From Oasisia sp. SBJ-2009 (Eukaryota > Annelida > Polychaeta > Sabellida > Siboglinidae): DNA of 64,000 nt. A model generated the notes under the pieces. It worked only from the letters and a program-made list of their open reading frames with translations, searched no databases and had not been told where the DNA came from. Numbering within the stretch: the first letter of the stretch is position 1; each line of letters opens with the position of its first letter. The DNA is taken from NCBI GenBank assembly GCA_964017155.1, contig OZ024865.1, forward strand, positions 18,498,951-18,562,950, in the 5' to 3' direction. The position numbers were made by a program, and so were the translations under genes. This document shows positions 1 through 64,000 of the stretch, piece after piece.

Positions 1-293
1 TACTATGCATGGCAACCTATGAACAAAAAGTAAATTTTTGTTTACCTGTTGCTATGGTGTGCAAAACAACCACCAGCAGATGTGCATTTATAATTTACTG
101 CGACCTCAGTAAGTACCAAGCAGGAGGTGAGAGGCGTATAGCGACTATTTGTTTTTTGCTGATTTGTAATCCTTTGGAGCGATCAATATGCAGGCAGACC
201 ATGTCACGGTTGTCACTGGGCAACACCTGGTGGACCTTAATGTTGTTGTTCTCTTGTTGTCCCTGTCATTAGGGGTGAGGTCAAAGTAAAGCT
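1..293. other. Unassigned flank
   Basis: No gene, RNA or recognisable repeat can be supported here. A short open frame is present but shows no domain, no splice context and no codon signal. Confidence 0.4.
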
Positions 294-611
294 AAATTCT
301 TATTTAGCACAGTACCCAATCCCCAGGATTGTTCAAAGCACTTTTACACTTTACTTCCCTGACAGACCTGTTCAATCAGACACCATCGCAAGTTTTCTGG
401 GAAACATCTAATCATATGCTACAATTAATAGGCTGCTCGTACACATATCCACCACTGTCTATAGCCAGGTACTCATTTATACAACTGAGTGAACTGGAGC
501 AATATAGAGTGAAAAAACTTGACCAAGATTTCAGCGCCGCAGCACAGGATTAAAACTTGGGTCCTCTTATTTGAGAGTCCAAAGCCCTACCCCTGAGCCA
601 CGGTGCTCCAC
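294..611 (-). mobile_element. tRNA-derived SINE, copy 1
   Basis: Read on the minus strand it starts with a tRNA-like head (box A GTGGCTCAGGGGTAGGGC, degenerate box B). A body follows that is shared with three other copies in the window (18489-18810, 35990-36300, 45998-46325), including GACAGTGGTGGATATGTGTA and the tail segment ending near AGCGCTTTGAAC. The tail TGCTAAATAAGAA matches CGCTATATAAGAA of copy 2. It abuts a LINE fragment at 612. Family name unknown; this is a SINE by structure and copy number, not a tRNA gene. Confidence 0.8.
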
Positions 612-1155
612 AAGGATGACCGTGGCGACTGTCGTCTTTTCTTTCCCCTCCTCACTTTTCACTGACTGTCTTCTCTATCACCAGTCTCCAACTCCTTTTA
701 TCTGTTGCTGTTGTTCTCCATTCTCCTCCCCATCTGTCTGGATCTCTCTTAACACAGTCCTCCCACCACTCTCTATTCTTTTCCCTTCACTTTCTGGGCA
801 TCTGCCCTCTTTGCCAATGTTTCATCTCCCATTCCTTCCACATGTCCGGCCCATTTCAACCTACTCCTCGACAATTTCTTCTTAAAACTTTCCGTCACTC
901 CAACGTCCATTCTTCTCTTATCCTCTCTCTTCACTCCCACGATTCTTCTTATCCAGTTATTTTCACAAACCAGCACCTTCTCTTGTTTCTCTGTTAGTGC
1001 CATTGTTTCTAACATTGTTTCATACATGTATGTCATGGTAATATATGAGGTGAGCACCTTTCCTTTACGTTTGCGAGATATCCATCTGTCTCCCATCACT
1101 CCATCCATTTCAATGTATTCCATTTCAGCACGATCAGAGAAAAGAGCCTTCAGGT
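612..1155 (-). mobile_element. Non-LTR retrotransposon fragment, reverse transcriptase C-terminus
   Basis: The minus strand encodes the C-terminal part of a LINE reverse transcriptase: GVMGDRWISRKRKGKVL, then TMALTEKQEKVLVCENNWIR, then LKWAGHVEGMGDETLAKRA. After a one-base frame slip near 770 it continues WWEDCVKRD and EWRTTATDKRSWRLVIEK, followed by a stop near 640. The WAGHV and EWRTTA blocks are typical of a LINE group widespread in marine invertebrates. A second 3' fragment lies at 50125-50290. The copy is 5'-truncated and frameshifted, so dead. It ends just upstream of the start codon of gene A, whose promoter or 5' UTR is therefore probably LINE-derived. Confidence 0.8.
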
Positions 1156-1158
1156 ACG

Positions 1159-1243
1159 ATGACGGCATCACTGGCCAGACCTTGGTTTCTCTTGGTGCGA
1201 GTCTGTGTCATCTCCAGTCTGTGTCTTCTACTCACACAACAAG
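1159..1243 (+). CDS. Gene A exon 1: signal peptide
   Basis: The ATG at 1159 opens a 28-codon frame with a basic start (MTASLARPWF) and a hydrophobic core (LLVRVCVISSLCLLL), ending at QQ plus one base (phase 1). The donor AACAAG|GTGAGT is close to consensus. Joined to exon 2 it gives a secretory leader followed at once by the lectin domain, which decided this start. The last 46 bases of the exon are almost identical to the 47-bp tandem unit that fills the start of intron 1. Confidence 0.75.
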
Positions 1244-2993
1244 GTGAGTCTGTGTCATCTCTAGTCTGTGTCTTCTACTTACACAACAAGGTGAGTCTGT
1301 GTCATCTCTAGTCTGTGTCTTCTACTCACACAAGGTGAGTCTGTGTCATCTCCAGTCTGTGTCTTCTACTCACACAACAAGGTGAGTCTGTGTCATCTCT
1401 AGTCTGTGTCTTCTACTCACACAACAAGGTGAGTCTGTGTCATCTCCAGTCTGTGTCTTCTACTCACACAACAAGGTGAGTCTGTGTCATCTCCAGTCTG
1501 TGTCTTCTACTCACACAACAAGGTGAGTCTGTGTCATCTCTAGTCTGTGTCTTCTACTTACACAACAAGGTGAGTCTGTGTCATCTCTAGTCTGTGTCTT
1601 CTACTCACACAACAAGGTGAGTCTGTGTCATCTCTAGTCTGTGTCTTCTACTCACACAACAAGGTGAGTCTGTGTCATCTCCAGTCTGTGTCTTCTACTC
1701 ACACAACAAGGTGAGTCTGTGTCATCTCTAGTCTGTGTCTTCTACTCACACAACAAGGTGAGTCTGTGTCATCTCCAGTCTGTGTCTTCTACTCACACAA
1801 CAAGGTGAGTCTGTGTCATCTCCAGTCTGTGTCTTCTACTCACACAACAAGGTGAGTCTGTGTCATCTCTAGTCTGTGTCTTCTACTTACACAACAAGGT
1901 GAGTCTGTGTCATCTCTAGTCTGTGTCTTCTACTCACACAACAAGGTGAGTCTGTGTCATCTCTAGTCTGTGTCTTCTACTCACACAACAAGGTGAGTCT
2001 GTGTCATCTCCAGTCTGTGTCTTCTACTCACACAACAAGGTGAGTCTGTGTCATCTCCAGTCTGTGTCTTCTACTCACACAACAAGGTGAGTCTGTGTCA
2101 TCTCCAGTCTGTGTCTTCTACTCACACAACAAGGTGAGTCTGTGTCATCTCTAGTCTGTGTCTTCTACTCACACAACAAGGTGAGTCTGTGTCATCTCCA
2201 GTCTGTGTCTTCTACTCACACAACAAGGTGAGTCTGTGTCATCTCCAGTCTGTGTCTTCTACTCACACAACAAGGTGAGTCTGTGTCATCTCTAGTCTGT
2301 GTCTTCTACTTACACAACAAGGTGAGTCTGTGTCATCTCTAGTCTGTGTCTTCTACTCACACAACAAGGTGAGTCTGTGTCATCTCTAGTCTGTGTCTTC
2401 TACTCACACAACAAGGTGAGTCTGTGTCATCTCCAGTCTGTGTCTTCTACTCACACAACAAGGTGAGTCTGTGTCATCTCCAGTCTGTGTCTTCTACTCA
2501 CACAACAAGGTGAGTCTGTGTCATCTCCAGTCTGTGTCTTCTACTCACACAACAAGGTGAGTCTGTGTCATCTCTAGTCTGTGTCTTCTACTCACACAAC
2601 AAGGTGAGTCTGTGTCATCTCCAGTCTGTGTCTTCTACTCACACAACAAGGTGAGTCTGTGTCATCTCCAGTCTGTGTCTTCTACTCACACAACAAGGTG
2701 AGTCTGTGTCATCTCCAGTCTGTGTCTTCTACTCACACAACAAGGTGAGTCTGTGTCATCTCCAGTCTGTGTCTTCTACTCACACAACAAGGTGAGTCTG
2801 TGTCATCTCTAGTCTGTGTCTTCTACTCACACAACAAGGTGAGTATGTGTCATCTCCAGTCTGTGTCTTCTACTCACACAACAAGGTGAGTCTGTGTCAT
2901 CTCTAGTCTGTGTCTTCTACTCACACAACAAGGTGAGTCTGTGTCATCTCTAGTCTGTGTCTTCTACTCACACAACAAGGTGAGTCTGTGTCA
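1244..2993. repeat. 47-bp minisatellite copying the exon 1 donor junction (left part)
   Basis: About 37 tandem units start exactly at the exon 1 donor: GTGAGTCTGTGTCATCTCCA, then GTCTGTGTCTTCTACTCAC, then ACAACAAG. The unit differs from the last part of exon 1 mainly at one base (exon GCGAGT, unit GTGAGT). Each unit thus ends in CAACAAG and is followed by GTGAGT, recreating a near-consensus 5' splice site. Units vary at TCTCCAG/TCTCTAG and CTCAC/CTTAC, and one is 4 bp short near 1330. The array resumes at 7220 beyond an inserted CR1 element. It is not a CRISPR array, because there are no unique spacers. Confidence 0.95.
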
Positions 2994-3104
2994 GTTGTGT
3001 ATAACATAAAGTGAGCTGCAGTTACTGTCCACATAAAACAGTCTTTCTAAAGACTAAATTGGTATACCGACTGAGTAAATTTTGAGTACCTGGGTAGTCA
3101 TAAT

Positions 3105-4250
3105 ATGGCCCCTTGCAAGCGGCAAGTGAAGGCAAGGAGGCACCTAGTGTGTGACTATTGTCACAGCTTTGTAGATTTTGCTCTATCCGGATGCACAAAG
3201 TCATGGGCTGAGACAATGGAGGAAGACTTTACTTTCCAGTGCACAGGGTGTTTGAAAGTGGAATGTCTTACAGCAGAGTTAGCTAGGCTAACCGATATTG
3301 TGAAGGGGATGGAGATGAGAATAACCAAAGAGACAGATGGAAGAGGTCGGAAGGAACAATGCAGTGACAAGAAGGGTGAGGACAGTATACTGAGAGGAGG
3401 GAGGGCGAGTGCAAGGAAAACAAATGGAGAAAGAACAAGTGAAAACATGGCATGCAGGAAGGTGACAGGGGAGAAAGTGACAGTAGATGAGGGGGTGACA
3501 ATGGGACAGGAGATGATAGAAGCAGATGCGACAGGAGGAAAGACGAAGGGAAGAAAGGAACTGAGAGTAGATGTGACCAAACGGAAGTCAATAACAAGGA
3601 TGGTGTCAGGAAGAAAAGAGGCAGGAAAGAAAGGAACAGAGAAAGCGGCAGGGGGAAAAGTCAGCAACCAGGGAGATGCAAAACGGAGGAGTTACTCTGA
3701 AGCAGTGATTGAGGGGGCATTGAGAACAGAAAGGGTGTTTATGGGCGACTCAATTTTGCGAAAGACGGACAAGACGTTAAGTAAAGGAGAAGATGTTGTT
3801 GTTTGTCTTCCAGGCGCTCGGATAGAGCATGTGACAGATAGGGTAGAGAACGCGTTGGGGCATGGCCAGGGAGGATCTATATTAGTACATGTAGGGACGA
3901 ACAATGCAGACAGGGAGGGGACAACTAGAATAGTGCAAAGATACAGACAGTTGGTAGGGAAACTGAAGAAGACAAGAGTTGAACAGATCATTCTCTCAGG
4001 AATCTTGCCAGTAATCGGAGGAAGGGGAGCAACCTATAGAAACTGCAAGAGGATGGCAATCAATGCTCTGGTGGAGCAGATGTGTGAGGAGGAAGGGGTT
4101 GGATTCTTGAATTTGTGGGGGCGCTTTGTTGGGAAGGAGGACATGTACGTGAGAGATGGCCTCCATCTAAGCGGAAAGGGCGCAGCAGTTTTCTCTGAGA
4201 ACCTGCTTCAATCTATGGACAGTGGAACAGGTTGCAATTATTTAAACTAG
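3105..4250 (+). CDS. CR1 ORF1: zinc-finger plus SGNH-esterase protein
   Basis: 381 residues. Residues 16-50 hold a PHD-like cysteine set (CDYC at 16-19, then C30, then CTGC). A short leucine-rich helix follows (ECLTAELARLTDIVKGMEMR), then a long Lys/Arg-rich linker. The C-terminal half is an SGNH-hydrolase-type esterase: GDSIL near 214, GTNN near 265, DGLHLS near 351. ORF1 proteins with PHD and esterase domains are known from CR1 elements and are thought to act in RNP assembly. The frame is intact. It ends at TAG 4248-4250, and the same frame continues into ORF2 with no upstream ATG. Confidence 0.85.
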   Translation: MAPCKRQVKARRHLVCDYCHSFVDFALSGCTKSWAETMEEDFTFQCTGCLKVECLTAELARLTDIVKGMEMRITKETDGRGRKEQCSDKKGEDSILRGGRASARKTNGERTSENMACRKVTGEKVTVDEGVTMGQEMIEADATGGKTKGRKELRVDVTKRKSITRMVSGRKEAGKKGTEKAAGGKVSNQGDAKRRSYSEAVIEGALRTERVFMGDSILRKTDKTLSKGEDVVVCLPGARIEHVTDRVENALGHGQGGSILVHVGTNNADREGTTRIVQRYRQLVGKLKKTRVEQIILSGILPVIGGRGATYRNCKRMAINALVEQMCEEEGVGFLNLWGRFVGKEDMYVRDGLHLSGKGAAVFSENLLQSMDSGTGCNYLN

Positions 4251-7121
4251 ATTCGCAGGGGGGATTCAAATACTGGAGGCACAGATAAGGACAGCACAGA
4301 TAAAACGGCAAAGAACAGTCTGGAAAACTCTACAACATTTGGTTATAAATGTGCATGTTTAAATGCAAGGAGCATAGTAAACAAAAGAAATGAACTAAAC
4401 ATTATGGTAGAAGATAATGACCCTCACATAATAGGTATAACTGAATCTTGGGCCACCCCCGATATATCAGATGCCGAATTAGGAATGACAGGATATGTCA
4501 TGTTTAGGAAAGATAGAATAGGGAGAAGGGGAGGTGGCGTTATTTTATATATTAAAGAATCCATTCAGGTTTACGAAATAAAATTAGAAAAACAAGCAGA
4601 ATGTGAAGAAGCTGTGTGGTGTAACATAGTTACAGGAAACTCAACATTAACTGTTGGGTTAGTTTATCGAAGTCCAAACATAAGCACAGATGAGAATGAG
4701 AAAATACAAAACGCTATAAAGGAAGTCAGTAAACGGCAGTGTATAATTATGGGGGATTTTAACCATGGGCGTATACAGTGGAAATCTCAACAGAGTACTG
4801 GGAGTGAAGATCAAACATTTTTTTATTTAGTACAAGACAGTTTCCTTACTCAACATGTGTTAGAACCAACCAGGGGTGAGAACGTATTGGACATAGATAG
4901 TTTTGAGCTCACAGAAGGAATTTATTGATAATGTAAGGATATGTGAGACACTGAGGTGTAGTGATCACAACCAGATATATTTTATCATCAAAGTAAAAGG
5001 AGAACAGAATCGTAAAATACGGTACAGGAACATTTTTCACAAAGGAAGATATAAGGACATGAGGAAATATTTAGCAAAGATAGACTGGAATAACACACTG
5101 GAGAGTAAGACAGCAACAGAATGTTGGAATATCTTAAAGAGAGAAATTGACTGCATTGTCGAACAATTTGTCCCCTTGAAAAAACAGGGGAAACGGTCAA
5201 AAAAGAAACACTTATCAAAAGAAGCCATTAGAAAAATCAAATACAAGCAAACGATGTGGAAGACATATAGACTTACTGGAAGTGAAGAAGACTTTGCCAT
5301 TTATAAAGAAGCACTTAATCAAGCTACAGCTGAAATTAGAAATTCAAAGAGAAGCTATGAACAAAAATTAGCTTTTAATAAAAAACATGACAGCAAGAGT
5401 TTTTATGCGTATGTTCGAAGTAAACAGAAAGTTCAAGATAAGGTAGGACCTCTAGAAGGTAGTGATGGAAACATAATAACAGAGGGATTCTTAATGGCAG
5501 AAAGCCTAAATGAATACTTTAGTTTGGTGTTCACCAGGGAAGATACTAGTGCATTACCAGTACCAGAGACTAAATTTGAAGGGAGAGAGCCAGACTATTT
5601 AGGACAACTAATTGTAACACCAAAAATGGTAGCTAAGAAAATAAGGGATATGAAGGAAAATAAGTCACCTGGAGTGGATGGGATTCCTCCCAAATTACTA
5701 CTGGAAATTGTAGAACAAATCAGCATACCACTTGCAACAGTGTTCAATTTGTCAATAGAGGAAGGAGTAGTTCCATTAGAATGGAAAGAAGCAAACATCA
5801 TACCATTATTTTAAAAAGGATCAAGAAGCAAGTCAGAGAACTATAGACCAGTTAGTTTAACATCAGTGGTTTGCAAACTATTAGAAAGACTAATTAAAGA
5901 TCACTTGGTTGATTTTCTTGTTAAAAATAACTTGATTAACCCATCTCAAAATGGGTTTCTAAAAGCGAGGTCATGCTAACAAATATCTTATGTTTTTTGG
6001 AAGATGTCACAAAGTGGGTAGACGAGGGATCACCAGTAGATATAATATACTTAGATTTAAAAAAAGCCTTTGACAAAGTGCCACATCAAAGATTACTACT
6101 TAAACTAAAGGCCCATGGCATAGGCAATGGTATGATTAACTGGATAGAAAAATGGCTCATTGATAGAAGACAAAGAGTGGTAGTTGATGGGGAGGTTTCA
6201 AACTGGAAATCGGTTTTGAGTGGAGTACTGCAGGGATCAGTATTGGGACCTATTTTGTTCTTAATATATATCAATGATTTGGATGATGATATAACAAGCA
6301 AGGTGTTGAAGTTTGCGGACGATACAAAAGTGTTTAGAAAAATTGAAAGTGATGCATATAGAAAGCAATTACAAGATGATCTAAATAAGTTGAACGAATG
6401 GTCTGATAAGTGGCAAATGCTGTTTAATTATGGGAAGTGTAAGTGCCTCCACACAGGACATGGAAATGAAGATGCACAATATACAATGGGTGATACTGTA
6501 CTAAATACTACCGTAAAGGAAAAGGACTTAAGGTTAACTATTAGTGCTGATATGAAGGTATCAGAACAGTGTGCAATTGCAGCAGCAAAGAGAAACCAAA
6601 TTCTTGGATTAATTAGGCGAAATATAGTGTACAAGGAAAAAGAACTAATAATACCGCTGTACAAAACAATAATTAGGCCTCATTTAGAATATTGCATACA
6701 GGCATGGAGGCCATATCGCAAGAAGGATATTGATATACTAGAAAGAGTACAAAGAAGAGCAACCAAAATGATACAAAAACTCAGGAATATTAGTTATGAA
6801 ATGCGTCTAAAAGAATGTGGATTAACAACACTAGAAACCAGGAGATTGAGAGGAGATCAGATAGAAGTTTTTAAAATATTGAATGGGTATGAAAATATTG
6901 ACAGAAATATTTTTTTCTCTGTTAAGGAAGAGAGAAGGACTAGAGGACATGGAATTACATTAGCAAAGAAGCAGTGTAGACTAGATATTAGAATTTTTTT
7001 ATTTTCACAAAGAACAGTAAATGAATGGAACAGATTATCGGCTGATTGTGTAGGTGCTAGTAGTGTTAATATGTTTAAAAATAAAATTGACATGTACCTA
7101 AGAAGGGCTGGGTACATTTAG
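4251..7121 (+). pseudogene. CR1 ORF2: endonuclease/reverse transcriptase, broken
   Basis: The N-terminal apurinic-type endonuclease is visible: CLNARSIVNKRNEL, then IGITESW, GGGVILYIK, GLVYRSP, MGDFNHG. The RT follows: SPGVDGIPPKLL, FKKAFDKVPHQRL in the homologous copy, LIYINDL, FADDTKVF. The first in-frame ATG (4404) lies downstream of the conserved LNARS block, so it is unlikely to be the original start. Lesions: reading passes from one frame to another near 4895-4905; codon 5812-5814 is TAA where copy 2 has AAA; a T is missing near 5973. GVLQGSV stands where copy 2 has GVPQGSV. The copy cannot make a full protein. Confidence 0.88.
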
Positions 7122-7219
7122 TTAGATAGGTTGGACTCTTGATAAGCCAAAGGGCTTCCTTGTCCACCTGCCATCTAGAGTTGATTCTCTGGGTGGCAAT
7201 CTTGTTAAATCTTGTTAAA

Positions 7220-7445
7220 TCTCCAGTCTGTGTCTTCTACTCACACAACAAGGTGAGTCTGTGTCATCTCCAGTCTGTGTCTTCTACTCACACAACAAGG
7301 TGAGTCTGTGTCATCACCAGTCTGTGTCTTCTACTCACACAACAAGGTGAGTCTGTGTCATCTCCAGTCTGTGTCTTCTAATCACACAACAAGGTGAGTC
7401 TGTGTCATCTCCAGTCTGTGTCATCTAATCACACAAGGTGAGTCG
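7220..7445. repeat. 47-bp minisatellite, right part
   Basis: About 4.7 further units of the array at 1244-2993, resuming in register after the CR1 insertion. The last units degrade (TCATCTAATCAC) and end at GTGAGTCGGTGG. Confidence 0.93.
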
Positions 7446-7599
7446 GTGGTTTCTTATATGAGGCACATCTGACCCAATGGAATGCACAACTTAGTGAAAC
7501 TGGAAAAAGTGAAATTGCCTAGTTGTTCCTGATGTATGCAAATACACGTCGTTCCAATGTGTATATGGTGCATTTATATATTCCGTGACACGCAAGCAC

Positions 7600-7654
7600 A
7601 GAAAATGATATCACACACCTATGTGTGTGTATGTGACTGCACATATATACACAT

Positions 7655-7703
<49 letters not shown>

Positions 7704-7900
7704 CTTGTGTTAATGACTACTTCCATTTGAGAGAAGTAGAAGTGTTTGAAGGTTAGTATCAACACGCACCCATGCACACAGGCACACACACACACATGTA
7801 CACTACACATACATACACACACGCATACGTACACATGCTGGCATGCACACACGCACTCAGACACACTCTTTCACACACATGCATACATGCATGCACTTGC
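7600..7900. repeat. TG/TA/CA microsatellites
   Basis: A short TG run is followed by about 30 bp of (TA)n near 7660-7695, then CA-rich sequence at 7760-7880. Simple repeats in intron 1 of gene A. Confidence 0.8.
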
Positions 7901-10900
7901 ACAAGAGAAGGAAGTGAGGGAGGGAGAGAGGGGGAGGAAATGAAGTGAGGGAGGGAGAGGAAATAAAGTGAGGTAGGGAGATAGGGGGAGGAAAGGAGGT
8001 GAGGGAGGGAGATAGGGGGAGGAAATGAAGTGAGGGAGGGAGAGGAAATAAAGTGAGGTAGGGAGATAGGGGGAGGAAAGGAGGTGAGGGAGGGAGAGAG
8101 GGGGAGGTAATGAAGTGAGGGAGGGAGAGGAAATGATGTGAGGGAGGTAGAGAGGGGGAGGAAATGAAGTGAGGGAGGGAGAGGAAATGATGTGAGGGAG
8201 GTAGAGAGGGGGAGGAAATGAAGTGAGGGAGGGAGAGGAAATGAAGTGAGGGAGGGAGAGGAAATGAAGTGAGGGAGGGAGATAGGGGGAGGAAATGAAG
8301 TGAGGGAGGGAGAGAGGGGGAGGAAATGAAGTGACGGAGGGAGAGGAAATGATGTGAGGGAGGTAGAGAGGGGGAGGAAAGGAAGTGAGGGAGGGAGAGA
8401 GGGGGAGGAAATGAAGTGAGGGAGGGAGATAGGGGGAGGAAAGGAAGTGAGGGAGGGAGAGAGGGGGAGGAAATGAAGTGAGGGAGGGAGAGGAAATGAT
8501 GTGAGGGAGGGAGAGAGGGGGAGGAAATGAAGTGAGGGAGGGAGATAGGGGGAGGAAAGGAAGTGAGGGAGGGAGATAGGGGGAGGAAAGGAAGTGAGGG
8601 AGGGAGATAGGGGGAGGAAAGGAGGTGAGGGAGGGAGATAGGGGGAGGAAAGGAAGTGAGGGAGGGAGAGAGGGGGAGGAAATGAAGTGAGGGAGGGAGA
8701 TAGGGGGAGGAAAGGAAGTGAGGGAGGGAGAGAGGGGGAGGAAATGAAGTGAGGGAGGGAGAGGAAATAAAGTGAGGTAGGGAGATAGGGGGAGGAAAGG
8801 NNNNNNNNNNNNNNNNNNNNNNNNNNNNNNNNNNNNNNNNNNNNNNNNNNNNNNNNNNNNNNNNNNNNNNNNNNNNNNNNNNNNNNNNNNNNNNNNNNNN
8901 NNNNNNNNNNNNNNNNNNNNNNNNNNNNNNNNNNNNNNNNNNNNNNNNNNNNNNNNNNNNNNNNNNNNNNNNNNNNNNNNNNNNNNNNNNNNNNNNNNNN
9001 GGAAGTGAGGGAGGGAGAGGGGGAGGAAATGAAGTGAGGGAGGGAGATATGGGGAGGAAATGAAGTGAGGGAGGGAGATAGGGGGAGGAAATGAAGTGAG
9101 GGAGGGAGATAGGGGGAGGAAAGGAAGTGAGGGAGGGAGAGAGGGGGAGGAAATGAAGTGAGGGAGGGAGATGGGGGAGGAAAGGAAGTGAGGGAGGGAG
9201 AGGAAATGAAGTGAGGGAGGGAGATAGGGGGAGGAAATGAAGTGAGGGAGGGAGATAGGGGGAGGAAATGAAGTGAGGGAGGGAGAGAGGGGGAGGAAAG
9301 GAGGTGAGGGAGGGAGAGGAAATGATGTGAGGGAGGGAGAGAGGGGGAGGAAATGAAGTGAGGGAGGGAGAGAGGGGGAGGAAAGGAGGTGAGGGAGGGA
9401 GAGGAAATGATGTGAGGGAGGGAGATAGGGGGAGGAAATGAAGTGAGGGAAGGAGATAGGGGAGGAAATGAAGTGACGGAGGGAGAGAAAATGATGTGAG
9501 GGAGGGGGATATGGGGAGGAAAGGAAGTGAGGGAGGGAGATAGGGGGAGGAAAGGAAGTGAGGGAGGGAGATAGGGGGAGGAAAGGAAGTGAGCGAGGGA
9601 GATAGGGGGAGGAAAGGATGTGAGGGAGGGAGAGGGGGAGGAAATGAAGTGAGGGAGGGAGATATGGGGAGGAAATGAAGTGAGGGAGGGAGATAGGGGG
9701 AGGAAATGAAGTGAGGGAGGGAGATAGGGGGAGGAAAGGAAGTGAGGGAGGGAGAGAGGGGGAGGAAATGAAGTGAGGGAGGGAGATGGGGGAGGAAAGG
9801 AAGTGAGGGAGGGAGAGGAAATGAAGTGAGGGAGGGAGATAGGGGGAGGAAATGAAGTGAGGGAGGGAGATAGGGGGAGGAAATGAAGTGAGGGAGGGAG
9901 AGGGGGGGGGAAAGGAGGTGAGGGAGGAGAGGAAATGATGTGAGGGAGGGAGAGAGGGGGAGGAAATGAAGTGAGGGAGGGAGAGAGGGGGAGGAAAGGA
10001 GGTGAGGGAGGGAGAGGAAATGATGTGAGGGAGGGAGATAGGGGGAGGAAATGAAGTGAGGGAAGGAGATAGGGGAGGAAATGAAGTGACGGAGGGAGAG
10101 AAAATGATGTGAGGGAGGGGGATATGGGGAGGAAAGGAAGTGAGGGAGGGAGATAGGGGGAGGAAAGGAAGTGAGGGAGGGAGAGGAAAGGAGGTGAGGG
10201 AGGGAGAGGAAATGATGTGAGGGAGGGAGAGGAAATGAAGTGAGGGAGGGAGAGGAAATGATGTGAGGGAGGGAGAGAGGGGGAGGAAATGAAGTGAGGG
10301 AGGGAGAGAGGGGGAGGAAATGAAGTGAGGGAGGGAGATAGGGAGAGGAAATGAAGTGAGGGAGGGAGATAGGGGGAGGAAATGAAGTGAGGGAGGGAGA
10401 TAGGGGGAGGAAAGGAAGTGAGGGAGGGAGAGAGGGGGAGGAAATGATGTGAGGGTGGGAGAGGAAATGAAGTGAGGGAGGGAGAGAGGGGTGAAATGAA
10501 GTGAGGGAGGGAGAGAGAGGGGGGAAATGAAGTAAGGGTGGGAGAGGGGGATGAAGTGAGGGAGGGAGAGAGGGGGGAAATGAAGTAAGGGTGGGAGAGA
10601 GGGGGATGAAGTGAGGGAGGGAGAGAGGGGGGAAATGAAGTAAGGGTGGGAGAGGGGGGAAATGATGTGAGGGAGGGACAGAGGGGGAGGAAATGAAGTG
10701 AGGGTGGGAGAGAGGGGGGGAAATGAAGTGAGGGTGGGAGAGAGGGGAAATGAAGTGATGGAGGGAGAGAGGGAGAGGAAATGAAGTGAGGGTGGGAGAG
10801 AGGGGGGGAATGAAGTGAGGGATAGAGAGGGGGAGGAAAGGAAGGGAGGGAGAGAGAGGGGGAGGAAAGGAAGTGAGGAAGAGAGGGGGGAGGAAAGGAA

Positions 10901-13095
10901 GTGAGGGAGGGGAGAGGGGAGGAAATGAAGTGAGGGAGAGAGAGGGAGGAAAGGTAATGAAGGAGGGAGAAATGGGAGGGAAGAAAGTAAGTAAGTGACG
11001 GAGAGAGGGGAAGGAGGAAAGGAAGTGAGGGAGGGTGAAATGGGAGGGAGGAAAATACATGAGGGAGGTAGAGAGGGGGAGGAAATGAAGTGACGGAGTG
11101 AGAGAGGGGGAGGAAAGGAATTGAGGGAGGATGAGAGGGGAAGGAAAGAAAGCGAGGAAGAGAGAGGGGAGGAAAGGAAGTGAGGGGAGGAAATGAAGTG
11201 AGGGAGGGAGAGAGGAAAGGTAATGAAAGAGGGAGAAAGTGAGGCTGGGAGAGAGGGGGAAAGGAAGTGACGGTGGGAGGGGGAGGAAATGAAGTGAGGG
11301 AGAGAGGGGGATTAAATGAAGTGAGGGAGAGAGGGGGATGAAATGAAGTGAGGGAGAGAGGGGGATTAAATGAAGTGAGGGAGAGAGGGGGATGAAATGA
11401 AGTGAGGGAGGGGGAGGAAATGAAGTGAGGGAGAGAGGGGGATGAAATGAAGTGAGGGTGGGAGAGGGGGAGGAAAGGAAGTGAGGGAGAGAGGGGGATG
11501 AAATGAAGTGAGGGTGGGAGAGGGGGAGGAAAGGAAGTGAGGGAGAGAGGGGGATGAAATGAAGTGAGGGTGGGAGAGAGGGGGGAAATGAAGTGAGGGA
11601 GGGAGATAGGGAGAGGAAATGAAGTGAGGGAGGGAGATAGGGGGAGGAAATGAAGTGAGGGAGGGAGATAGGGGGAAATTAAGTGAGGGAGGGAGAGGGG
11701 GAGAAAAGGAAGTGAGGGAGAGAGGGGGAGTAAATGAAGTGAGGGTGGGAGAGAGGGGGGAAATGAAGTGAGGGAGGGAGAGGGGGAGGAAAGGAAGTGA
11801 GGGAGAGAGAGGGGGAGGAAATGAAGTGAGGGATGGAGAGAGGGGGAGGAAATGAAGTGATGGAGTGAGAGGAAAGGAAGTGAGGAAAAGAGGGGGAGGA
11901 AATGAAGTGAGGGAGGGAGAGGGAGGAAAGATAATGAAGGAGGGAGAAATGGGAGGGAAGAAAGGAAGTAAGTGACGGAGAGAGGGGAAGGAGGAAAGGA
12001 AGTGAGTGAAGGTGAAATGGGAGGGAGGAAAATACATGAGGGAGGTAGAGAGGGGGAGGAAAGAAAGCGAGGAAGAGAGAGGGGAGGAAAGGAAGTGAGG
12101 GGAGGAAATGAAGTGAGGGAGGGAGAGAGGAGGGGAAGGTAATGAAAGAGGGAGAAATGGGAGGGAAGTAAGTGACGGAGAGAGGGGAGGGAGGAAAGGA
12201 AGTGGGGGAGGGTGAAAGGGGAGGGAGGAAAAGAAGTGAGGGGATAGTGAGGGGGAAGGAAGTGACGGAGCGGGTGGGACTGACGTGAGGCTGGGAGAGA
12301 GGGGGGAAAGGAAGTGAGGGAGGGAGAGAGGGGAGGAAATGAAGTGAGGGAGAGGAAATGAAGTGAGGGAGAGAGGGGGAGGAAATGAAGTGAGGGAGAG
12401 AGGGGGAGGAAATGAAGTGAGGGAGAGAGGGGAGGAAATGAAGTGAGGGAGGGAGAGGGGGAGGAAATGAAGTGAGGGAGGGAGAGGGGGAGGAAATGAA
12501 GTGAGGCAGGGAGAGGGGGAGGAAATGAAGTGAGGGATGGAGAGAGGGGGAGGAAATGAAGTGAGGGATGGAGAGAGAGGGGAGGAAATGAAGTGAGGCA
12601 GGGAGAGGGGGAGGAAATGAAGTGAGGGATGGAGAGAGGGGGAGGAAATGAAGTGATGGAGGGAGAAGAAAGGAAGTGAGGAAAAGAGGGGGAGGAAATG
12701 AAGTGAGGGAGGGAGAGAGGGGAGGAAATGAAGTGAGGCAGGGAGAGAGGGGAGGGAGGAAAGGAAGTGTGGGAGGGACAGAGGGAGGAGGAAAGGTAAT
12801 GAAGGAGGGAGAAATGGGAGGGAAGAAAGGAAGTAAGTGACGGAGAGAGGGGAAGGAGGAAAGGAAGTGAGGGAGGGTGAAATGGGAGGGAGGAAAAGAA
12901 GGAGGTAGAGAGGGGGAGGAAATGAAGTGAGGGAGGGAGAGAGGGCGAATGGAAATGACGGAAGGAGAGAGGGGGAGGGAGGAAAGGAAGTGAGGGAGGA
13001 TGAGAGGGGAGGGAGGGTGGAAAAGAAGTGAGGAAGAGGAGGGAGGAAAGGGGTGAGGAAAGGAATGTAGGATGAAGAGAGAGGAAGGGAGCAAG
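7900..13095. repeat. 5.2-kb purine-rich G/A minisatellite array with assembly gap
   Basis: The plus strand is almost wholly G and A with scattered T, built from variants of GAAGTGAGGGAGGGAGA followed by GAGGGGGAGGAAAT. Units mix several lengths. Blocks near 9420-9540 recur near 10030-10150 (offset about 613 bp: the rare GTGACGGAGGGAGAGAAAAT occurs at 9473 and 10086), so a higher-order duplication is present. A 200-N gap at 8801-9000 lies inside. Units become degenerate after about 10800. Minus-strand frames stay open for up to 1846 codons only because the unit lacks stops; they read as Ser/Pro/Leu repeats and are not proteins. Confidence 0.95.
8801..9000. other. Assembly gap (200 N)
   Basis: Exactly 200 N within the purine array. 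The round number suggests a placeholder, so the true size of array and intron is unknown. Confidence 0.97.
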
Positions 13096-13486
13096 TGTGG
13101 AAGGAAAGGAGGAAGAAAGAAACAGGGAATAAGAAAAAAGCTCTATATACCAGCTATAGAGCCAACTATTTCTTTCACTAACATTATCACCATTGTCATG
13201 TTGAGGATATTTTCCACAGGTGTTTGAGCCAGGAATGCTTGCATGCAGAGAACACAATATTGAGGGAGGTATGATGAAAACAGCAGAACTGGCCACCAAT
13301 ATTTACAATAGTGGTATATGTTTTGGTGCTGGCTCAACAGCTCTAAAAAAACAATGTCTACGAACCACCTTCAACTGCACCCATTTCTTCACATGTCCAG
13401 AGTCCAAAAACAATGAAATTGTTTGGCTCCCCCTCCCTCCCCCTCCCTCCCCCGAATGAATTTAATTTTGATTTGTTCTGTTGTAG

Positions 13487-13699
13487 GGATGTCCGATACG
13501 AATATTGCACTAGGAAAGTTGGCCTTGATGAGTTCCCTGTGGAGAAAACAGGCTAGTTTACTGGCTACTAGGGGCAATGACGGGAATTACTCGTCAAACT
13601 TCCATACAGCACGTGGTAACAAGGCCTGGTGGGCGGTGGACCTTGGGCAGGGGGATGACCAGATCAGTAGAGTTAAAATCACCAACATAGAGGAGCGCA
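13487..13699 (+). CDS. Gene A exon 2: F-type lectin-like domain, first half
   Basis: Acceptor TTCTGTTGTAG|GG; joins exon 1 in phase 1. It encodes NIALGKLALMSS, then GNDGNYSSNFHTARGN, then AWWAVDLGQ and ISRVKITNIEER. These are the conserved blocks of FTP/F-type lectin domains: NxALGKxAxxSS, a DGN turn, H...WWxVDLG, and the VxITN strand. I place the donor at CGCA|GTAAAC (after 13699) because that phase-1 end joins exon 3 to give EERNRLLNFTVGLTD, which fits the RLNxFxVxVG family block. Reading on past the donor meets a stop within four codons. Confidence 0.8.
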
Positions 13700-13737
13700 G
13701 TAAACTAAGTGTCTAAAGGTTGTATGGAGAGAGGAGC

Positions 13738-13875
13738 AAGGTTTGATAAAGAGAGACGATGCAGACACGCAGGCACGCAGGCACACACACTCACACAATA
13801 CACACACACAACACAACACAACAAACACCACACTCGCACACACGCACCCTGTCTCTCACACACACACACAATATT
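13738..13875. repeat. CA-rich microsatellite
   Basis: Interrupted (CA)n in intron 2 of gene A. The rest of that intron up to 14086 holds nothing recognisable. Confidence 0.8.
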
Positions 13876-14086
13876 AGAGTGGCCAATTTTTACATGGTGA
13901 GAAAATAATTTTTGAAATCAACAACGAATACGGGCTAAAAGGATTAGGTTGGGTGAGAAAACAACTATGTAAACATTTCAGCGAAATCCATTGAGAGGAA
14001 CCGACCTCTCAATGGACCCAAAGTTCATTGCATAGTGATACATATAAGAACTTGTCCATTTGAGAGTGACATGTGGTCCACAGTGA

Positions 14087-14463
14087 ACCTATACATGTTC
14101 TACAACCTATACATGTTCTACAACCTATACATGTTCTACAACCTATACATGTTCTACAACCTATACATGTTCTACAACCTATACATGTTCTACAACCTAT
14201 ACATGTTCTACAACCTATACATGTTCTACAACCTATACATGTTCTACAACCTATACATGTTCTACAACCTATACATGTTCTACAACCTATACATGTTCTA
14301 CAACCTATACATGTTCTACAACCTATACATGTTCTACAACCTATACATGTTCTACAACCTATACATGTTCTACAACATATACATGTTCTACAACCTATAC
14401 ATGTTCTACAACCTATACATGTTCTACAACCTATACATGTTCTACAACCTATACATGTTCTAC
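14087..14463. repeat. 18-bp minisatellite (AACCTATACATGTTCTAC)n
   Basis: About 21 near-perfect copies; one unit has AACATA in place of AACCTA. Because 18 is a multiple of three, two frames stay open across it, but they are repeat artefacts. Intron 2 of gene A. Confidence 0.95.
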
Positions 14464-14764
14464 CCTAGGAACGTCTTTGGTTGATTTGTACTCATCAGGT
14501 CCTAAAACTAATTCAGCCTGACAGCTCAACCAAACGCAATTTTGAGTAACTCTGGTAATTTGCATAAATCCAAGATGACCAAAGGTCAGGTTTTAGAAAA
14601 TCCTTTAGGACGAATTGTCTTAGAATTAATGTCTATTTTTTGGGGTATTTGGGTATGTATAATCCATTTTCAGTTCAGAAATTGTTACACAGTTGTTTTT
14701 TCTATCAACCTAATCTTTTTAGCCTGTATGCATTGTTGATTTCTAAAATAATTTTTTGACCACC

Positions 14765-14935
14765 CTAATATACCTAATAATATATATATATATAATACCC
14801 TAATTTATATATATATATATATATATATAATACCCTAATATATATATATATTACATATATAACATATGTATATATATAATATACATATATACATATATAT
14901 ATATACATACACACACTATACATTTACATTAGTAA
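14765..14935. repeat. (TA)n microsatellite cluster
   Basis: Several TA runs separated by TACCCTAAT spacers. The following sequence to 15383 is AT-rich intron with nothing recognised. Confidence 0.8.
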
Positions 14936-15383
14936 TAAATTATTTTATACTGATGCCAGGTAGTTTCCATGGGTATAACATGTTCACAAGCTTTTATAAT
15001 ACAACATTGTTAAACCACAATAGTTACTATACAAGAATGCTTTTACATATACAAAATGCATTAATAACAAGAGTATTATAAAAAATTACTGGATATGTGG
15101 AAACATGAAACCATGCCATGTGAGACATGTAAGCCATTTCAATCATCCTAATTTATTTTATATAAAATAGTGTATCTTTCTTAGTTATGATTAACACTGA
15201 TTGAACTGTGCGAAACATATTTTTGCTATCCTAATTACCCCAGTAACTTACGTGCAACAATTCTGCCTCGGATATAAAGTATTTAACTTACTTGGATGAC
15301 TACATGTCAAGTCTTAAAGATCACCTCCTGTTGTCAGATGTAATTCTGTACAGATAGATGATCATTATGTCGGTACCTTACAG

Positions 15384-15608
15384 ACAGACTACTCAACTTC
15401 ACGGTTGGTCTGACGGATACAACCCCGACTAGAGGCAGAGGACCACTGCACTCTTCATTCGTGACATGCGCCACTCACGGCCCCATGGGAGATGTGCGCA
15501 CTGTCACCCTCACGTGCAAGAACTCAAGCAAGGTACAAAGACGCTACTTGTTCGTGGCAGCAAATGTTGATCACCACTTTCATTTGTCGGAGGTGGAAGT
15601 CTTCATCG
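15384..15608 (+). CDS. Gene A exon 3: F-type lectin-like domain, second half
   Basis: Acceptor CCTTACAG|ACAGAC; donor TTCATCG|GTGAGT (strong). It encodes RLLNFTVGLTDTTP, SFVTCATHGPMGD, VTLTCKNSS, RRYLFVAANVDHHF and LSEVEVFI. This matches the C-terminal half of FTP domains (RLxxFxVxVG, C, G, then RYVxVxxxxxxLxLxEVEVF). It ends in phase 1. A cysteine pair (TCATHG and LTCKNS) could form the domain's usual disulfide. Confidence 0.82.
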
Positions 15609-16878
15609 GTGAGTATATTGCCTCAACACACCGTATTGGAATTATTGATGCTAATCCTAGTGGGTTTTCATACAAACACACGTAGACCATACCTACATCC
15701 CCCTGGTGCAGGAATCCCAATCAGTATAACCAAGCTAAATTTGTTATGACGATCTGTCTGTGGCTTAGTAGGTCTACTGGTCATATCGTTCATCTTACAT
15801 TGTCTGTCGTTTGGAAGAGACACTTATGATCCGTATGTTGGTTTTCCCTATCTGGTGTCTATGGCAGGGGTGTGTAATCACATGTAGGGCTGTCAAATAT
15901 TTTCGTTGATTCTCTGAGTTGGGTTCATGTCGTACTAATGCCAGATTAATCAATTAAATAATTATGAGCATTTACTGGGAGACGAAATAGAAATCACACA
16001 CGCGCGTACGCACGCACGCAGACACACATTCCACACACAACACACACATATACACAATATACACAGACACACATATACAGTTATACACATACACCATACA
16101 CACAGACACACATACGCACATGCATATACAACACACAGCTTCTTAATGTCTCTAATAGAGTAAACTACCATCTTGATAACAATCAATCATACCCAGTAAA
16201 GACCCTCGGGTGAATTTTTAAATTACGAAACATTCTACAGTAATTTACTTGTAAGACCCAAGCTACGAGGCACCAAGCAAGAGTGACAGTCAATAAATCT
16301 AGGGCTTGAAGGATCCTTTGCTGGGTGTTTGTCAATGACAGCCATGCAGTCCAAAAGGTGACTGGGCATTTGTTTAATTTGTCTAAATCCTACATGGCCG
16401 CCATCATATTACGGTTTTTGTCATATTCCTCATGTGATTCTAAGTAAACGTTTAGTTTGTGAAACTGCTATAATGCCATAGTTGAAGGAGTTTGTTGTTT
16501 ACCTGAATAAATCCAATATGGTCACTTTCTTAGTGTTATGAAATACTACCCACAATCTAGAAGTGATGCACTGAATTAAACAAATTTCATTATCTTATCT
16601 GTATGATTACCTGATAAATACAATAATGCTGCTAATTACAGCAGAACAATTAAAGTCAAAGGATCCAAAATGATCCAGTTGTCAAGTGAAATTAATTGAA
16701 TCTAGTGATGTCACATCTTGAAGACAAACATTTGCAATTATATAGTTTGTTGCCCTAAATATGATGAGTCAGAAGCCTCCTACCATAAACAGTACTCCTA
16801 CTTCCCAATATGCCAGCTTGCCTAACACTGAAAGATAAACTGTTGAAGTGCAAAATACAATTACGCAACATGTTGCAG
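15609..16878. other. Gene A intron 3
   Basis: AT-rich intron with a CA/TG microsatellite at about 15995-16140. No further gene or mobile element was recognised. A second usable acceptor (GTTGAAG|TG at 16848/16849) lies in frame and would lengthen exon 4 by 10 codons. Confidence 0.6.
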
Positions 16879-17279
16879 ACATCGACCCGAGTTTGATCAA
16901 AGTGACCGGGTATCGAACCGACTACAACGTGACTGCCATGGTTGATGTGAACAACGCCACCTGCCAGCCCGTGACAACTCCGCAATCCGACAAGTCGTTC
17001 CGTCTAGAGGTCGAGTTGCTGACTCGCCCCGACAGCCTCACTCTGACCGTGGTGCTGGCCGGGGGGGAATGTCTTGACTTCCCGGCCACGATGGTGTACA
17101 CGGAGCGTGACAACTCAGTCATGCTCCCATACCACAACAACCCTGATTTCTGCGACAATGAGCCAGGGAAATGTGTGTTCAAGTGCGACTGCAGCGACAC
17201 CAAATGTCATCGTTTGGTTCTCATCATCCTCAGTGCCCCCACAGGGCCGCGCGGGTTGTGTGAAATATTCATTGATTAG
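16879..17279 (+). CDS. Gene A exon 4: unrecognised C-terminal region and stop
   Basis: Chosen acceptor ACATGTTGCAG|AC keeps phase 1 and gives FIDIDPSLIKVTGY across the junction. About 133 residues follow to TAG 17277-17279. Visible features: NVTAMVDVNNATC with two N-glycosylation sequons, an alternating hydrophobic stretch (LTLTVVLAGGECLDFPA), and a cysteine cluster (DFCDNEPGKCVFKCDCSDTK). I recognise no family. GC content is higher than in the flanking introns, as expected for coding sequence. Acidic Cys-rich spacing hints at a metal-binding or disulfide-rich fold, but that is speculation. Confidence 0.75.
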
Positions 17280-17979
17280 AATTGAACCAAGTTGCTTGTG
17301 TTGTTTCCGTTGAAGCGAGACGAGGACTGTATTACCACTTCCTTTATATACTGGTTATACTGTACGATGCACTCGTTAAAATCATCCTGGACAAAGTAAC
17401 TCAACTGATTGACTTATGTTCCAGAAGAACATCTGGATTACCAGATTGCTACCTCCTGGTAGATCCCACATGCTGGTAATCCATCTGTGATATCTAACGT
17501 TCTACTTTAAAATTGCACCCTCCATACCAGATCTTACTTAAAGGGAGTGTGTCACCTGTATTCATACTTATTTTTTATTGTACAGTTATGTTATACAGTA
17601 CAACTTACATATATTGTAAGGTACTGAAAATACAAATAGGTTTTAACAAAGCAGAACCAATGTTAGAATTTAACCGTTCAAGGTTTATAATATTGCCATT
17701 TAAATCGCTGTGTTTTCACTCAAATTCCCACATTGCAAGGATGGATAATTCACAGGAAGGTCATAACCTAACAGGGGTGGAGCTACAAATGCCCACACTC
17801 TGCAGACAATATGTCTTTTGCTGTTCACGCCGAAGATTCGTCTGCGGGTAAACAATTAATTCATCACGAAGCATACAATTTCACCAACCAAAAGTGGTTT
17901 ACTGAAACTGAATATTATAAAAGAAAACACTCCTTTTAAATAATATCACTAGGAAGTCATGAATCAACCAATGACGTAC
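17280..17979. other. Interval between gene A stop and last identified gene B exon
   Basis: Presumed 3' UTR of gene A and/or 3' part of gene B. A TTAAAGGGAGTGTGTCACC motif near 17538 resembles the ends of MITE-like repeats elsewhere in the window (46376). No exon continuing gene B and no AATAAA was found. Confidence 0.4.
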
Positions 17980-18231
17980 CGATGCATGCGGTGAGGTTGT
18001 GTTGGACGTAGCCGGCATGACAGTCACAGCGGAAAGTACCAACTGTGTTGGTACAGTTGGCATGGGCCCCACACGGGTGGTCGAGACATTCGTCTTTGTC
18101 TTTGTAGCAGTCGCCCCCTGTGAAACCGGAGGGACAGTCAGTGCACCCCGAGGCTGGGGCGCAGGGGGTTGTAGCACTGGCACAGTTGCATAGACGGGAA
18201 CACTGCGGACCCCACTTGCCATCAGGGCAAC
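17980..18231 (-). CDS. Gene B exon 34: MEGF-type EGF and calcium-binding EGF
   Basis: Acceptor TTTACTCCAG|GT, donor CATCG|GTACGT, phase 1 at both ends. It opens with a MEGF/laminin-type EGF (GCPDGKWGPQCSRLCNC, CPSGFTGGDC), followed by a cbEGF (DKDECLDHPCGAHANC, GTFRCDCHAGY). The DxDEC start supports calcium binding. The good donor shows that at least one more exon lies downstream; it was not found between here and gene A, nor within gene A's introns. Confidence 0.88.
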
Positions 18232-18488
18232 CTGGAGTAAAAAAAGCACACTTACAAATCAAACATGTCTTGTCATGTTTTAGCACTTTGTGTATTGTCA
18301 ACGTTCGGTGTGATGGTATGTTGTTATTTATGATGTGTCTGTTGACAGCATCTATGCAGACAAGTGATACATTGTTACTATAAAGTTATCTCTGCTTCTC
18401 ATTAACATTTATATATATATGTATATGTATATATATTTAAAACGTATATATATAAAATCTTCCTAATATGCGTTTAAAAAAGTTAAGG

Positions 18489-18810
18489 CAGTTCTTATAT
18501 AGCGCAGTATCCAGTCCTCAGGACCGTTCAAAGCGCTTTACACTTTACTTCCCTGACAGACCTGTTCACTCAGACACCATCTCGGCTTCTCTGGGAAGCA
18601 TCCAGCCATATGCTACAATTAATGCGCGAAGGCTGCTCGTACACATATCCACCACTGTCTATAGTCAGGTACTCATTTAAACAGCTGAGTGAACTGGAGC
18701 AATGTAGAGTGAAAAAACTTGCCCAAGGTTTTAACACCGCAGCCAGGATTCGAACCCGGGTTCTCGTAGTCGAGAGTCTGAAGCTCTACCCCTGAGCCAC
18801 TGCGCTCTAC
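18489..18810 (-). mobile_element. tRNA-derived SINE, copy 2 (best preserved)
   Basis: On the minus strand the head has intact box A (GTGGCTCAGGGGTAGAGC) and box B (GGGTTCGAATCC). The body is shared with the other copies, and the tail ends TACTGCGCTATATAAGAAC. The tRNA part is followed by over 200 unrelated bases, so this is a SINE and not a tRNA gene. It is in sense orientation relative to gene B. Confidence 0.88.
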
Positions 18811-19387
18811 GTTTAGCATTATATGTATGTGTATGTGTATATATATATATATATATATGTATATATCCAATTTGATCCGGGATACGATTCTAATCGTAGT
18901 TTGCACTTGGCACGGCTTTTCTGCACTGACATTTTGGAATCCCATTGGCTGGCTAACACCGAATGACGTCAGTATATCGGCATCACCAGGAAAGTTCTTT
19001 GGATATTAAGTGCCATGCAGAGCAGGTACCATTTCTAATTGTATATCACATTTAAAAATTGATTGACAAACAATAAAGCAGAATATGCTGACTCTACCCT
19101 GTCTGCATTCTTTCATTTACTAAGCCCGAAACAATGTCTGCAGTTTGAATGTTTTTCTTTCATATTGTAAACATAAGATATGCCTGCATAATGGTAATAT
19201 TGTAAACACAATATTCCAATATTAAACATTTGCTTCTGCATGTAATTGACACAGGTCTATAAGAGGCTTGTGTTCAAATCTATCAATACCTTTGAAATCC
19301 CACACATCAAGAGACGAACAAAGTATAACTGATTCAACTGACTTCCGTCTAAAAACACGTGGGTTCTGCAGAACTGATAGTCTCCCT

Positions 19388-19673
19388 TTAAAGTGACATG
19401 GTCCGTTCTTGGCTTTTTATTTTTATTTCACAATCATGTTATATGGTATAAATTATACCTATGATAACATAAAGACAGTCAAAATATGTTTTCATGTACC
19501 ATTTAGGGGTTGAAAATAGACGCAGTAAGGGGTGCTTAACTCTGTTTACACATCGACCACGAGGCGTTTTCGAAACTGTTGTAGGCGTGGCTAAAAGCCC
19601 AGAAGGAAATGCATGATCATGCAATGCAGTATCACGTGAAATAAAAAGTCACGAACGGACCATGTCGCTTTAA
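19388..19673. mobile_element. piggyBac-like MITE with TTAA ends
   Basis: A 278-bp element (19392-19669) is flanked by TTAA on both sides (19388-19391, 19670-19673). Terminal inverted repeats: left AGTGACATGGTCCGTTCTTG, right (reversed) AGCGACATGGTCCGTTCGTG, with homology continuing into the TTTTTATTT..CAC segment for about 40 bp. TTAA duplication is the hallmark of piggyBac transposition. There is no coding capacity, so it is non-autonomous. It ends 37 bp from the donor of gene B exon 33. Confidence 0.8.
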
Positions 19674-19710
19674 GTAGGTGATTCTCCTTCACAGTGGCCA
19701 TGTGTCTCAC

Positions 19711-19836
19711 CTGTACATGTCCTGCCGTCCTGCTCAAGTAGGTAGCCATCTGGACAGCTGCAATTGTAGCCACCGTCCACATTGTGACACGTGTGTGAGC
19801 AGGTGTTTGTCTCATTGCTGGCACACTCGTCCTCAT
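19711..19836 (-). CDS. Gene B exon 33: calcium-binding EGF
   Basis: Acceptor CATTTGACAG|AT, donor CTGTACAG|GTGAGA, phase 1 at both ends, 126 bp. It encodes DEDECASNETNTC, CHNVDGGYNCSC, PDGYLLEQDGRTC. Six cysteines in EGF spacing, the DEDEC calcium motif and the aromatic GGYNCSC turn are present. One exon equals one module. Confidence 0.9.
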
Positions 19837-20088
19837 CTGTCAAATGACAATGACTACATATGACACACAGTGTCTTCAGTAACAGTGACATGTCTACATA
19901 TGACACGTGTTCCTGCTGCAGGTTATGTTTACACGAACCTCAAAATCACACATCTAGAGCCGCCACACAGATAAATTCCTTGCCCCACTTTCCAGGATTC
20001 ACACATATCTACTAAGCTTAATATCAATGCTCCTTCATCCTGTTTTATATCCAACTCTGGGACTCTGTAACAACTGAGGCACCATCAG

Positions 20089-20305
20089 GTGTATATGGTC
20101 CTTAATAGATGGTCCTTAATAGATGGTCCTTAATAGATGGTCCTTAATAGATGGTCCTTAATATATGGGCCTTAATATACGATCCTTAATGTATGGGCCT
20201 TAATGTACGGTGCTTAATCTACAGTCCTTAATATACACTCCTTAATGTATGGTCCTTAATATACACTCCTTAATGTATGGTCCTTAATATTCGCTCCTTA
20301 ATAAT
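20089..20305. repeat. Short tandem repeat (TGGTCCTTAATAGA)-like
   Basis: About 14 degenerate copies of a 14-18 bp unit around TCCTTAATA, perfect at first (GGTCCTTAATAGAT) and drifting to the right. Intron 32 of gene B. Confidence 0.85.
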
Positions 20306-20330
20306 AATAACAAGACAACTTCTATTGTAG

Positions 20331-20640
20331 CCTCGATAAACCAGATTCCATGAAGTGGTAGCACTTTTCAGCCCCTCAACTCCGCCTGGGATATTATTGG
20401 GCTGCCAATGTAACCGCCGGGCGGCCTTACCCCAGATTAGGGTAGAGACGCTGATTGGTTCTCAGACCGAATTTGAAATAATGAATTAAATAACGATACT
20501 TTTTTATCTGTCAAAATTAGAACTAGTCAAAATTAAAACTATACTAACACAAAATAGAAATACAAATTTGCAGTTATTTGTAAAACATAAATTACAGCAG
20601 GATCCGTGAGGTGGCAGCATTGTTTAGCCCCATATTGACA
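20331..20640. repeat. Dispersed repeat with GTGGCAGCAC core, copies 1 and 1b
   Basis: 20338-20500 reads AAGTGGTAGCACTTTTCAGC, then CCTCAACTCCGCCTGGGAT, then CAGATTAGGGTAGAGACGCT and GATTGGTTCTC. The same segments recur at 58255-58450 and in part at 56068-56270. A second partial core (GTGAGGTGGCAGCATTGTTT) sits at 20607. It looks like an old non-autonomous transposon; ends and class are undetermined. Confidence 0.65.
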
Positions 20641-20766
20641 ACATTCAAAAGCCAACCAGTCTTCTTGGTGAAGTTACGCAGCCGAGTGACAGTCGGTGAA
20701 GCGAGATTAGCCACCAAGCTCACAGGTGTTCATATTGTAAACAAAATCAAAGTATCATATGTAGTG

Positions 20767-23035
20767 ATGTAGTGATCATAACCAGATACATTTTATCATC
20801 AAAGTAAAAGGAGAACGGAACAGAAAAATACGGTACAGGAAAAATTTTCACAAAGGAAGATATAAGGTCATGAGGGAATATTTAGCGAAGATAGACTGGA
20901 ATAACACACTGAAGAATAAGACAGCAACAGAATGCTGGAATATCTTAAAGAGGGAAATTGACTGCGTCGTTGACAAATTTGTCCCCTTGAAAAAACAAGG
21001 GAAAAGGTCAAAGAAGAAACACTTATCGAAGGAAGCCATTAGAAAAATCAAGTACAAGCAAATGATGTGGAAGACATATAGACATACTGGAAGTGAAGAA
21101 GACTATGCCATTTATAAAGAAGCACTTAATCAAGCTACAGCTGAAATTAGAAATTCGAAGAGAAGCTATGAACAAAAAATAGCTTTCAACATAAAACAAG
21201 ACAGCAAGAGTTTTTATGCGTATGTTCGAAGTAAACAGAAAGTTCAAGATAAGGTCGGGCCACTAGAAGGTAGTGATGGAAACATAATAACGGAGGGATT
21301 CTTAATGGCAGAAAACCTAAATGAATACTTTAGTTCGGTGTTTACCAGGGAAGATATTAGTACATTACCAGTACTAGAGACTAAGTTCGAAGGAAGAGAG
21401 TGTGACTATTTAGGACAACTAACTGTAACCCCAAAAATGGTAGCTATGAAAATAAGAGATATGAAGGATAATAAATCACCAGGAGTGGATGGGATTCCTC
21501 CCAAATTACTACTGGAAATTGTAGAACAAATTAGCATACCACTTGCAACAGTGTTCAATTTGGCATTAGAGGAAGGAGTGGTTCCGGTAGAATGGAAAGA
21601 AGCAAACATCATACCATTATTTAAAAAAGGATCAAGAAGCAAGTCAGAGAACTATAGACCAGTGAGTTTAACATCGGTGATTTGTAAACTATTAGAAAGA
21701 CTAATTAAAGATCACTTGGTTGATTTTCTTATTAAAAATAAATTGATAAACACATCTCAACATGGGTTTTTAAAAGCGAGGTCATGCTTAACAAATATGT
21801 TATGTTTTTTGGAAGATGTCACAAAGTGGGTAGATGAGGGATCACCAGTAGATATAATCTACTTAGATTTTAAAAAAGCCTTTGACAAAGTGCCACACCA
21901 AAGATTACTACTTAAACTAAAGGCCCATGGCATAGGAAATAGTATGATTAACTGGATAGAAAAATGGCTTATTGATAGAAGACAAAGAGTAGTAGTTGAT
22001 GGGGAGGTTTCAAATTGGAAATCTGTTTTGAGTGGAGTACCGCAAGGATCAGTATTGGGACCTATTTTATTCTTAATATATATCAATGATTTGGATGATG
22101 ACGTAACAAGCAAGGTGTTGAAGTTTGCGGACGACACAAAAGTGTTTAGGAAAATAAAAAGTGATGCAGATAGACAGCATTTACAAGATGATCTAAATAA
22201 GTTGATAGAATGGTCTGAGAAATGGCAAATGCTGTTTAACTTTGGAAAGTGTAAGTGCCTCCACACAGGACATGGGAATGAAAATGCACAATATACAATG
22301 GGTGGTACTGTACTAAATACTACTGTAAAGGAAAAGGACTTAGGTTTAACCATTAGTGCTGACATGAAGGTATCAGAGCAGTGTGGAATTGCAGCAGCGA
22401 AGGCAAACCAAATTCTTGGATTAATTAGGCGAAATATAGTATACAAAGAAAAAGAACTAATAATACCGCTTTATAAAACAATAGTTAGGCCTCATTTAGA
22501 ATATTGTATACAAGCATGGAGGCCATATCACAAGAAGGATATTGATATGCTAGAAAGAGTACAAAGGAGAGCAACAAAAATGATACCAAAACTCAGGAAT
22601 ATTAGTTATGAAATGCGTCTAAAAGAATGTGGTCTAACAACACTAGAAACCAGAAGATTGAGAGGAGATCAGATTGAGGTTTTTAAAATATTGAATGGGT
22701 ATGAAAATATTGACAGAAATATTTTTTTCACGGTCAAGGAAGAGAGAAGGACTAGAGGACATGGAGTTGCATTAGCAAAGAAGCAGTGTAGACTAGATAT
22801 TAGAAAATTTTCATTTTCCCAAAGAATAGTAAACGAATGGAACAAATTATCAGCTGATTGTGTAGGTGCTAGAAGTGTTAATATGTTTAAAAATAAAATT
22901 GACATATACCTAAGACGGGCAGGGTATACTTAGATAGATAGGTTGGACTCTCGATAAGCCAAACGGCTTCCTTGTCCACCTGCCATCTAGAGTTGATTCT
23001 CTAGGTGGCAATCTTGTTAAATCTTGTTAAATCTT
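20767..23035 (+). mobile_element. CR1-clade LINE, 5'-truncated copy 2
   Basis: Homology to copy 1 begins at GTAGTGATCATAACCAGATA and continues to the same 3' tail, here three AATCTTGTTA units. The endonuclease and ORF1 are missing. It lies in intron 32 of gene B, antisense to it. Confidence 0.92.
20870..22933 (+). CDS. CR1 reverse transcriptase, open 687-codon frame
   Basis: One uninterrupted frame covers the whole RT: SPGVDGIPPKLL, YRPVSLTSV, IYLDFKKAFDKVPHQRL, SGVPQGSVLGPILFLIYIND, and the catalytic FADDTKVF. The C-terminal connection follows (RPHLEYCIQAWRPY, LERVQRRATKMI, RTRGHGVAL). The upstream part of ORF2 is lost to 5' truncation, so the open frame is a remnant without its own promoter. 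The absence of stops suggests a young insertion. Confidence 0.9.
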   Translation: MREYLAKIDWNNTLKNKTATECWNILKREIDCVVDKFVPLKKQGKRSKKKHLSKEAIRKIKYKQMMWKTYRHTGSEEDYAIYKEALNQATAEIRNSKRSYEQKIAFNIKQDSKSFYAYVRSKQKVQDKVGPLEGSDGNIITEGFLMAENLNEYFSSVFTREDISTLPVLETKFEGRECDYLGQLTVTPKMVAMKIRDMKDNKSPGVDGIPPKLLLEIVEQISIPLATVFNLALEEGVVPVEWKEANIIPLFKKGSRSKSENYRPVSLTSVICKLLERLIKDHLVDFLIKNKLINTSQHGFLKARSCLTNMLCFLEDVTKWVDEGSPVDIIYLDFKKAFDKVPHQRLLLKLKAHGIGNSMINWIEKWLIDRRQRVVVDGEVSNWKSVLSGVPQGSVLGPILFLIYINDLDDDVTSKVLKFADDTKVFRKIKSDADRQHLQDDLNKLIEWSEKWQMLFNFGKCKCLHTGHGNENAQYTMGGTVLNTTVKEKDLGLTISADMKVSEQCGIAAAKANQILGLIRRNIVYKEKELIIPLYKTIVRPHLEYCIQAWRPYHKKDIDMLERVQRRATKMIPKLRNISYEMRLKECGLTTLETRRLRGDQIEVFKILNGYENIDRNIFFTVKEERRTRGHGVALAKKQCRLDIRKFSFSQRIVNEWNKLSADCVGARSVNMFKNKIDIYLRRAGYT

Positions 23036-23419
23036 GTTAAACAATGGTAAGTCTTTCAACCAGTTTATAACCATCTTAGATTTAGCGTCATTTTCCTTTG
23101 TTTTACATTTCAGCATGACTTGTCACTTCAAGCATGATACAGAAAATCTTCCTTATTACATAAATTTATCTACTTTCCGTAGGGGTAACAGTTTGTTTTT
23201 CCCTCCAATGTCTATTTTTCCTATCCAGGATTACTTTACTCTCTTAAATAAACTCCTGAAATAACAACAAATACATACGTAAATTCAATTTAAAATTGTG
23301 ATATATATATATATGTAGTATGTATGTAGTAAATAGTATGTCAACTGAGAGAACTCCAGATATTTAGACTCCTCAATTAACCAAGATCAGCCACCTCAAT
23401 TAACCACAGATATATGTAC

Positions 23420-23545
23420 CTTGACAGTCAATGTTGTTAGCTGCAAGTTTGAGTCCCACAGGACAGAAACAAGCAACTGTTCCACTGGAATCATTCTGAC
23501 ACCCGTACGAACAGTTCAGCGATGCTCTCTCACAAAGGTTTAGCT
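23420..23545 (-). CDS. Gene B exon 32: EGF-like
   Basis: Acceptor CTATGTTTCAG|AG, donor GTCAAG|GTACAT, phase 1, 126 bp. Encodes LNLCERASLNCSYGC, QNDSSGTVACFC, PVGLKLAANNIDC. Six cysteines; the calcium motif is lost (KLNLC in place of DxDEC). Confidence 0.87.
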
Positions 23546-23607
23546 CTGAAACATAGTGAAGATACTTGAATGACAGAAGATCTGGACACCATTTCACTGA
23601 TGTTGTT

Positions 23608-24100
23608 AATTATTATTAAAGTTTATTTCAGACAAGACGTCGTCCATATGTATACATAAAATACAATAAAAAAAAATTGAAAAAAGTACAATACATATAA
23701 TACAACCAAAGCAATGATGTGATCAACGTAAAAATATAAGTGTAAAGTTAAAAATAATTATGAATAAATATATCAAGAAATTAATTAAATAAGTTGTAAA
23801 AATAAATTTAAAAAATGTGATACAAAAAAATACAATACATATGTCATGTGTATAATAGCGACCTCCAGTATGTGTACATACAGCCCTTAAAATCAATATC
23901 AGTAATTAATAAAAAGAAGATTGTCCGACTGATGAAGACGACATAAAAGACTAAATATGGATGAACGAATGCGTTCATTAAAAGATTTGACGTAGTTGGT
24001 GGCAAACATAAAACTTGCACTACATCTTGAGGGTAGGTTGAGTAAAATTCTGAGGCTATTATTGTATGTGACGGTAATGCTTTTGAGGCTATATTTTTTT
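23608..24100 (-). mobile_element. LINE 3' fragment (family B), antisense
   Basis: The minus strand encodes an RT C-terminus: TYNNSLRILLNLPSRCSASF, MFATNYVKSFNERIRSSIF, SLLCRLHQSDNLLFINY. An AT-rich 3' UTR follows, ending TTGTCTGAAATAAACTTTAA. The same sequence, split by another insertion, is present in plus orientation at 36425-36590 and 38437-38635. Confidence 0.75.
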
Positions 24101-24759
24101 AATTTGCACCATAATTAAAAGCTCTTAAACCCAGTTTTGCACCTTAAAATCAATTTTGGTCCTTGGTTATAACAATGATCCTGAACACATACACACTATG
24201 ACATGCCAAAGGTATACTGTCATTGATAGGTCATTGATGTGTACATTGATGTGTAATTACTGTCCACTGTAACATTGGCGTTTAAAAACATTCTTACATT
24301 TAACAACGGATTTTGTTTAAGGGCAAATTTTCCTTAAGATCAATCCAATGATCCACACATTTTTCTGATGTATATGTGTTCTCAATTACCTCTCAAGAAA
24401 CTTGTTTTGGTGTATATATATATAAAAGACAAGCTTCTTGAGAGGTAAATATGTACATACTGAACATAGTTCATCCATCACAAAAGCACTAATATACATT
24501 ATGACAACAACACAATTTTTCTACAAATAATGACAACTAAATAATTACGTATGTGCCCACACCATCTTAAAAGTGAAGTTTTGTATACACTCAAACACAT
24601 CATGCATTAAATATGTATAGTTGATTAATGTCATATTTAATAATAATGATTAAACTTGTGTATTAAACATGCACTGTTAGTAATGAATACTTAATTATAA
24701 TTATACTTGTGTAGTACAAATTGGTTAGGAAATGTCTATGGAGCAGGGATTTGACTTAC
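24101..24759. other. Gene B intron 31, remainder
   Basis: AT-rich. It contains an imperfect inverted repeat near 24387-24450 (TTACCTCTCAAGAAACTTG on the left, CAAGCTTCTTGAGAGGTAAA on the right), which may be a small foldback element. No coding signal. Confidence 0.5.
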
Positions 24760-24885
24760 TGTCTTTACAGGTCGTATTATCCGTGTTTAGTTCGTAGCCA
24801 GGCATACATGAGCACACATAGTGGCCAGGCTTGTTGGTGCAAATCTGTTGGCAGTCGGATAATTTCTCTCCACATTCATCTATGT
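24760..24885 (-). CDS. Gene B exon 31: calcium-binding EGF
   Basis: Acceptor GCATTTGCAG|AC, donor AAAGACA|GTAAGT, phase 1, 126 bp. Encodes DIDECGEKLSDC, QQICTNKPGHYVCSC, MPGYELNTDNTTC. A complete cbEGF with DIDEC and the aromatic HYVCSC core. Confidence 0.9.
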
Positions 24886-25380
24886 CTGCAAATGCACAAT
24901 TGTTTTACAAATCTTGCAATAATCAAGCTAGCACTCACAGGATTGTTACTGTTTCAACAACTCATCATACTCGTGATTTAAAAAAATTCTTTCAGAGTGT
25001 CTTTTTGAGGTATCTGCAGTTATTGTTATCCTTAAAAGAGGGTTTGCTAATGTACAGTTCATGACTATCAATGTTTATATACATTTAGGCCCAGTTCAGA
25101 AAGTTTTCGCTCATTAGCTAGTATTGATATCAATCAGACTCTGGGGACGTTCTTTCATAACTACTTTACATCTTTTACCAGATGTATTTTATCATTTAAT
25201 AATATTGATGTTACTAGGATAGTTCACACAGATCCGGTAAAAAAATTTAGTTTATGCCTCCTCAAAATCTGAAGTTTATTACTTCAATCCAATGCAGCTT
25301 CAGTGGTTGGTCTGAGGGCAGATTTGGAGTGATCAAAACAAGAGTCTTTGGAATCTATTCCTCCGTTCTGTGACACTTGC

Positions 25381-25530
25381 CTGTGCAGTTCTTGCTGTCC
25401 TCTGCGAGTCTGTAGCCAGGGTCACAGTCACACACGTAGCCCGGCTGGACACTGACAAACCCTGGCACCTTGTTGATGCAACGTTGGGCACAGTCATGTA
25501 GTGGGTGGGCCTTGTCACACTCATTCACAT
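25381..25530 (-). CDS. Gene B exon 30: calcium-binding EGF with GC donor
   Basis: Acceptor TTGTTGTCTAG|AT, phase 1. Encodes DVNECDKAHPLHDC, AQRCINKVPGFVS, VCDCDPGYRLAEDSKNC. The donor is CACAG|GCAAGT: GC replaces GT but the rest matches the donor consensus, as in known GC-AG introns. It is longer than its neighbours (150 against 126 bp), with an insertion between C4 and C5. Its first 39 bases and the acceptor are the source of the 53-bp array at 25531-27226. Confidence 0.85.
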
Positions 25531-27226
25531 CTAGACAACAACAAAGTCATGTAGTAGGTGGGCCTTGTCACACTCATTCACATCTAGACAACAACAAAGT
25601 CATGTAGTGGGTGGGCCTTAATTGTCACACTCATTCCCGTCTAGGCAACAACAAAGTCATGTAGTGGGTGGGCCTTAATTGTCACTCATTCCCGTCTAGG
25701 CAACAACAAAGTCATGTAGTGGGTGGGCCTTAATTGTCACACTCATTCACGTCTAGGCAACAACAAAGTCATGTAGTGGGTGGGCCTTGTCACACTCATT
25801 CACATCTAGACAACAACAAAGTCATGTAGTGGGTGGGCCTTGTCACACTCATTCACATCTAGACAACAACAAAGTCATGTAGTGGGTGGGCCTTGTCACA
25901 CTCATTCACATCTAGACAACAACAAAGTCATGTAGTGGGTGGGCCTTGTCACACTCATTCACATCTAGACAACAACAAAGTCATGTAGTGGGTGGGCCTT
26001 AATTGTCACACTCATTCGCGTCTAGACAACAACAAAGTCATGTAGTGGGTGGGCCTTAATTGTCACTCATTCACATCTAGACAACAACAAAGTCATGTAG
26101 TGTGTGGGCCTTGTCACACTCATTCACATCTAGACAACAACAAAGTCATGTAGTGGGTGGGCCTTGTCACACTCATTCACATCTAGACAACAACAAAGTC
26201 ATGTAGTGGGTGGGCCTTGTCACACTCATTCACATCTAGACAACAACAAAGTAATGTAGTGGGTGGGCCTTGTCACACTCATTCACATCTAGACAACAAC
26301 AAAGACATGTAGTGGGTGGGCCTTGTCACACTCATTCACATCTAGACAACAACAAAGTCATGTAGTGGGTGGGCCTTGTCACACTCATTCACATCTAGAC
26401 AACAACAAAGTCATGTAGTGGGTGGGCCTTGTCACACTCATTCACATCTAGACAACAACAAAGTCATGTAGTGGGTGGGCCTTAATTGTCACACTCATTC
26501 ACGTCTAGGCAACAACAAAGTCATGTAGTGGGTGGGCCTTGTCACACTCATTCACATCTAGACAACAACAAAGTCATGTAGTGGGTGGGCCTTGTCACAC
26601 TCATTCACATCTAGACAACAACAAAGTCATGTAGTGGGTGGGCCTTAATTGTCACACTCATTCACGTCTAGGCAACAACAAAGTCATGTAGTGGGTGGGC
26701 CTTAATTGTCACACTCATTCCCGTCTAGGCAACAACAAAGTCATGTAGTGGGTGGGCCTTAATTGTCACTCATTCCCGTCTAGGCAACAACAAAGTCATG
26801 TAGTGGGTGGGCCTTGTCACACTCATTCACATCTAGACAACAACAAAGTCATGTAGTGGGTGGGCCTTGTCACACTCATTCACGTCTAGGCAACAACAAA
26901 GTCATGTAGTGGGTGGGCCTTGTCACACTCATTCACGTCTAAACAACAACAAAGTCATGTAGTGGGTGGGCCTTGTCACACTCATTCACATCTAGGCAAC
27001 AACAAAGTCATGTAGTGGGTGGGCCTTGTCACACTCATTCATGTCTAGGCAACAACAAAGTCATGCAATGGGTGGGCCTTGTCACACTCATTCACATCTA
27101 GACAACAACAAAGTCATGCAATGGGTGGGCCTTGTCACACTCATTCACATCTAGACAACAACAAAGTCATGTAGTGGGTGGGCCTTGTCACACTCATTCA
27201 CATCTAGACAACAACAAAGTCATGTA
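25531..27226. repeat. 53-bp minisatellite copying the exon 30 acceptor junction
   Basis: About 32 units lie directly upstream (in gene B sense) of exon 30. On the minus strand each unit is the first 39 bases of the exon (ATGTGAATGAGTGTGACAAG, GCCCACCCACTACATGACT) plus TTGTTGTTGTCTAG, that is, the intron end with its AG. Variants carry an extra AATT (CCTTAATTGTCAC), CCCGTC or CACGTC for CACATC, and GGCAAC. In the standard unit, use of any decoy acceptor except the last reads into TAG after 17 codons. Confidence 0.95.
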
Positions 27227-27309
27227 GAGGGTTCATCTTTAATAAACAACATCACATGTCAGATAAGTTCTTGTAAAGCACAATACCCAGGACTGCTTGA
27301 AACACCACT

Positions 27310-27560
27310 TCACTCACGACTAACTCACACTTCACCCACGTCCACACTACACTTCACCCGTGGCTACACTACACTTCACCCACGTCCACACTACACTTCA
27401 CCCGTGGCTACACTACACTTCACCCACGTCCACACTACACTTCACCCGTGGCTACACTACACTTCACCCACGTCCACACTACACTTCACCCGTGGCTACA
27501 CTACACTTCACACGTGGCTTCACAACACTCCACCCACAACTACACTATACACTACACTTC
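27310..27560. repeat. 44-bp minisatellite (CACTTCACCCACGTCCACAC...)
   Basis: About five copies of a two-part unit alternating CCCACGTCCACACTACACTT and CACCCGTGGCTACACTACAC. It is followed by a purine-rich stretch (27565-27800) of GAGAGGGAG type. Both lie in intron 29 of gene B. Confidence 0.85.
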
Positions 27561-27892
27561 ACCCATGGAGAGAGAAAGGGAGGGGGAAGAGTGGGAAAGC
27601 CTTAGGAGGAGGAGAGCAAGAGGGATAGGGAAATGGAGGGGGAGAGAGTGGTAATGGGAGAGGGAAGAGAGAGAGCGAGGGGGAGAAGGTACAGGGAGGG
27701 AGAGAGAGTTGGAAAGTGGTCGAGACGGAGTGGGAGACAGAAACAGAGTGGCAGAGGGAGATGGAAGGGGGAAGATCGAGTTAGAAAGCAAGAAGGAGAG
27801 AATTGTTTGCCAGTCCACACTTGACCCTGCATTGTTAATAACTAATTCCATCTCTCTGTTAATGGTGACATCAGTTGCTCTGTGACACCCAC

Positions 27893-28054
27893 CTACACAC
27901 ACCCCATCACTGGACTCATAGCCTGGTGGACACTGGCTACAGTTGAAGGCTGTGCCCTGGTCAGCCTCTTCCTCAGGGGTCAAGTCAGTGCAGTTGGTCC
28001 CTGCCGTACAGGGACCGTCTCCACAACCATCAAAGTCCTCAGTACAATGTGCTC
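27893..28054 (-). CDS. Gene B exon 29: EGF-like
   Basis: Acceptor CATGTTCCAG|GA, donor GTGTGTAG|GTGGGT, phase 1, 162 bp. The first residues finish the previous module (GWTG|AHCTEDFDGC). Next come GDGPCTAGTNCTDL, a polar insertion (TPEEEADQGTAF), and NCSQCPPGYESSDGVC. Confidence 0.87.
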
Positions 28055-29016
28055 CTGGAACATGTCAATAAATGTGTTACCATAATTCTGGAATCAGTGT
28101 TAACATAAGTTTTATTAGTAGTATTAAACCAGCATTGTTTGTAATTTTTAATATGTTCTAGTACAATAAACTGCCCATGAAATTGCACTTACTAATTGTT
28201 TTAAATTCAAATATGTTTAGAATGAAAGGCCATTAATTAGTTTTAATGTGCTACACATCCAGTTTTCTCATGTTCAAGACAACTCATTTCAGTTCTACAC
28301 CCCTAATCAGCTGTGACCATGCACTGAGTACGGCATTCCCAGTGAAGTACGTACAGCAAAGTTGACAACCTCCTCTCAAGTCAAGATTTGGTAAAGAAAT
28401 ATGCATTTTATGAATAGGGATGTTACATATTTTTTGGAAAGTACAATCATCAGCCAGTAAAATGACCTGTACTATATTACACTGAGACCACAATACACTG
28501 ATCTTGCTCCAGTTTTATACTATAACTGTTATCATCAATGGCGTCTGAGCATCGATCAAAAGCTAATCTGTCAGTTTCATTGTTACGTTCACCAACATCG
28601 TCATAGTTTCGAACATAATCATCGTCTGATATTGTTTCTTTGCCAAAACTATCAAATAAGCCATCCAAAAACATGATGGCAAATCACTGGTTGAAATACT
28701 GTGGATAATTACGAGCTAAAACACTTTGAATGGAAAAGGTTGCCAAAATCTCAATAGCGGCCTACTGTACTGAAGTGTCACAAGTGGTGATGCCATTAAA
28801 AGGACATCATGTATGGAAATGGTTAAATAACTGTTTGAAATACCAATACCAATGGAATAAGTGATCCTGTGACTCAGTAAATATCAGCAGTACAGAAGTT
28901 TAGTAACAAAACAAACATGACAGAAAGGCGGGTTACACAAGGACAACCATTGAGTCCTGGGTCCTCATTCAGCCGAAGCGTTCCTCGTTCCATTGTTACC
29001 TGTCTCAGTTCCTCAC
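28055..29016. other. Gene B intron 28
   Basis: AT-rich, with no recognised repeat or gene. Short open frames on the minus strand near 28284-28674 show no domain or splice support. Confidence 0.5.
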
Positions 29017-29186
29017 CTGTCCACCCAGTGGAGCAGTTGCAGGCAACGATTCTGAACATGGCCGACACTTTCTGCCCACTGGCTCTCTTGCCAAACAGAC
29101 AGTCACCTCGACTTGAGCAGTGACACAGGTTGATGAGGACACTGGCAGATGGCGCCACTGCCCCCTTTTCATCAGTCACAGCGAAT
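29017..29186 (-). CDS. Gene B exon 28: unrecognised Cys-rich module ending in an EGF tail
   Basis: Donor TGGACAG|GTGAGG, phase 1. Encodes FAVTDEKGAVAPSASVLINL, CHCSSRGDCLFGKRASG, FRIVACNCSTGWTG. The end (ACNCSTGWTG plus AHC in exon 29) is an EGF C-terminal loop; the start is not a family I can name. The likely acceptor GTGTAG|A requires two bases from the previous exon, but exon 27 ends in phase 0. One or more exons may therefore be missing between them. Confidence 0.7.
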
Positions 29187-29317
29187 CTACACGAGGTCAT
29201 CAGTGTCGAAACTTTAATTCAATTTCCCATTCTAAATTAAATGAAATATTTTGGTATACTGATATGCATCATTTATACAATACAATTTAATGAAATTGTT
29301 ATTTTATTAGTGAGAGA

Positions 29318-31535
29318 CTAAGAGCAGTATTGATTCGGAGTGAGACAATAGTGATAGGGAGTGAGACAATGGTGATAGGGAGTGAGACAATGGTGATAGG
29401 GAGTGAGAGCAATAGTGATAGGGAGTGAGAGCAATAGTGATAGGAAGTGAGAGCAATAGTAATAGGGAGTGAGACAATAGTGATAGGGAGTGAGACAATA
29501 GTGATAGGGAGTGAGAGCAATAGTGATAGGGAGTGAGACAATGGTGATAGGGAGTGAGAGCAATAGTGATAGGGAGTGAGACAATAGTGATAGGGAGTGA
29601 GACAATGGTGATAGGGAGTGAGAGCAATAGTGATAGGGAGTGAGACAATGGTGATAGGGAGTGAGAGCAATAGTGATAGGGAGTGAGACAATAGTGATAG
29701 GGAGTGAGACAATGGTGATAGGGAGTGAGAGCAATAGTGATAGGGAGTGAGAGCAATAGTGATAGGAAGTGAGAGCAATAGTAATAGGGAGTGAGACAAT
29801 AGTGATAGGGAGTGAGACAATAGTGATAGGGAGTGAGAGCAATAGTAATAGGGAGTGAGACAATAGTGATAGGGAGTGAGAGCAATAGTGATAGGGAGTG
29901 AGACAATGGTGATAGGGAGTGAGAGCAATAGTGATAGGGAGTGAGACAATAGTGATAGGGAGTGAGAGCAATAGTAATAGGGAGTGAGACAATAGTGATA
30001 GGGAGTGAGACAATGGTGATAGGGAGTGAGACAATGGTGATAGGGAGTGAGACAATAGTGATAGGAAGTGAGACAATGGTGATAGGGAGGGAGAGCAATA
30101 GTGATAGGAAGTGAGAGCAATAGTGATAGGGAGTGAGACAATAGTGATAGGGAGTGAGACAATAGTGATAGGGAGTGAGACAATAGTGATAGGGAGTGAG
30201 ACAATAGTGATAGGGAGTGAGAGCAATAGTGATAGGGAGTGAAAGCAATAGTGATAGGGAGTGAGACAATGGTGATAGGGAGTGAGACAATGGTGATAGG
30301 GAGTGAGACAATAGTGATAGGAAGTGAGAGCAATAGTGATAGGGAGTGAGAGCAATAGTGATAGGGAGTGAGACAATAGTGATAGGGAGTGAGACAATAG
30401 TGATAGGGAGTGAGAGAAATAGTGATAGGGAGTGAGACAATAGTGATAGGGAGTGAGAGCAATAGTGATAGGAAGTGAGAGCAATAGTAATAGGGAGTGA
30501 GACAATAGTGATAGGGAGTGAGACAATAGTGATAGGGAGTGAGAGCAATAGTGATAGGGAGTGAGAGCAATAGTGATAGGGAGTGAGACAATAGTGATAG
30601 GGAGTGAGACAATAGTGATAGGGAGTGAGAGAAATAGTGATAGGGAGTGAGACAATAGTGATAGGGAGTGAGAGCAATAGTGATAGGAAGTGAGAGCAAT
30701 AGTAATAGGGAGTGAGACAATAGTGATAGGGAGTGAGACAATAGTGATAGGGAGTGAGAGTAATAGTGATAGGGAGTGAGAGCAATAGTGATAGGGAGTG
30801 AGACAATAGTGATAGGGAGTGAGACAATGGTGATAGGGAGTGAGAGCAATAGTAATAGGGAGTGAGAGCAATAGTAATAGGGAGTGAGACAATAGTGATA
30901 GGGAGTGAGACAATAGTGATAGGGAGTGAGAGCAATAGTAATAGGGAGTGAGAGCAATAGTGATAGGGAGTGAGAGCAATAGTGATAGGGAGTGAGAGCA
31001 ATAGTAATAGGGAGTGAGACAATAGTGATAGGGAGTGAGACAATGGTGATAGGGAGTGAGAGCAATAGTGATAGGGAGTGAGACAATAGTGATAGGGAGT
31101 GAGACAATGGTGATAGGGAGTGAGACAATAGTGATAGGAAGTGAGACAATAGTGATAGGGAGTGAGAGCAATAGTAATAGGGAGTGAGACAATAGTGATA
31201 GGGAGTGAGACAATGGTGATAGGGAGTGAGAGCAATAGTGATAGGGAGTGAGACAATAGTGATAGGGAGTGAGACAATGGTGATAGGGAGTGAGACAATA
31301 GTGATAGGGAGTGAGACAATAGTGATAGGGAGTGAGAGCAATAGTAATAGGGAGTGAGACAATAGTGATAGGGAGTGAGACAATGGTGATAGGGAGTGAG
31401 ACAATAGTGATAGGGAGTGAGACAATGGTGATAGGGAGTGAGACAATAGTGATAGGGAGTGAGAGCAATAGTAATAGGGAGTGAGACAATAGTGATAGGG
31501 AGTGAGACAATAGTGATAGGGAGTGAGACAATGTA
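29318..31535. repeat. 21/22-bp minisatellite (AATAGTGATAGGGAGTGAGAC / AGC)
   Basis: About 100 units fill nearly all of intron 27, ending one base from the donor dinucleotide of exon 27. Two unit forms alternate irregularly (GAGACAATRGTGATAGG, 21 bp; GAGAGCAATAGTRATAGG, 22 bp). The minus strand has no stops in any of the three frames for over 700 codons. The frame of exon 27 itself stays open to about 29299. Confidence 0.95.
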
Positions 31536-31536
31536 C

Positions 31537-31655
31537 CTTGTCACTGGGACACGGCAAACACTTTGTCTGCCACTTCTCTGGCTGGTAGGAATTCTGTCTA
31601 CATTTGAGGCACTTGTTATTTGTTTCATCTAAGTATTCACCAGCTGTGCAGTTGG
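31537..31655 (-). CDS. Gene B exon 27: GCC2/GCC3 (ephrin-receptor-like) repeat 3, first part
   Basis: Acceptor GTTTGTTTCAG|CC, donor GACAAG|GTACAT, starting in phase 1 and ending in phase 0. Encodes NCTAGEYLDETNNKC, LKCRQNSYQPEKWQTKC, LPCPSDK. The Cys pattern matches the two preceding repeats, but the usual end (G-T-x...C) is absent, so the module should finish in an exon not found here. The 21-bp array starts at once after the donor. Confidence 0.82.
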
Positions 31656-31822
31656 CTGAAACAAACGTGGTTGTGAAACTGTCATTATTATTATAAAAAC
31701 AAATGTTGTAGTGGAACTTAAACTAGTAACAGCAAAACAGCGGAATATGTTCACATGGATGGTTGTATTTTGTACACACAAAGCTAAATTACTGCTTACT
31801 TGCATAGGTAATAAAATGATGG

Positions 31823-32245
31823 TGTTTTGCTTGGCTGTGTATTGCTTGGCTGTGTGTATTGCTTGGCTATGTATTGCATGGCTGTGTGTATTGCTTGGCT
31901 ATGTATTGCATGGCTGTGTGTATTGCTTGGATGTGTTTTGCATGGCTGCATATATTGCTTTGCTGGGTGTACTGCTTGGCTGTGTATTGCTTGTGTACTG
32001 CTTGGCTGTGTACTGCATGGCTGTGTGTACTGCTTGGATGTGTGTATTGCTTGATTGTATATTGCTTGGTGGTGTACTGCTTTGTTGTGTATTGCTTGGT
32101 AATGTATTGTTTGGTTGTGTGTGTTGCTTGGCTGTGTGCTTGGATATGTGTGTTGCTTGATTGTGTATTGCTTGTTGGTGTACTACTTTGTAATGTACTG
32201 TTTGGTAATGTATTGTTTGGCTGTGTATATTGTATAGTTGTGTGC
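31823..32245. repeat. TGCTTGGCTGTGTATTGCTTGGCTGTGTG-type minisatellite
   Basis: About 20 degenerate units of 17-29 bp built on TTGCTTGGCTGTGTAT. Intron 26 of gene B. The remaining intron (32246-32780) shows no feature except a TCCCTTTAAAG motif at 32716. Confidence 0.85.
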
Positions 32246-32780
32246 ACTAGTTGACTGTGTGTTGGTGCTCCTCTAAGATTTGTTTCTAAGGATTCAGGTG
32301 AAATAGTTATCTAATTATTATTATTATGTCCCCAATCCACCTGGAGTGGGTCACCAGGAGTCCAAACATCTGTCCAACCAAACTCTGCAAACAATTAAAG
32401 ACGTATAGGCTCTCGAAGGTATTCTGCATGTTCTGGAAAGAAAGATCTCTCATGGGTAAATAGATACTTTATTATTTAATTGTATTTGGGCATAGCTTCT
32501 CTTGGGAAAAGATGTGCAACGTACTACATCAACAAGAAAACCTGATGCACAGTTTCCTCTAAGACTTAACTACCTGATGAGCACTAGTATCACATAACTA
32601 GCCAAGGAGCTCAAGCAAATCTATCCAGCTGGGATTTCCCAATATATTGAACAGAAACCCAAATTCCGGTGTGCGATGTCGAAGAAACTGACTTTAGGTA
32701 ATGGAACAAGTAATCTCCCTTTAAAGTTAAACGACAGAAAACAGTTGAGCCATTAGGTAAGCAGTGGTTGATCGACTCAC

Positions 32781-32942
32781 CAGAACATTCCATCTTGTCT
32801 GTTGCAGTCAGGGTGTGAGTCGTTGTGCCAAAGCCACAAGTGAAGCAGTAGGTTTGACCAGGGTCCGGCTGGTAGTGACCAATGCCACATGGTTCACAGC
32901 TCTTACTGGTTTTGTTGTAGAAGTTGCCCGCAGGACACAAAT
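32781..32942 (-). CDS. Gene B exon 26: GCC2/GCC3 repeat 2
   Basis: Acceptor TATATTCTAG|AT, donor GTTCTG|GTGAGT, phase 1. Encodes DLCPAGNFYNKTSKSC, EPCGIGHYQPDPGQTYC, FTCGFGTTTHTLTATDKMEC. The CxxGxxYxxxxxxCxxCxxGxYQ pattern is typical of the GCC2/GCC3 Cys-rich repeats of SVEP1-like proteins. Confidence 0.92.
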
Positions 32943-32964
32943 CTAGAATATAGACAGTGATTTG

Positions 32965-33366
32965 GCTCTGCTGTAACAGTTGGTGTTACAGTGACAGTGG
33001 TGTGACTCTGTTGTGGCAGTTGGTGTTACAGTGACGTGACTCTGTTGTGGCAGTTGGTGTTACAGTGACAGTGACGTGACTCTGTTGTGGCAGTTGGTGT
33101 TACAGTGACAGTGGTGTGACTCTGTTGTGGCAGTTGGTGTTACAGTGACAGTGACGTGACTCTGTTGTGGCAGTTGGTGTTACAGTGACAGTGGTGTGAC
33201 TCTGTTGTGACAGTTGGTGTTCAAGTGACAGTGGTGTGACTCTGTTGTGGCAGTTGGTGTTACAGTGACAGTGACGTGACTCTGTTGTGGCAGTTGGTGT
33301 TACAGTGACAGTGACGTGACTCTGTTGTGGCAGTTGGTGTTCAAGTGACAGTGGTGTGACTCTGTT
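32965..33366. repeat. GTTGTGGCAGTTGGTGTTACAGTGACAGTG minisatellite
   Basis: About 10 units of 36-42 bp (TGACTCTGTTGTGGCAGTTG, GTGTTACAGTGACAGTG) abutting the acceptor of exon 26 and running directly into the next array at 33367. Confidence 0.92.
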
Positions 33367-33910
33367 GTGACAGTTGACACAGCTATGACAGTTTACACAG
33401 CTGTGGCAGTTGACACTGATGTGACAGTTGACACAGCCGTGACAGTTGACACAGCTGTGACAGTTGACACTGCTGTGACAGTTGACACAGCTATGACAGT
33501 TGACACAGCTGTGGCAGTTGACACTGATGTGACAGTTGACACAGCCGTGACAGTTGACACAGCTGTGACAGTTGACACTGCTGTGACAGTTGACGCAGCT
33601 GTGACAGTTGACACTGCTGGGAGAGTCGACACAGCTGTGACAGTCGACACTACTGTGACAGTTGACACAGCTGTGACAGTTGACACTGCAGTGACAGTTG
33701 ACACAGCTGTGACAGTTGACACTGCTGTGACAGTGGACACTGCTGTGACAGTTGACACTGCTGTGACAGTTGACACTGCTGTGACAGTTGACACAGCTGT
33801 GACAATTGACACAGCTGTGACAGTTGACACAGCTGTGACAATTGACACTGTTGTGACAGTTGACACTGCTGTGACAGTTGACACAGCTGTGACAGTTGAC
33901 ACTGTTGTTG
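33367..33910. repeat. 18-bp minisatellite (GACAGTTGACACAGCTGT)n
   Basis: About 30 units. The right end is 3 bp from the donor dinucleotide of exon 25. Together with the array at 32965 it makes the whole 970-bp intron 25 tandem DNA. Frames are open on both strands because 18 is a multiple of three; the Thr/Val/Ser peptides are artefacts. Confidence 0.94.
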
Positions 33911-33913
33911 TAC

Positions 33914-34072
33914 CTATGCAGTGGCTGTGGCTGGTGGAGCCAGCTGTCTCTGTTGTCTTTCCCGTGTCACAGGGAACACAGACTGTGTACACGGTGTCTC
34001 TGTAGGACCCAATGGGACAGTCGTCACATGTCTTTGTGGTGCTGTTGTAGACGGTCCCAACCGCACACTTCA
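33914..34072 (-). CDS. Gene B exon 25: GCC2/GCC3 repeat 1
   Basis: Acceptor CTCATTTTCAG|TG, donor GCATAG|GTACAA, phase 1. Encodes VKCAVGTVYNSTTKTC, DDCPIGSYRDTVYTVC, VPCDTGKTTETAGSTSHSHC. A complete Cys-rich repeat of about 50 residues. Confidence 0.92.
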
Positions 34073-34628
34073 CTGAAAATGAGAAACAGCAGGTCATAGG
34101 TCATTCTCACGAAGAAGTTCTGTGAATATTCTCTTCATAAACATCTCCTGAACTCTACATTTCTACTGAAGGATTTTTCCAGAAATAAAAGATGTGGTAC
34201 AGAAAAACTCAATTAAAATACTACTCCGTAGTATTGTTTGGAAAAACATCCATATAAATACCATAGAATAAACTTCAGATGTTAGAAACAATACAGAATA
34301 TAGAGATTCTATAGAATTCTGTAGAACAGGACATTCCAAACAATAAACATCTGCAAAATTCTTACAGAATATTTTGCTACGTGTTATTATTATTTCCTAC
34401 AAAGGACAAAAATATAAAATGTAGCAGATCAACTTGTCAACACTTTTCATATTTGGCCAGTTATCACACATAGCATGGTTCACAATCACATAATAAAATG
34501 CTGTCTTCATCTAGTTATTATGTTAGTACGATATCTGTAAGGCCAAATAAATTAGCAGAAAACATATCAAAGTTTGCCAGTCAAGACTCGCTTAATAAAC
34601 AAATCAATCAGTGATTGATATGACGTAC
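34073..34628. other. Gene B intron 24
   Basis: AT-rich sequence without recognised elements. Confidence 0.5.
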
Positions 34629-34722
34629 CGCATGTGTCACCCACGGCCTTATAGTTGACATCACATGACACTTCTTCGTCAATCCAAAATGACATCGGGT
34701 CTATGTTTTGTGCACCAGGCAT
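34629..34722 (-). CDS. Gene B exon 24: linker to the GCC2/GCC3 repeats
   Basis: Acceptor CACTTTTTAG|AT, donor ACATGCG|GTACGT, phase 0 to 1. Encodes MPGAQNIDPMSFWIDEE, VSCDVNYKAVGDTC. It joins exon 23 in phase. No family recognised. Confidence 0.8.
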
Positions 34723-34744
34723 CTAAAAAGTGATGGAGACATCA

Positions 34745-35450
34745 ACTGAATGTGTGACACGTTTGAATGGACCCTTTGGTGTATACGACAAAAGCCATGA
34801 CACAAGTAGCTTTCAGTGACACTTATGACACGGGAAGCTTTTGTTGACAGCGATGACACAATGAGTAGCTTTCAGTGACACTTATGACACAGGAAGTTTT
34901 TGTTGACACTGGACGTTTTTGTTGACAGTGATGACATAATGAGTAGCATTCAGTGACACTTAAGACCATGGGAAGCTGTTATTGATAATGGTAACACAAT
35001 GAGTAGTTTTCAGTGACATGACACAGGAAACCTTTGTTGACTGTAATGACACAATGACTTGACATTGGAAGTATTTGTTAACAGTGGTGACACTGTGAAT
35101 GGCTTTCAGTGACACTTATGACATGGGTAGCTTTTGTTGGCAGTGATGACACACTGAGCAGCTTTCAGTGACATTTGACACTGGTATTACTTTTGTTGAC
35201 AATGACGACATGAGTAGCTTTCATTGACACTTATGACATGGGTGGCTTTTGTTGGCACTGTTGACACTGTGCATAGCTTTCAGTGACACTTGTGTTACGG
35301 GTAGCTTTTATTGACAGTGATGACACAGTGAGCAGCTTTCAGTGACACTTGTCTTATGTGTAGCTTTTGTTGATAGTGATGACACAATGAGTAGCTTTCA
35401 GTGACACTTGTAACATATACCTTTTTTGATGACACAATAAGTTGCAATGA
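34745..35450. repeat. Degenerate (GTAGCTTTCAGTGACACTTATGACAC)n minisatellite
   Basis: About 20 diverged units combining GTAGCTTT(C/T)(A/G)TTGACA, GTGATGACACAATGA and CAGTGACACTTATGACA. The higher divergence suggests an older array. Intron 23 of gene B; the rest to 35835 has no feature. Confidence 0.85.
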
Positions 35451-35835
35451 AAGCTACTCAATTTCTTAGTAGTGTCTCCAAACACTGCTCGTGTTTTGCT
35501 GAAAGTGTTGACAAAATTATTAGCTCTATGGCGTAATGAACAATCTGTTAACATGATGATGAATAGACAGCAGATGTCCAAGATAAATTGTTAAAGCTGG
35601 GTATTCAATCACAGTTATACATGCTACTCATGTGTCTATTGTATGGAGTAATGGTTTAGTCTTGGAGTATGATATTTAATATCATTATATCTCAAATTTA
35701 CTATATTTCTTCAAGGTCTAGATGGCTATACACTTTCATCAATGGCTATTAGGTATGTAATAAGACACCTAAGAATTAGTGAAATGTATAACTGTGATAT
35801 GTTCTGTTATAAGCCATGAAATGTAAAGAACATAC

Positions 35836-35917
35836 TCCGCTTATATCAAACCCATGGTTGACCAACACTTCTTGTGTGACGGCCTTTGAGACTGACCAGT
35901 CCCTCCCTACTGTAACC
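35836..35917 (-). CDS. Gene B exon 23: unrecognised domain, middle part
   Basis: Acceptor TGTGTTATAG|GG, donor AGCGGA|GTATGT, phase 2 to 0. Encodes VTVGRDWSVSKAVTQE, VLVNHGFDISG. The phases fit exons 22 and 24 exactly, which is the main support for a small exon like this. Confidence 0.78.
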
Positions 35918-35989
35918 CTATAACACAACAGTATTCATTTAAAATAACAATAAATTATAGTCAATGTTGTATTAATTTGATCCTGAACA

Positions 35990-36300
35990 AGTAGTGGCAC
36001 ATTGGCTATAGCTTTCGACTCACAACTAAGAGGACCTGGGCTTGTATATCAAACTTTGGACAAGTTCATTCAGTCCACATTGAATCAGTTCACTCAGCTA
36101 TACGGATAAATACCTGGCTATAGACAGTGGTGAATATTGGTGTAGGTAGTTTTTCACGCATTAATTGCAGTGTATGGCTGGATGCCTCCCAGAGAAGGTG
36201 AGATGGTGTTCAATTCAACAGGTTTGCCAGGGAGTCTAGTGTAAGTTACGACTCACGCATTGCTTTCGATTATGAGATTGATTAATCCCCTGGTTTTGTC
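35990..36300 (+). mobile_element. tRNA-derived SINE, copy 3 (diverged)
   Basis: Starts TAGTGGCACATTGGCTATAG and shares TACCTGGCTATAGACAGTGG, CACGCATTAATTGCAGTGTA, GGATGCCTCCCAGAGAAGG and GATGGTGTTCAATTCAACAG with the other copies. Box B is eroded. Antisense to gene B, in intron 22. Confidence 0.78.
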
Positions 36301-36424
36301 GCGCCACTGAGCTTGATTTTCGAGGATATTGGCGCAAAAGAAGTTACTATTATTATTATTATTATAAGTTGCCCTTTTGAGGATTCATTGAGCAGAGGGC
36401 TCTTTCTAAAAATAAAACTAAGAA

Positions 36425-36590
36425 TAATCAACAAATGTCTGTGATCGTATTTAGCCTTTTATGTCGACCTAATCAGTCTGAAAACCTTCTTTTTGTTAAT
36501 TACTTCCATACAGATACACATTTTAGAAGTTCTATGTACACATACTGGAGATCCCAATTGTACATATGATATTTGTATTGTATTTTTGTA
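36425..36590 (+). mobile_element. LINE family B 3' fragment, left piece
   Basis: Encodes VFSLLCRLNQSENLLFVNYF and MYTYWRS, homologous to the antisense copy at 23608-24100. The sequence is broken at 36590 by the LINE at 36591-38436 and resumes at 38437. ATTTTTGTA (36582-36590) is repeated at 38437-38445. Confidence 0.78.
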
Positions 36591-38436
36591 TATATCAGAG
36601 TCAATGTATATGTATCCCGTTACTGAGAAAGAAGTAAGCGAAATTGTGTCAGGGTGCAAAAGTAAGACTTCGTATGGACACGACGAAATCAGCATGAAAA
36701 CTGTTAAACATGTAATAAAGCAAATTGTAAGACCTTTAACCTATATATTTAACAGATCATTAATCACCGGAATATTTCCAAATGACATGAAAACGGCAAA
36801 AGTTATTCCTGTTTTTAAATCAGGAGATCGTCTCCAATTTTCTAACTATAGACCTATATCACTGTTACCCCAATTCTCCAAAATACTAGAAAACATATTT
36901 AATAAAAGGTTAATGTCATTCATTGAAAATCATCACGTATTGACTGACGGGCAATATGGCTTCAGAAGTAATCACTCAACTTCATTAGCGTTAACCGAAT
37001 TTGTCGAAAAGTTAACTTCAGCAATAGATAAACAAGAAAGCACTATCGGGGTCTTTATTGATCTGAAGAAAGCATTTGACACCGTTGATCATAAAATACT
37101 GCTAAGTAAGTTACAATGTTATGGAATAAGGGGTTTGGCACTAGATTGGATTAAAAGTTATTTAGCCAATCGTGGTCAGTATGTGTGCTATAACAACAGT
37201 AATTCAGAGCTAAAGAATATCAAGTGTGGAGTCCCACAAGGATCAATCCTGGGCCCAGTACTATTTATTTTATATATAAATGACATGTGTGAAGTGTCAA
37301 AATTGCTTAATATTATTTTGTTTGCAGATGACACTAGCATTTTTTACTCAACTAGGAATATTGTGGATATAACATGTACAGTTAATAACGAACTAGAAAA
37401 ACTAGATATATGGTTCAGAGTTAATAAATTATCGCTTAATGTGAACAAAACCAATTTTATCATGTTTACAAATAAAAAACAACTTAGACCAACAGTAAAC
37501 ATTGTTTTGAATGGAAAGAACATTGAGCAGGTGTCACATACAAAATTCCTTGGTGTAATCATTGATGAAAACTTAACGTGGAGAGAGCAGATAAAAACGG
37601 TTGAAACGAAGGTATCAAAAAGCATAGGTGTTTTGTATAAAACAAAGGATGTTCTTGATATTCAAGCATTACGCACGTTATACCAATCACTTGTTGAACC
37701 ATATATGTCTTATTGCTGTGAAATATGGGGAAATACGTATCCGTCTAGAGTAAGAAAACTCTCTCTGCTACAGAAAAAAGCTATACGAATAATATATAGT
37801 CTTGATTACCATGGTCATACATCTGTATTTTTTCACTGTTCAAGAATTCTTAAACTTCAAGATTTAATTACACATAGGACTATGGTTATGCTTTATAAAG
37901 CAAACAACCACTGTTTAGAAGGTCGTGTACAGGCGTTCTTTGAACCAACTGCAGCCGTACACAAGTATGATACCAGACAATCTAAACTATTTTATGTTAA
38001 AAAAGCGAACACCACCCATAGACTACTGTCAATTACTGTCAGAGGAATACACGTATGGAACGGTCTTGAAAGTAATATAAGACAGTTGCCAAGTTTACAA
38101 CAATTTAAAAAAAGTTTAAAGTCGACGTTACTTTCTTCGTATTTATGAACAATTAACACAATGCAAAAAAAAATATTATTGTTGGTTGTATTAAATCTTA
38201 TAACTTTTACTATAACTATTACGCATTTTAGTTGAGAAGGGCATAGCGCATTACAAGTCATATGACTTCTGCTATGTCCTTTTAACAACAGCACCGATAT
38301 TATATTGTATTGTCGTTACCATTATGTATTGTATTATTTTTCATACTATGTTGTATATTCCTGTGTTGCCGTTGTTAAATAAACATTCATTCATTCATTC
38401 ATTCATTCATTCATTCATAAACATTCATTCATTCAA
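36591..38436 (+). mobile_element. L2-like LINE nested in LINE family B
   Basis: A 5'-truncated element with an RT frame, a 3' UTR and a tail of CATT repeats near 38385-38434. It is flanked by the 9-bp target-site duplication ATTTTTGTA (36582-36590, 38437-38445). The CATT/ATTC tail and RT sequence suggest the CR1/L2/Rex-related group; the clade assignment is tentative. Antisense to gene B, in intron 22. Confidence 0.85.
36600..38148 (+). CDS. L2-like LINE reverse transcriptase, open frame
   Basis: The frame is open from the truncation point to a stop at 38146-38148. Motifs: TEKEVSEIVSGCKSKTSYGH, FKSGDRLQFSNYRPISLLPQ, YGFRSNHSTSLAL, IDLKKAFDTVDHKILLSKL, CGVPQGSILGPVLFILYIND, catalytic FADDTSIFY, then KFLGVIIDENLTW and PYMSYCCEIWGNTY. 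RT domain and C-terminal connection appear intact. The endonuclease is missing by truncation. The open frame extends further upstream into LINE B sequence, which is not part of this protein. Confidence 0.88.
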
Positions 38437-38629
38437 ATTTTTGTACCTTATTTTTAACAATTATTTTAATTACTTTTTCATGACCTATTTATTTATTTTT
38501 ATTACCCACTTATTTTTTTTTACTTGTACCCCATAATTGCTTTAATTGTATTTTATGTATTGTACTTTTTTCATGTTTTTCAATTGTATTTTATGTATAC
38601 ATATGGGCTTTTTTGTCTGAGATAAACAT

Positions 38630-38663
<34 letters not shown>

Positions 38664-38690
38664 TATGTATAGATATACATATATATAATA
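38437..38690 (+). mobile_element. LINE family B 3' fragment, right piece, plus (TA)n
   Basis: The AT-rich 3' UTR resumes after the nested LINE and ends ATGTATACATATGGGC, TTTTTTGTCTGAGATAAAC. This matches the end of the copy at 23608. TATATG microsatellite follows at 38633-38690. Confidence 0.75.
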
Positions 38691-38717
38691 GGAAGCTTTA
38701 AAGATAGATGAACTTAC

Positions 38718-38964
38718 GCCACTCCATCAATGTCGATGCTGATGCGGAAGTTCTTCTGGTAGTCGACCACTGAGATGATCGCATCCGTGCAGTCAGCTTT
38801 CACACAGAAGGGTGTCTTAGACGATAATCCCTCCAGAGTCTTACTCCACGCCACAAGTTTCCCACGGAGTTGTGAAACCATTGCGTTGGCGATGTCAACG
38901 TTGAAGTCAGCCGCTAGATCAAAATCCCAGCCAAGCTGGACGTGTTTCTTTACTGTGCCAGAAT
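38718..38964 (-). CDS. Gene B exon 22: unrecognised domain, first part
   Basis: Acceptor TTTGACTTCAG|AT, donor GAGTGGC|GTAAGT, phase 1 to 2, 247 bp. Encodes TVKKHVQLGWDFDLAADFN, VDIANAMVSQLRGKLVAWSK, TPFCVKADCTDAIISVVDYQ, FRISIDIDGVA. With exons 23 and 24 it forms about 140 residues with three cysteines between a sushi module and the GCC2/GCC3 repeats. I do not recognise the family; the alternation of hydrophobic and charged residues suggests a folded alpha/beta domain. Confidence 0.82.
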
Positions 38965-38977
38965 CTGAAGTCAAAGA

Positions 38978-39045
38978 AAAACGATATGTGTGGTTGTGTG
39001 GTTGTGTGGTTGTGTGGTTGTGTGGTTGTGTGGTTGTGTGGTGTG
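38978..39045. repeat. (GTGTGGTTGT)n
   Basis: About six copies of a 10-bp unit, 25 bp upstream of the exon 22 acceptor. The rest of intron 21 to 39943 has no recognised content. Confidence 0.9.
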
Positions 39046-39943
39046 ACAGTATGTTTATGTCCCACTGGGAAAATGCCCCAGTTTGTCTTCCCTGATGGGA
39101 AAGGAGAGGAAGATTCATACATTCTGTCTTATTTTTATTGACAACTTTGAGAAATATAATAGAACACATATAGGCAGGTTAAATGTTTCTATGTCATAGG
39201 TATTCTAATCTGCATAAATAGCAGGAGTTAGACTTTTGAGACAATCAGAATCACCAGCCATGAGACACAGCCATGTTCTTAAGGCACGGCACAAGCTATT
39301 TATACTGGGTTTTTCACATTGGTGAAAAAGAGGGGCTAAGTAGGGTGGAGATATCCCAGGGAGGTGTCAAGATAGACAAGTTTGTTCACTTTATATTGCT
39401 CTAGTTCAACTATTCATTTTAACCATCAGTGCCATATTATTTTCATGCAGTAACTGCAACAGGTCTGGATATGCCCTATATTAGAATTCACCTTTTTAAT
39501 TGAAGCAATAATGACAAGACTTCTGAAAATGTGTTTTCCATACGCCATCTGGGTGATGTTCATGACAGACAGGTTGCAAAATGGAAAGTACATACTCACC
39601 TCTGAATCAAACTCTGGTGCTTTGAACGTGTTTGTTGTATGCCAAGGGAGAGCCTTAAATTTGTAGCTATTTCAAAGGTTATTAGAAAAGAGTGAAACTA
39701 CTACTGAAGAGTTGGAAGTAACCAGGTCCAAAACATTACTGGACGTCCATTGTTTGATGGGAACTAGAGGAGAAAGTATCAAGTAGAACAGATGCGGGGG
39801 TGTAAGGTGACAGAGGGTAGAGTCAGTACCTGCCGACATGTCTTATACAAATGACAACAACAGTGTTTTCACTAGAATCTCTGATCCATAAACATGTTTA
39901 TGGACTGCTGATATAGCTGCTGGGGTCTCATCTGTACACTTAC

Positions 39944-40147
39944 CCCCACAGGCTGGGAAGTGGAATGTGTTCTTTGGGCTGTCTGTGTTCCACAAACCCA
40001 TCGGGCCACAGGAGAAGAACTTGGGCACTGGACGCAGGAACGTCTTGCCATCATTACATGTGACACTGCAGCGTCTGTACAAGTTGTTGACATCTCTACA
40101 GCTCACCGCGCCGTCAACAGGCGGGGCTGGTTCAGTGCAGTCGCCCA
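39944..40147 (-). CDS. Gene B exon 21: sushi (CCP) domain
   Basis: Acceptor TGTACTTTCAG|TG, donor TGTGGGG|GTAAGT, phase 1. Encodes GDCTEPAPPVDGAVSC, RDVNNLYRRCSVTCNDGKTF, FFSCGPMGLWN, FHFPAC. CCP hallmarks are present: PPxxG, CxxTC, CxxxGxW, PxC. One whole module in one exon. Confidence 0.87.
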
Positions 40148-40204
40148 CTGAAAGTACATGACACGTGTAGACTGTCAGCTGTGAGGGGGATTCTACATGT
40201 CCAT

Positions 40205-40750
40205 GCTGGATCTTCACACAAAAGTGGCATGTGATAGGATCTTCACACAAAAGTGGCATGTGATAGGATCTTCACACAACAGTGGCATGTGATAGGATCT
40301 TCACACAACAGTGGCATATGATAGGATCTTCACACAACAGTGGCATATGATAGAAACTTCACACAACAGTGGCATATGATAGGATCTTCACACAACAGTG
40401 GCATATGTTATGATCTTCACACAACAATGACATGTGATGTGATATTTACGCAACAGTGGCATGTGATAGAATCTTTACAAAACAATGGCATATGATGTGA
40501 TCTTCACACAACAGTGGCATGTGATAGAATCTTTACAAAACAATGGCATGTGATGTGATCTTCACACAACAGTGGCATGTGATAGGATCTTCACACAACA
40601 GTGGCATATGATAGAATCTTCCCACTACAGTAGCATGTGATGTGATCTTCACACAACAGTGGCATATGATAGGATCTTCACACAACAGTGGCATATGATA
40701 GAATCTTCAGACAACAGTGGCATATGATAGGATCTTCACACAACAGAGAC
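40205..40750. repeat. 29-bp minisatellite (GATCTTCACACAACAGTGGCATRTGATAG)n
   Basis: About 19 units with many point variants fill intron 20. The donor-proximal intron start (minus GTATGTGAACAT, then CCTATCTAACATATGTC, then TCTGTT) resembles the unit GTGTGAAGATCCTATCATATGCCACTGTT, so the array may derive from the region just after the exon 20 donor. Confidence 0.9.
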
Positions 40751-40789
40751 ATATGTTAGATAGGATGTTCATATAAAATGTTCACATAC

Positions 40790-40885
40790 TTCGAAGAAAG
40801 ACCGTGAAGTGACACATGGCCCTGTTGCCTGCAGCATCTGTTGCACTGTACACCACAGGGGAGACACCGGGCTTGAACACGTCTC
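40790..40885 (-). CDS. Gene B exon 20: HYR domain, second half
   Basis: Acceptor GTTTTTTGCAG|GA, donor CTTCGAA|GTATGT, phase 1. Encodes GDVFKPGVSPVVYSATDAAG, NRAMCHFTVFLR. FxxGxxxVxYxAxDxxGNxxxCxFxV is the conserved second half of HYR (hyalin repeat) domains. Confidence 0.9.
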
Positions 40886-41165
40886 CTGCAAAAAACACCT
40901 CGGCAAGTCTTTACATCGAAAAACACATATTTTCCACTTCCAATTCTATTACCAGCTTTGAATGTCATTGTAGTTAAAGGGTTGATCAAGTAATAATTTA
41001 CAATACAACGTAAATGACTGTTTTATTTTGTAACAATGTCCAATTTCTAGTTATCGGTTCCAGTCATCTTAAACCCCAAATCAACAAGATTTCATTTGTT
41101 AAATGAACCACAGCTAACCTGTCTATTCCACTCAGGTCTCTCAGAATGAACGTTCTGTATAATAC

Positions 41166-41297
41166 CTGACTTGTAGTTCATGGTCACTGAGTGTTGACCA
41201 TCAAAAGTTGGTTCTGGAAAGTGTACTTCCGCAAGATGTCCACCACTCACTATTCCAACACCTCCCAAAGGACATGTTGCAGTTGGGGGCAATTTGT
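41166..41297 (-). CDS. Gene B exon 19: HYR domain, first half
   Basis: Acceptor CCTGTTTCAG|AC, donor AAGTCAG|GTATTA, phase 1. Encodes KLPPTATCPLGG, HLAEVHFPEPTFDG, HSVTMNYKSG. PPxxxCP followed by VxFPEPTxxD is the HYR start. Joined with exon 20 it gives one HYR domain. Confidence 0.87.
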
Positions 41298-42851
41298 CTG
41301 AAACAGGTCAATATTTGAAAGTACAGATTGCATTTTGAGATACATCAGCATAACTCACAGAATCTGGCAGTCAATTCCAACTTTGTGTTGCACAATGCGC
41401 TGCTTTCGCGGTGTTTTGGGTCATGACACTAGAAGACAGAGGGAGGCTGTTGAAAATGGTTACCATTTCATTACGATTAGCCCATTCGGTTTCTATGCAC
41501 AATCGTCTACTAGATGTATCATAGCGGTCCTGCTAGATAAAGGGGGAGGTACCAATTAACAAAGAAGTCCAAACAAGATTAAATCACTACAATCCACTTT
41601 ATTACACTGTCCAATTAAGATCCCCAGATTACTCACATCTACATAGATGTCCAGCCAGTTACGACACAGAGTGTGACCACACACAGTCAGACACCCTGCA
41701 GGCTCAGCTCCTGCCAACCAACTCTCTTTTACTTTTCTCTTTCACTCTTTATATCTCAGCTAGCCTGACTACACATTCAAACTCGTTCAAACTAACCAAT
41801 GGGTGTCTCCCAGCATATGCAAAGACAAAAACATAGCTAGCCTGACTACACATTCAAACACGTTAAAACTAACCAATGAAATTCATAATTCCCGCCCAGC
41901 CTACACAAAAACAAACAACCTGGACTCTACTACTGATAAATATGAACATGTGGTTTCCCCCCAACGGCCAAGCATATTTAAAGATAACAAACTGGCAACC
42001 CTACTCCCTCTCCCTCTCTCTCTGGTATAAACACTCCTTATCTCATCTCTAGTATAAACACCTACTCAACATAACAATTTATAATAAGCCCTACCATAGA
42101 TGGAGGCATATGTTCTATACAGCATTTTTAGGCTAATGCCTTAGCATTGCAAAAGCACTAGTCAAGTTTTTGTTTTAGGCATTTGTTCATTTTGTATAAG
42201 AGATTTTCGACCGCAGTAAAGGCCAACAACATTACTTATGACATTGATGGTGATTTACCAAGTAACAACTCATTGTTTTTATAATATTAGTGATGTAATT
42301 TGTTGTATATGTCTGGTGACAACCACTCTAAGTAAATAACACCAGCAATAATAAACTGTTTAAACATTACAGACAGACGCAAACCTGCAACTAACAGCAG
42401 TTATATATTCGGTAATTATGCTAATTGTGAATGATGCATTTTCCAGGTTTACAATTATGAAATTAAATACATCCCTGCTACATTACTTGTTGAGTATTCA
42501 AGTTTCAGAATACATGTGATGTTCATATTGATCAAATGCGTTATTGCGGCTGAAATCTTGAGTTAAAATGATGCAGTCGATTTCACGTCAAGTCCCAAGG
42601 AATGCAGTATTCCGTGATCACAGCGACTGACGGCTGTAGTGCTGAAAGGGTTAAGGCACACGGTGGTAACTTTAAGATGTAGGATCATCTGTCTCTCCAT
42701 CGTCTTGACTCCAATCATAACATAGGGATGAGGGTCAACATTTTTCAAGTCGTCTAACTTAACATTTCATATTTCTATCGGGGAAACATTCGAAAACGCC
42801 TACGGATAAAGACAAATTCCACAGGTCTACTAGGGGGGGGGGCAAAGGCAC
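41298..42851. other. Gene B intron 18
   Basis: 1.55 kb. 41755-41890 holds an imperfect direct duplication (CTAGCCTGACTACACATTCA at about 41760 and 41838, each followed by an AACTAACCAATG segment). The stretch 41560-42080 looks like non-coding repeat DNA, possibly an LTR-like sequence, but no ends were established. Confidence 0.45.
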
Positions 42852-43147
42852 CTGTCAGTTTGTCGACACAAACACCGCTGTCTGTGTCCAGCTGTTGTCC
42901 AGCGGGGCAGATCGTCTGACCGCGAGTGGACGGAGACACCTTCTTCATGCCAGGTCCAGGTTGATAGCTGTCCCAGGTCCAGTCGGTGGTCAGTGCCTGG
43001 GTGTAGGACTGGCTGATGATGGGGGTTGTCCTTGCATTGAACACACTGACGACGTCTGTAATGCTCTGGGCCATGTCCCAGACCTGCACCAGATTCAACA
43101 CACCTCGGAACACGTCAGACTTCAACCCACCAACCCGCAGCACAACA
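42852..43147 (-). CDS. Gene B exon 18: pentraxin/LamG-like fold, last part, and linker
   Basis: Acceptor TTCATTTGCAG|TG, donor CTGACAG|GTGCCT, phase 2 to 1, 296 bp. Encodes VLRVGGLKSDVFRGVLNLVQ, VWDMAQSITDVV, then a linker SYQPGPGMKK and QTICPAGQQLDTDSGVCVDK. FxGxLNxVQVWD is typical of pentraxin/LamG-type jelly-roll C-termini. The short ICPAGxxxDxxxGVC part resembles the start of a GCC2-like Cys-rich segment. Confidence 0.85.
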
Positions 43148-43879
43148 CTGCAAATGAAACCACAACCTGTACTTCACACAAGGCATCAACACAACACCTG
43201 GGTGCCATTTCGCTCTTTACTGCACAGACCATCCAAAACCACCCAGTAAACTCACAGTTCGTGGGCTTTTCGTTTACCGCAACCAGTTCCTTCTTTTTCA
43301 TTAACCAACCAGCTCAAACTGCTGACCTAAGCTCTATGTAGGTCACGGAAACATGTGCTGTAGCCATCTTGTGAAACATTGTTTTCGTTTGCGAATTAAG
43401 TGAGTTTATTTGGAAGGATGTAGAAGTGCGTTCGTCCCATTGCCATATTAGTGAGGACATTATTTCCACAACACACCAATGACAATGTCCCATTAGTGCA
43501 TCATGGTGTTGACAGTTTTCAAGTATTCAAGATGACTGATAACGATCAAAAAAACTGATTTTAATGTGCAAAATCAGCTAACAATATTAGTGAAATGGGC
43601 CCCAGGTGGAATTTTGGCTGGGATTTGTTTCTGATACTTGAACAGTGACCAAATATACATTCAGGGATTATTTTTGTGTCAATGATCTAATATATATTGA
43701 TCATTCTAGTGTTTTGCAGCAGGCCTTGACATTAAAGTTTTGTATCCACTGGCCATGGGGCCAGTAGATTTGAAAAGTTACTGGCCCACCCAAACAGTTA
43801 CTGGTTCGAATATTGTAAAGATTGAAAATATGCTGCTACCATCTTCTTTTATGCAAACACTACCTCTGTCACTACTTAC

Positions 43880-44107
43880 TGGACTGGGTGGTCAACTGGT
43901 GTGTAAGTAGCCCAGTCATCGGATATTCCATTGACATACAACGTGGCTTTGTCACTGTCCAGACTTAGTGACATGTAATGCCACTGGCCGTTGTTGATAT
44001 GCATGCCAAGAGGGTATGTCAAACTGACATCGTCACCTCCGCCAAAGGCCAACTTGACTCCCGTCTCACTCATTGACATAACTGTGCTTAGTACCTCCGA
44101 TTGTAAA
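43880..44107 (-). CDS. Gene B exon 17: pentraxin/LamG-like fold, middle part
   Basis: Acceptor TTGTTTGTTTCAG|T, donor CAGTCCA|GTAAGT, phase 2 to 2. Encodes LQSEVLSTVMSMSETGVKLA, FGGGDDVSL, INNGQWHYMSLSLDSDKATL, YVNGISDDW. NxGxWHxxxxxxD...LYVNG is the core of LamG/pentraxin-like domains. Confidence 0.88.
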
Positions 44108-44729
44108 CTGAAACAAACAAACAAACAAACAACGCTGTCAACAAATAGTACGTTATTCCCGTTACACGTATGACAATCAATGCGATATATCTTGCAGGCA
44201 AGTTTTGTGGTTGTTTGTTTTGTGAATTTATTTGTTTCAATAATGTGATTTAATTTTGTAACCTAATGTGTATATATATAAGATATATGAGGCAGCTGTT
44301 AATTGTCATTTTCATAGTTCAGTCAGAAAGCAAATGATCGCGCCTCTGTGTCCCGTTAATCATGAGTTTAATGAGAGTTCATTACCAGATTTAGGTTTAG
44401 AATGTGCTGATGATGATGGTCGTTCTTCAGGGATAAAATTCCAATTGTCATGGTCACTGATCGCATTTGCTAGGTGGTCTTTGATGAGTGGTCATTTATA
44501 CAGCGTAAGCAGTCAGTGGAAAATGGTCGTAAAAAGTGGGTAGTCGTAAATCAGGGGGGTCTTTCAAGAAGGGTTCTACTGTACCAACTTTTATGTTGTA
44601 AATTTTTACCATTGACTAAAATATTTTATGCAACATTTTCCCCATCGAAGAGTTGCTATATTTCTGTTGTTGTTTTACCAGAACATTACAATACTGCTTA
44701 TGATAGAATATACCAAAAAATCTACTTAC

Positions 44730-44886
44730 TTAACCCGGTGCACACTTAGGAATGTTCCCGTGCCACCATTGTCTGTGTAACGCACCCACACACCCAGACT
44801 CACGGACGACACATCCACATGAAATGTGTGCAGTGATTACGTGCCACCCCGGCCGTCAAACTCTATGTCCAGGTCTCTGTCTGTGT
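44730..44886 (-). CDS. Gene B exon 16: pentraxin/LamG-like fold, first part, with in-frame stop
   Basis: Acceptor TGTGGCTGTAG|AC, donor GGTTAA|GTAAGT, phase 1 to 2. Encodes [16 protein letters not shown], then TAA (44837-44839), then [34 protein letters not shown]. Both sides of the stop lie in one frame and both look like pentraxin-type sequence. The nearest alternative, removing a 42-base piece, is too short for an intron. This may be a nonsense allele, sequencing error, stop readthrough or recoding. Because the phases are unequal, skipping this exon would break the frame. Confidence 0.72.
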
Positions 44887-44904
44887 CTACAGCCACAATT
44901 ACAC

Positions 44905-45400
44905 TGAATGGATGGATGGATGGATGGATGGATGGATGGATGGATGGATGAATGAATGAATGAATGAATGAATGAATGAACTTTTTATTTTGGTCACTGC
45001 ATACAGATCAATGCACAAGCATTACAAGTGGGTACACTAGATGTAACCGTGGAGATCCTCTAGAAACCAAAGATCACCAGAACATCATAATTTAACGACA
45101 TTTTCGTTATTATATAAACAGTAAAATAATAAAATATATAATAGTAAAGAAAATAAGGTTTTGTAATTGAAATTAATTTATACATTACCGGTACTTACAA
45201 AATATCTTTTAGACTACTAGTTAACATGTACATTTTTAATGTACTACTGCTATTTTCTAGCACCAGTGGTATAAATTCATCACATATTCCAATATACTTA
45301 ACCAATACAAAATCATATGCGAAGTTTGTGAACACAAAACGTATTCTTAATCAAATATCATTAGGAATAAATTAAAGTAATAACAATATATAATATTACC
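44905..45400 (-). mobile_element. LINE 3' end with (ATTC)n/(ATCC)n tail, antisense
   Basis: Plus strand shows (GGAT)n then (GAAT)n up to 44978, followed by GAACTTTTTATTTTGGTCAC. Reversed, this is a 3' UTR ending in AATAAAAAGTTC and an ATTC tail, as in the L2-like LINE at 36591. The coding part was not recognised, so the left limit is approximate. Confidence 0.6.
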
Positions 45401-45639
45401 TACCACTAGAACACTGCTACTACTGCTAATACTATCAAATCATTGGTATCATGAATGATGCTAAATACCTAAATAAGTCTAAAAATAAAACAAAAATAAT
45501 AATAATAATAAATAATAATAAATAATAATACTCAGAAAGTGAAACAACCTGAAGTTAGATTACAATAACAAAGGTTATGTTAACAACATGTTAGTTGGAT
45601 GTGAGTTTATCAGAAGCTAACTTATTATGATAACACATT

Positions 45640-45950
45640 AGATCATAGCTTTATGTAAACACCCGTCCACCCGTTTTTTGGATGAGTAAAAACGAATATG
45701 GACGGGTAGAAATATGGATGGACTGGTAAAAAAATGAAGGAGCAAAAAAAGGTCTTCTAAAACCATAGATATTGTTAGTTATGCCTTGAAAGAGTGAAAA
45801 TGGTGCCACATGTGTGTTTGTAGTCCATTTCAAGTCATCAGACACATTTAAAAGGTTGTAAACTGGCTTAACAGTTAGCATCCATGTGTCCACCAAAACA
45901 TGTATGACTGGCAATAATTGTATCCTACATAAAGCCCTGCATTAGCTTGA
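45640..45950. repeat. Dispersed about 300-bp repeat, copy a
   Basis: Shares segments with 46380-46700: ACGGGTAGAAATATG, ACCATAGATATTGTTAGTTA with TGCC, CATGTGTGTTTGTAG, and the CATAAAGCCCTG end (CATAAAGGCCTG in copy b). Probably an old MITE-type element; the class is undetermined. Confidence 0.55.
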
Positions 45951-45997
45951 CGTGTAACATGTCAGTTTTTAAACATTACAATAACAACATATTGGCA

Positions 45998-46325
45998 TTG
46001 TAGCACAGTGGTGTAGTGTAGTAGTGCTATGTCCAGATCTTGACACTCTTAACTCATAAGGAGACCCAAGGTTCAAATACAAGGTGTGATGTTGAAACTT
46101 GGGCGAGTTCATTTACTCTACATTGCTCCAGTTCACTAAGCTGTGTAAACAAGTACCTGGCTACACACTGTGGTGGATATTTGTATATGAGTATTGTTCA
46201 CGCATTAAATGCTGCATGGTTAGATGCTTCCCAGAGAAGTTGAGATGGTGTTCGATTGAACAGGTCTGCCACAGTGTTTGGGCAAACCTGAGGATTGGAT
46301 ACTGAGGTATCTATATAAAAAGTTA
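45998..46325 (+). mobile_element. tRNA-derived SINE, copy 4
   Basis: Head GTAGCACAGTGGTGTAGTGT, degenerate box B (AAGGTTCAAATAC), body with GTACCTGGCTACACACTGTG, GATGCTTCCCAGAGAAGTTG and AGATGGTGTTCGATTGAAC, and tail TATCTATATAAAAAG. Intron 15 of gene B, antisense to it. Confidence 0.8.
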
Positions 46326-46375
46326 TTATTTTCTATGACACTTGATGTAATTTTTTCTCTGTAAATTGAACATTT

Positions 46376-46710
46376 AAAGGGAGTGGGAACAGACCGTTTT
46401 TAGTGAAATTACTTGATGCATGGACCCATCCACCCATCATTTGGACGGATAAGATCCGTCTTGGACGAGTAGAAATATGAGACGGGTGTGAACAGGTAGA
46501 ACAAAATGGAGCAGTCTTCACAAAACATAGATATCGTCAGTTATGCCCTAAAATGGGTGTCACGTGTGTGTTTGTAGGTTAATTTTAGGTCATAAAATAC
46601 ATCTCAACTGACATGCCTGTATATCAGTTAACACCCTTGTGTTCACGCCATAAAATGTGTGCCTACAATGATTTTAGCCTGCATAAAGGCCTGTTTAATG
46701 ACATCAAGAA
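46376..46710. repeat. Dispersed about 300-bp repeat, copy b
   Basis: Second copy of the repeat at 45640-45950. It starts TTTAAAGGGAGTGGGAACAG, similar to TTAAAGGGAGTGTGTCACC at 17538, which suggests a TTAA-targeting MITE family. Confidence 0.5.
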
Positions 46711-46735
46711 CAATGACACAGCCCTAGGGACTTAC

Positions 46736-46873
46736 CTTTCTCACAGGCAGGTCCCACTTTCCCTATAGGACACTGACAGAATGCATTTTTGACAGTGTCA
46801 ACACAAGTGCCATCCCCACAGTCCCTGCCAGCGCAATCGTCTATATCTGTTTGACACGTGACACCAGTAAATC
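46736..46873 (-). CDS. Gene B exon 15: EGF end plus calcium-binding EGF
   Basis: Acceptor TTCCAAACAG|GA, donor GAGAAAG|GTAAGT, phase 1. The first residues (GFTGVTC) finish the EGF of exon 14. Then DIDDCAGRDCGDGTCVD, NAFCQCPIGKVGPAC form a cbEGF. The two EGFs lead directly into the pentraxin-like domain, as in SVEP1-type arrangements. Confidence 0.9.
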
Positions 46874-47514
46874 CTGTTTGGAACAAACATGTTCGCCTAC
46901 TTAAATTCAGGCAATATAAAATGTTCAAAGTGGACTTGGTGTATGTGGCAGATAATACAATAATGTAAAATGTAAATAAAATGTTTATTGATTTATAGGT
47001 TTATTTATAACATCATATCATACAATATGCTGGTGCTGAACAATACAAGAAAAGGCACAATGAAAGTTGATATAAATATTCAACATAACACACTTATGTT
47101 GATATAATATAAAAGAGTAAAACGAAATAAATATCTAGATAAACAGACTATTTAATTACTAAAAATAACAAATAGGTTTAAAATAATAAATAAATAATAA
47201 AAAGTAAAATTAGTAATTCAATAAAAAATCTGAGTCTAAATAATTATCTAACAAGTGTAAAACTATTAAAATTAATATAATAGTAAACATAAAATTAAGT
47301 GAATTAATGCAGACTCAGTATGGTAGATTACGTAATACTGTAAAATGTCTTAATTTTATGTTGGCTTTGTGTAAAAACAGGTTGAATATAATAAAAGGGA
47401 GACACATGTGCATTTTCAACACAGGCACAAATAATAATGTGCCCATCATAGCAGCCACAAAAGCCTGGTTAAGCTACAAATACATTAAAACATAAATTTG
47501 GTCTAATGTCACAC
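46874..47514. other. Gene B intron 14
   Basis: Very AT-rich. Part of 46970-47300 resembles the AT-rich 3' UTR of an antisense LINE (GTTTATTGATTTATAGG...), but no coding part is visible. Confidence 0.45.
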
Positions 47515-47637
47515 CTGGTTGACAAGAGCAGGTGAAACTTCCAGTTGACGTCAAGCTGCACGAGCCTCCATTCTCACAAATGTTGTCTGTGTCACTGCAG
47601 TAGTCTCTGACACAGTGACACCAGTCACCTTTGAACT
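47515..47637 (-). CDS. Gene B exon 14: EGF, first part
   Basis: Acceptor GTTGGTTGTAG|AG, donor CAACCAG|GTGTGA, phase 1. Encodes FKGDWCHCVRDYC, SDTDNICENGGSCSLTSTGS, FTCSCQPG. ENGGSC and FTCSCxxG(FTG) are classic EGF blocks; the domain ends in exon 15. Confidence 0.9.
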
Positions 47638-47845
47638 CTACAACCAACAGCCAGACAATACAAAAGTATGACAACGTCATTATGTATTATTATTATATAC
47701 ATGTATAGTAATAAAAATAAATAAAAAATTACTCTTTTATTTACGACTGTACATATTGGGGTTCTGTATGTTTTCCGACAATCTATAACTTTGCGAAATT
47801 ATTTATTTTAACCAACTTTAATATTTGTACATTTCTTGACATGCT

Positions 47846-49714
47846 GCAGAGGTAGAAATAACTCCAAAATATCTGGCAGTCAGCAGGACTGCCTAATTGA
47901 GACATCTGGCAGTCCTCAGAAATATCTGGCTGTCCTGAAAATGGCCCCAAATTTTTTTAGCAAAATAACACAACAAACGCAATATTTTAAAATCGAACAA
48001 ATTACTACGTAATGTTATTAGGAAGTCACAGAAAATAATAGGTACAACCATTTCAGCTGATAAATGCCAGACATATTTTGGTTATTTCTACCAAATTATT
48101 ATCTAAGTTGACTTAAAACACAGTAAGACACACATCCATACGCTGATGGCTTCTCTAAATTGTAATATAATTAAGGATGGCATTAGATTAATAACCGCAA
48201 CGGACTTGATCCAAGATGGATGCATAAACAAACATGGCTGACCACAAGCGTTTTGGTTATTAGTACAACATTGAACAAGTCTTCCCACTTGTTACATTTA
48301 CTGACAGTGCATTATATACAATGCCGAGTGTTTTTAAATGGCATACAATCATATCTGCAAGCGTAATTACCTTTTTCCTTTCGTTCATCCTCCGAAATGA
48401 GCAAAACCATTCTTGGAGCCATGAACAATATTCAATATTAACACAAATGTTTTATTATCACTAGTCATAATACCACAAATATAATATAATAAATTCCCTG
48501 CTAATCTCATAAAAAATGATGTGTTGCTGTTTGGCCTTCTTGAATTAAAAAGAAGGCTTGGTTATAGAACAATAAATATTATAATGTTCAGTAATTTACT
48601 TCTTGTGTTCTAGGTATAGCCATAGGCCTAACATAGGCATATTTGTTCAGCTTCTGATATGTATCATAGGTTGCAAAGAATCCCTTGCATGAAAAGCATC
48701 AAGAGCTACATGATATTTTATTAAACAACTAACATAATCTTTACATGTAAAACTTGAATATGGAATTCATTATTTTATGAGCTGGACTGAGCCATGGTAA
48801 CAAAGGCACGAATGGAGATATTTAAATATGGAGTCCATTTAAATAACCATGCTGTTGTCTGTTCATGATGTTTTTCCATTTACAAGTCAAATGTACCCAA
48901 ATAATAATGCGCTTAGCAAAAGTACATACGTTTACAAACATGCACATGCGGTGTAGATGTATGGATGGACATTATTTGTAAAGATGTAAACGGATTTCAC
49001 TTTGTTCTACAAGATGAGAACATACACAGTGGGCGATAATACGGTATTGAAGCGGCTTGCGGCGATTCTATAAAGCTGTTAAACAATGTCAGCCTTGCCC
49101 ATACAAGGTGTAAGCCTTGTACTTAGATATTTATTAGACTGTTTTTAATGTTCAGTCATCACAGTAAGATGTGATTTAACTAATTCCAATTCAGGTCATT
49201 GTTCAAATCGTTGTCCGCGCTGGCGCGCGCCTGGCGGTGTCTGTGAGCATTAGCTCAGTCTCAGACTCGATTGCAATTAGTTAACTGGCATTGCTATTCA
49301 TTGTGAGGTGATTCTGAAAAACATTTGAGACAATGCCCAGTCAGAAATAAACCAATTATTCGCACCCAGTAAGCTAAATTACGTACAATTTGTTTGTTTT
49401 GGGTGGACTGAAAACTGGTAAAAGCCAGACGCTCCCGCAAATTTGTTCACTTACGTTACGATGAAAGAGATTGGTACTCCCGCGCGGGAAATTGTCTGTA
49501 ATTGCGGGAGTCTCCCGCCGAATGCGGGAGACTTAACATGTATGCCAATAACGGTCGTTGCCCTTGTTGAAGATCGACATTATGAATAAAAAGTTGTAAA
49601 CATTTTCCCAAATTTGGCGGGTGTCCGTCGGACTGCCGCTGACGCCATCTTCGGCAGTCCGACCGAATTTCTGGCAGTCCTCGGACTGCCGGACACACGC
49701 TATTTTGACCCTTG
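47846..49714. mobile_element. Possible hAT-like DNA transposon, non-autonomous
   Basis: Imperfect inverted ends: left CAGAGGTAGAAATAACTCCA ... CTGGCAGTC, right (reversed) CAAGGGTCAAAATAGCGTGT ... CCGGCAGTCC. The form CAGRGGTxxAAA resembles hAT termini. The interior repeats CTGGCAGTC and GCGGGAG motifs near both ends. No clear 8-bp duplication was found, and no transposase frame is visible, so this is tentative. Intron 13. Confidence 0.4.
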
Positions 49715-49848
49715 CATTGTATGCTTATACTGTTGAGCAAATAAAATAATTCTTATCCTTGATCATAAAGGAACTGGATTCACAACTGGTTAATGTTTTG
49801 AAAAATTCACTTCTGTGATTCTTGTAGTGAAACGACATATTTACTTAC

Positions 49849-49938
49849 GCTGACACGTTGGAAACCTCACATTCCACTTGCCGCCTCGCTCACACGTCAT
49901 AGTCACTGGTTCTGGCTGATTTACCGAGACATTACTCG
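49849..49938 (-). CDS. Gene B exon 13: sushi domain, second half
   Basis: Acceptor TTGTTTTCAG|CG, donor GTCAGC|GTAAGT, phase 1. Encodes PSNVSVNQPEPVTMTCERGG, KWNVRFPTCQ. CxxxGxWxxxxPxC completes the CCP module begun in exon 12. Confidence 0.88.
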
Positions 49939-50124
49939 CTGAAAACAAAACATGTTAATATAGCATAAGCACTAAGCACGAAGTTTACCTTTAAATTATG
50001 ATTTTGTAAACACACAAGAAATTATTCATTTACATGAACAACTGTATAGTGGCAAATTTAAGTTAACACACTGTACTATTACACAGTGTATTGTATATGG
50101 TGCATCTTCAAACAACATTAACAA

Positions 50125-50290
50125 ATACCTAGAAAGAGTGGGAGGAGAATGGAGAACAACAGCACAAAATAGAAGGATTCAGAGACTGTTGATAGAGAAC
50201 GCAGTTAGAGAAAAATGAGGAAAGAAATGGTGAATAAAAAGACAACAGTAACCATGGCAACATCACCCCTGACGGCAGGAAGCCAAGAGG
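50125..50290 (+). mobile_element. Non-LTR retrotransposon 3' fragment (same family as 612-1155)
   Basis: The plus strand encodes ERVGGEWRTTAQNRRIQRLL, IENAVREK, stop. It then shares the short 3' UTR (AAAAGACAACAGTAACCATG) with the copy at 612. It ends about 25 bp from the exon 12 donor. Confidence 0.75.
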
Positions 50291-50316
50291 TGAATAACAA
50301 ATCATACAAAACTTAC

Positions 50317-50454
50317 GACATTGGCCAAATTCTTCTTGGACGATGTAATATCCTGGTTTACAACGGACTTCAAAGCTTGCTCCAAAGTGTGTGTCCAAGA
50401 TCTGGGTCACATCGTATCCCGGTGAAGTGTAATTAAATGGAGGGTCATCACATC
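50317..50454 (-). CDS. Gene B exon 12: sushi domain, first half
   Basis: Acceptor ATGCTTTCAG|GA, donor CAATGTC|GTAAGT, phase 1. Encodes GCDDPPFNYTSPGYDVTQIL, TFGASFEVRCKPGYYIV order (HFGASFEVRC, KPGYYI), EFGQC. The CxxPP start, FxVxCxxGY core and intron after the third Cys segment fit CCP modules split in two. Confidence 0.87.
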
Positions 50455-50507
50455 CTGAAAGCATGTGAGAGCATTGACAGGTATTCTGACTTGTCATTAC
50501 ACTGATG

Positions 50508-50612
50508 ACAGCGGTGGTGGTGGTGGTGGTGGCGGCGGTGGTGGCGGTGGTGGCGATGGTGGTGGTGGTGGTGGTGGTGGTGGTGGTGGTGGTGGTGGTG
50601 GTGGTGGTGGTG
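50508..50612. repeat. (GGT)n microsatellite
   Basis: About 100 bp of GGT/GGC triplets in intron 11. Open polyglycine reading on the plus strand is an artefact. Confidence 0.93.
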
Positions 50613-50879
50613 CATGGTTTAATTTGTTCTCACATCCTAACAGACTGACATTCTTTAATAATCACTACAACAATACTGCAACCATGCCATACTTATTTCT
50701 GACAATATCAAAACACATAAATTAATTGTATAAGGGCATTTTCATAAAGCATATAAGCATATAGTTTATTTAAGATATGTTAATAAATAAATAAATCATA
50801 CCATAACAAAAAATATTACTCATCAAGTAATGGTAAGTCACGTCTAAAACATAACCTTGCCTGAATAGGATATAATTAC

Positions 50880-51030
50880 CAATGGAGTATTCTGCATAGA
50901 ATCCAGCAGCATTCATTGATGCATCTGTCTTAAACTCAATAAATATATTTCCACTTTCCGCTGTGATGCTAGCTGGATAATGTGTCCCAGAATGCTTCAG
51001 TGTGCCAGCACCATCAGTGCCTTCGTAGAT
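50880..51030 (-). CDS. Gene B exon 11: CUB 3, second half
   Basis: Acceptor CTGTTGCTAG|AT, donor CCATTG|GTAATT, phase 0 to 1. Encodes IYEGTDGAGTLKHSG, SGNIFIEFKTDASMNAAGFY, AEYSIG. F-x-FxTDxSxxxxGFxAxY is the CUB signature end. Confidence 0.9.
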
Positions 51031-51126
51031 CTAGCAACAGAATAATAAATTAATTAAATTCAACTTTTACAGTACTGCCATTTAGAGCAAGTGCCCCAGA
51101 TGCCAAATGCACCAAGTTTTTTTATC

Positions 51127-51343
51127 AATGTGTAACCCCCACACTTATGGTGAATTAGGCTAAGTGGCCAATAGTAAGTTAGTCGATACTAGTTTTTGAA
51201 TGTTATTGCACTGTATAATTTGGTGTACAATTTGTAGTCGGTGCCAGCATGCTTGCTGTGGTTTTTGCTGTTAATAACTTTGTCATACAATTGGCCTGAT
51301 TCAATCAATTCCTGACTTGTGTTGTTCCCTCTGCATAAATGAA
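51127..51343. repeat. Direct repeat, left copy (possible short terminal repeat)
   Basis: About 200 bp beginning ACCCCCACACTTATGGTGAA and ending TTGTTCCCTCTGCATAAA, repeated in the same orientation at 51844-52027 with about 90% visual identity (small deletions in the right copy). The two copies bracket about 500 bp. This could be a TRIM-like/LTR mini-element or a segmental duplication. Confidence 0.75.
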
Positions 51344-51843
51344 TGTATGTCTCTATGTAATAGGGACATACTGCGGTTTATGTGGAGGGTGCAGGACAAG
51401 TGTGGGTCTTGGCTACAAGGCTATGCGATTCACGCATGCGCACCAGATAGCACTATAAAGGCGATAGCCGTAGCAGCCTCGACCCCATTCTTTCACAATT
51501 TATTGCTGAATGAGTACTTATTTTCTTCGCTTCCTGATTTATCGTTATATTGTTCGTATTTTGTTTCCTACCCACCCTCCCTTTCATACACAAACATGAT
51601 AATGTATTTCTTTATTCACTAACAGATTCACATCAATGTAGTAGTAACACTGTTATGTGGTTGATTGTTCCACAATAAATGTCACAGTAAAAAACGTATT
51701 GTTTGTTTTAAAGGTTTGACGCTTTTCCCTGAAAAGTATACGAGGTTTTGCCAAATGGGTTTTTCCTCATTTTATTGTGTACTCAGGGTTTTTACGGCGG
51801 ATATAAGTTGGTGTACTTATGTTTCTGTGCTGGGCGGAATGAC

Positions 51844-52027
51844 CCCCACACTTATGGTGAATTAGGCTAAGTAGCCAATAGTAAGTTAGTCGTTACTAGT
51901 TTTTGAATGTATAATTTGGTGTACAATTTGTAGTCAGTGCCAGCATGCTTGCTGTGGTTTTTGCTGTCAATAAATTTGTCAGACTGATTCAATCAATTCC
52001 TGACTTGTGTTGTTCCCTCTGCATAAA
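51844..52027. repeat. Direct repeat, right copy
   Basis: Matches 51127-51343. The right copy lacks the ATTGCACTG segment and part of the TGTCATACAATTGGCC segment. No retroviral protein lies between the copies. Confidence 0.75.
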
Positions 52028-52218
52028 AGCAATTTTTGTAGGCCCCTGTCGGTCTCAGGACACACACCTGCGGGGTTTCTCAGTTTTGAGAACAGTGTCT
52101 ACTGTGACTACAGAGACTGACTGTAAAGTTAGTCTCTACCGCACTGGCTGCATTTGAAGTCTCTCTCAGTCCGAGCAGCAGAAAAAGTATATGAATCTAT
52201 TCCAAACTAATAACTCAC

Positions 52219-52385
52219 TATCAATGAGTCTCCAATGTCCAGTTCAAACGGATGACCAAACACCAAATGTATAGGTGCCTTTGACTTTATGGTCCATGTA
52301 CAATCCACCATGTTAGGGTAGGGTACTACCCCATACCCTGGGGACTGTATGACCCCTTTGTCATCTTCCAAAGTCACATCACAGC
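52219..52385 (-). CDS. Gene B exon 10: CUB 3, first half
   Basis: Acceptor GGTCGTGTCAG|GC, donor TTGATA|GTGAGT, phase 1 to 0. Encodes GCDVTLEDDKGVIQSPGYG, YPNMVDCTWTIKSKAPIHL, VFGHPFELDIGDSLI. Contains the C...G.I.SPGYxxxYPxxxxCxWxI start of CUB. Confidence 0.9.
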
Positions 52386-52636
52386 CTGACACGACCAGAG
52401 TTAACAATGTTAATTCCTCATACATTAACGTTTATTTACACATTATTCTTAATGCTAGAATGTGCTGTTTTGCTGACTATGTGGCATTTAATAATTAGAC
52501 CCTAAGAGTTCAAACATTTCACTCATGAAATGCCTAGACTGGAAACGTTTACTGTAAGTTATAGTTTTTTATATATTGTTTTGACTTTGGCTCGTGCCCT
52601 TTTGGGCTCATTTAAAACTATATATATATATATACA

Positions 52637-52680
<44 letters not shown>

Positions 52681-52886
52681 CTGGTGTTTACAAGTTGATA
52701 TATATGTAAAACAAATAAAAATATTTCAGTTTATGTAGGGCTAGCATTATATATATTCCTTTATCAACAGAAAATTGCACAGTGACTATGAAGTTGAGAC
52801 AAGATGGCTAGAGAAACAACAAAGAATCACTGTTGCATTTAGTGTTGCAGTGACAAATTATCCCTGTAAAGTTAACCGAGACCTAC

Positions 52887-53088
52887 CGATTACGTAAGAG
52901 AATTGGAAGCCACGCCCAGCGTCCATTGACACGGCATCCATGTAGATGTAGGTGGCAGCACCAGTTGTAATTACATGTCTGTGTCCATCTGAGCCGTCCC
53001 CCGTGTACCTAGCTAGCTCCAGGTCTGTCGGTCTGTCACCATCGTAAATGGTCACAGTGTCACCATGCCCTAGGTCAACATCAAGACG
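52887..53088 (-). CDS. Gene B exon 9: CUB 2, second half
   Basis: Acceptor GTCCTTGCAG|CG, donor TAATCG|GTAGGT, phase 0 to 1. Encodes RLDVDLGHGDTVTIYDGDRP, ELARYTGDG, ITTGAATYIYMDAVSMDAGR, GFQFSYVIG. DxVxIYDG and GFxxxY are CUB motifs. Confidence 0.9.
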
Positions 53089-55514
53089 CTGCAAGGACAC
53101 AAGTTATCTCAAAATACCATGAAGACTACGCATGGTTTCGGATATCGTATGTGCTCAGGGATGTTACCTCAATGGTGATGATGCCATACTTTGAGGTAGA
53201 GAATACTAAGGGATGTTACCTCAATGGTGATGATGCCATACTTTGAGGTAGAGAATAGAGAATATTCAGGGATGTTACCTCAATGGTGATGATGCCATAC
53301 TTTGAGGTAGAGAATAGAGAATGCTCAGGGATGTTACTTCAATGGTGATGATGCCATACTTTGAGGTAGAGAATAGAGAATATTCAGGGATGTTACCTCA
53401 ATGGTGATGATGCCATACTTTGAGGTAGAGAATAGAGAATGCTCAGGGATGTTACTTCAATGGTGATGATGCCATACTTTGAGGTAGAGAATAGAGAATA
53501 TTCAGGGATGTTACCTCAATGGTGATGATGCCATACTTTGAGGTAGAGAATAGAGAATGCTCAGGGATGTTACTTCAATGGTGATGATGCCATACTTTGA
53601 GGTAGAGAATAGAGAATATTCAGGGATGTTACCTCAATGGTGATGATGCCATACTTTGAGGTAGAGAATAGAGAATATTCAGGGATGTTACCTCAATGGT
53701 GATGATGCCATACGTTGAGGTAGAGAATAGAGAATGCTCAGGGATGTTACCTCAATGGTGATGATGCCATACTTTGAGGTAGAGAATAGAGAATATTCAG
53801 GGATGTTACCTCAATGGTGATGATGCCATACGTTGAGGTAGAGAATAGAGAATGCTCAGGGATGTTACCTCAATGGTGATGATGCCATACTTTGAGGTAG
53901 AGAATAGAGAATATTCAGGGATGTTACCTCAATGGTGATGATGCCATACTTTGAGGTAGAGAATATAGAATATTCAGGGATGTTACCTCAATGGTGATGA
54001 TGCCATACTTTGAGGTAGAGAATAGAGAATATTCAGGGATGTTACCTCAATGGTGATGATGCCATACTTTGAGGTAGAGAATAGAGAATGCTCAGGGATG
54101 TTACCTCAATGGTGATGATGCCATACTTTGAGGTAGAGAATAGAGAATATTCAGGGATGTTACCTCAATGGTGATGATGCCATACTTTGAGGTAGAGAAT
54201 AGAGAATGCTCAGGGATGTTACTTCTATAGTGATGATGTCATACTTTGAGGTAGAGAATAGAGAATGCTCAGGGATGTTACTTCTATAGTGATGATGTCA
54301 TACTTTGAGGTAGAGAATACTAAGGGATGTTACCTCAATGGTGATCATGCTATACTTTGAGGTAGAGAATAGAGAATATTCAGGGATGTTACCTCAATGG
54401 TGATCATGCTATACTTTGAGGTAGAGAATAGAGAATACTCAGGGATGTTACCTCAATGGTGATGATGCCTAACGTTGAGGTAGAGAATAGAGAATGTTCA
54501 GGGATGTTACCTCAATGGTGATGATGCCATACTTTGAGGTAGAGAATACTAAGGGATGTTACCTCAATGGTGATGATGCCATATTTTGAGGTAGAGAATA
54601 GAGAATGCTCAGGGATGTTACCTCAATGGTGACGATGCCATATTTTGAGGTAGAGAATAGAGAGAGAATACTCAGGGATGTTACCTCAATGGTGATGATG
54701 CCATATTTTGAGGTAGAGAATAGACAATGCTCAGGGATGTTACCTCAATGGTGATGCCGTCATATTTTGAGGTAGAGAATAGACAATGCTCAGGGATATT
54801 ACCTCAATGGTGATGCTGTCATATTTTGAGGTAGAGAATAGAGAATGCTCAGGGATGTTACCTCAATGGTGATGCTGTCATATTTTGAGGTAGAGAATAG
54901 AGAATGCTCAGGGATATTACCTCAATGGTGATGATGCCATATTTTGAGGTAGAGAATAGAGAATGCTCAGGGATATTACCTCAATGGTGATGCTGTCATA
55001 TTTTGAGGTAGAGAATAGACAATGCTCAGGGATATTACCTCAATGGTGATGATGCCATATTTTGAGGTAGATAATAGAGAATGCTCAGGGATGTTACCTC
55101 AATGGTGATGCTGTCATATTTTGAGGTAGAGAATAGAGAATGCTCAGGGATGTTACCTCAATGGTGATGATGCCATATTTTGAGGTAGAGAATAGAGAAT
55201 GCTCAGGGATGTTACCTCAATGGTGATGATGCCATATTTTGAGGTAGAGAATAGAGAATGCTCAGGGATGTTACCTCAATGGTGATGATGCCATACTTTG
55301 AGGTAGAGAATAGAGAATGCTCAGGGATGTTACCTCAATAGTGATGATGCCATATTTTGAGGTAGAGAATAGAGAATGCTCAGGGATGTTACCTCAATGG
55401 TGATGCTGTCATATTTTGAGGTAGAGAATAGAGAATGCTCAGGGGTGTTGCCTCAATGGTGATGACGCCATACTTTGAGGTAGAGAATAGAGAATGCTCA
55501 GGGATGTTACCTCA

Positions 55515-56646
55515 GTGGTGATTAGGGATGGGACGATTAATCGCGATTCACGGTATTCGCGGTTTTAAGGCTCACGGTTCGGTGCACCGTCGTCAGTTTG
55601 CGTACCGCATTTTTTTTCGATTTTGATAAATGGCACATCGTCATCGCCTAATCGGTGTTTCCGTACATGGCGAACATGGCCACCACTAAGAAACTTGTGT
55701 ACGATTACAGTTTAGAAACTTAGGCTAAGTATTAGGTTAGTTTAGGATAAAACCGGAATCCAGATTTAGCGACACCGCGATAAAATATCGACGCCACGGT
55801 AATCTACGCCTTCAGCCTTCGCGTAACTGTAAGTCGTAACAGTCGCCGGCGATGTCGACTTTAGTTTAGCAAGATTTTGTTTTGTAAATATTATTCGTCA
55901 CAGCAATTTAAATGATTTAATTTTATGACCTAGCGTATTTATATGTAATATGAGTTATTAGAGAGGAAGTTTCGTGGCTGTAGGAGGTCGTTTTCATGAT
56001 TAGATCAGAAAGTAAAAGATTGTTTTGCGGCACTGGAAAGAAAAACAAAATGGCGACCGCGGTGTGATTACCCAGATGCCGTGAGGTGGCAGCACTTTTT
56101 AGCCCCTCAGACCGAATTTGAAATAAATTAACTGAGAATAGTATTTATATCAAATATTATTAAAAAAAAAAAATTAAAAATGAGGATACTCTTTATCAGA
56201 TATTATAAAAAAAAACGATTCAAAAGTAAACTTATAATGAAACGTCTCACACATAAAATAAACAGAATAATTTTTGTTTAAATAATTGTTATGTTGTCTC
56301 ATTTATTATTTTCTCCTTATTATTTTGTGTATTTTACTACTTAGTGGTTGTAAGCGACCCCTAGTGTTGATGTTAGTCGTTGTAAGCGCCCCCTAGTGTT
56401 GAATGTTGCAAACCCCTCTAGAGAGACCACGTACCCCTCTTTTAAGACCGCCCCACTCTGATCTGGGGGGGGGGGCGGTCTTAAATGAGGGGTTCCACTG
56501 TACTGCATTAAAAAAAATTCATTAAAAAATGTGTGTGATAGGTGGCGTGGTTGTGAAAAGTATCGTGAATATATTGAACCGTGGGTCAAATATCGAAAAT
56601 CGAACCGAAAATTTTAAATATGTATCGTCCCATCCCTAATGGTGAT
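55515..56646. mobile_element. hAT-like DNA transposon, non-autonomous, in the 59-bp array
   Basis: 1116-bp element (55523-56638) with terminal inverted repeats TAGGGATGGGACGAT and ATCGTCCCATCCCTA. The flanks GTGGTGAT (55515-55522) and ATGGTGAT (56639-56646) match at seven of eight positions, and the array consensus is ATGGTGAT. This is the 8-bp target duplication expected of hAT. No transposase frame. It contains a partial copy of the GTGGCAGCAC repeat (56068-56270) and a run of G near 56465. Confidence 0.85.
56068..56270. repeat. Dispersed repeat with GTGGCAGCAC core, copy 2
   Basis: GTGATTACCCAGATGCCGTG, AGGTGGCAGCACTTTTTAGC, CCCTCAGACCGAATTTGAAA, then AT-rich sequence with AAACTTATAATGAAACGTCT. 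It parallels 58255-58520 but has lost the central GTAGAGACGCTGATTGG part. Nested in the hAT-like element. Confidence 0.65.
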
Positions 56647-57255
56647 GATGCCATACTTTGAGTTAGATAATAGAGAATGCTCAGGGATGTTACTTCAATA
56701 GTGATGATGTCATACTTTGAGGTAGAGAATAGAGAATGCTCAGGGATGTTACCTCAATGGTGATGATGCCATACTTTGAGGTAGAGAATAGAGAATGCTC
56801 AGGGATGTTACCTCAATGGTGATGATGCCATACTTTGAGGTAGAGAATAGAGAATGCTCAGGGATGTTACCTCAATGGTGATGATGCCATACTTTGAGGT
56901 AGAGAATGCTCAGGGATGTTACTTCAATAGTGATGATGTCATACTTTGAGGTAGAGAATGCTCAGGGATGTTACCTCAATGGTGATGATGCCATACTTTG
57001 AGGTAGAGAATAGAGAATGCTCAGGGATGTTACCTCAATGGTGATGATGCCATACTTTGAGATAGAGAATGCTCAGGGATGTTACCTCAATGGTGATGAT
57101 GCCATACTTTGAGATAGAGAATGCTCAGGGATGTTACCTCAATGGTGATGATGCCATACTTTGAGGTAGAGAATAGAGAATGCTCAGGGATGTTACTTCA
57201 ATAGTGATGATGCCATACTTTGAGGTAGAGAACATAGAATGCTCAAGGATATTAC

Positions 57256-57407
57256 CTCAATGGTGATGATGCTGTACTTGGGGGCAGAGATAATCCAGGC
57301 CAGTTTGTTGTGGCTGAAGTATTTCAGTGGGTAGAAGGGAGAAGTGACGTACGAGAGCTCTGTGCTGGCTTGGAACGATCCACAAGCCCCAGAAATTGTT
57401 TGTTCTC
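57256..57407 (-). CDS. Gene B exon 8: CUB 2, first half
   Basis: Acceptor CATGTTTTAG|GA, donor ATTGAG|GTAATA, phase 1 to 0. Encodes EQTISGACGSFQASTELSYV, TSPFYPLKYFSHNKLAWII, SAPKYSIITIE. CUB pattern CGxx...TSPxYPxxYxxxxxxxWxI. Its 3' end seeded the 59-bp array. Confidence 0.9.
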
Positions 57408-57639
57408 CTAAAACATGTCATATTCAATTGCTTGCGGCTTTTAGCTTTTCCTAGATTATCCATGGCCTTGGGCTAAAATTATAGGCTCTCATAGAGAATT
57501 ATTATGCAACGACAAGGATTGTCTATTTTATAAGTGCTTGCAAAAAATCTATTACCTATTAAATGTAAATTACAGTGTCATGCCTGAATTAATTAGCTAA
57601 TGGAAAGTAAACTGAAAATTTATCAAAACTGCAAAACAA

Positions 57640-57640
57640 T

Positions 57641-57672
<32 letters not shown>

Positions 57673-57772
57673 CATACAGCTGTATATACATATATACATC
57701 TGTATACATATATATACACCTGTATACACAGAAATATAATATATATATATATATATATACACACACAACAAA
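57640..57772. repeat. CT, TA and TATACA microsatellites
   Basis: (CT)n at 57641-57658, (TA)n and CTGTATACA repeats to 57772. Intron 7 of gene B. Confidence 0.85.
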
Positions 57773-57936
57773 AAGAAGTAACTATAAAGACATAAGGAAA
57801 TGCTGACTTAATCTAACTGAAGTTATACAATACTTTACAGACTTATACTTACTCCATTCTCTTCTACGTTGTGGGCATCTTATTGGCCGAAAAAATGAAG
57901 ATACAAAAGAAGAACACACTAAGACCTCACACTCAC

Positions 57937-58185
57937 TTCCTTCCCCTTTGATTCCTGGACACGTCTTAGCCCAGTAGGAGCAGCAGCTGGCTTTCTTTGG
58001 CGCGACAATCTTCCTGTGTGCAATACACGTATTATTCTCCTTCACGTAAGTAAATGCGTCACAGTCCGTCCTGCTCAGACACAGGGCCTTGCACTGGGCA
58101 GCTGTCTGGCCAGTCCAAGTGGCCAGTGAACTAGGGTCATCCCTCCGGCCAAATGATGGTAATTCTCCCAGCTTACATGTGTAGT
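57937..58185 (-). CDS. Gene B exon 7: PAN/apple-type domain
   Basis: Acceptor GTGTGTTCAG|AC, donor GAAGGAA|GTGAGT, phase 1, 249 bp. Encodes DYTCKLGELPSFGRRDDPSS, TGQTAAQCKALCLSRTDCDA, FTYVKENNTCIAHR, CCSYWAKTCPGIKG. CxxxCxxxxxCxxFxYxxxxxxC is the PAN core. PAN modules bind protein or carbohydrate ligands. Confidence 0.85.
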
Positions 58186-58254
58186 CTGAACACACAATAT
58201 TCAATGCTGTAAACTCACAATGAAGCACCAATATTGATTATACAGTAACAATGT

Positions 58255-58520
58255 TAGCCTTGTTTTACCCAGATGCCATTAGGTGGCAGCACGTTTTACC
58301 CACTCAAATCCACCTCGGGAATTATTGCTCGTCCAGTGATACCACCAGGGCAGCCCTACCCCAGAACAGGGTAGAGACGCTGATTGGTTCTCTTTGAAAT
58401 AAAAAATTAAATAATGACACCCCTTTATCAGATACTATTGTATTATAAAACTATTCAAAATTAAACTTATATTGAAACATGTCACGCACAAACGGAAATG
58501 AAGTTATTTTTATTTTCTAC
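58255..58520. repeat. Dispersed repeat with GTGGCAGCAC core, copy 3
   Basis: TTACCCAGATGCCATTAGGT, GGCAGCACGTTTTACC, CAGGGCAGCCCTACCCCAGA, ACAGGGTAGAGACGCTGATT, GGTTCTCTTTGAAAT, then AT-rich sequence. The best copy of the family seen at 20338 and 56068. The rest of intron 6 (58521-59079) shows nothing. Confidence 0.7.
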
Positions 58521-59079
58521 TTTAAATTTTTGGCATAAATATTGTATAACTTAGTTTCGTTATCAAAAACATATCTATATTATAAACATGAATTATTGTT
58601 ATACACATAAACCTGAGAATTAATCTAAAACCAAGATGCTGTCTGATGGCTTTGAGCAGTGACACTACATAAGGGTTACATCAGCAAAGCATATTTGTCA
58701 CCAGACTATCTCCTCAGTCAAGTTGCTCAGCCAAGCAAGAGTCGACTAAGCAAGACTATGACAACCTATGCTGCAGTACCTGATTATAGATACAGTGAAA
58801 ATGAATGCAGTCAATACTTATATGAAACCACTCCATTGCAGATTGCATAAACCATAACTGAATAGGTTTCTAAAGAAGTATTATATATAATCAGCAAAGT
58901 AACAGGCCATATCTAATAATTGCTGTATATGTTATCTGTCAGTTAGAAGTTTATGTCAGTCCAAAGACATGCAGTTTGGAATCTTTAGAATCAGTTTGAA
59001 ATTTCTGATGAACCGCACACAATGACTGATCAACCGTGGACCAGCGCTGTCTACCTCACTATGCCCAGTGACGTCTCAC

Positions 59080-59293
59080 CTGCAGTTATGGTTGCCTTGA
59101 ATCCACTCTTATTGACAGTCTTGTCACTTGTGAACCTCACTATCATGAAGTTATTGACGCTGACATATGTGGGAAGTTTGTCACTAGCGATGTGTCCTGA
59201 GAGTGACGTCACATAGTCACTGGTAGCAAGGGTGCTGCCACCCACGTAGATGTCCACTGTGTCAAAGTTCTCCTCCGTGTCAAATGCTGTCAA
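59080..59293 (-). CDS. Gene B exon 6: CUB 1, second half
   Basis: Acceptor GATATCAACAG|TT, donor ACTGCAG|GTGAGA, phase 0 to 1. Encodes LTAFDTEENFDTVDIYVGGS, TSLSGHIASDKLPTYVSVNN, FMIVRFTSDKTVNKSGFKAT. FDxVxIYxG and RFTSDxxxxxxGFKA are CUB motifs. Confidence 0.9.
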
Positions 59294-59639
59294 CTGTTGA
59301 TATCAATAAGACAGGTTCTCAGTTGTACAGAATGGTTGTAACATTTCGCCGAGGCTGTCTGTGTCTGTATCGATATCACTGAGTAGAGGCTGTGGCTTTA
59401 GACTTAGTTGAAAACAGGTTGCATTGAAAAAACAGGCTTTGACAGAGTAGTCTTTAGGGGTGGCCATTTCCAAGGGGTTTTCATTTGCATGAGGGCTGTT
59501 TCCAATTAATTCTTATTTCCAAGGGGTGGCCATTTCAATATTTGCATATTTGGCAAGCAGTTGTTTGTTAATTTGAATCAGTATTTATGAAAACTTGATT
59601 TAGAACATTTGCCCACACCATATGTGTTCACATGATTCT

Positions 59640-60575
59640 TAAGAGACTTACAACTGTGGTGTATGTGCAACATAAGAGACTTACAACTGAGGTGTATGTG
59701 CCACATAAGAGACTTACAACTGTGGTGTATGTGCCACATAAGAGACTTACAACTGTGGTGTATGTGCCACATAAGAGACTTACAACTGTGGTGTATGTGC
59801 CACATAAGAGACTTACAACTGTGGTGTATGTGCCACATAAGAGACTTACAACTGTGGTGTATGTGCCACATAAGAGACTTACAACTGAGGTGTATGTGCC
59901 ACATAAGAGACTTACAACTGTGGTGTATGTGCCACATAAGAGACTTACAACTGTGGTGTATGTGCAACATAAGAGACTTACAACTGTGTTGTATGTGCCA
60001 CATAAGAGACTTACAACTGTGGTGTATGTGCCACATAAGAGACTTACAACTGAGGTGTATGTGCCACATAAGAGACTTACAACTGAGGTGTATGTGCCAC
60101 ATAAGAGACTTACAACTGTGGTGTATGTGCCACATAAGAGACTTACAACTGAGGTGTATGTACAACATAAGAGACTTACAACTGTGTTGTATGTGCCACA
60201 TAAGAGACTTACAACTGTGTTGTATGTGCAACATAAGAGACTTACAACTTTGTTGTATGTGCAACATAAGAGACTTACAACTGTGTTGTATGTGCAACAT
60301 AAGAGACTTACAACTGTGTTGTATGTGCAACATAAGAGACTTACAACTGTGTTGTATGTGCCACATAAGAGACTTACAACTGTGTTGTATGTGCATCATA
60401 AGAGACTTACAACTGTGTTGTATGTGCCACATAAGAGACTTACAACTGAGGTGTATGTACAACATAAGAGACTTACAACTGTGGTGTATGTGCCACATAA
60501 GAGACTTACAACTGTGGTGTATGTGCCACATAAGAGACTTACAACTGTGTTGTATGTGCCACATAAGAGACTTAC
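59640..60575. repeat. 33-bp minisatellite continuing the exon 5 donor junction
   Basis: About 28 units begin at the donor of exon 5. Minus-strand unit: GTAAGTCTCTTATGTGGCAC then ATACAACACAGTT. Exon 5 ends CTACAGTTGACT|GTAAGTCTC, and units join as CACAGTT|GTAAGTCTC, so each unit regenerates the donor. GTAAGTCTCT is essentially invariant while the CATACACCACAG segment varies. Since 33 is a multiple of three and the first 5 units have no stop in the exon frame, downstream donors would add 11-residue repeats (VSLLCGTYNTV). Confidence 0.95.
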
Positions 60576-60709
60576 AGTCAACTGTAGTCTCTGGCCAACT
60601 GGTCCCTCAATGATCCACAGACAATGTGCCAAAGCATCATAGTTTGAAGGGTAACTTGTTGAGCTGATCTCACCAGGCAAGTCCTGGATGTGAAGTGAAC
60701 AGCTGCCGG
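60576..60709 (-). CDS. Gene B exon 5: CUB 1, first half
   Basis: Acceptor GTTTTCAG|CC, donor TTGACT|GTAAGT, phase 1 to 0. Encodes AGSCSLHIQDLPGEISSTSY, PSNYDALAHCLWIIEGPVGQ, RLQLT. The CUB start G.I.S.xYPxNYxxxxxCxWxI is present. Joins exon 6 in phase 0. Confidence 0.9.
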
Positions 60710-61068
60710 CTGAAAACAAACCAAAACCATAAAGAACACAAACTGAATAAATCATAAATGTTCTCAAAATAAATCGCATCAGATATAGATTTAGAGTAAG
60801 TAAAAATTGCAATGAAATGTGTACGTACTATAGTAGTTATTGATGTTTCATTTTTAAGATCAATTATCCTGCGAGTCTTCGTTTTATTTACCCAAGCACA
60901 AACGTCAGTTAGAATGTTCTAAATATTCAGCATTTACTGACTCTTACATAAAGCATAAATTGGATAAAATCTTAGCAAAAAACTTTATTTTAAACATTAT
61001 TTTTTAATCTTGGTAACATCTAGATTTTATTTTCACTTCCAACATGTGAATTTGTCACGTACGTTTAC

Positions 61069-61161
61069 CAATTTCATCTGACAGATCGCCGCAGTCGTCC
61101 TCGTCATCGTGTCGCCAGGCACTGTTTATACATTTGCCATTGTTGCAAGGAAATTCACCGT
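61069..61161 (-). CDS. Gene B exon 4: LDL receptor class A domain (acceptor TG)
   Basis: Donor GAAATTG|GTAAAC, phase 1. Encodes [31 protein letters not shown]. FPCxxGxCI and DEDDCGDxSDE are LDLa hallmarks including the calcium cage. The first cysteine is supplied by exon 3 (CLQ), giving correct C-x5-F spacing only if the exon starts at 61161. The two intron bases before that are TG, not AG (TTCTCTTTACTG|AC). Other AG sites upstream lead to stops. Confidence 0.78.
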
Positions 61162-61722
61162 CAGTAAAGAGAATGTATTTATGCCAACATCAATCCTCTA
61201 TTTTTTAAATAATGCTTATATACGACCAGAATAAAATTTAAAAGGCGTACTCTGCCAATTGTTTTAATAAAGACAAAATGTTATTAACAATTTCAATGCT
61301 GTTGTCGCAAAATATTCAATTTGAATCAGCAAACTTTCTGTTGAGGCAATTACAATCACCAACTTGAAAGGGTCACTGATTTTTGAGTAACGGAGCAGGC
61401 ATTTTGAAAAAGGTAAGAACTGGTGTATCACAGCATATATGCGATTACAAAACGTCCACTATGTCAACATGCTCTGTTAGAAAGATGTAAATTTTTATCT
61501 CATTTACAATTCATGAAATAGTAGATAGTAGATGAGATATGGTACGTTAAAACATTAAAAAAGGAACACTAACAAGAAATTTCACAAGAATGCAACAGTT
61601 GAATGGGTGATTGGTTATCTTTGTAGTACACCCATCTGAACACTTCACGCATTGTATAAAGTTGCCTCGATGGATCTTGTTGCTAGGCAACAGATCACAT
61701 GACAGGTAGGTCAGTTACCCAC
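61162..61722. other. Gene B intron 3
   Basis: AT-rich. No repeat or gene recognised. Confidence 0.5.
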
Positions 61723-61935
61723 CTTGTAGACAGGCCAGACGTTGACAGACAAACGGCAGTTTGTCACCGCACCAGTGCATGGACCACAGATGGAGGTGGT
61801 CAGTATCATTGTCCACCTTGACACAGTGTCCAGATGTGTCATCTGGCTGGTCAGTCTTCCAGTGACCAATGACCGTGTCCGTCTCTGTGCCATCACTCCA
61901 ATGCCCAACATCAGTGGCGCCCTCTCTGGTGAAGC
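61723..61935 (-). CDS. Gene B exon 3: C-type lectin domain, C-terminal part
   Basis: Acceptor ACATTTGCAG|GC, donor CTACAAG|GTGGGT, phase 1. Encodes FTREGATDVGHWSDGTE, IGHWKTDQPDDTSGHCVKVD, LHLWSMHWCGDKLPFVCQ. The QPD motif at the sugar-binding loop is the one associated with galactose-type specificity in C-type lectins. The usual WND before the last Cys pair is WSM here, so calcium-dependent sugar binding may be impaired. It ends with the first LDLa cysteine (LACLQ). Confidence 0.9.
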
Positions 61936-62596
61936 CTGCAAATGTCACGTGCTCACAGCACTACAGTAAGGCTATCAACTTCTCTTCTCTCAGATCCTGT
62001 GAATTTGTAATAATAAATATTCTTTACAAAGTTATGAAACATCCTTTTATGCAGTTTTTTTTATTTGTCAGACATTTGTGTTTGTAATCTTCTTAAGTTT
62101 CTATGCAGGATAATTATTTGATGAATTACATTGTAGTTTTTTGAAGTAAAATACTGATTACCAACAATCGTAATGCTGTACATAATGACATGTGGTAATA
62201 CTATGCACATTACTCTAAGATGAGGTATTACACTTCATGAGGATTCATATAGAGCAGCATTTGTAAAATCCACCACATTAACAAAAGTTGTCATTCAACT
62301 CCAAGTTGTCTAAATTCTGTTATTAAACATGATTACTTTTGCTTGCCACAATGTGTGGCAAATTGCAGTTTGGTAAGAACATCATATGTAATTTAATACT
62401 TATCTAGTTATACTGAACTTACTTATACTAAAATACTAAGTTATATGTTACATAAAAATAATAGCTATTATGTTAACACAGTGTGGAAGGGGTACAACAG
62501 AACTGCTACAACCGAAAAAACAACTGCGATTTACAGGGTTATGATCACAATACCTGTGACAGATATGGCTCTAGAAAGACATAAAAATAGTATTCG

Positions 62597-62829
62597 CAAG
62601 AATAATCATTTGTTTACTAAATATATGCAATCAAAACTTGATTGTTCGTTTTGTAATTGTCTGCTGTAGTCAATATCATATTAAAAAACAAATCATATGT
62701 ACAGAAACAAACCAAGTGTCTTTGTTTTTATATATTTTTTTATATTATATTGACTACAGCTGACAATAAAACTAGCAATCATCAAGTTTTTAATGTATAT
62801 ATTTAGGAAACAAATGATTATTGTTTTGA
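62597..62829. mobile_element. Inverted-repeat (foldback/MITE-like) element
   Basis: Arms of about 85 bp: left AAGAATAATCATTTGTTTAC ... CTGCTGTAGTCAATAT (62597-62680), right reversed complement from 62743-62829 (AATAATCATTTGTTTCCTAA ... CAGCTGTAGTCAATATA). About 60 bp lie between. It ends 14 bp from the exon 2 donor. No TSD determined. Confidence 0.7.
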
Positions 62830-62843
62830 ATAGGTGTCTTTAC

Positions 62844-62944
62844 CAATCCAGTAGTGTCCAATTGAACTGTCAGCAATGTGCACTTCACTGCCAATGTATA
62901 TGTTTGTGTTCAATTCTTCGATCTTTGCCAGCTGGCCTCCTGAA
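62844..62944 (-). CDS. Gene B exon 2: C-type lectin domain, middle part
   Basis: Acceptor TTGTTTTCAG|TT, donor GGATTG|GTAAAG, phase 2 to 1. Encodes SGGQLAKIEELNTNIYIGSE, SSIGHYWIG. The GGxLAxIxxxxxN and HYWIG blocks are standard CTLD. A competing AG 5 bp downstream would break the frame. Confidence 0.87.
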
Positions 62945-63116
62945 CTGAAAACAAAACACAATTACTGCAAAATCCATAAACAAAAAGTCACCTCACCAAA
63001 CTCAAGATCAAAATTAGCTGAGAATTGGATCAATGAATATGGTGAAATGTTGTATTTGTACATACTAAAATATACAACTTAACATACAACTTATTGCCAA
63101 ATATTAATTCTGATTA

Positions 63117-63658
63117 GTACCCAAACAAAAATGTGTAGTTGAAACTCAGTTGAAATTCAACCGAGTTTCGGTTGATGTTCAACTGATTTTGTATGAATAG
63201 TTGAATATCAACTGTTGAAATGTGCTTTCAACTGCTGTTCAAACTGCCGTCAACAGGTAAATGCTCGTTGAACGTGAAGATGAACTTGAACACCGGTTGA
63301 ACGCGAGTTGAACGCCAATTGAGCACAAATAGAGTGCGATTTGAAGCTCAACCAAAGTCCAACACCAGCTAAAACTCAATTCATTACCATGTGAATTTTT
63401 CAACTGCATAGTTGCATACACATGGTTGAAATTCAATTGAGATTCAACAGTTGAATGCGAGCTAATTTGCATGTAAATTTGTCAACTGTATATTTGCATA
63501 CATGTAGGTGAAACTCAACTGAGACTCAACAGTTGAACGTGAGCTCATTTGCACGTGAATTTTTTTAACTCCTCCATAGTTGAAACTCAACTGAACTTCA
63601 GTTGAATTTGGGTTGAACTTCACTGTTGAAAGTTCTATTTTTTTCTTTGTTTGGGTAC
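63117..63658. mobile_element. MITE-like element with GTACCCAAACAAA inverted ends
   Basis: 13-bp terminal inverted repeats GTACCCAAACAAA (63117-63129) and TTTGTTTGGGTAC (63646-63658). The 540-bp interior is made of diverged palindromic motifs around CAGTTGAAACTCAACTG and GTTGAA/TTCAAC on both strands. No coding capacity. It ends 11 bp from the exon 1 donor dinucleotide. Superfamily unknown. Confidence 0.7.
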
Positions 63659-63670
63659 ATTTCAACTTAC

Positions 63671-63752
63671 TTGATGCACACAACTTTGGCATCCATCCAT
63701 GACAGTGGTTCTTTGTACACCATGTAGCATGTCACCCCTCTAGCCTTCCACC
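63671..63752 (-). CDS. Gene B exon 1 (in window): C-type lectin domain, N-terminal part
   Basis: Acceptor GTTCCTACAG|GG, donor ATCAA|GTAAGT, phase 1 to 2. Encodes WKARGVTCYMVYKEPLSWMD, AKVVCI. WxxxGxxCYxxxxxxxxWxxAxxxC is the CTLD start. The preceding exon lies beyond the window. Confidence 0.88.
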
Positions 63753-64000
63753 CTGTAGGAACATAACACAAATTCAATATTGTTAACCCAACAAAAATCA
63801 TCTGTTGCATAGTGGCCAAATAAAAATCTTTAGTTTGCAAAAATGTATCATGAAAATATGAGTGAGAACATTTTATTTGTAAGTTAACTTTTTATTATAA
63901 CAAGATTTAAATAGGATCTCTTATGTCAGACAGTCATGGTGATATTCTTATTTCTGAACGTCATCCAAAAAATATGAAAAAATCAAACCAACCATCCTGC
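63753..64000. other. Right edge, gene B intron
   Basis: AT-rich intron sequence. Minus-strand GCAGGATG at the very edge could belong to an exon, but this cannot be judged. Confidence 0.4.

What the first reader, a model, noticed from the sequence alone, without database searches (positions are those of the whole stretch)
1159..57407. Minisatellites built from splice junctions recur in two neighbouring genes
Seen: in four introns of two genes on opposite strands, the tandem unit reproduces or closely resembles the adjoining exon-intron boundary. These are gene A exon 1 donor (47 bp, about 41 copies), gene B exon 8 donor (59 bp, about 50), exon 5 donor (33 bp, about 28; also in the window though right of this span) and exon 30 acceptor (53 bp, about 32). 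Other arrays start 1-45 bp from donors (exons 27, 25, 20) or near acceptors (exons 26, 22). Arrays seeded at random in introns would not be expected to include exon bases and functional splice sites so often. Inference: a process targeted to splice sites (for example R-loop or replication slippage at the exon edge), or selection on the result. I know of no named system of this type.
Basis: partly seen in the sequence, partly recalled or inferred. Interest (0 to 1): 0.82.

Follow-up and report, generated by a model that had tools for sequence, protein, structure and literature searches.

The report
Splice-junction minisatellites in a tubeworm genome
In this deep-sea tubeworm genome, some repeat arrays inside introns are made of dozens of copies of a gene's own exon-intron junction, a pattern known before from amphioxus under the name mirages, which raises the question of how the cell picks the right splice site and why these arrays form there.

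Summary
The window is from a vestimentiferan tubeworm (annelid): a fucolectin-like gene (+) and a large CLECT/CUB/EGF gene (-). Three of the four named arrays do consist of copies of an exon-intron junction, with 35-45 exon bases: gene A exon 1 donor, gene B exon 8 donor, exon 30 acceptor. The fourth (exon 5) starts at the donor but repeats essentially no exon. Reading frames support the junctions; predicted Ridgeia and Lamellibrachia proteins support those of gene B. The phenomenon has a name, 'mirages', from amphioxus. It is not confined to this window: of 11 arrays elsewhere carrying the donor word AGGTRAGT, 8 start at an apparent exon donor and 6 repeat 13-35 exon bases (ABCB6, laminin beta and FTHFDH confirmed by homology). 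Of 25 arrays not picked for that word, 3 touch a verified splice site (6 with probable ones); about 0.4-1.2 expected. A preference for junctions is likely but rests on small samples, and under a strict null the window shows no excess. R-loops fit poorly; selection on copies is not detected. Best reading: duplications with arbitrary breakpoints across the junction, expanded and homogenised, tolerated because the exon-proximal site is used. Splicing is untested.

The parts
1159..1243 (+). Gene A exon 1 (signal-peptide-like start), donor AAG|GTGAGT at 1244
1199..2993 (+). 47-bp array, first block; first unit is exon 1 itself, 45 exon bases per unit
2994..7218 (+). Non-LTR retrotransposon inserted in the 47-bp array (endonuclease and reverse transcriptase ORFs, AATCTTGTTA tail)
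7219..7436 (+). 47-bp array, second block beyond the insert
13487..17279 (+). Gene A exons 2-4 (13487-13699, 15384-15608, 16879-17279), fucolectin-like domain and C-terminal part
25381..25530 (-). Gene B exon 30 (EGF_CA, DVNECDK...), acceptor ends at 25531
25492..27232 (-). 53-bp array at the exon 30 acceptor; unit = 14-15 intron + 38-39 exon bases
57256..57407 (-). Gene B exon 8 (first half of second CUB domain), donor GAG|GTAATA
56638..57290 (-). 59-bp array at the exon 8 donor, exon-side block; 35 exon bases per unit
55523..56637 (.). Insert with terminal inverted repeats splitting the 59-bp array
   Evidence: read by eye
53197..55522 (-). 59-bp array, second block
60576..60709 (-). Gene B exon 5 (first half of first CUB domain), donor ACT|GTAAGT
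59640..60576 (-). 33-bp array starting at the exon 5 donor; repeats GTAAGT in every full unit but essentially no exon
29337..31532 (-). 21/22-bp array starting 4 nt after the exon 27 donor (phase not matched to the next recognised exon, so this boundary is less certain)
32953..33902 (-). 40-bp and 18-bp arrays filling most of one intron, 10 nt from its acceptor and 11 nt from its donor
40208..40759 (-). 29-bp array 30 nt after a donor and 60 nt before the acceptor
34797..35416 (-). 28/59-bp array ending 74 nt before an acceptor

Best explanation
These are mirages: intronic minisatellites founded by a tandem duplication whose two breakpoints fell on either side of an exon-intron junction, then expanded and homogenised by slippage or unequal exchange inside the array. 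Shown: unit sequence equals the local junction, each array has its own unit, breakpoints fall at varied distances from the junction, unit variants recur in blocks, and the same arrangement occurs at exons of other genes in this genome. Inferred: the spliceosome keeps using the exon-proximal copy, so the duplication is tolerated. Also inferred, and weaker: junctions are founded more often than other intron positions, for a reason not yet known. The arrangement is the one described in amphioxus; here it occurs in an annelid.
For: Three junctions of 70 in the window are repeated in the adjoining array, with 35-45 exon bases. The consensus units of the arrays differ from each other and the three match their own exon, which argues against a dispersed element. 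Gene A exon 1 is identical to the array consensus and unit variants recur in blocks. Elsewhere: 11 distinct arrays with AGGTRAGT in tandem in the first 100 listed rows, covering the first 16.7 Mb of contig C1; 8 of 11 start at an apparent exon donor, 6 with 13-35 exon bases in the unit; three of those six exons are confirmed by homology (ABCB6, laminin IV type B, 10-formyl-THF dehydrogenase). The exon-like share of the unit does not differ from uniform (KS P 0.78, 10 donor arrays, exon 5 left out), which fits arbitrary breakpoints. Exon parts of exon 30 array copies carry 4-base insertions that would break the frame, so those copies are not under coding constraint.
Against: No RNA evidence that the exon-proximal site is used. 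Under the stricter null the window alone shows no excess of exon overlap (4 against 3.56). Splice junctions lie in repeats less often (3 of 70) than random intron points (14-22 of 70 in six draws), although a junction can only lie at an array edge. The backward-motif control has a similar number of arrays (8, in 10 places, against 11) and of copies (6297 against 7169), so the donor word as such is not strikingly over-represented among arrays. Three of the six exon-bearing arrays elsewhere (L031, L034, L036) and both with 3-9 exon bases (L032, L039) have no database confirmation of the exon beyond a weak match for L039.
Confidence: 0.75

Rival explanations
1. Ordinary minisatellites seeded uniformly in introns. 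Some touch a junction by chance, and short ancestral introns force arrays to lie near both ends; no preference exists.
For: Exon overlap 4 of 14 against 2.0-3.6 expected; for three arrays the intron outside the array span is only 73, 90 and 154 nt. The finding was chosen because it looked striking.
Against: Overlap of 30 nt or more 3 of 14 against 0.54-0.79; donor edges within 30 nt 6 of 14 against 1.93. In 12 arrays of a sample not chosen for motifs, 2 verified contacts plus 1 ambiguous against 0.2-0.6 expected (P 0.02-0.11 for 2).
Confidence: 0.3
2. Splice junctions are preferred birth sites because of a mutational process tied to transcription or splicing (R-loops, pausing, breaks).
For: Donor-side excess in the window; 8 of 11 donor-word arrays start at apparent exon donors, though that set was picked for a donor word.
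Against: Coding strand is C-rich or neutral in the named arrays; only 2 of 16 array blocks are strongly G-rich on it. Breakpoints are spread rather than fixed at the junction. Arrays at acceptors exist too (exon 30; L013, L027).
Confidence: 0.25
3. Repeated junctions are kept by selection because many identical splice sites help splicing or buffer mutation.
For: GT or AG is almost invariant among 152 full units: 1 distinct variant in the four dinucleotides.
Against: 2.9 expected by chance, P 0.19; 124 of 192 unit columns are invariant anyway (39 of 47, 24 of 59, 27 of 33, 34 of 53).
Confidence: 0.1
4. The arrays made the introns: exon duplication followed by splicing between copies (intron gain by tandem duplication).
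For: Proposed for amphioxus globins on similar structures (PMC3087553).
Against: The introns after exons 5 and 8 lie at about the same place, same phase, in two CUB domains (two residues apart in the alignment; the third CUB intron lies elsewhere), yet their repeat units are unrelated, so these introns look older than the arrays.
Confidence: 0.05

Closest known systems
Mirages of amphioxus (Adh3, troponin C, globins BflGb6 and BflGb9, PGBD5)
   Same: [quoted passage not shown] unit 10-72 bp in Adh3 (passages of PMC3087553 and PMC3902484).
   Different: Annelid instead of cephalochordate; about 30-50 copies here against 6 and 3 units in the two BflGb6 haplotypes. Several loci are known in amphioxus too, so occurrence in several genes is not a difference.
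Intron gain by tandem duplication (Rogers model, named in a passage of PMC3087553; a potato case, PMC4974935, seen in the search listing only)
   Same: Tandem duplication involving splice signals.
   Different: Here two of the introns appear to predate their arrays; no new intron was shown.
Intronic minisatellites of earthworm metallothionein intron 1 (passages of PMC12783039)
   Same: Annelid, minisatellite arrays in an intron.
   Different: The passages read do not report that the units contain the splice junction.
C. elegans CeRep25B intronic minisatellite (passages of PMC4039745)
   Same: Minisatellite over-represented near alternative splicing regions.
   Different: One dispersed family with regulatory motifs, not copies of the local junction.

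Membership tests
Mirages | Tandem unit spans an exon-intron boundary and contains exon bases | tested here: met
   3 of the 4 named junctions; not met for exon 5
Mirages | Either boundary (donor or acceptor) can be involved | tested here: met
   Donors of gene A exon 1 and gene B exon 8; acceptor of exon 30
Mirages | Copies carry AG/GT splice signals | tested here: met
   Splice dinucleotide retained in nearly all of 152 full units
Mirages | mRNA is spliced normally despite the copies | not testable with these tools
   No RNA; open frames and relatives' predicted proteins are only indirect
Mirages | Length instability between alleles or tissues | not testable with these tools
   One assembly only; recurring blocks of unit variants show past turnover
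Intron gain by tandem duplication | Intron absent from close relatives | tested here: inconclusive
   Only predicted proteins of relatives, no gene structures; paralogous CUB introns argue against
R-loop-driven repeats | G-rich coding strand across the array | tested here: not met
   Skew -0.39 to +0.05 in the four named arrays

The most novel reading that the evidence does not exclude
Splice junctions are hot spots for the birth of minisatellites in siboglinid annelids, so that something like an eighth to a quarter of all minisatellites are anchored at an exon edge, a trait that arose independently of amphioxus or is old and overlooked in bilaterians.
Probability: 0.4. Interest if true: 0.75.

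Novelty: new member of a known kind. Interest (0 to 1): 0.58.

Why it matters
The papers on mirages that I opened concern amphioxus, and one of them calls the phenomenon possibly more general in cephalochordates (passage of PMC3087553). Finding it at eight loci sampled in an annelid genome (two genes of the window and L029, L031, L034, L035, L036, L040) says the process is broader. Each array is also a natural experiment on splice-site choice: about 40 donors with the same GTGAGT follow gene A exon 1, so the old question whether proximity, order of synthesis or exon context decides can be read from long-read RNA without making a construct. A chromosome-scale assembly of this kind also lets the birth rate of minisatellites at junctions be measured directly.

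Tried and rejected
Amphioxus as source: my first guess from the literature; rejected when gene B matched Ridgeia piscesae and gene A and the EGF part matched Lamellibrachia satsuma best.

A mobile or satellite origin of the units: rejected because the arrays in the window have different consensus units and the three true mirages match their own exon. I did not search the genome for the units as DNA.

Selection on splice dinucleotides: no significant signal. R-loops: skew has the wrong sign or is neutral in the named arrays.

Counting the donor word in arrays genome-wide: copy counts (7169 against 6297 backwards) and array counts (11 against 8) do not separate the word from its control; only the position of the arrays relative to exons is informative. 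The backward control word is not neutral: TGAGTGGA can contain or adjoin GTGAGT, and L048, L052 and L054 do carry GTGAGT. A rough per-word comparison using 8 AGGTRAGT words in 186 kb and 2 of 35 AG|GTRAGT donors in the window pointed to a several-fold excess at donors, but rests on such small numbers that I do not use it.

Not counted as mirages among the 11 donor-word arrays: L030 (roughly 80 nt downstream of a possible exon), L033/L041 (no exon seen) and L037 (no exon seen, 5' edge unclear).

Sample not chosen for motifs: 20 stretches of 10 kb at round coordinates, 186,120 readable bases. I examined 12 arrays: the 11 plus L015. Two further small arrays (L023:87-199 and L023:8477-8536) I did not examine. 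Exons at array edges were recognised by eye and then, for some, by Pfam or PDB search; exons not conserved enough to recognise are missed.

Backward-word set: in L043, L045, L046 and L054 an array edge runs to the end of the fetched stretch and L053 is flanked by withheld bases; they stay in the denominator of 13 and can only lower the count.

Planned and never answered: family PF00431, and patterns AGGTAAGT alone, TTTTCAGG (acceptor side) and ACACTGTC (neutral word) in the genome search.
Full report
What the window is. Proteins assembled from the window match predicted proteins of vestimentiferan tubeworms best: gene B (CLECT to CUB part) is 400 of 481 aligned positions identical (83%, 32 gap positions counted) to a predicted Ridgeia piscesae protein, the EGF part 74% to Lamellibrachia satsuma, gene A 64% to L. 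satsuma. The window lies at C12:18498951-18562950 of a 764-Mb assembly in 33 contigs. Gene A (+) has four exons and gives 307 residues plus a stop, with an N-terminal signal peptide by eye and a fucolectin-like domain (F5_F8_type_C_2 just under its cut-off; one relative, P0007, is named fucolectin). Gene B (-) carries a C-type lectin domain, three CUB, PAN (just under its cut-off), EGF, laminin G-like, HYR, ephrin-receptor-like and EGF_CA domains. It may not be intact: one exon has an in-frame stop and one lacks an AG acceptor (see noticed items).

The observation. Tandem Repeats Finder confirms the arrays. A 32-base window across each of 70 splice sites has a close second copy nearby at three: gene A exon 1 donor, gene B exon 8 donor, exon 30 acceptor. 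Their units hold 45, 35 and 39 exon bases. The exon 5 array begins at the donor and repeats GTAAGT, but only 1 exon base ungapped. Gene A exon 1 is identical to the array consensus and unit variants recur in blocks, so the array grew by copying blocks of units. At exon 8 the authentic copy differs from the consensus at six positions of one unit, two of them in the exon; exon 30 matches its consensus through the repeated part.

Chance in the window. With each of 14 arrays slid within its own intron, exon overlap is 4 against 2.04 expected (P 0.11), or 3.56 if all arrays are first removed (P 0.50). For overlap of at least 10, 20 and 30 nt it is 3 each time, against 1.51, 0.95 and 0.54 (P 0.17, 0.04, 0.005) or 2.52, 1.42 and 0.79 (P 0.48, 0.14, 0.024). 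Edges within 10 nt of a splice site are 6 against 2.68 (P 0.016). Donor-side edges within 30 nt are 6 against 1.93 (P 0.003), acceptor-side edges 2 against 1.93 (P 0.62). Repeats hold 3 of 70 splice sites and 14-22 of 70 random intron points. The thresholds were chosen after looking, in a window flagged for this feature, so the window alone is suggestive only.

The rest of the genome. The pattern AGGTRAGT three times with gaps of 10-40 bases gives 7169 matches; the same word backwards 6297. The first 100 listed rows form 11 arrays within the first 16.7 Mb of contig C1; the backward word gives 8 arrays (10 places) in the same stretch. I fetched a stretch at the 5' side of all 11. Eight start at the end of an open frame that finishes at a donor; six of these repeat 13-35 exon bases (L029 23, L031 28, L034 20, L035 26, L036 35, L040 13), and two repeat 9 and 3 (L032, L039). 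Three of the six exons are identified by homology: ABCB6 to its last residue, laminin IV type B (57 of 64 residues), 10-formyltetrahydrofolate dehydrogenase (E 0.0019). L031, L032 and L034 found nothing in Pfam or the PDB; L036 found nothing in Pfam and was not tried in the PDB; L039 is only weakly like a beta-propeller. For these the exon rests on open frame and splice signals. The listed donor-word matches read GTGAGT, none GTAAGT; I could not follow this up.

Arrays not chosen for the donor word. In 20 stretches at round coordinates (186 kb readable) I examined 12 arrays. L013 ends within 1 nt of the acceptor of a zf-4CXXC_R1 exon; L027:4607-5732 ends 10 nt before the first base of a PDZ exon; L026 abuts a RING-finger exon but its 27-base unit could itself be coding, so it is ambiguous; L015 ends 58 nt before an ALKBH6 exon; I recognised no exon at the other eight. 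Of 13 backward-word arrays (8), L044 starts at the donor of an adenylate/guanylate cyclase exon, L048 and L051 are probable contacts by eye, and ten show none or were not fully captured. So 3 of 25 are verified and 6 of 25 with ambiguous and probable ones, against about 0.4-1.2 expected for assumed intron shares of 0.32-0.47 and pre-array introns of 800-1500 nt (P 0.009-0.11 for 3; below 0.001 for 6).

How it works. Shown: unit equals local junction; different units at different junctions; exon-like share of the unit indistinguishable from uniform (10 donor arrays, exon 5 left out); block-wise growth; copies that would break the reading frame. Inferred: a tandem duplication with arbitrary breakpoints across the junction, tolerated because the exon-proximal site is used, followed by slippage or unequal exchange. 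Two arrays are older than the transposable elements that interrupt them. Why junctions might be favoured is open: strand composition does not fit R-loops and selection on the copies is not detected.

Relation to what is known. PMC3087553 (passages read) reports tandem repeats spanning exon-intron boundaries in amphioxus globins and, citing others, Adh3; the name 'mirages'; somatic instability at Adh3; regular splicing as far as RT-PCR suggests; and an intron-gain model. PMC3902484 (one passage) adds troponin C and PGBD5. The original Adh3 paper I could not find under the DOI I tried; what I know of it beyond these passages is recall. For tubeworms and annelids I saw lists only: 10 of 7,875 hits, 12 of 117, 10 of 12; no title or abstract start there reports junction-spanning arrays, and of these papers I opened passages of PMC9921365, PMC12783039, PMC4039745 and PMC3087553. 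The earthworm paper describes minisatellites in metallothionein intron 1; its passages do not say that they contain the junction. One ascidian paper (PMC7710358) holds the word 'mirages' once and was not opened. I therefore make no firm claim of a first report outside cephalochordates.

Noticed in passing
window 44837-44839 (-): In-frame TAA in the laminin G-like/pentraxin-like exon 44730-44886 of gene B; assembly error, variant or decay not distinguished.
   Followed up: no
window about 61069-61158 (-): LDL-receptor-like exon present in the Ridgeia relative has CG instead of AG before it here (by eye); skipping it keeps the frame.
   Followed up: partly
window 2994-7218 and 20870-23041 (+): Two retrotransposon copies with reverse transcriptase ORFs and the same AATCTTGTTA tail repeat; the first interrupts the 47-bp array.
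   Followed up: partly
window 55523-56637: Element with inverted ends (TTAGGGATGGGACGAT) and a possible short target duplication interrupts the 59-bp array; hAT-like by recall.
   Followed up: no
window 36493-38148 (+): Further reverse-transcriptase ORF in an intron of gene B (RVT_1).
   Followed up: no
window 7911-13091 (+): 5-kb purine-rich array in gene A intron 1, coding-strand GC skew 0.98.
   Followed up: no
window 59640-60576 (-): The 33-bp unit is open in the exon 5 frame by eye, so use of a later donor would add 11 residues per unit.
   Followed up: no
window 25380 (-): Exon 30 ends at a GC donor (GCAAGT).
   Followed up: no
window 25492-25530 (-): The exon 30 part shared with the array encodes two residues more (KAHPLHDC) than the Lamellibrachia satsuma protein (KGNHNC); whether the array changed the exon is open.
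   Followed up: no
window about 360-600, 18500-18810, 36000-36230, 45990-46300: Dispersed SINE-like repeat, by eye (reads ..CACCATCTC..CTTCTCTGGGAAGCATCCAGCC..).
   Followed up: no
genome: The 11 donor-word arrays listed carry GTGAGT and none GTAAGT, although GTAAGT is the commoner donor in the window (10 against 5 of 35); single AGGTGAGT and AGGTAAGT words in the sample are 5 and 3.
   Followed up: partly
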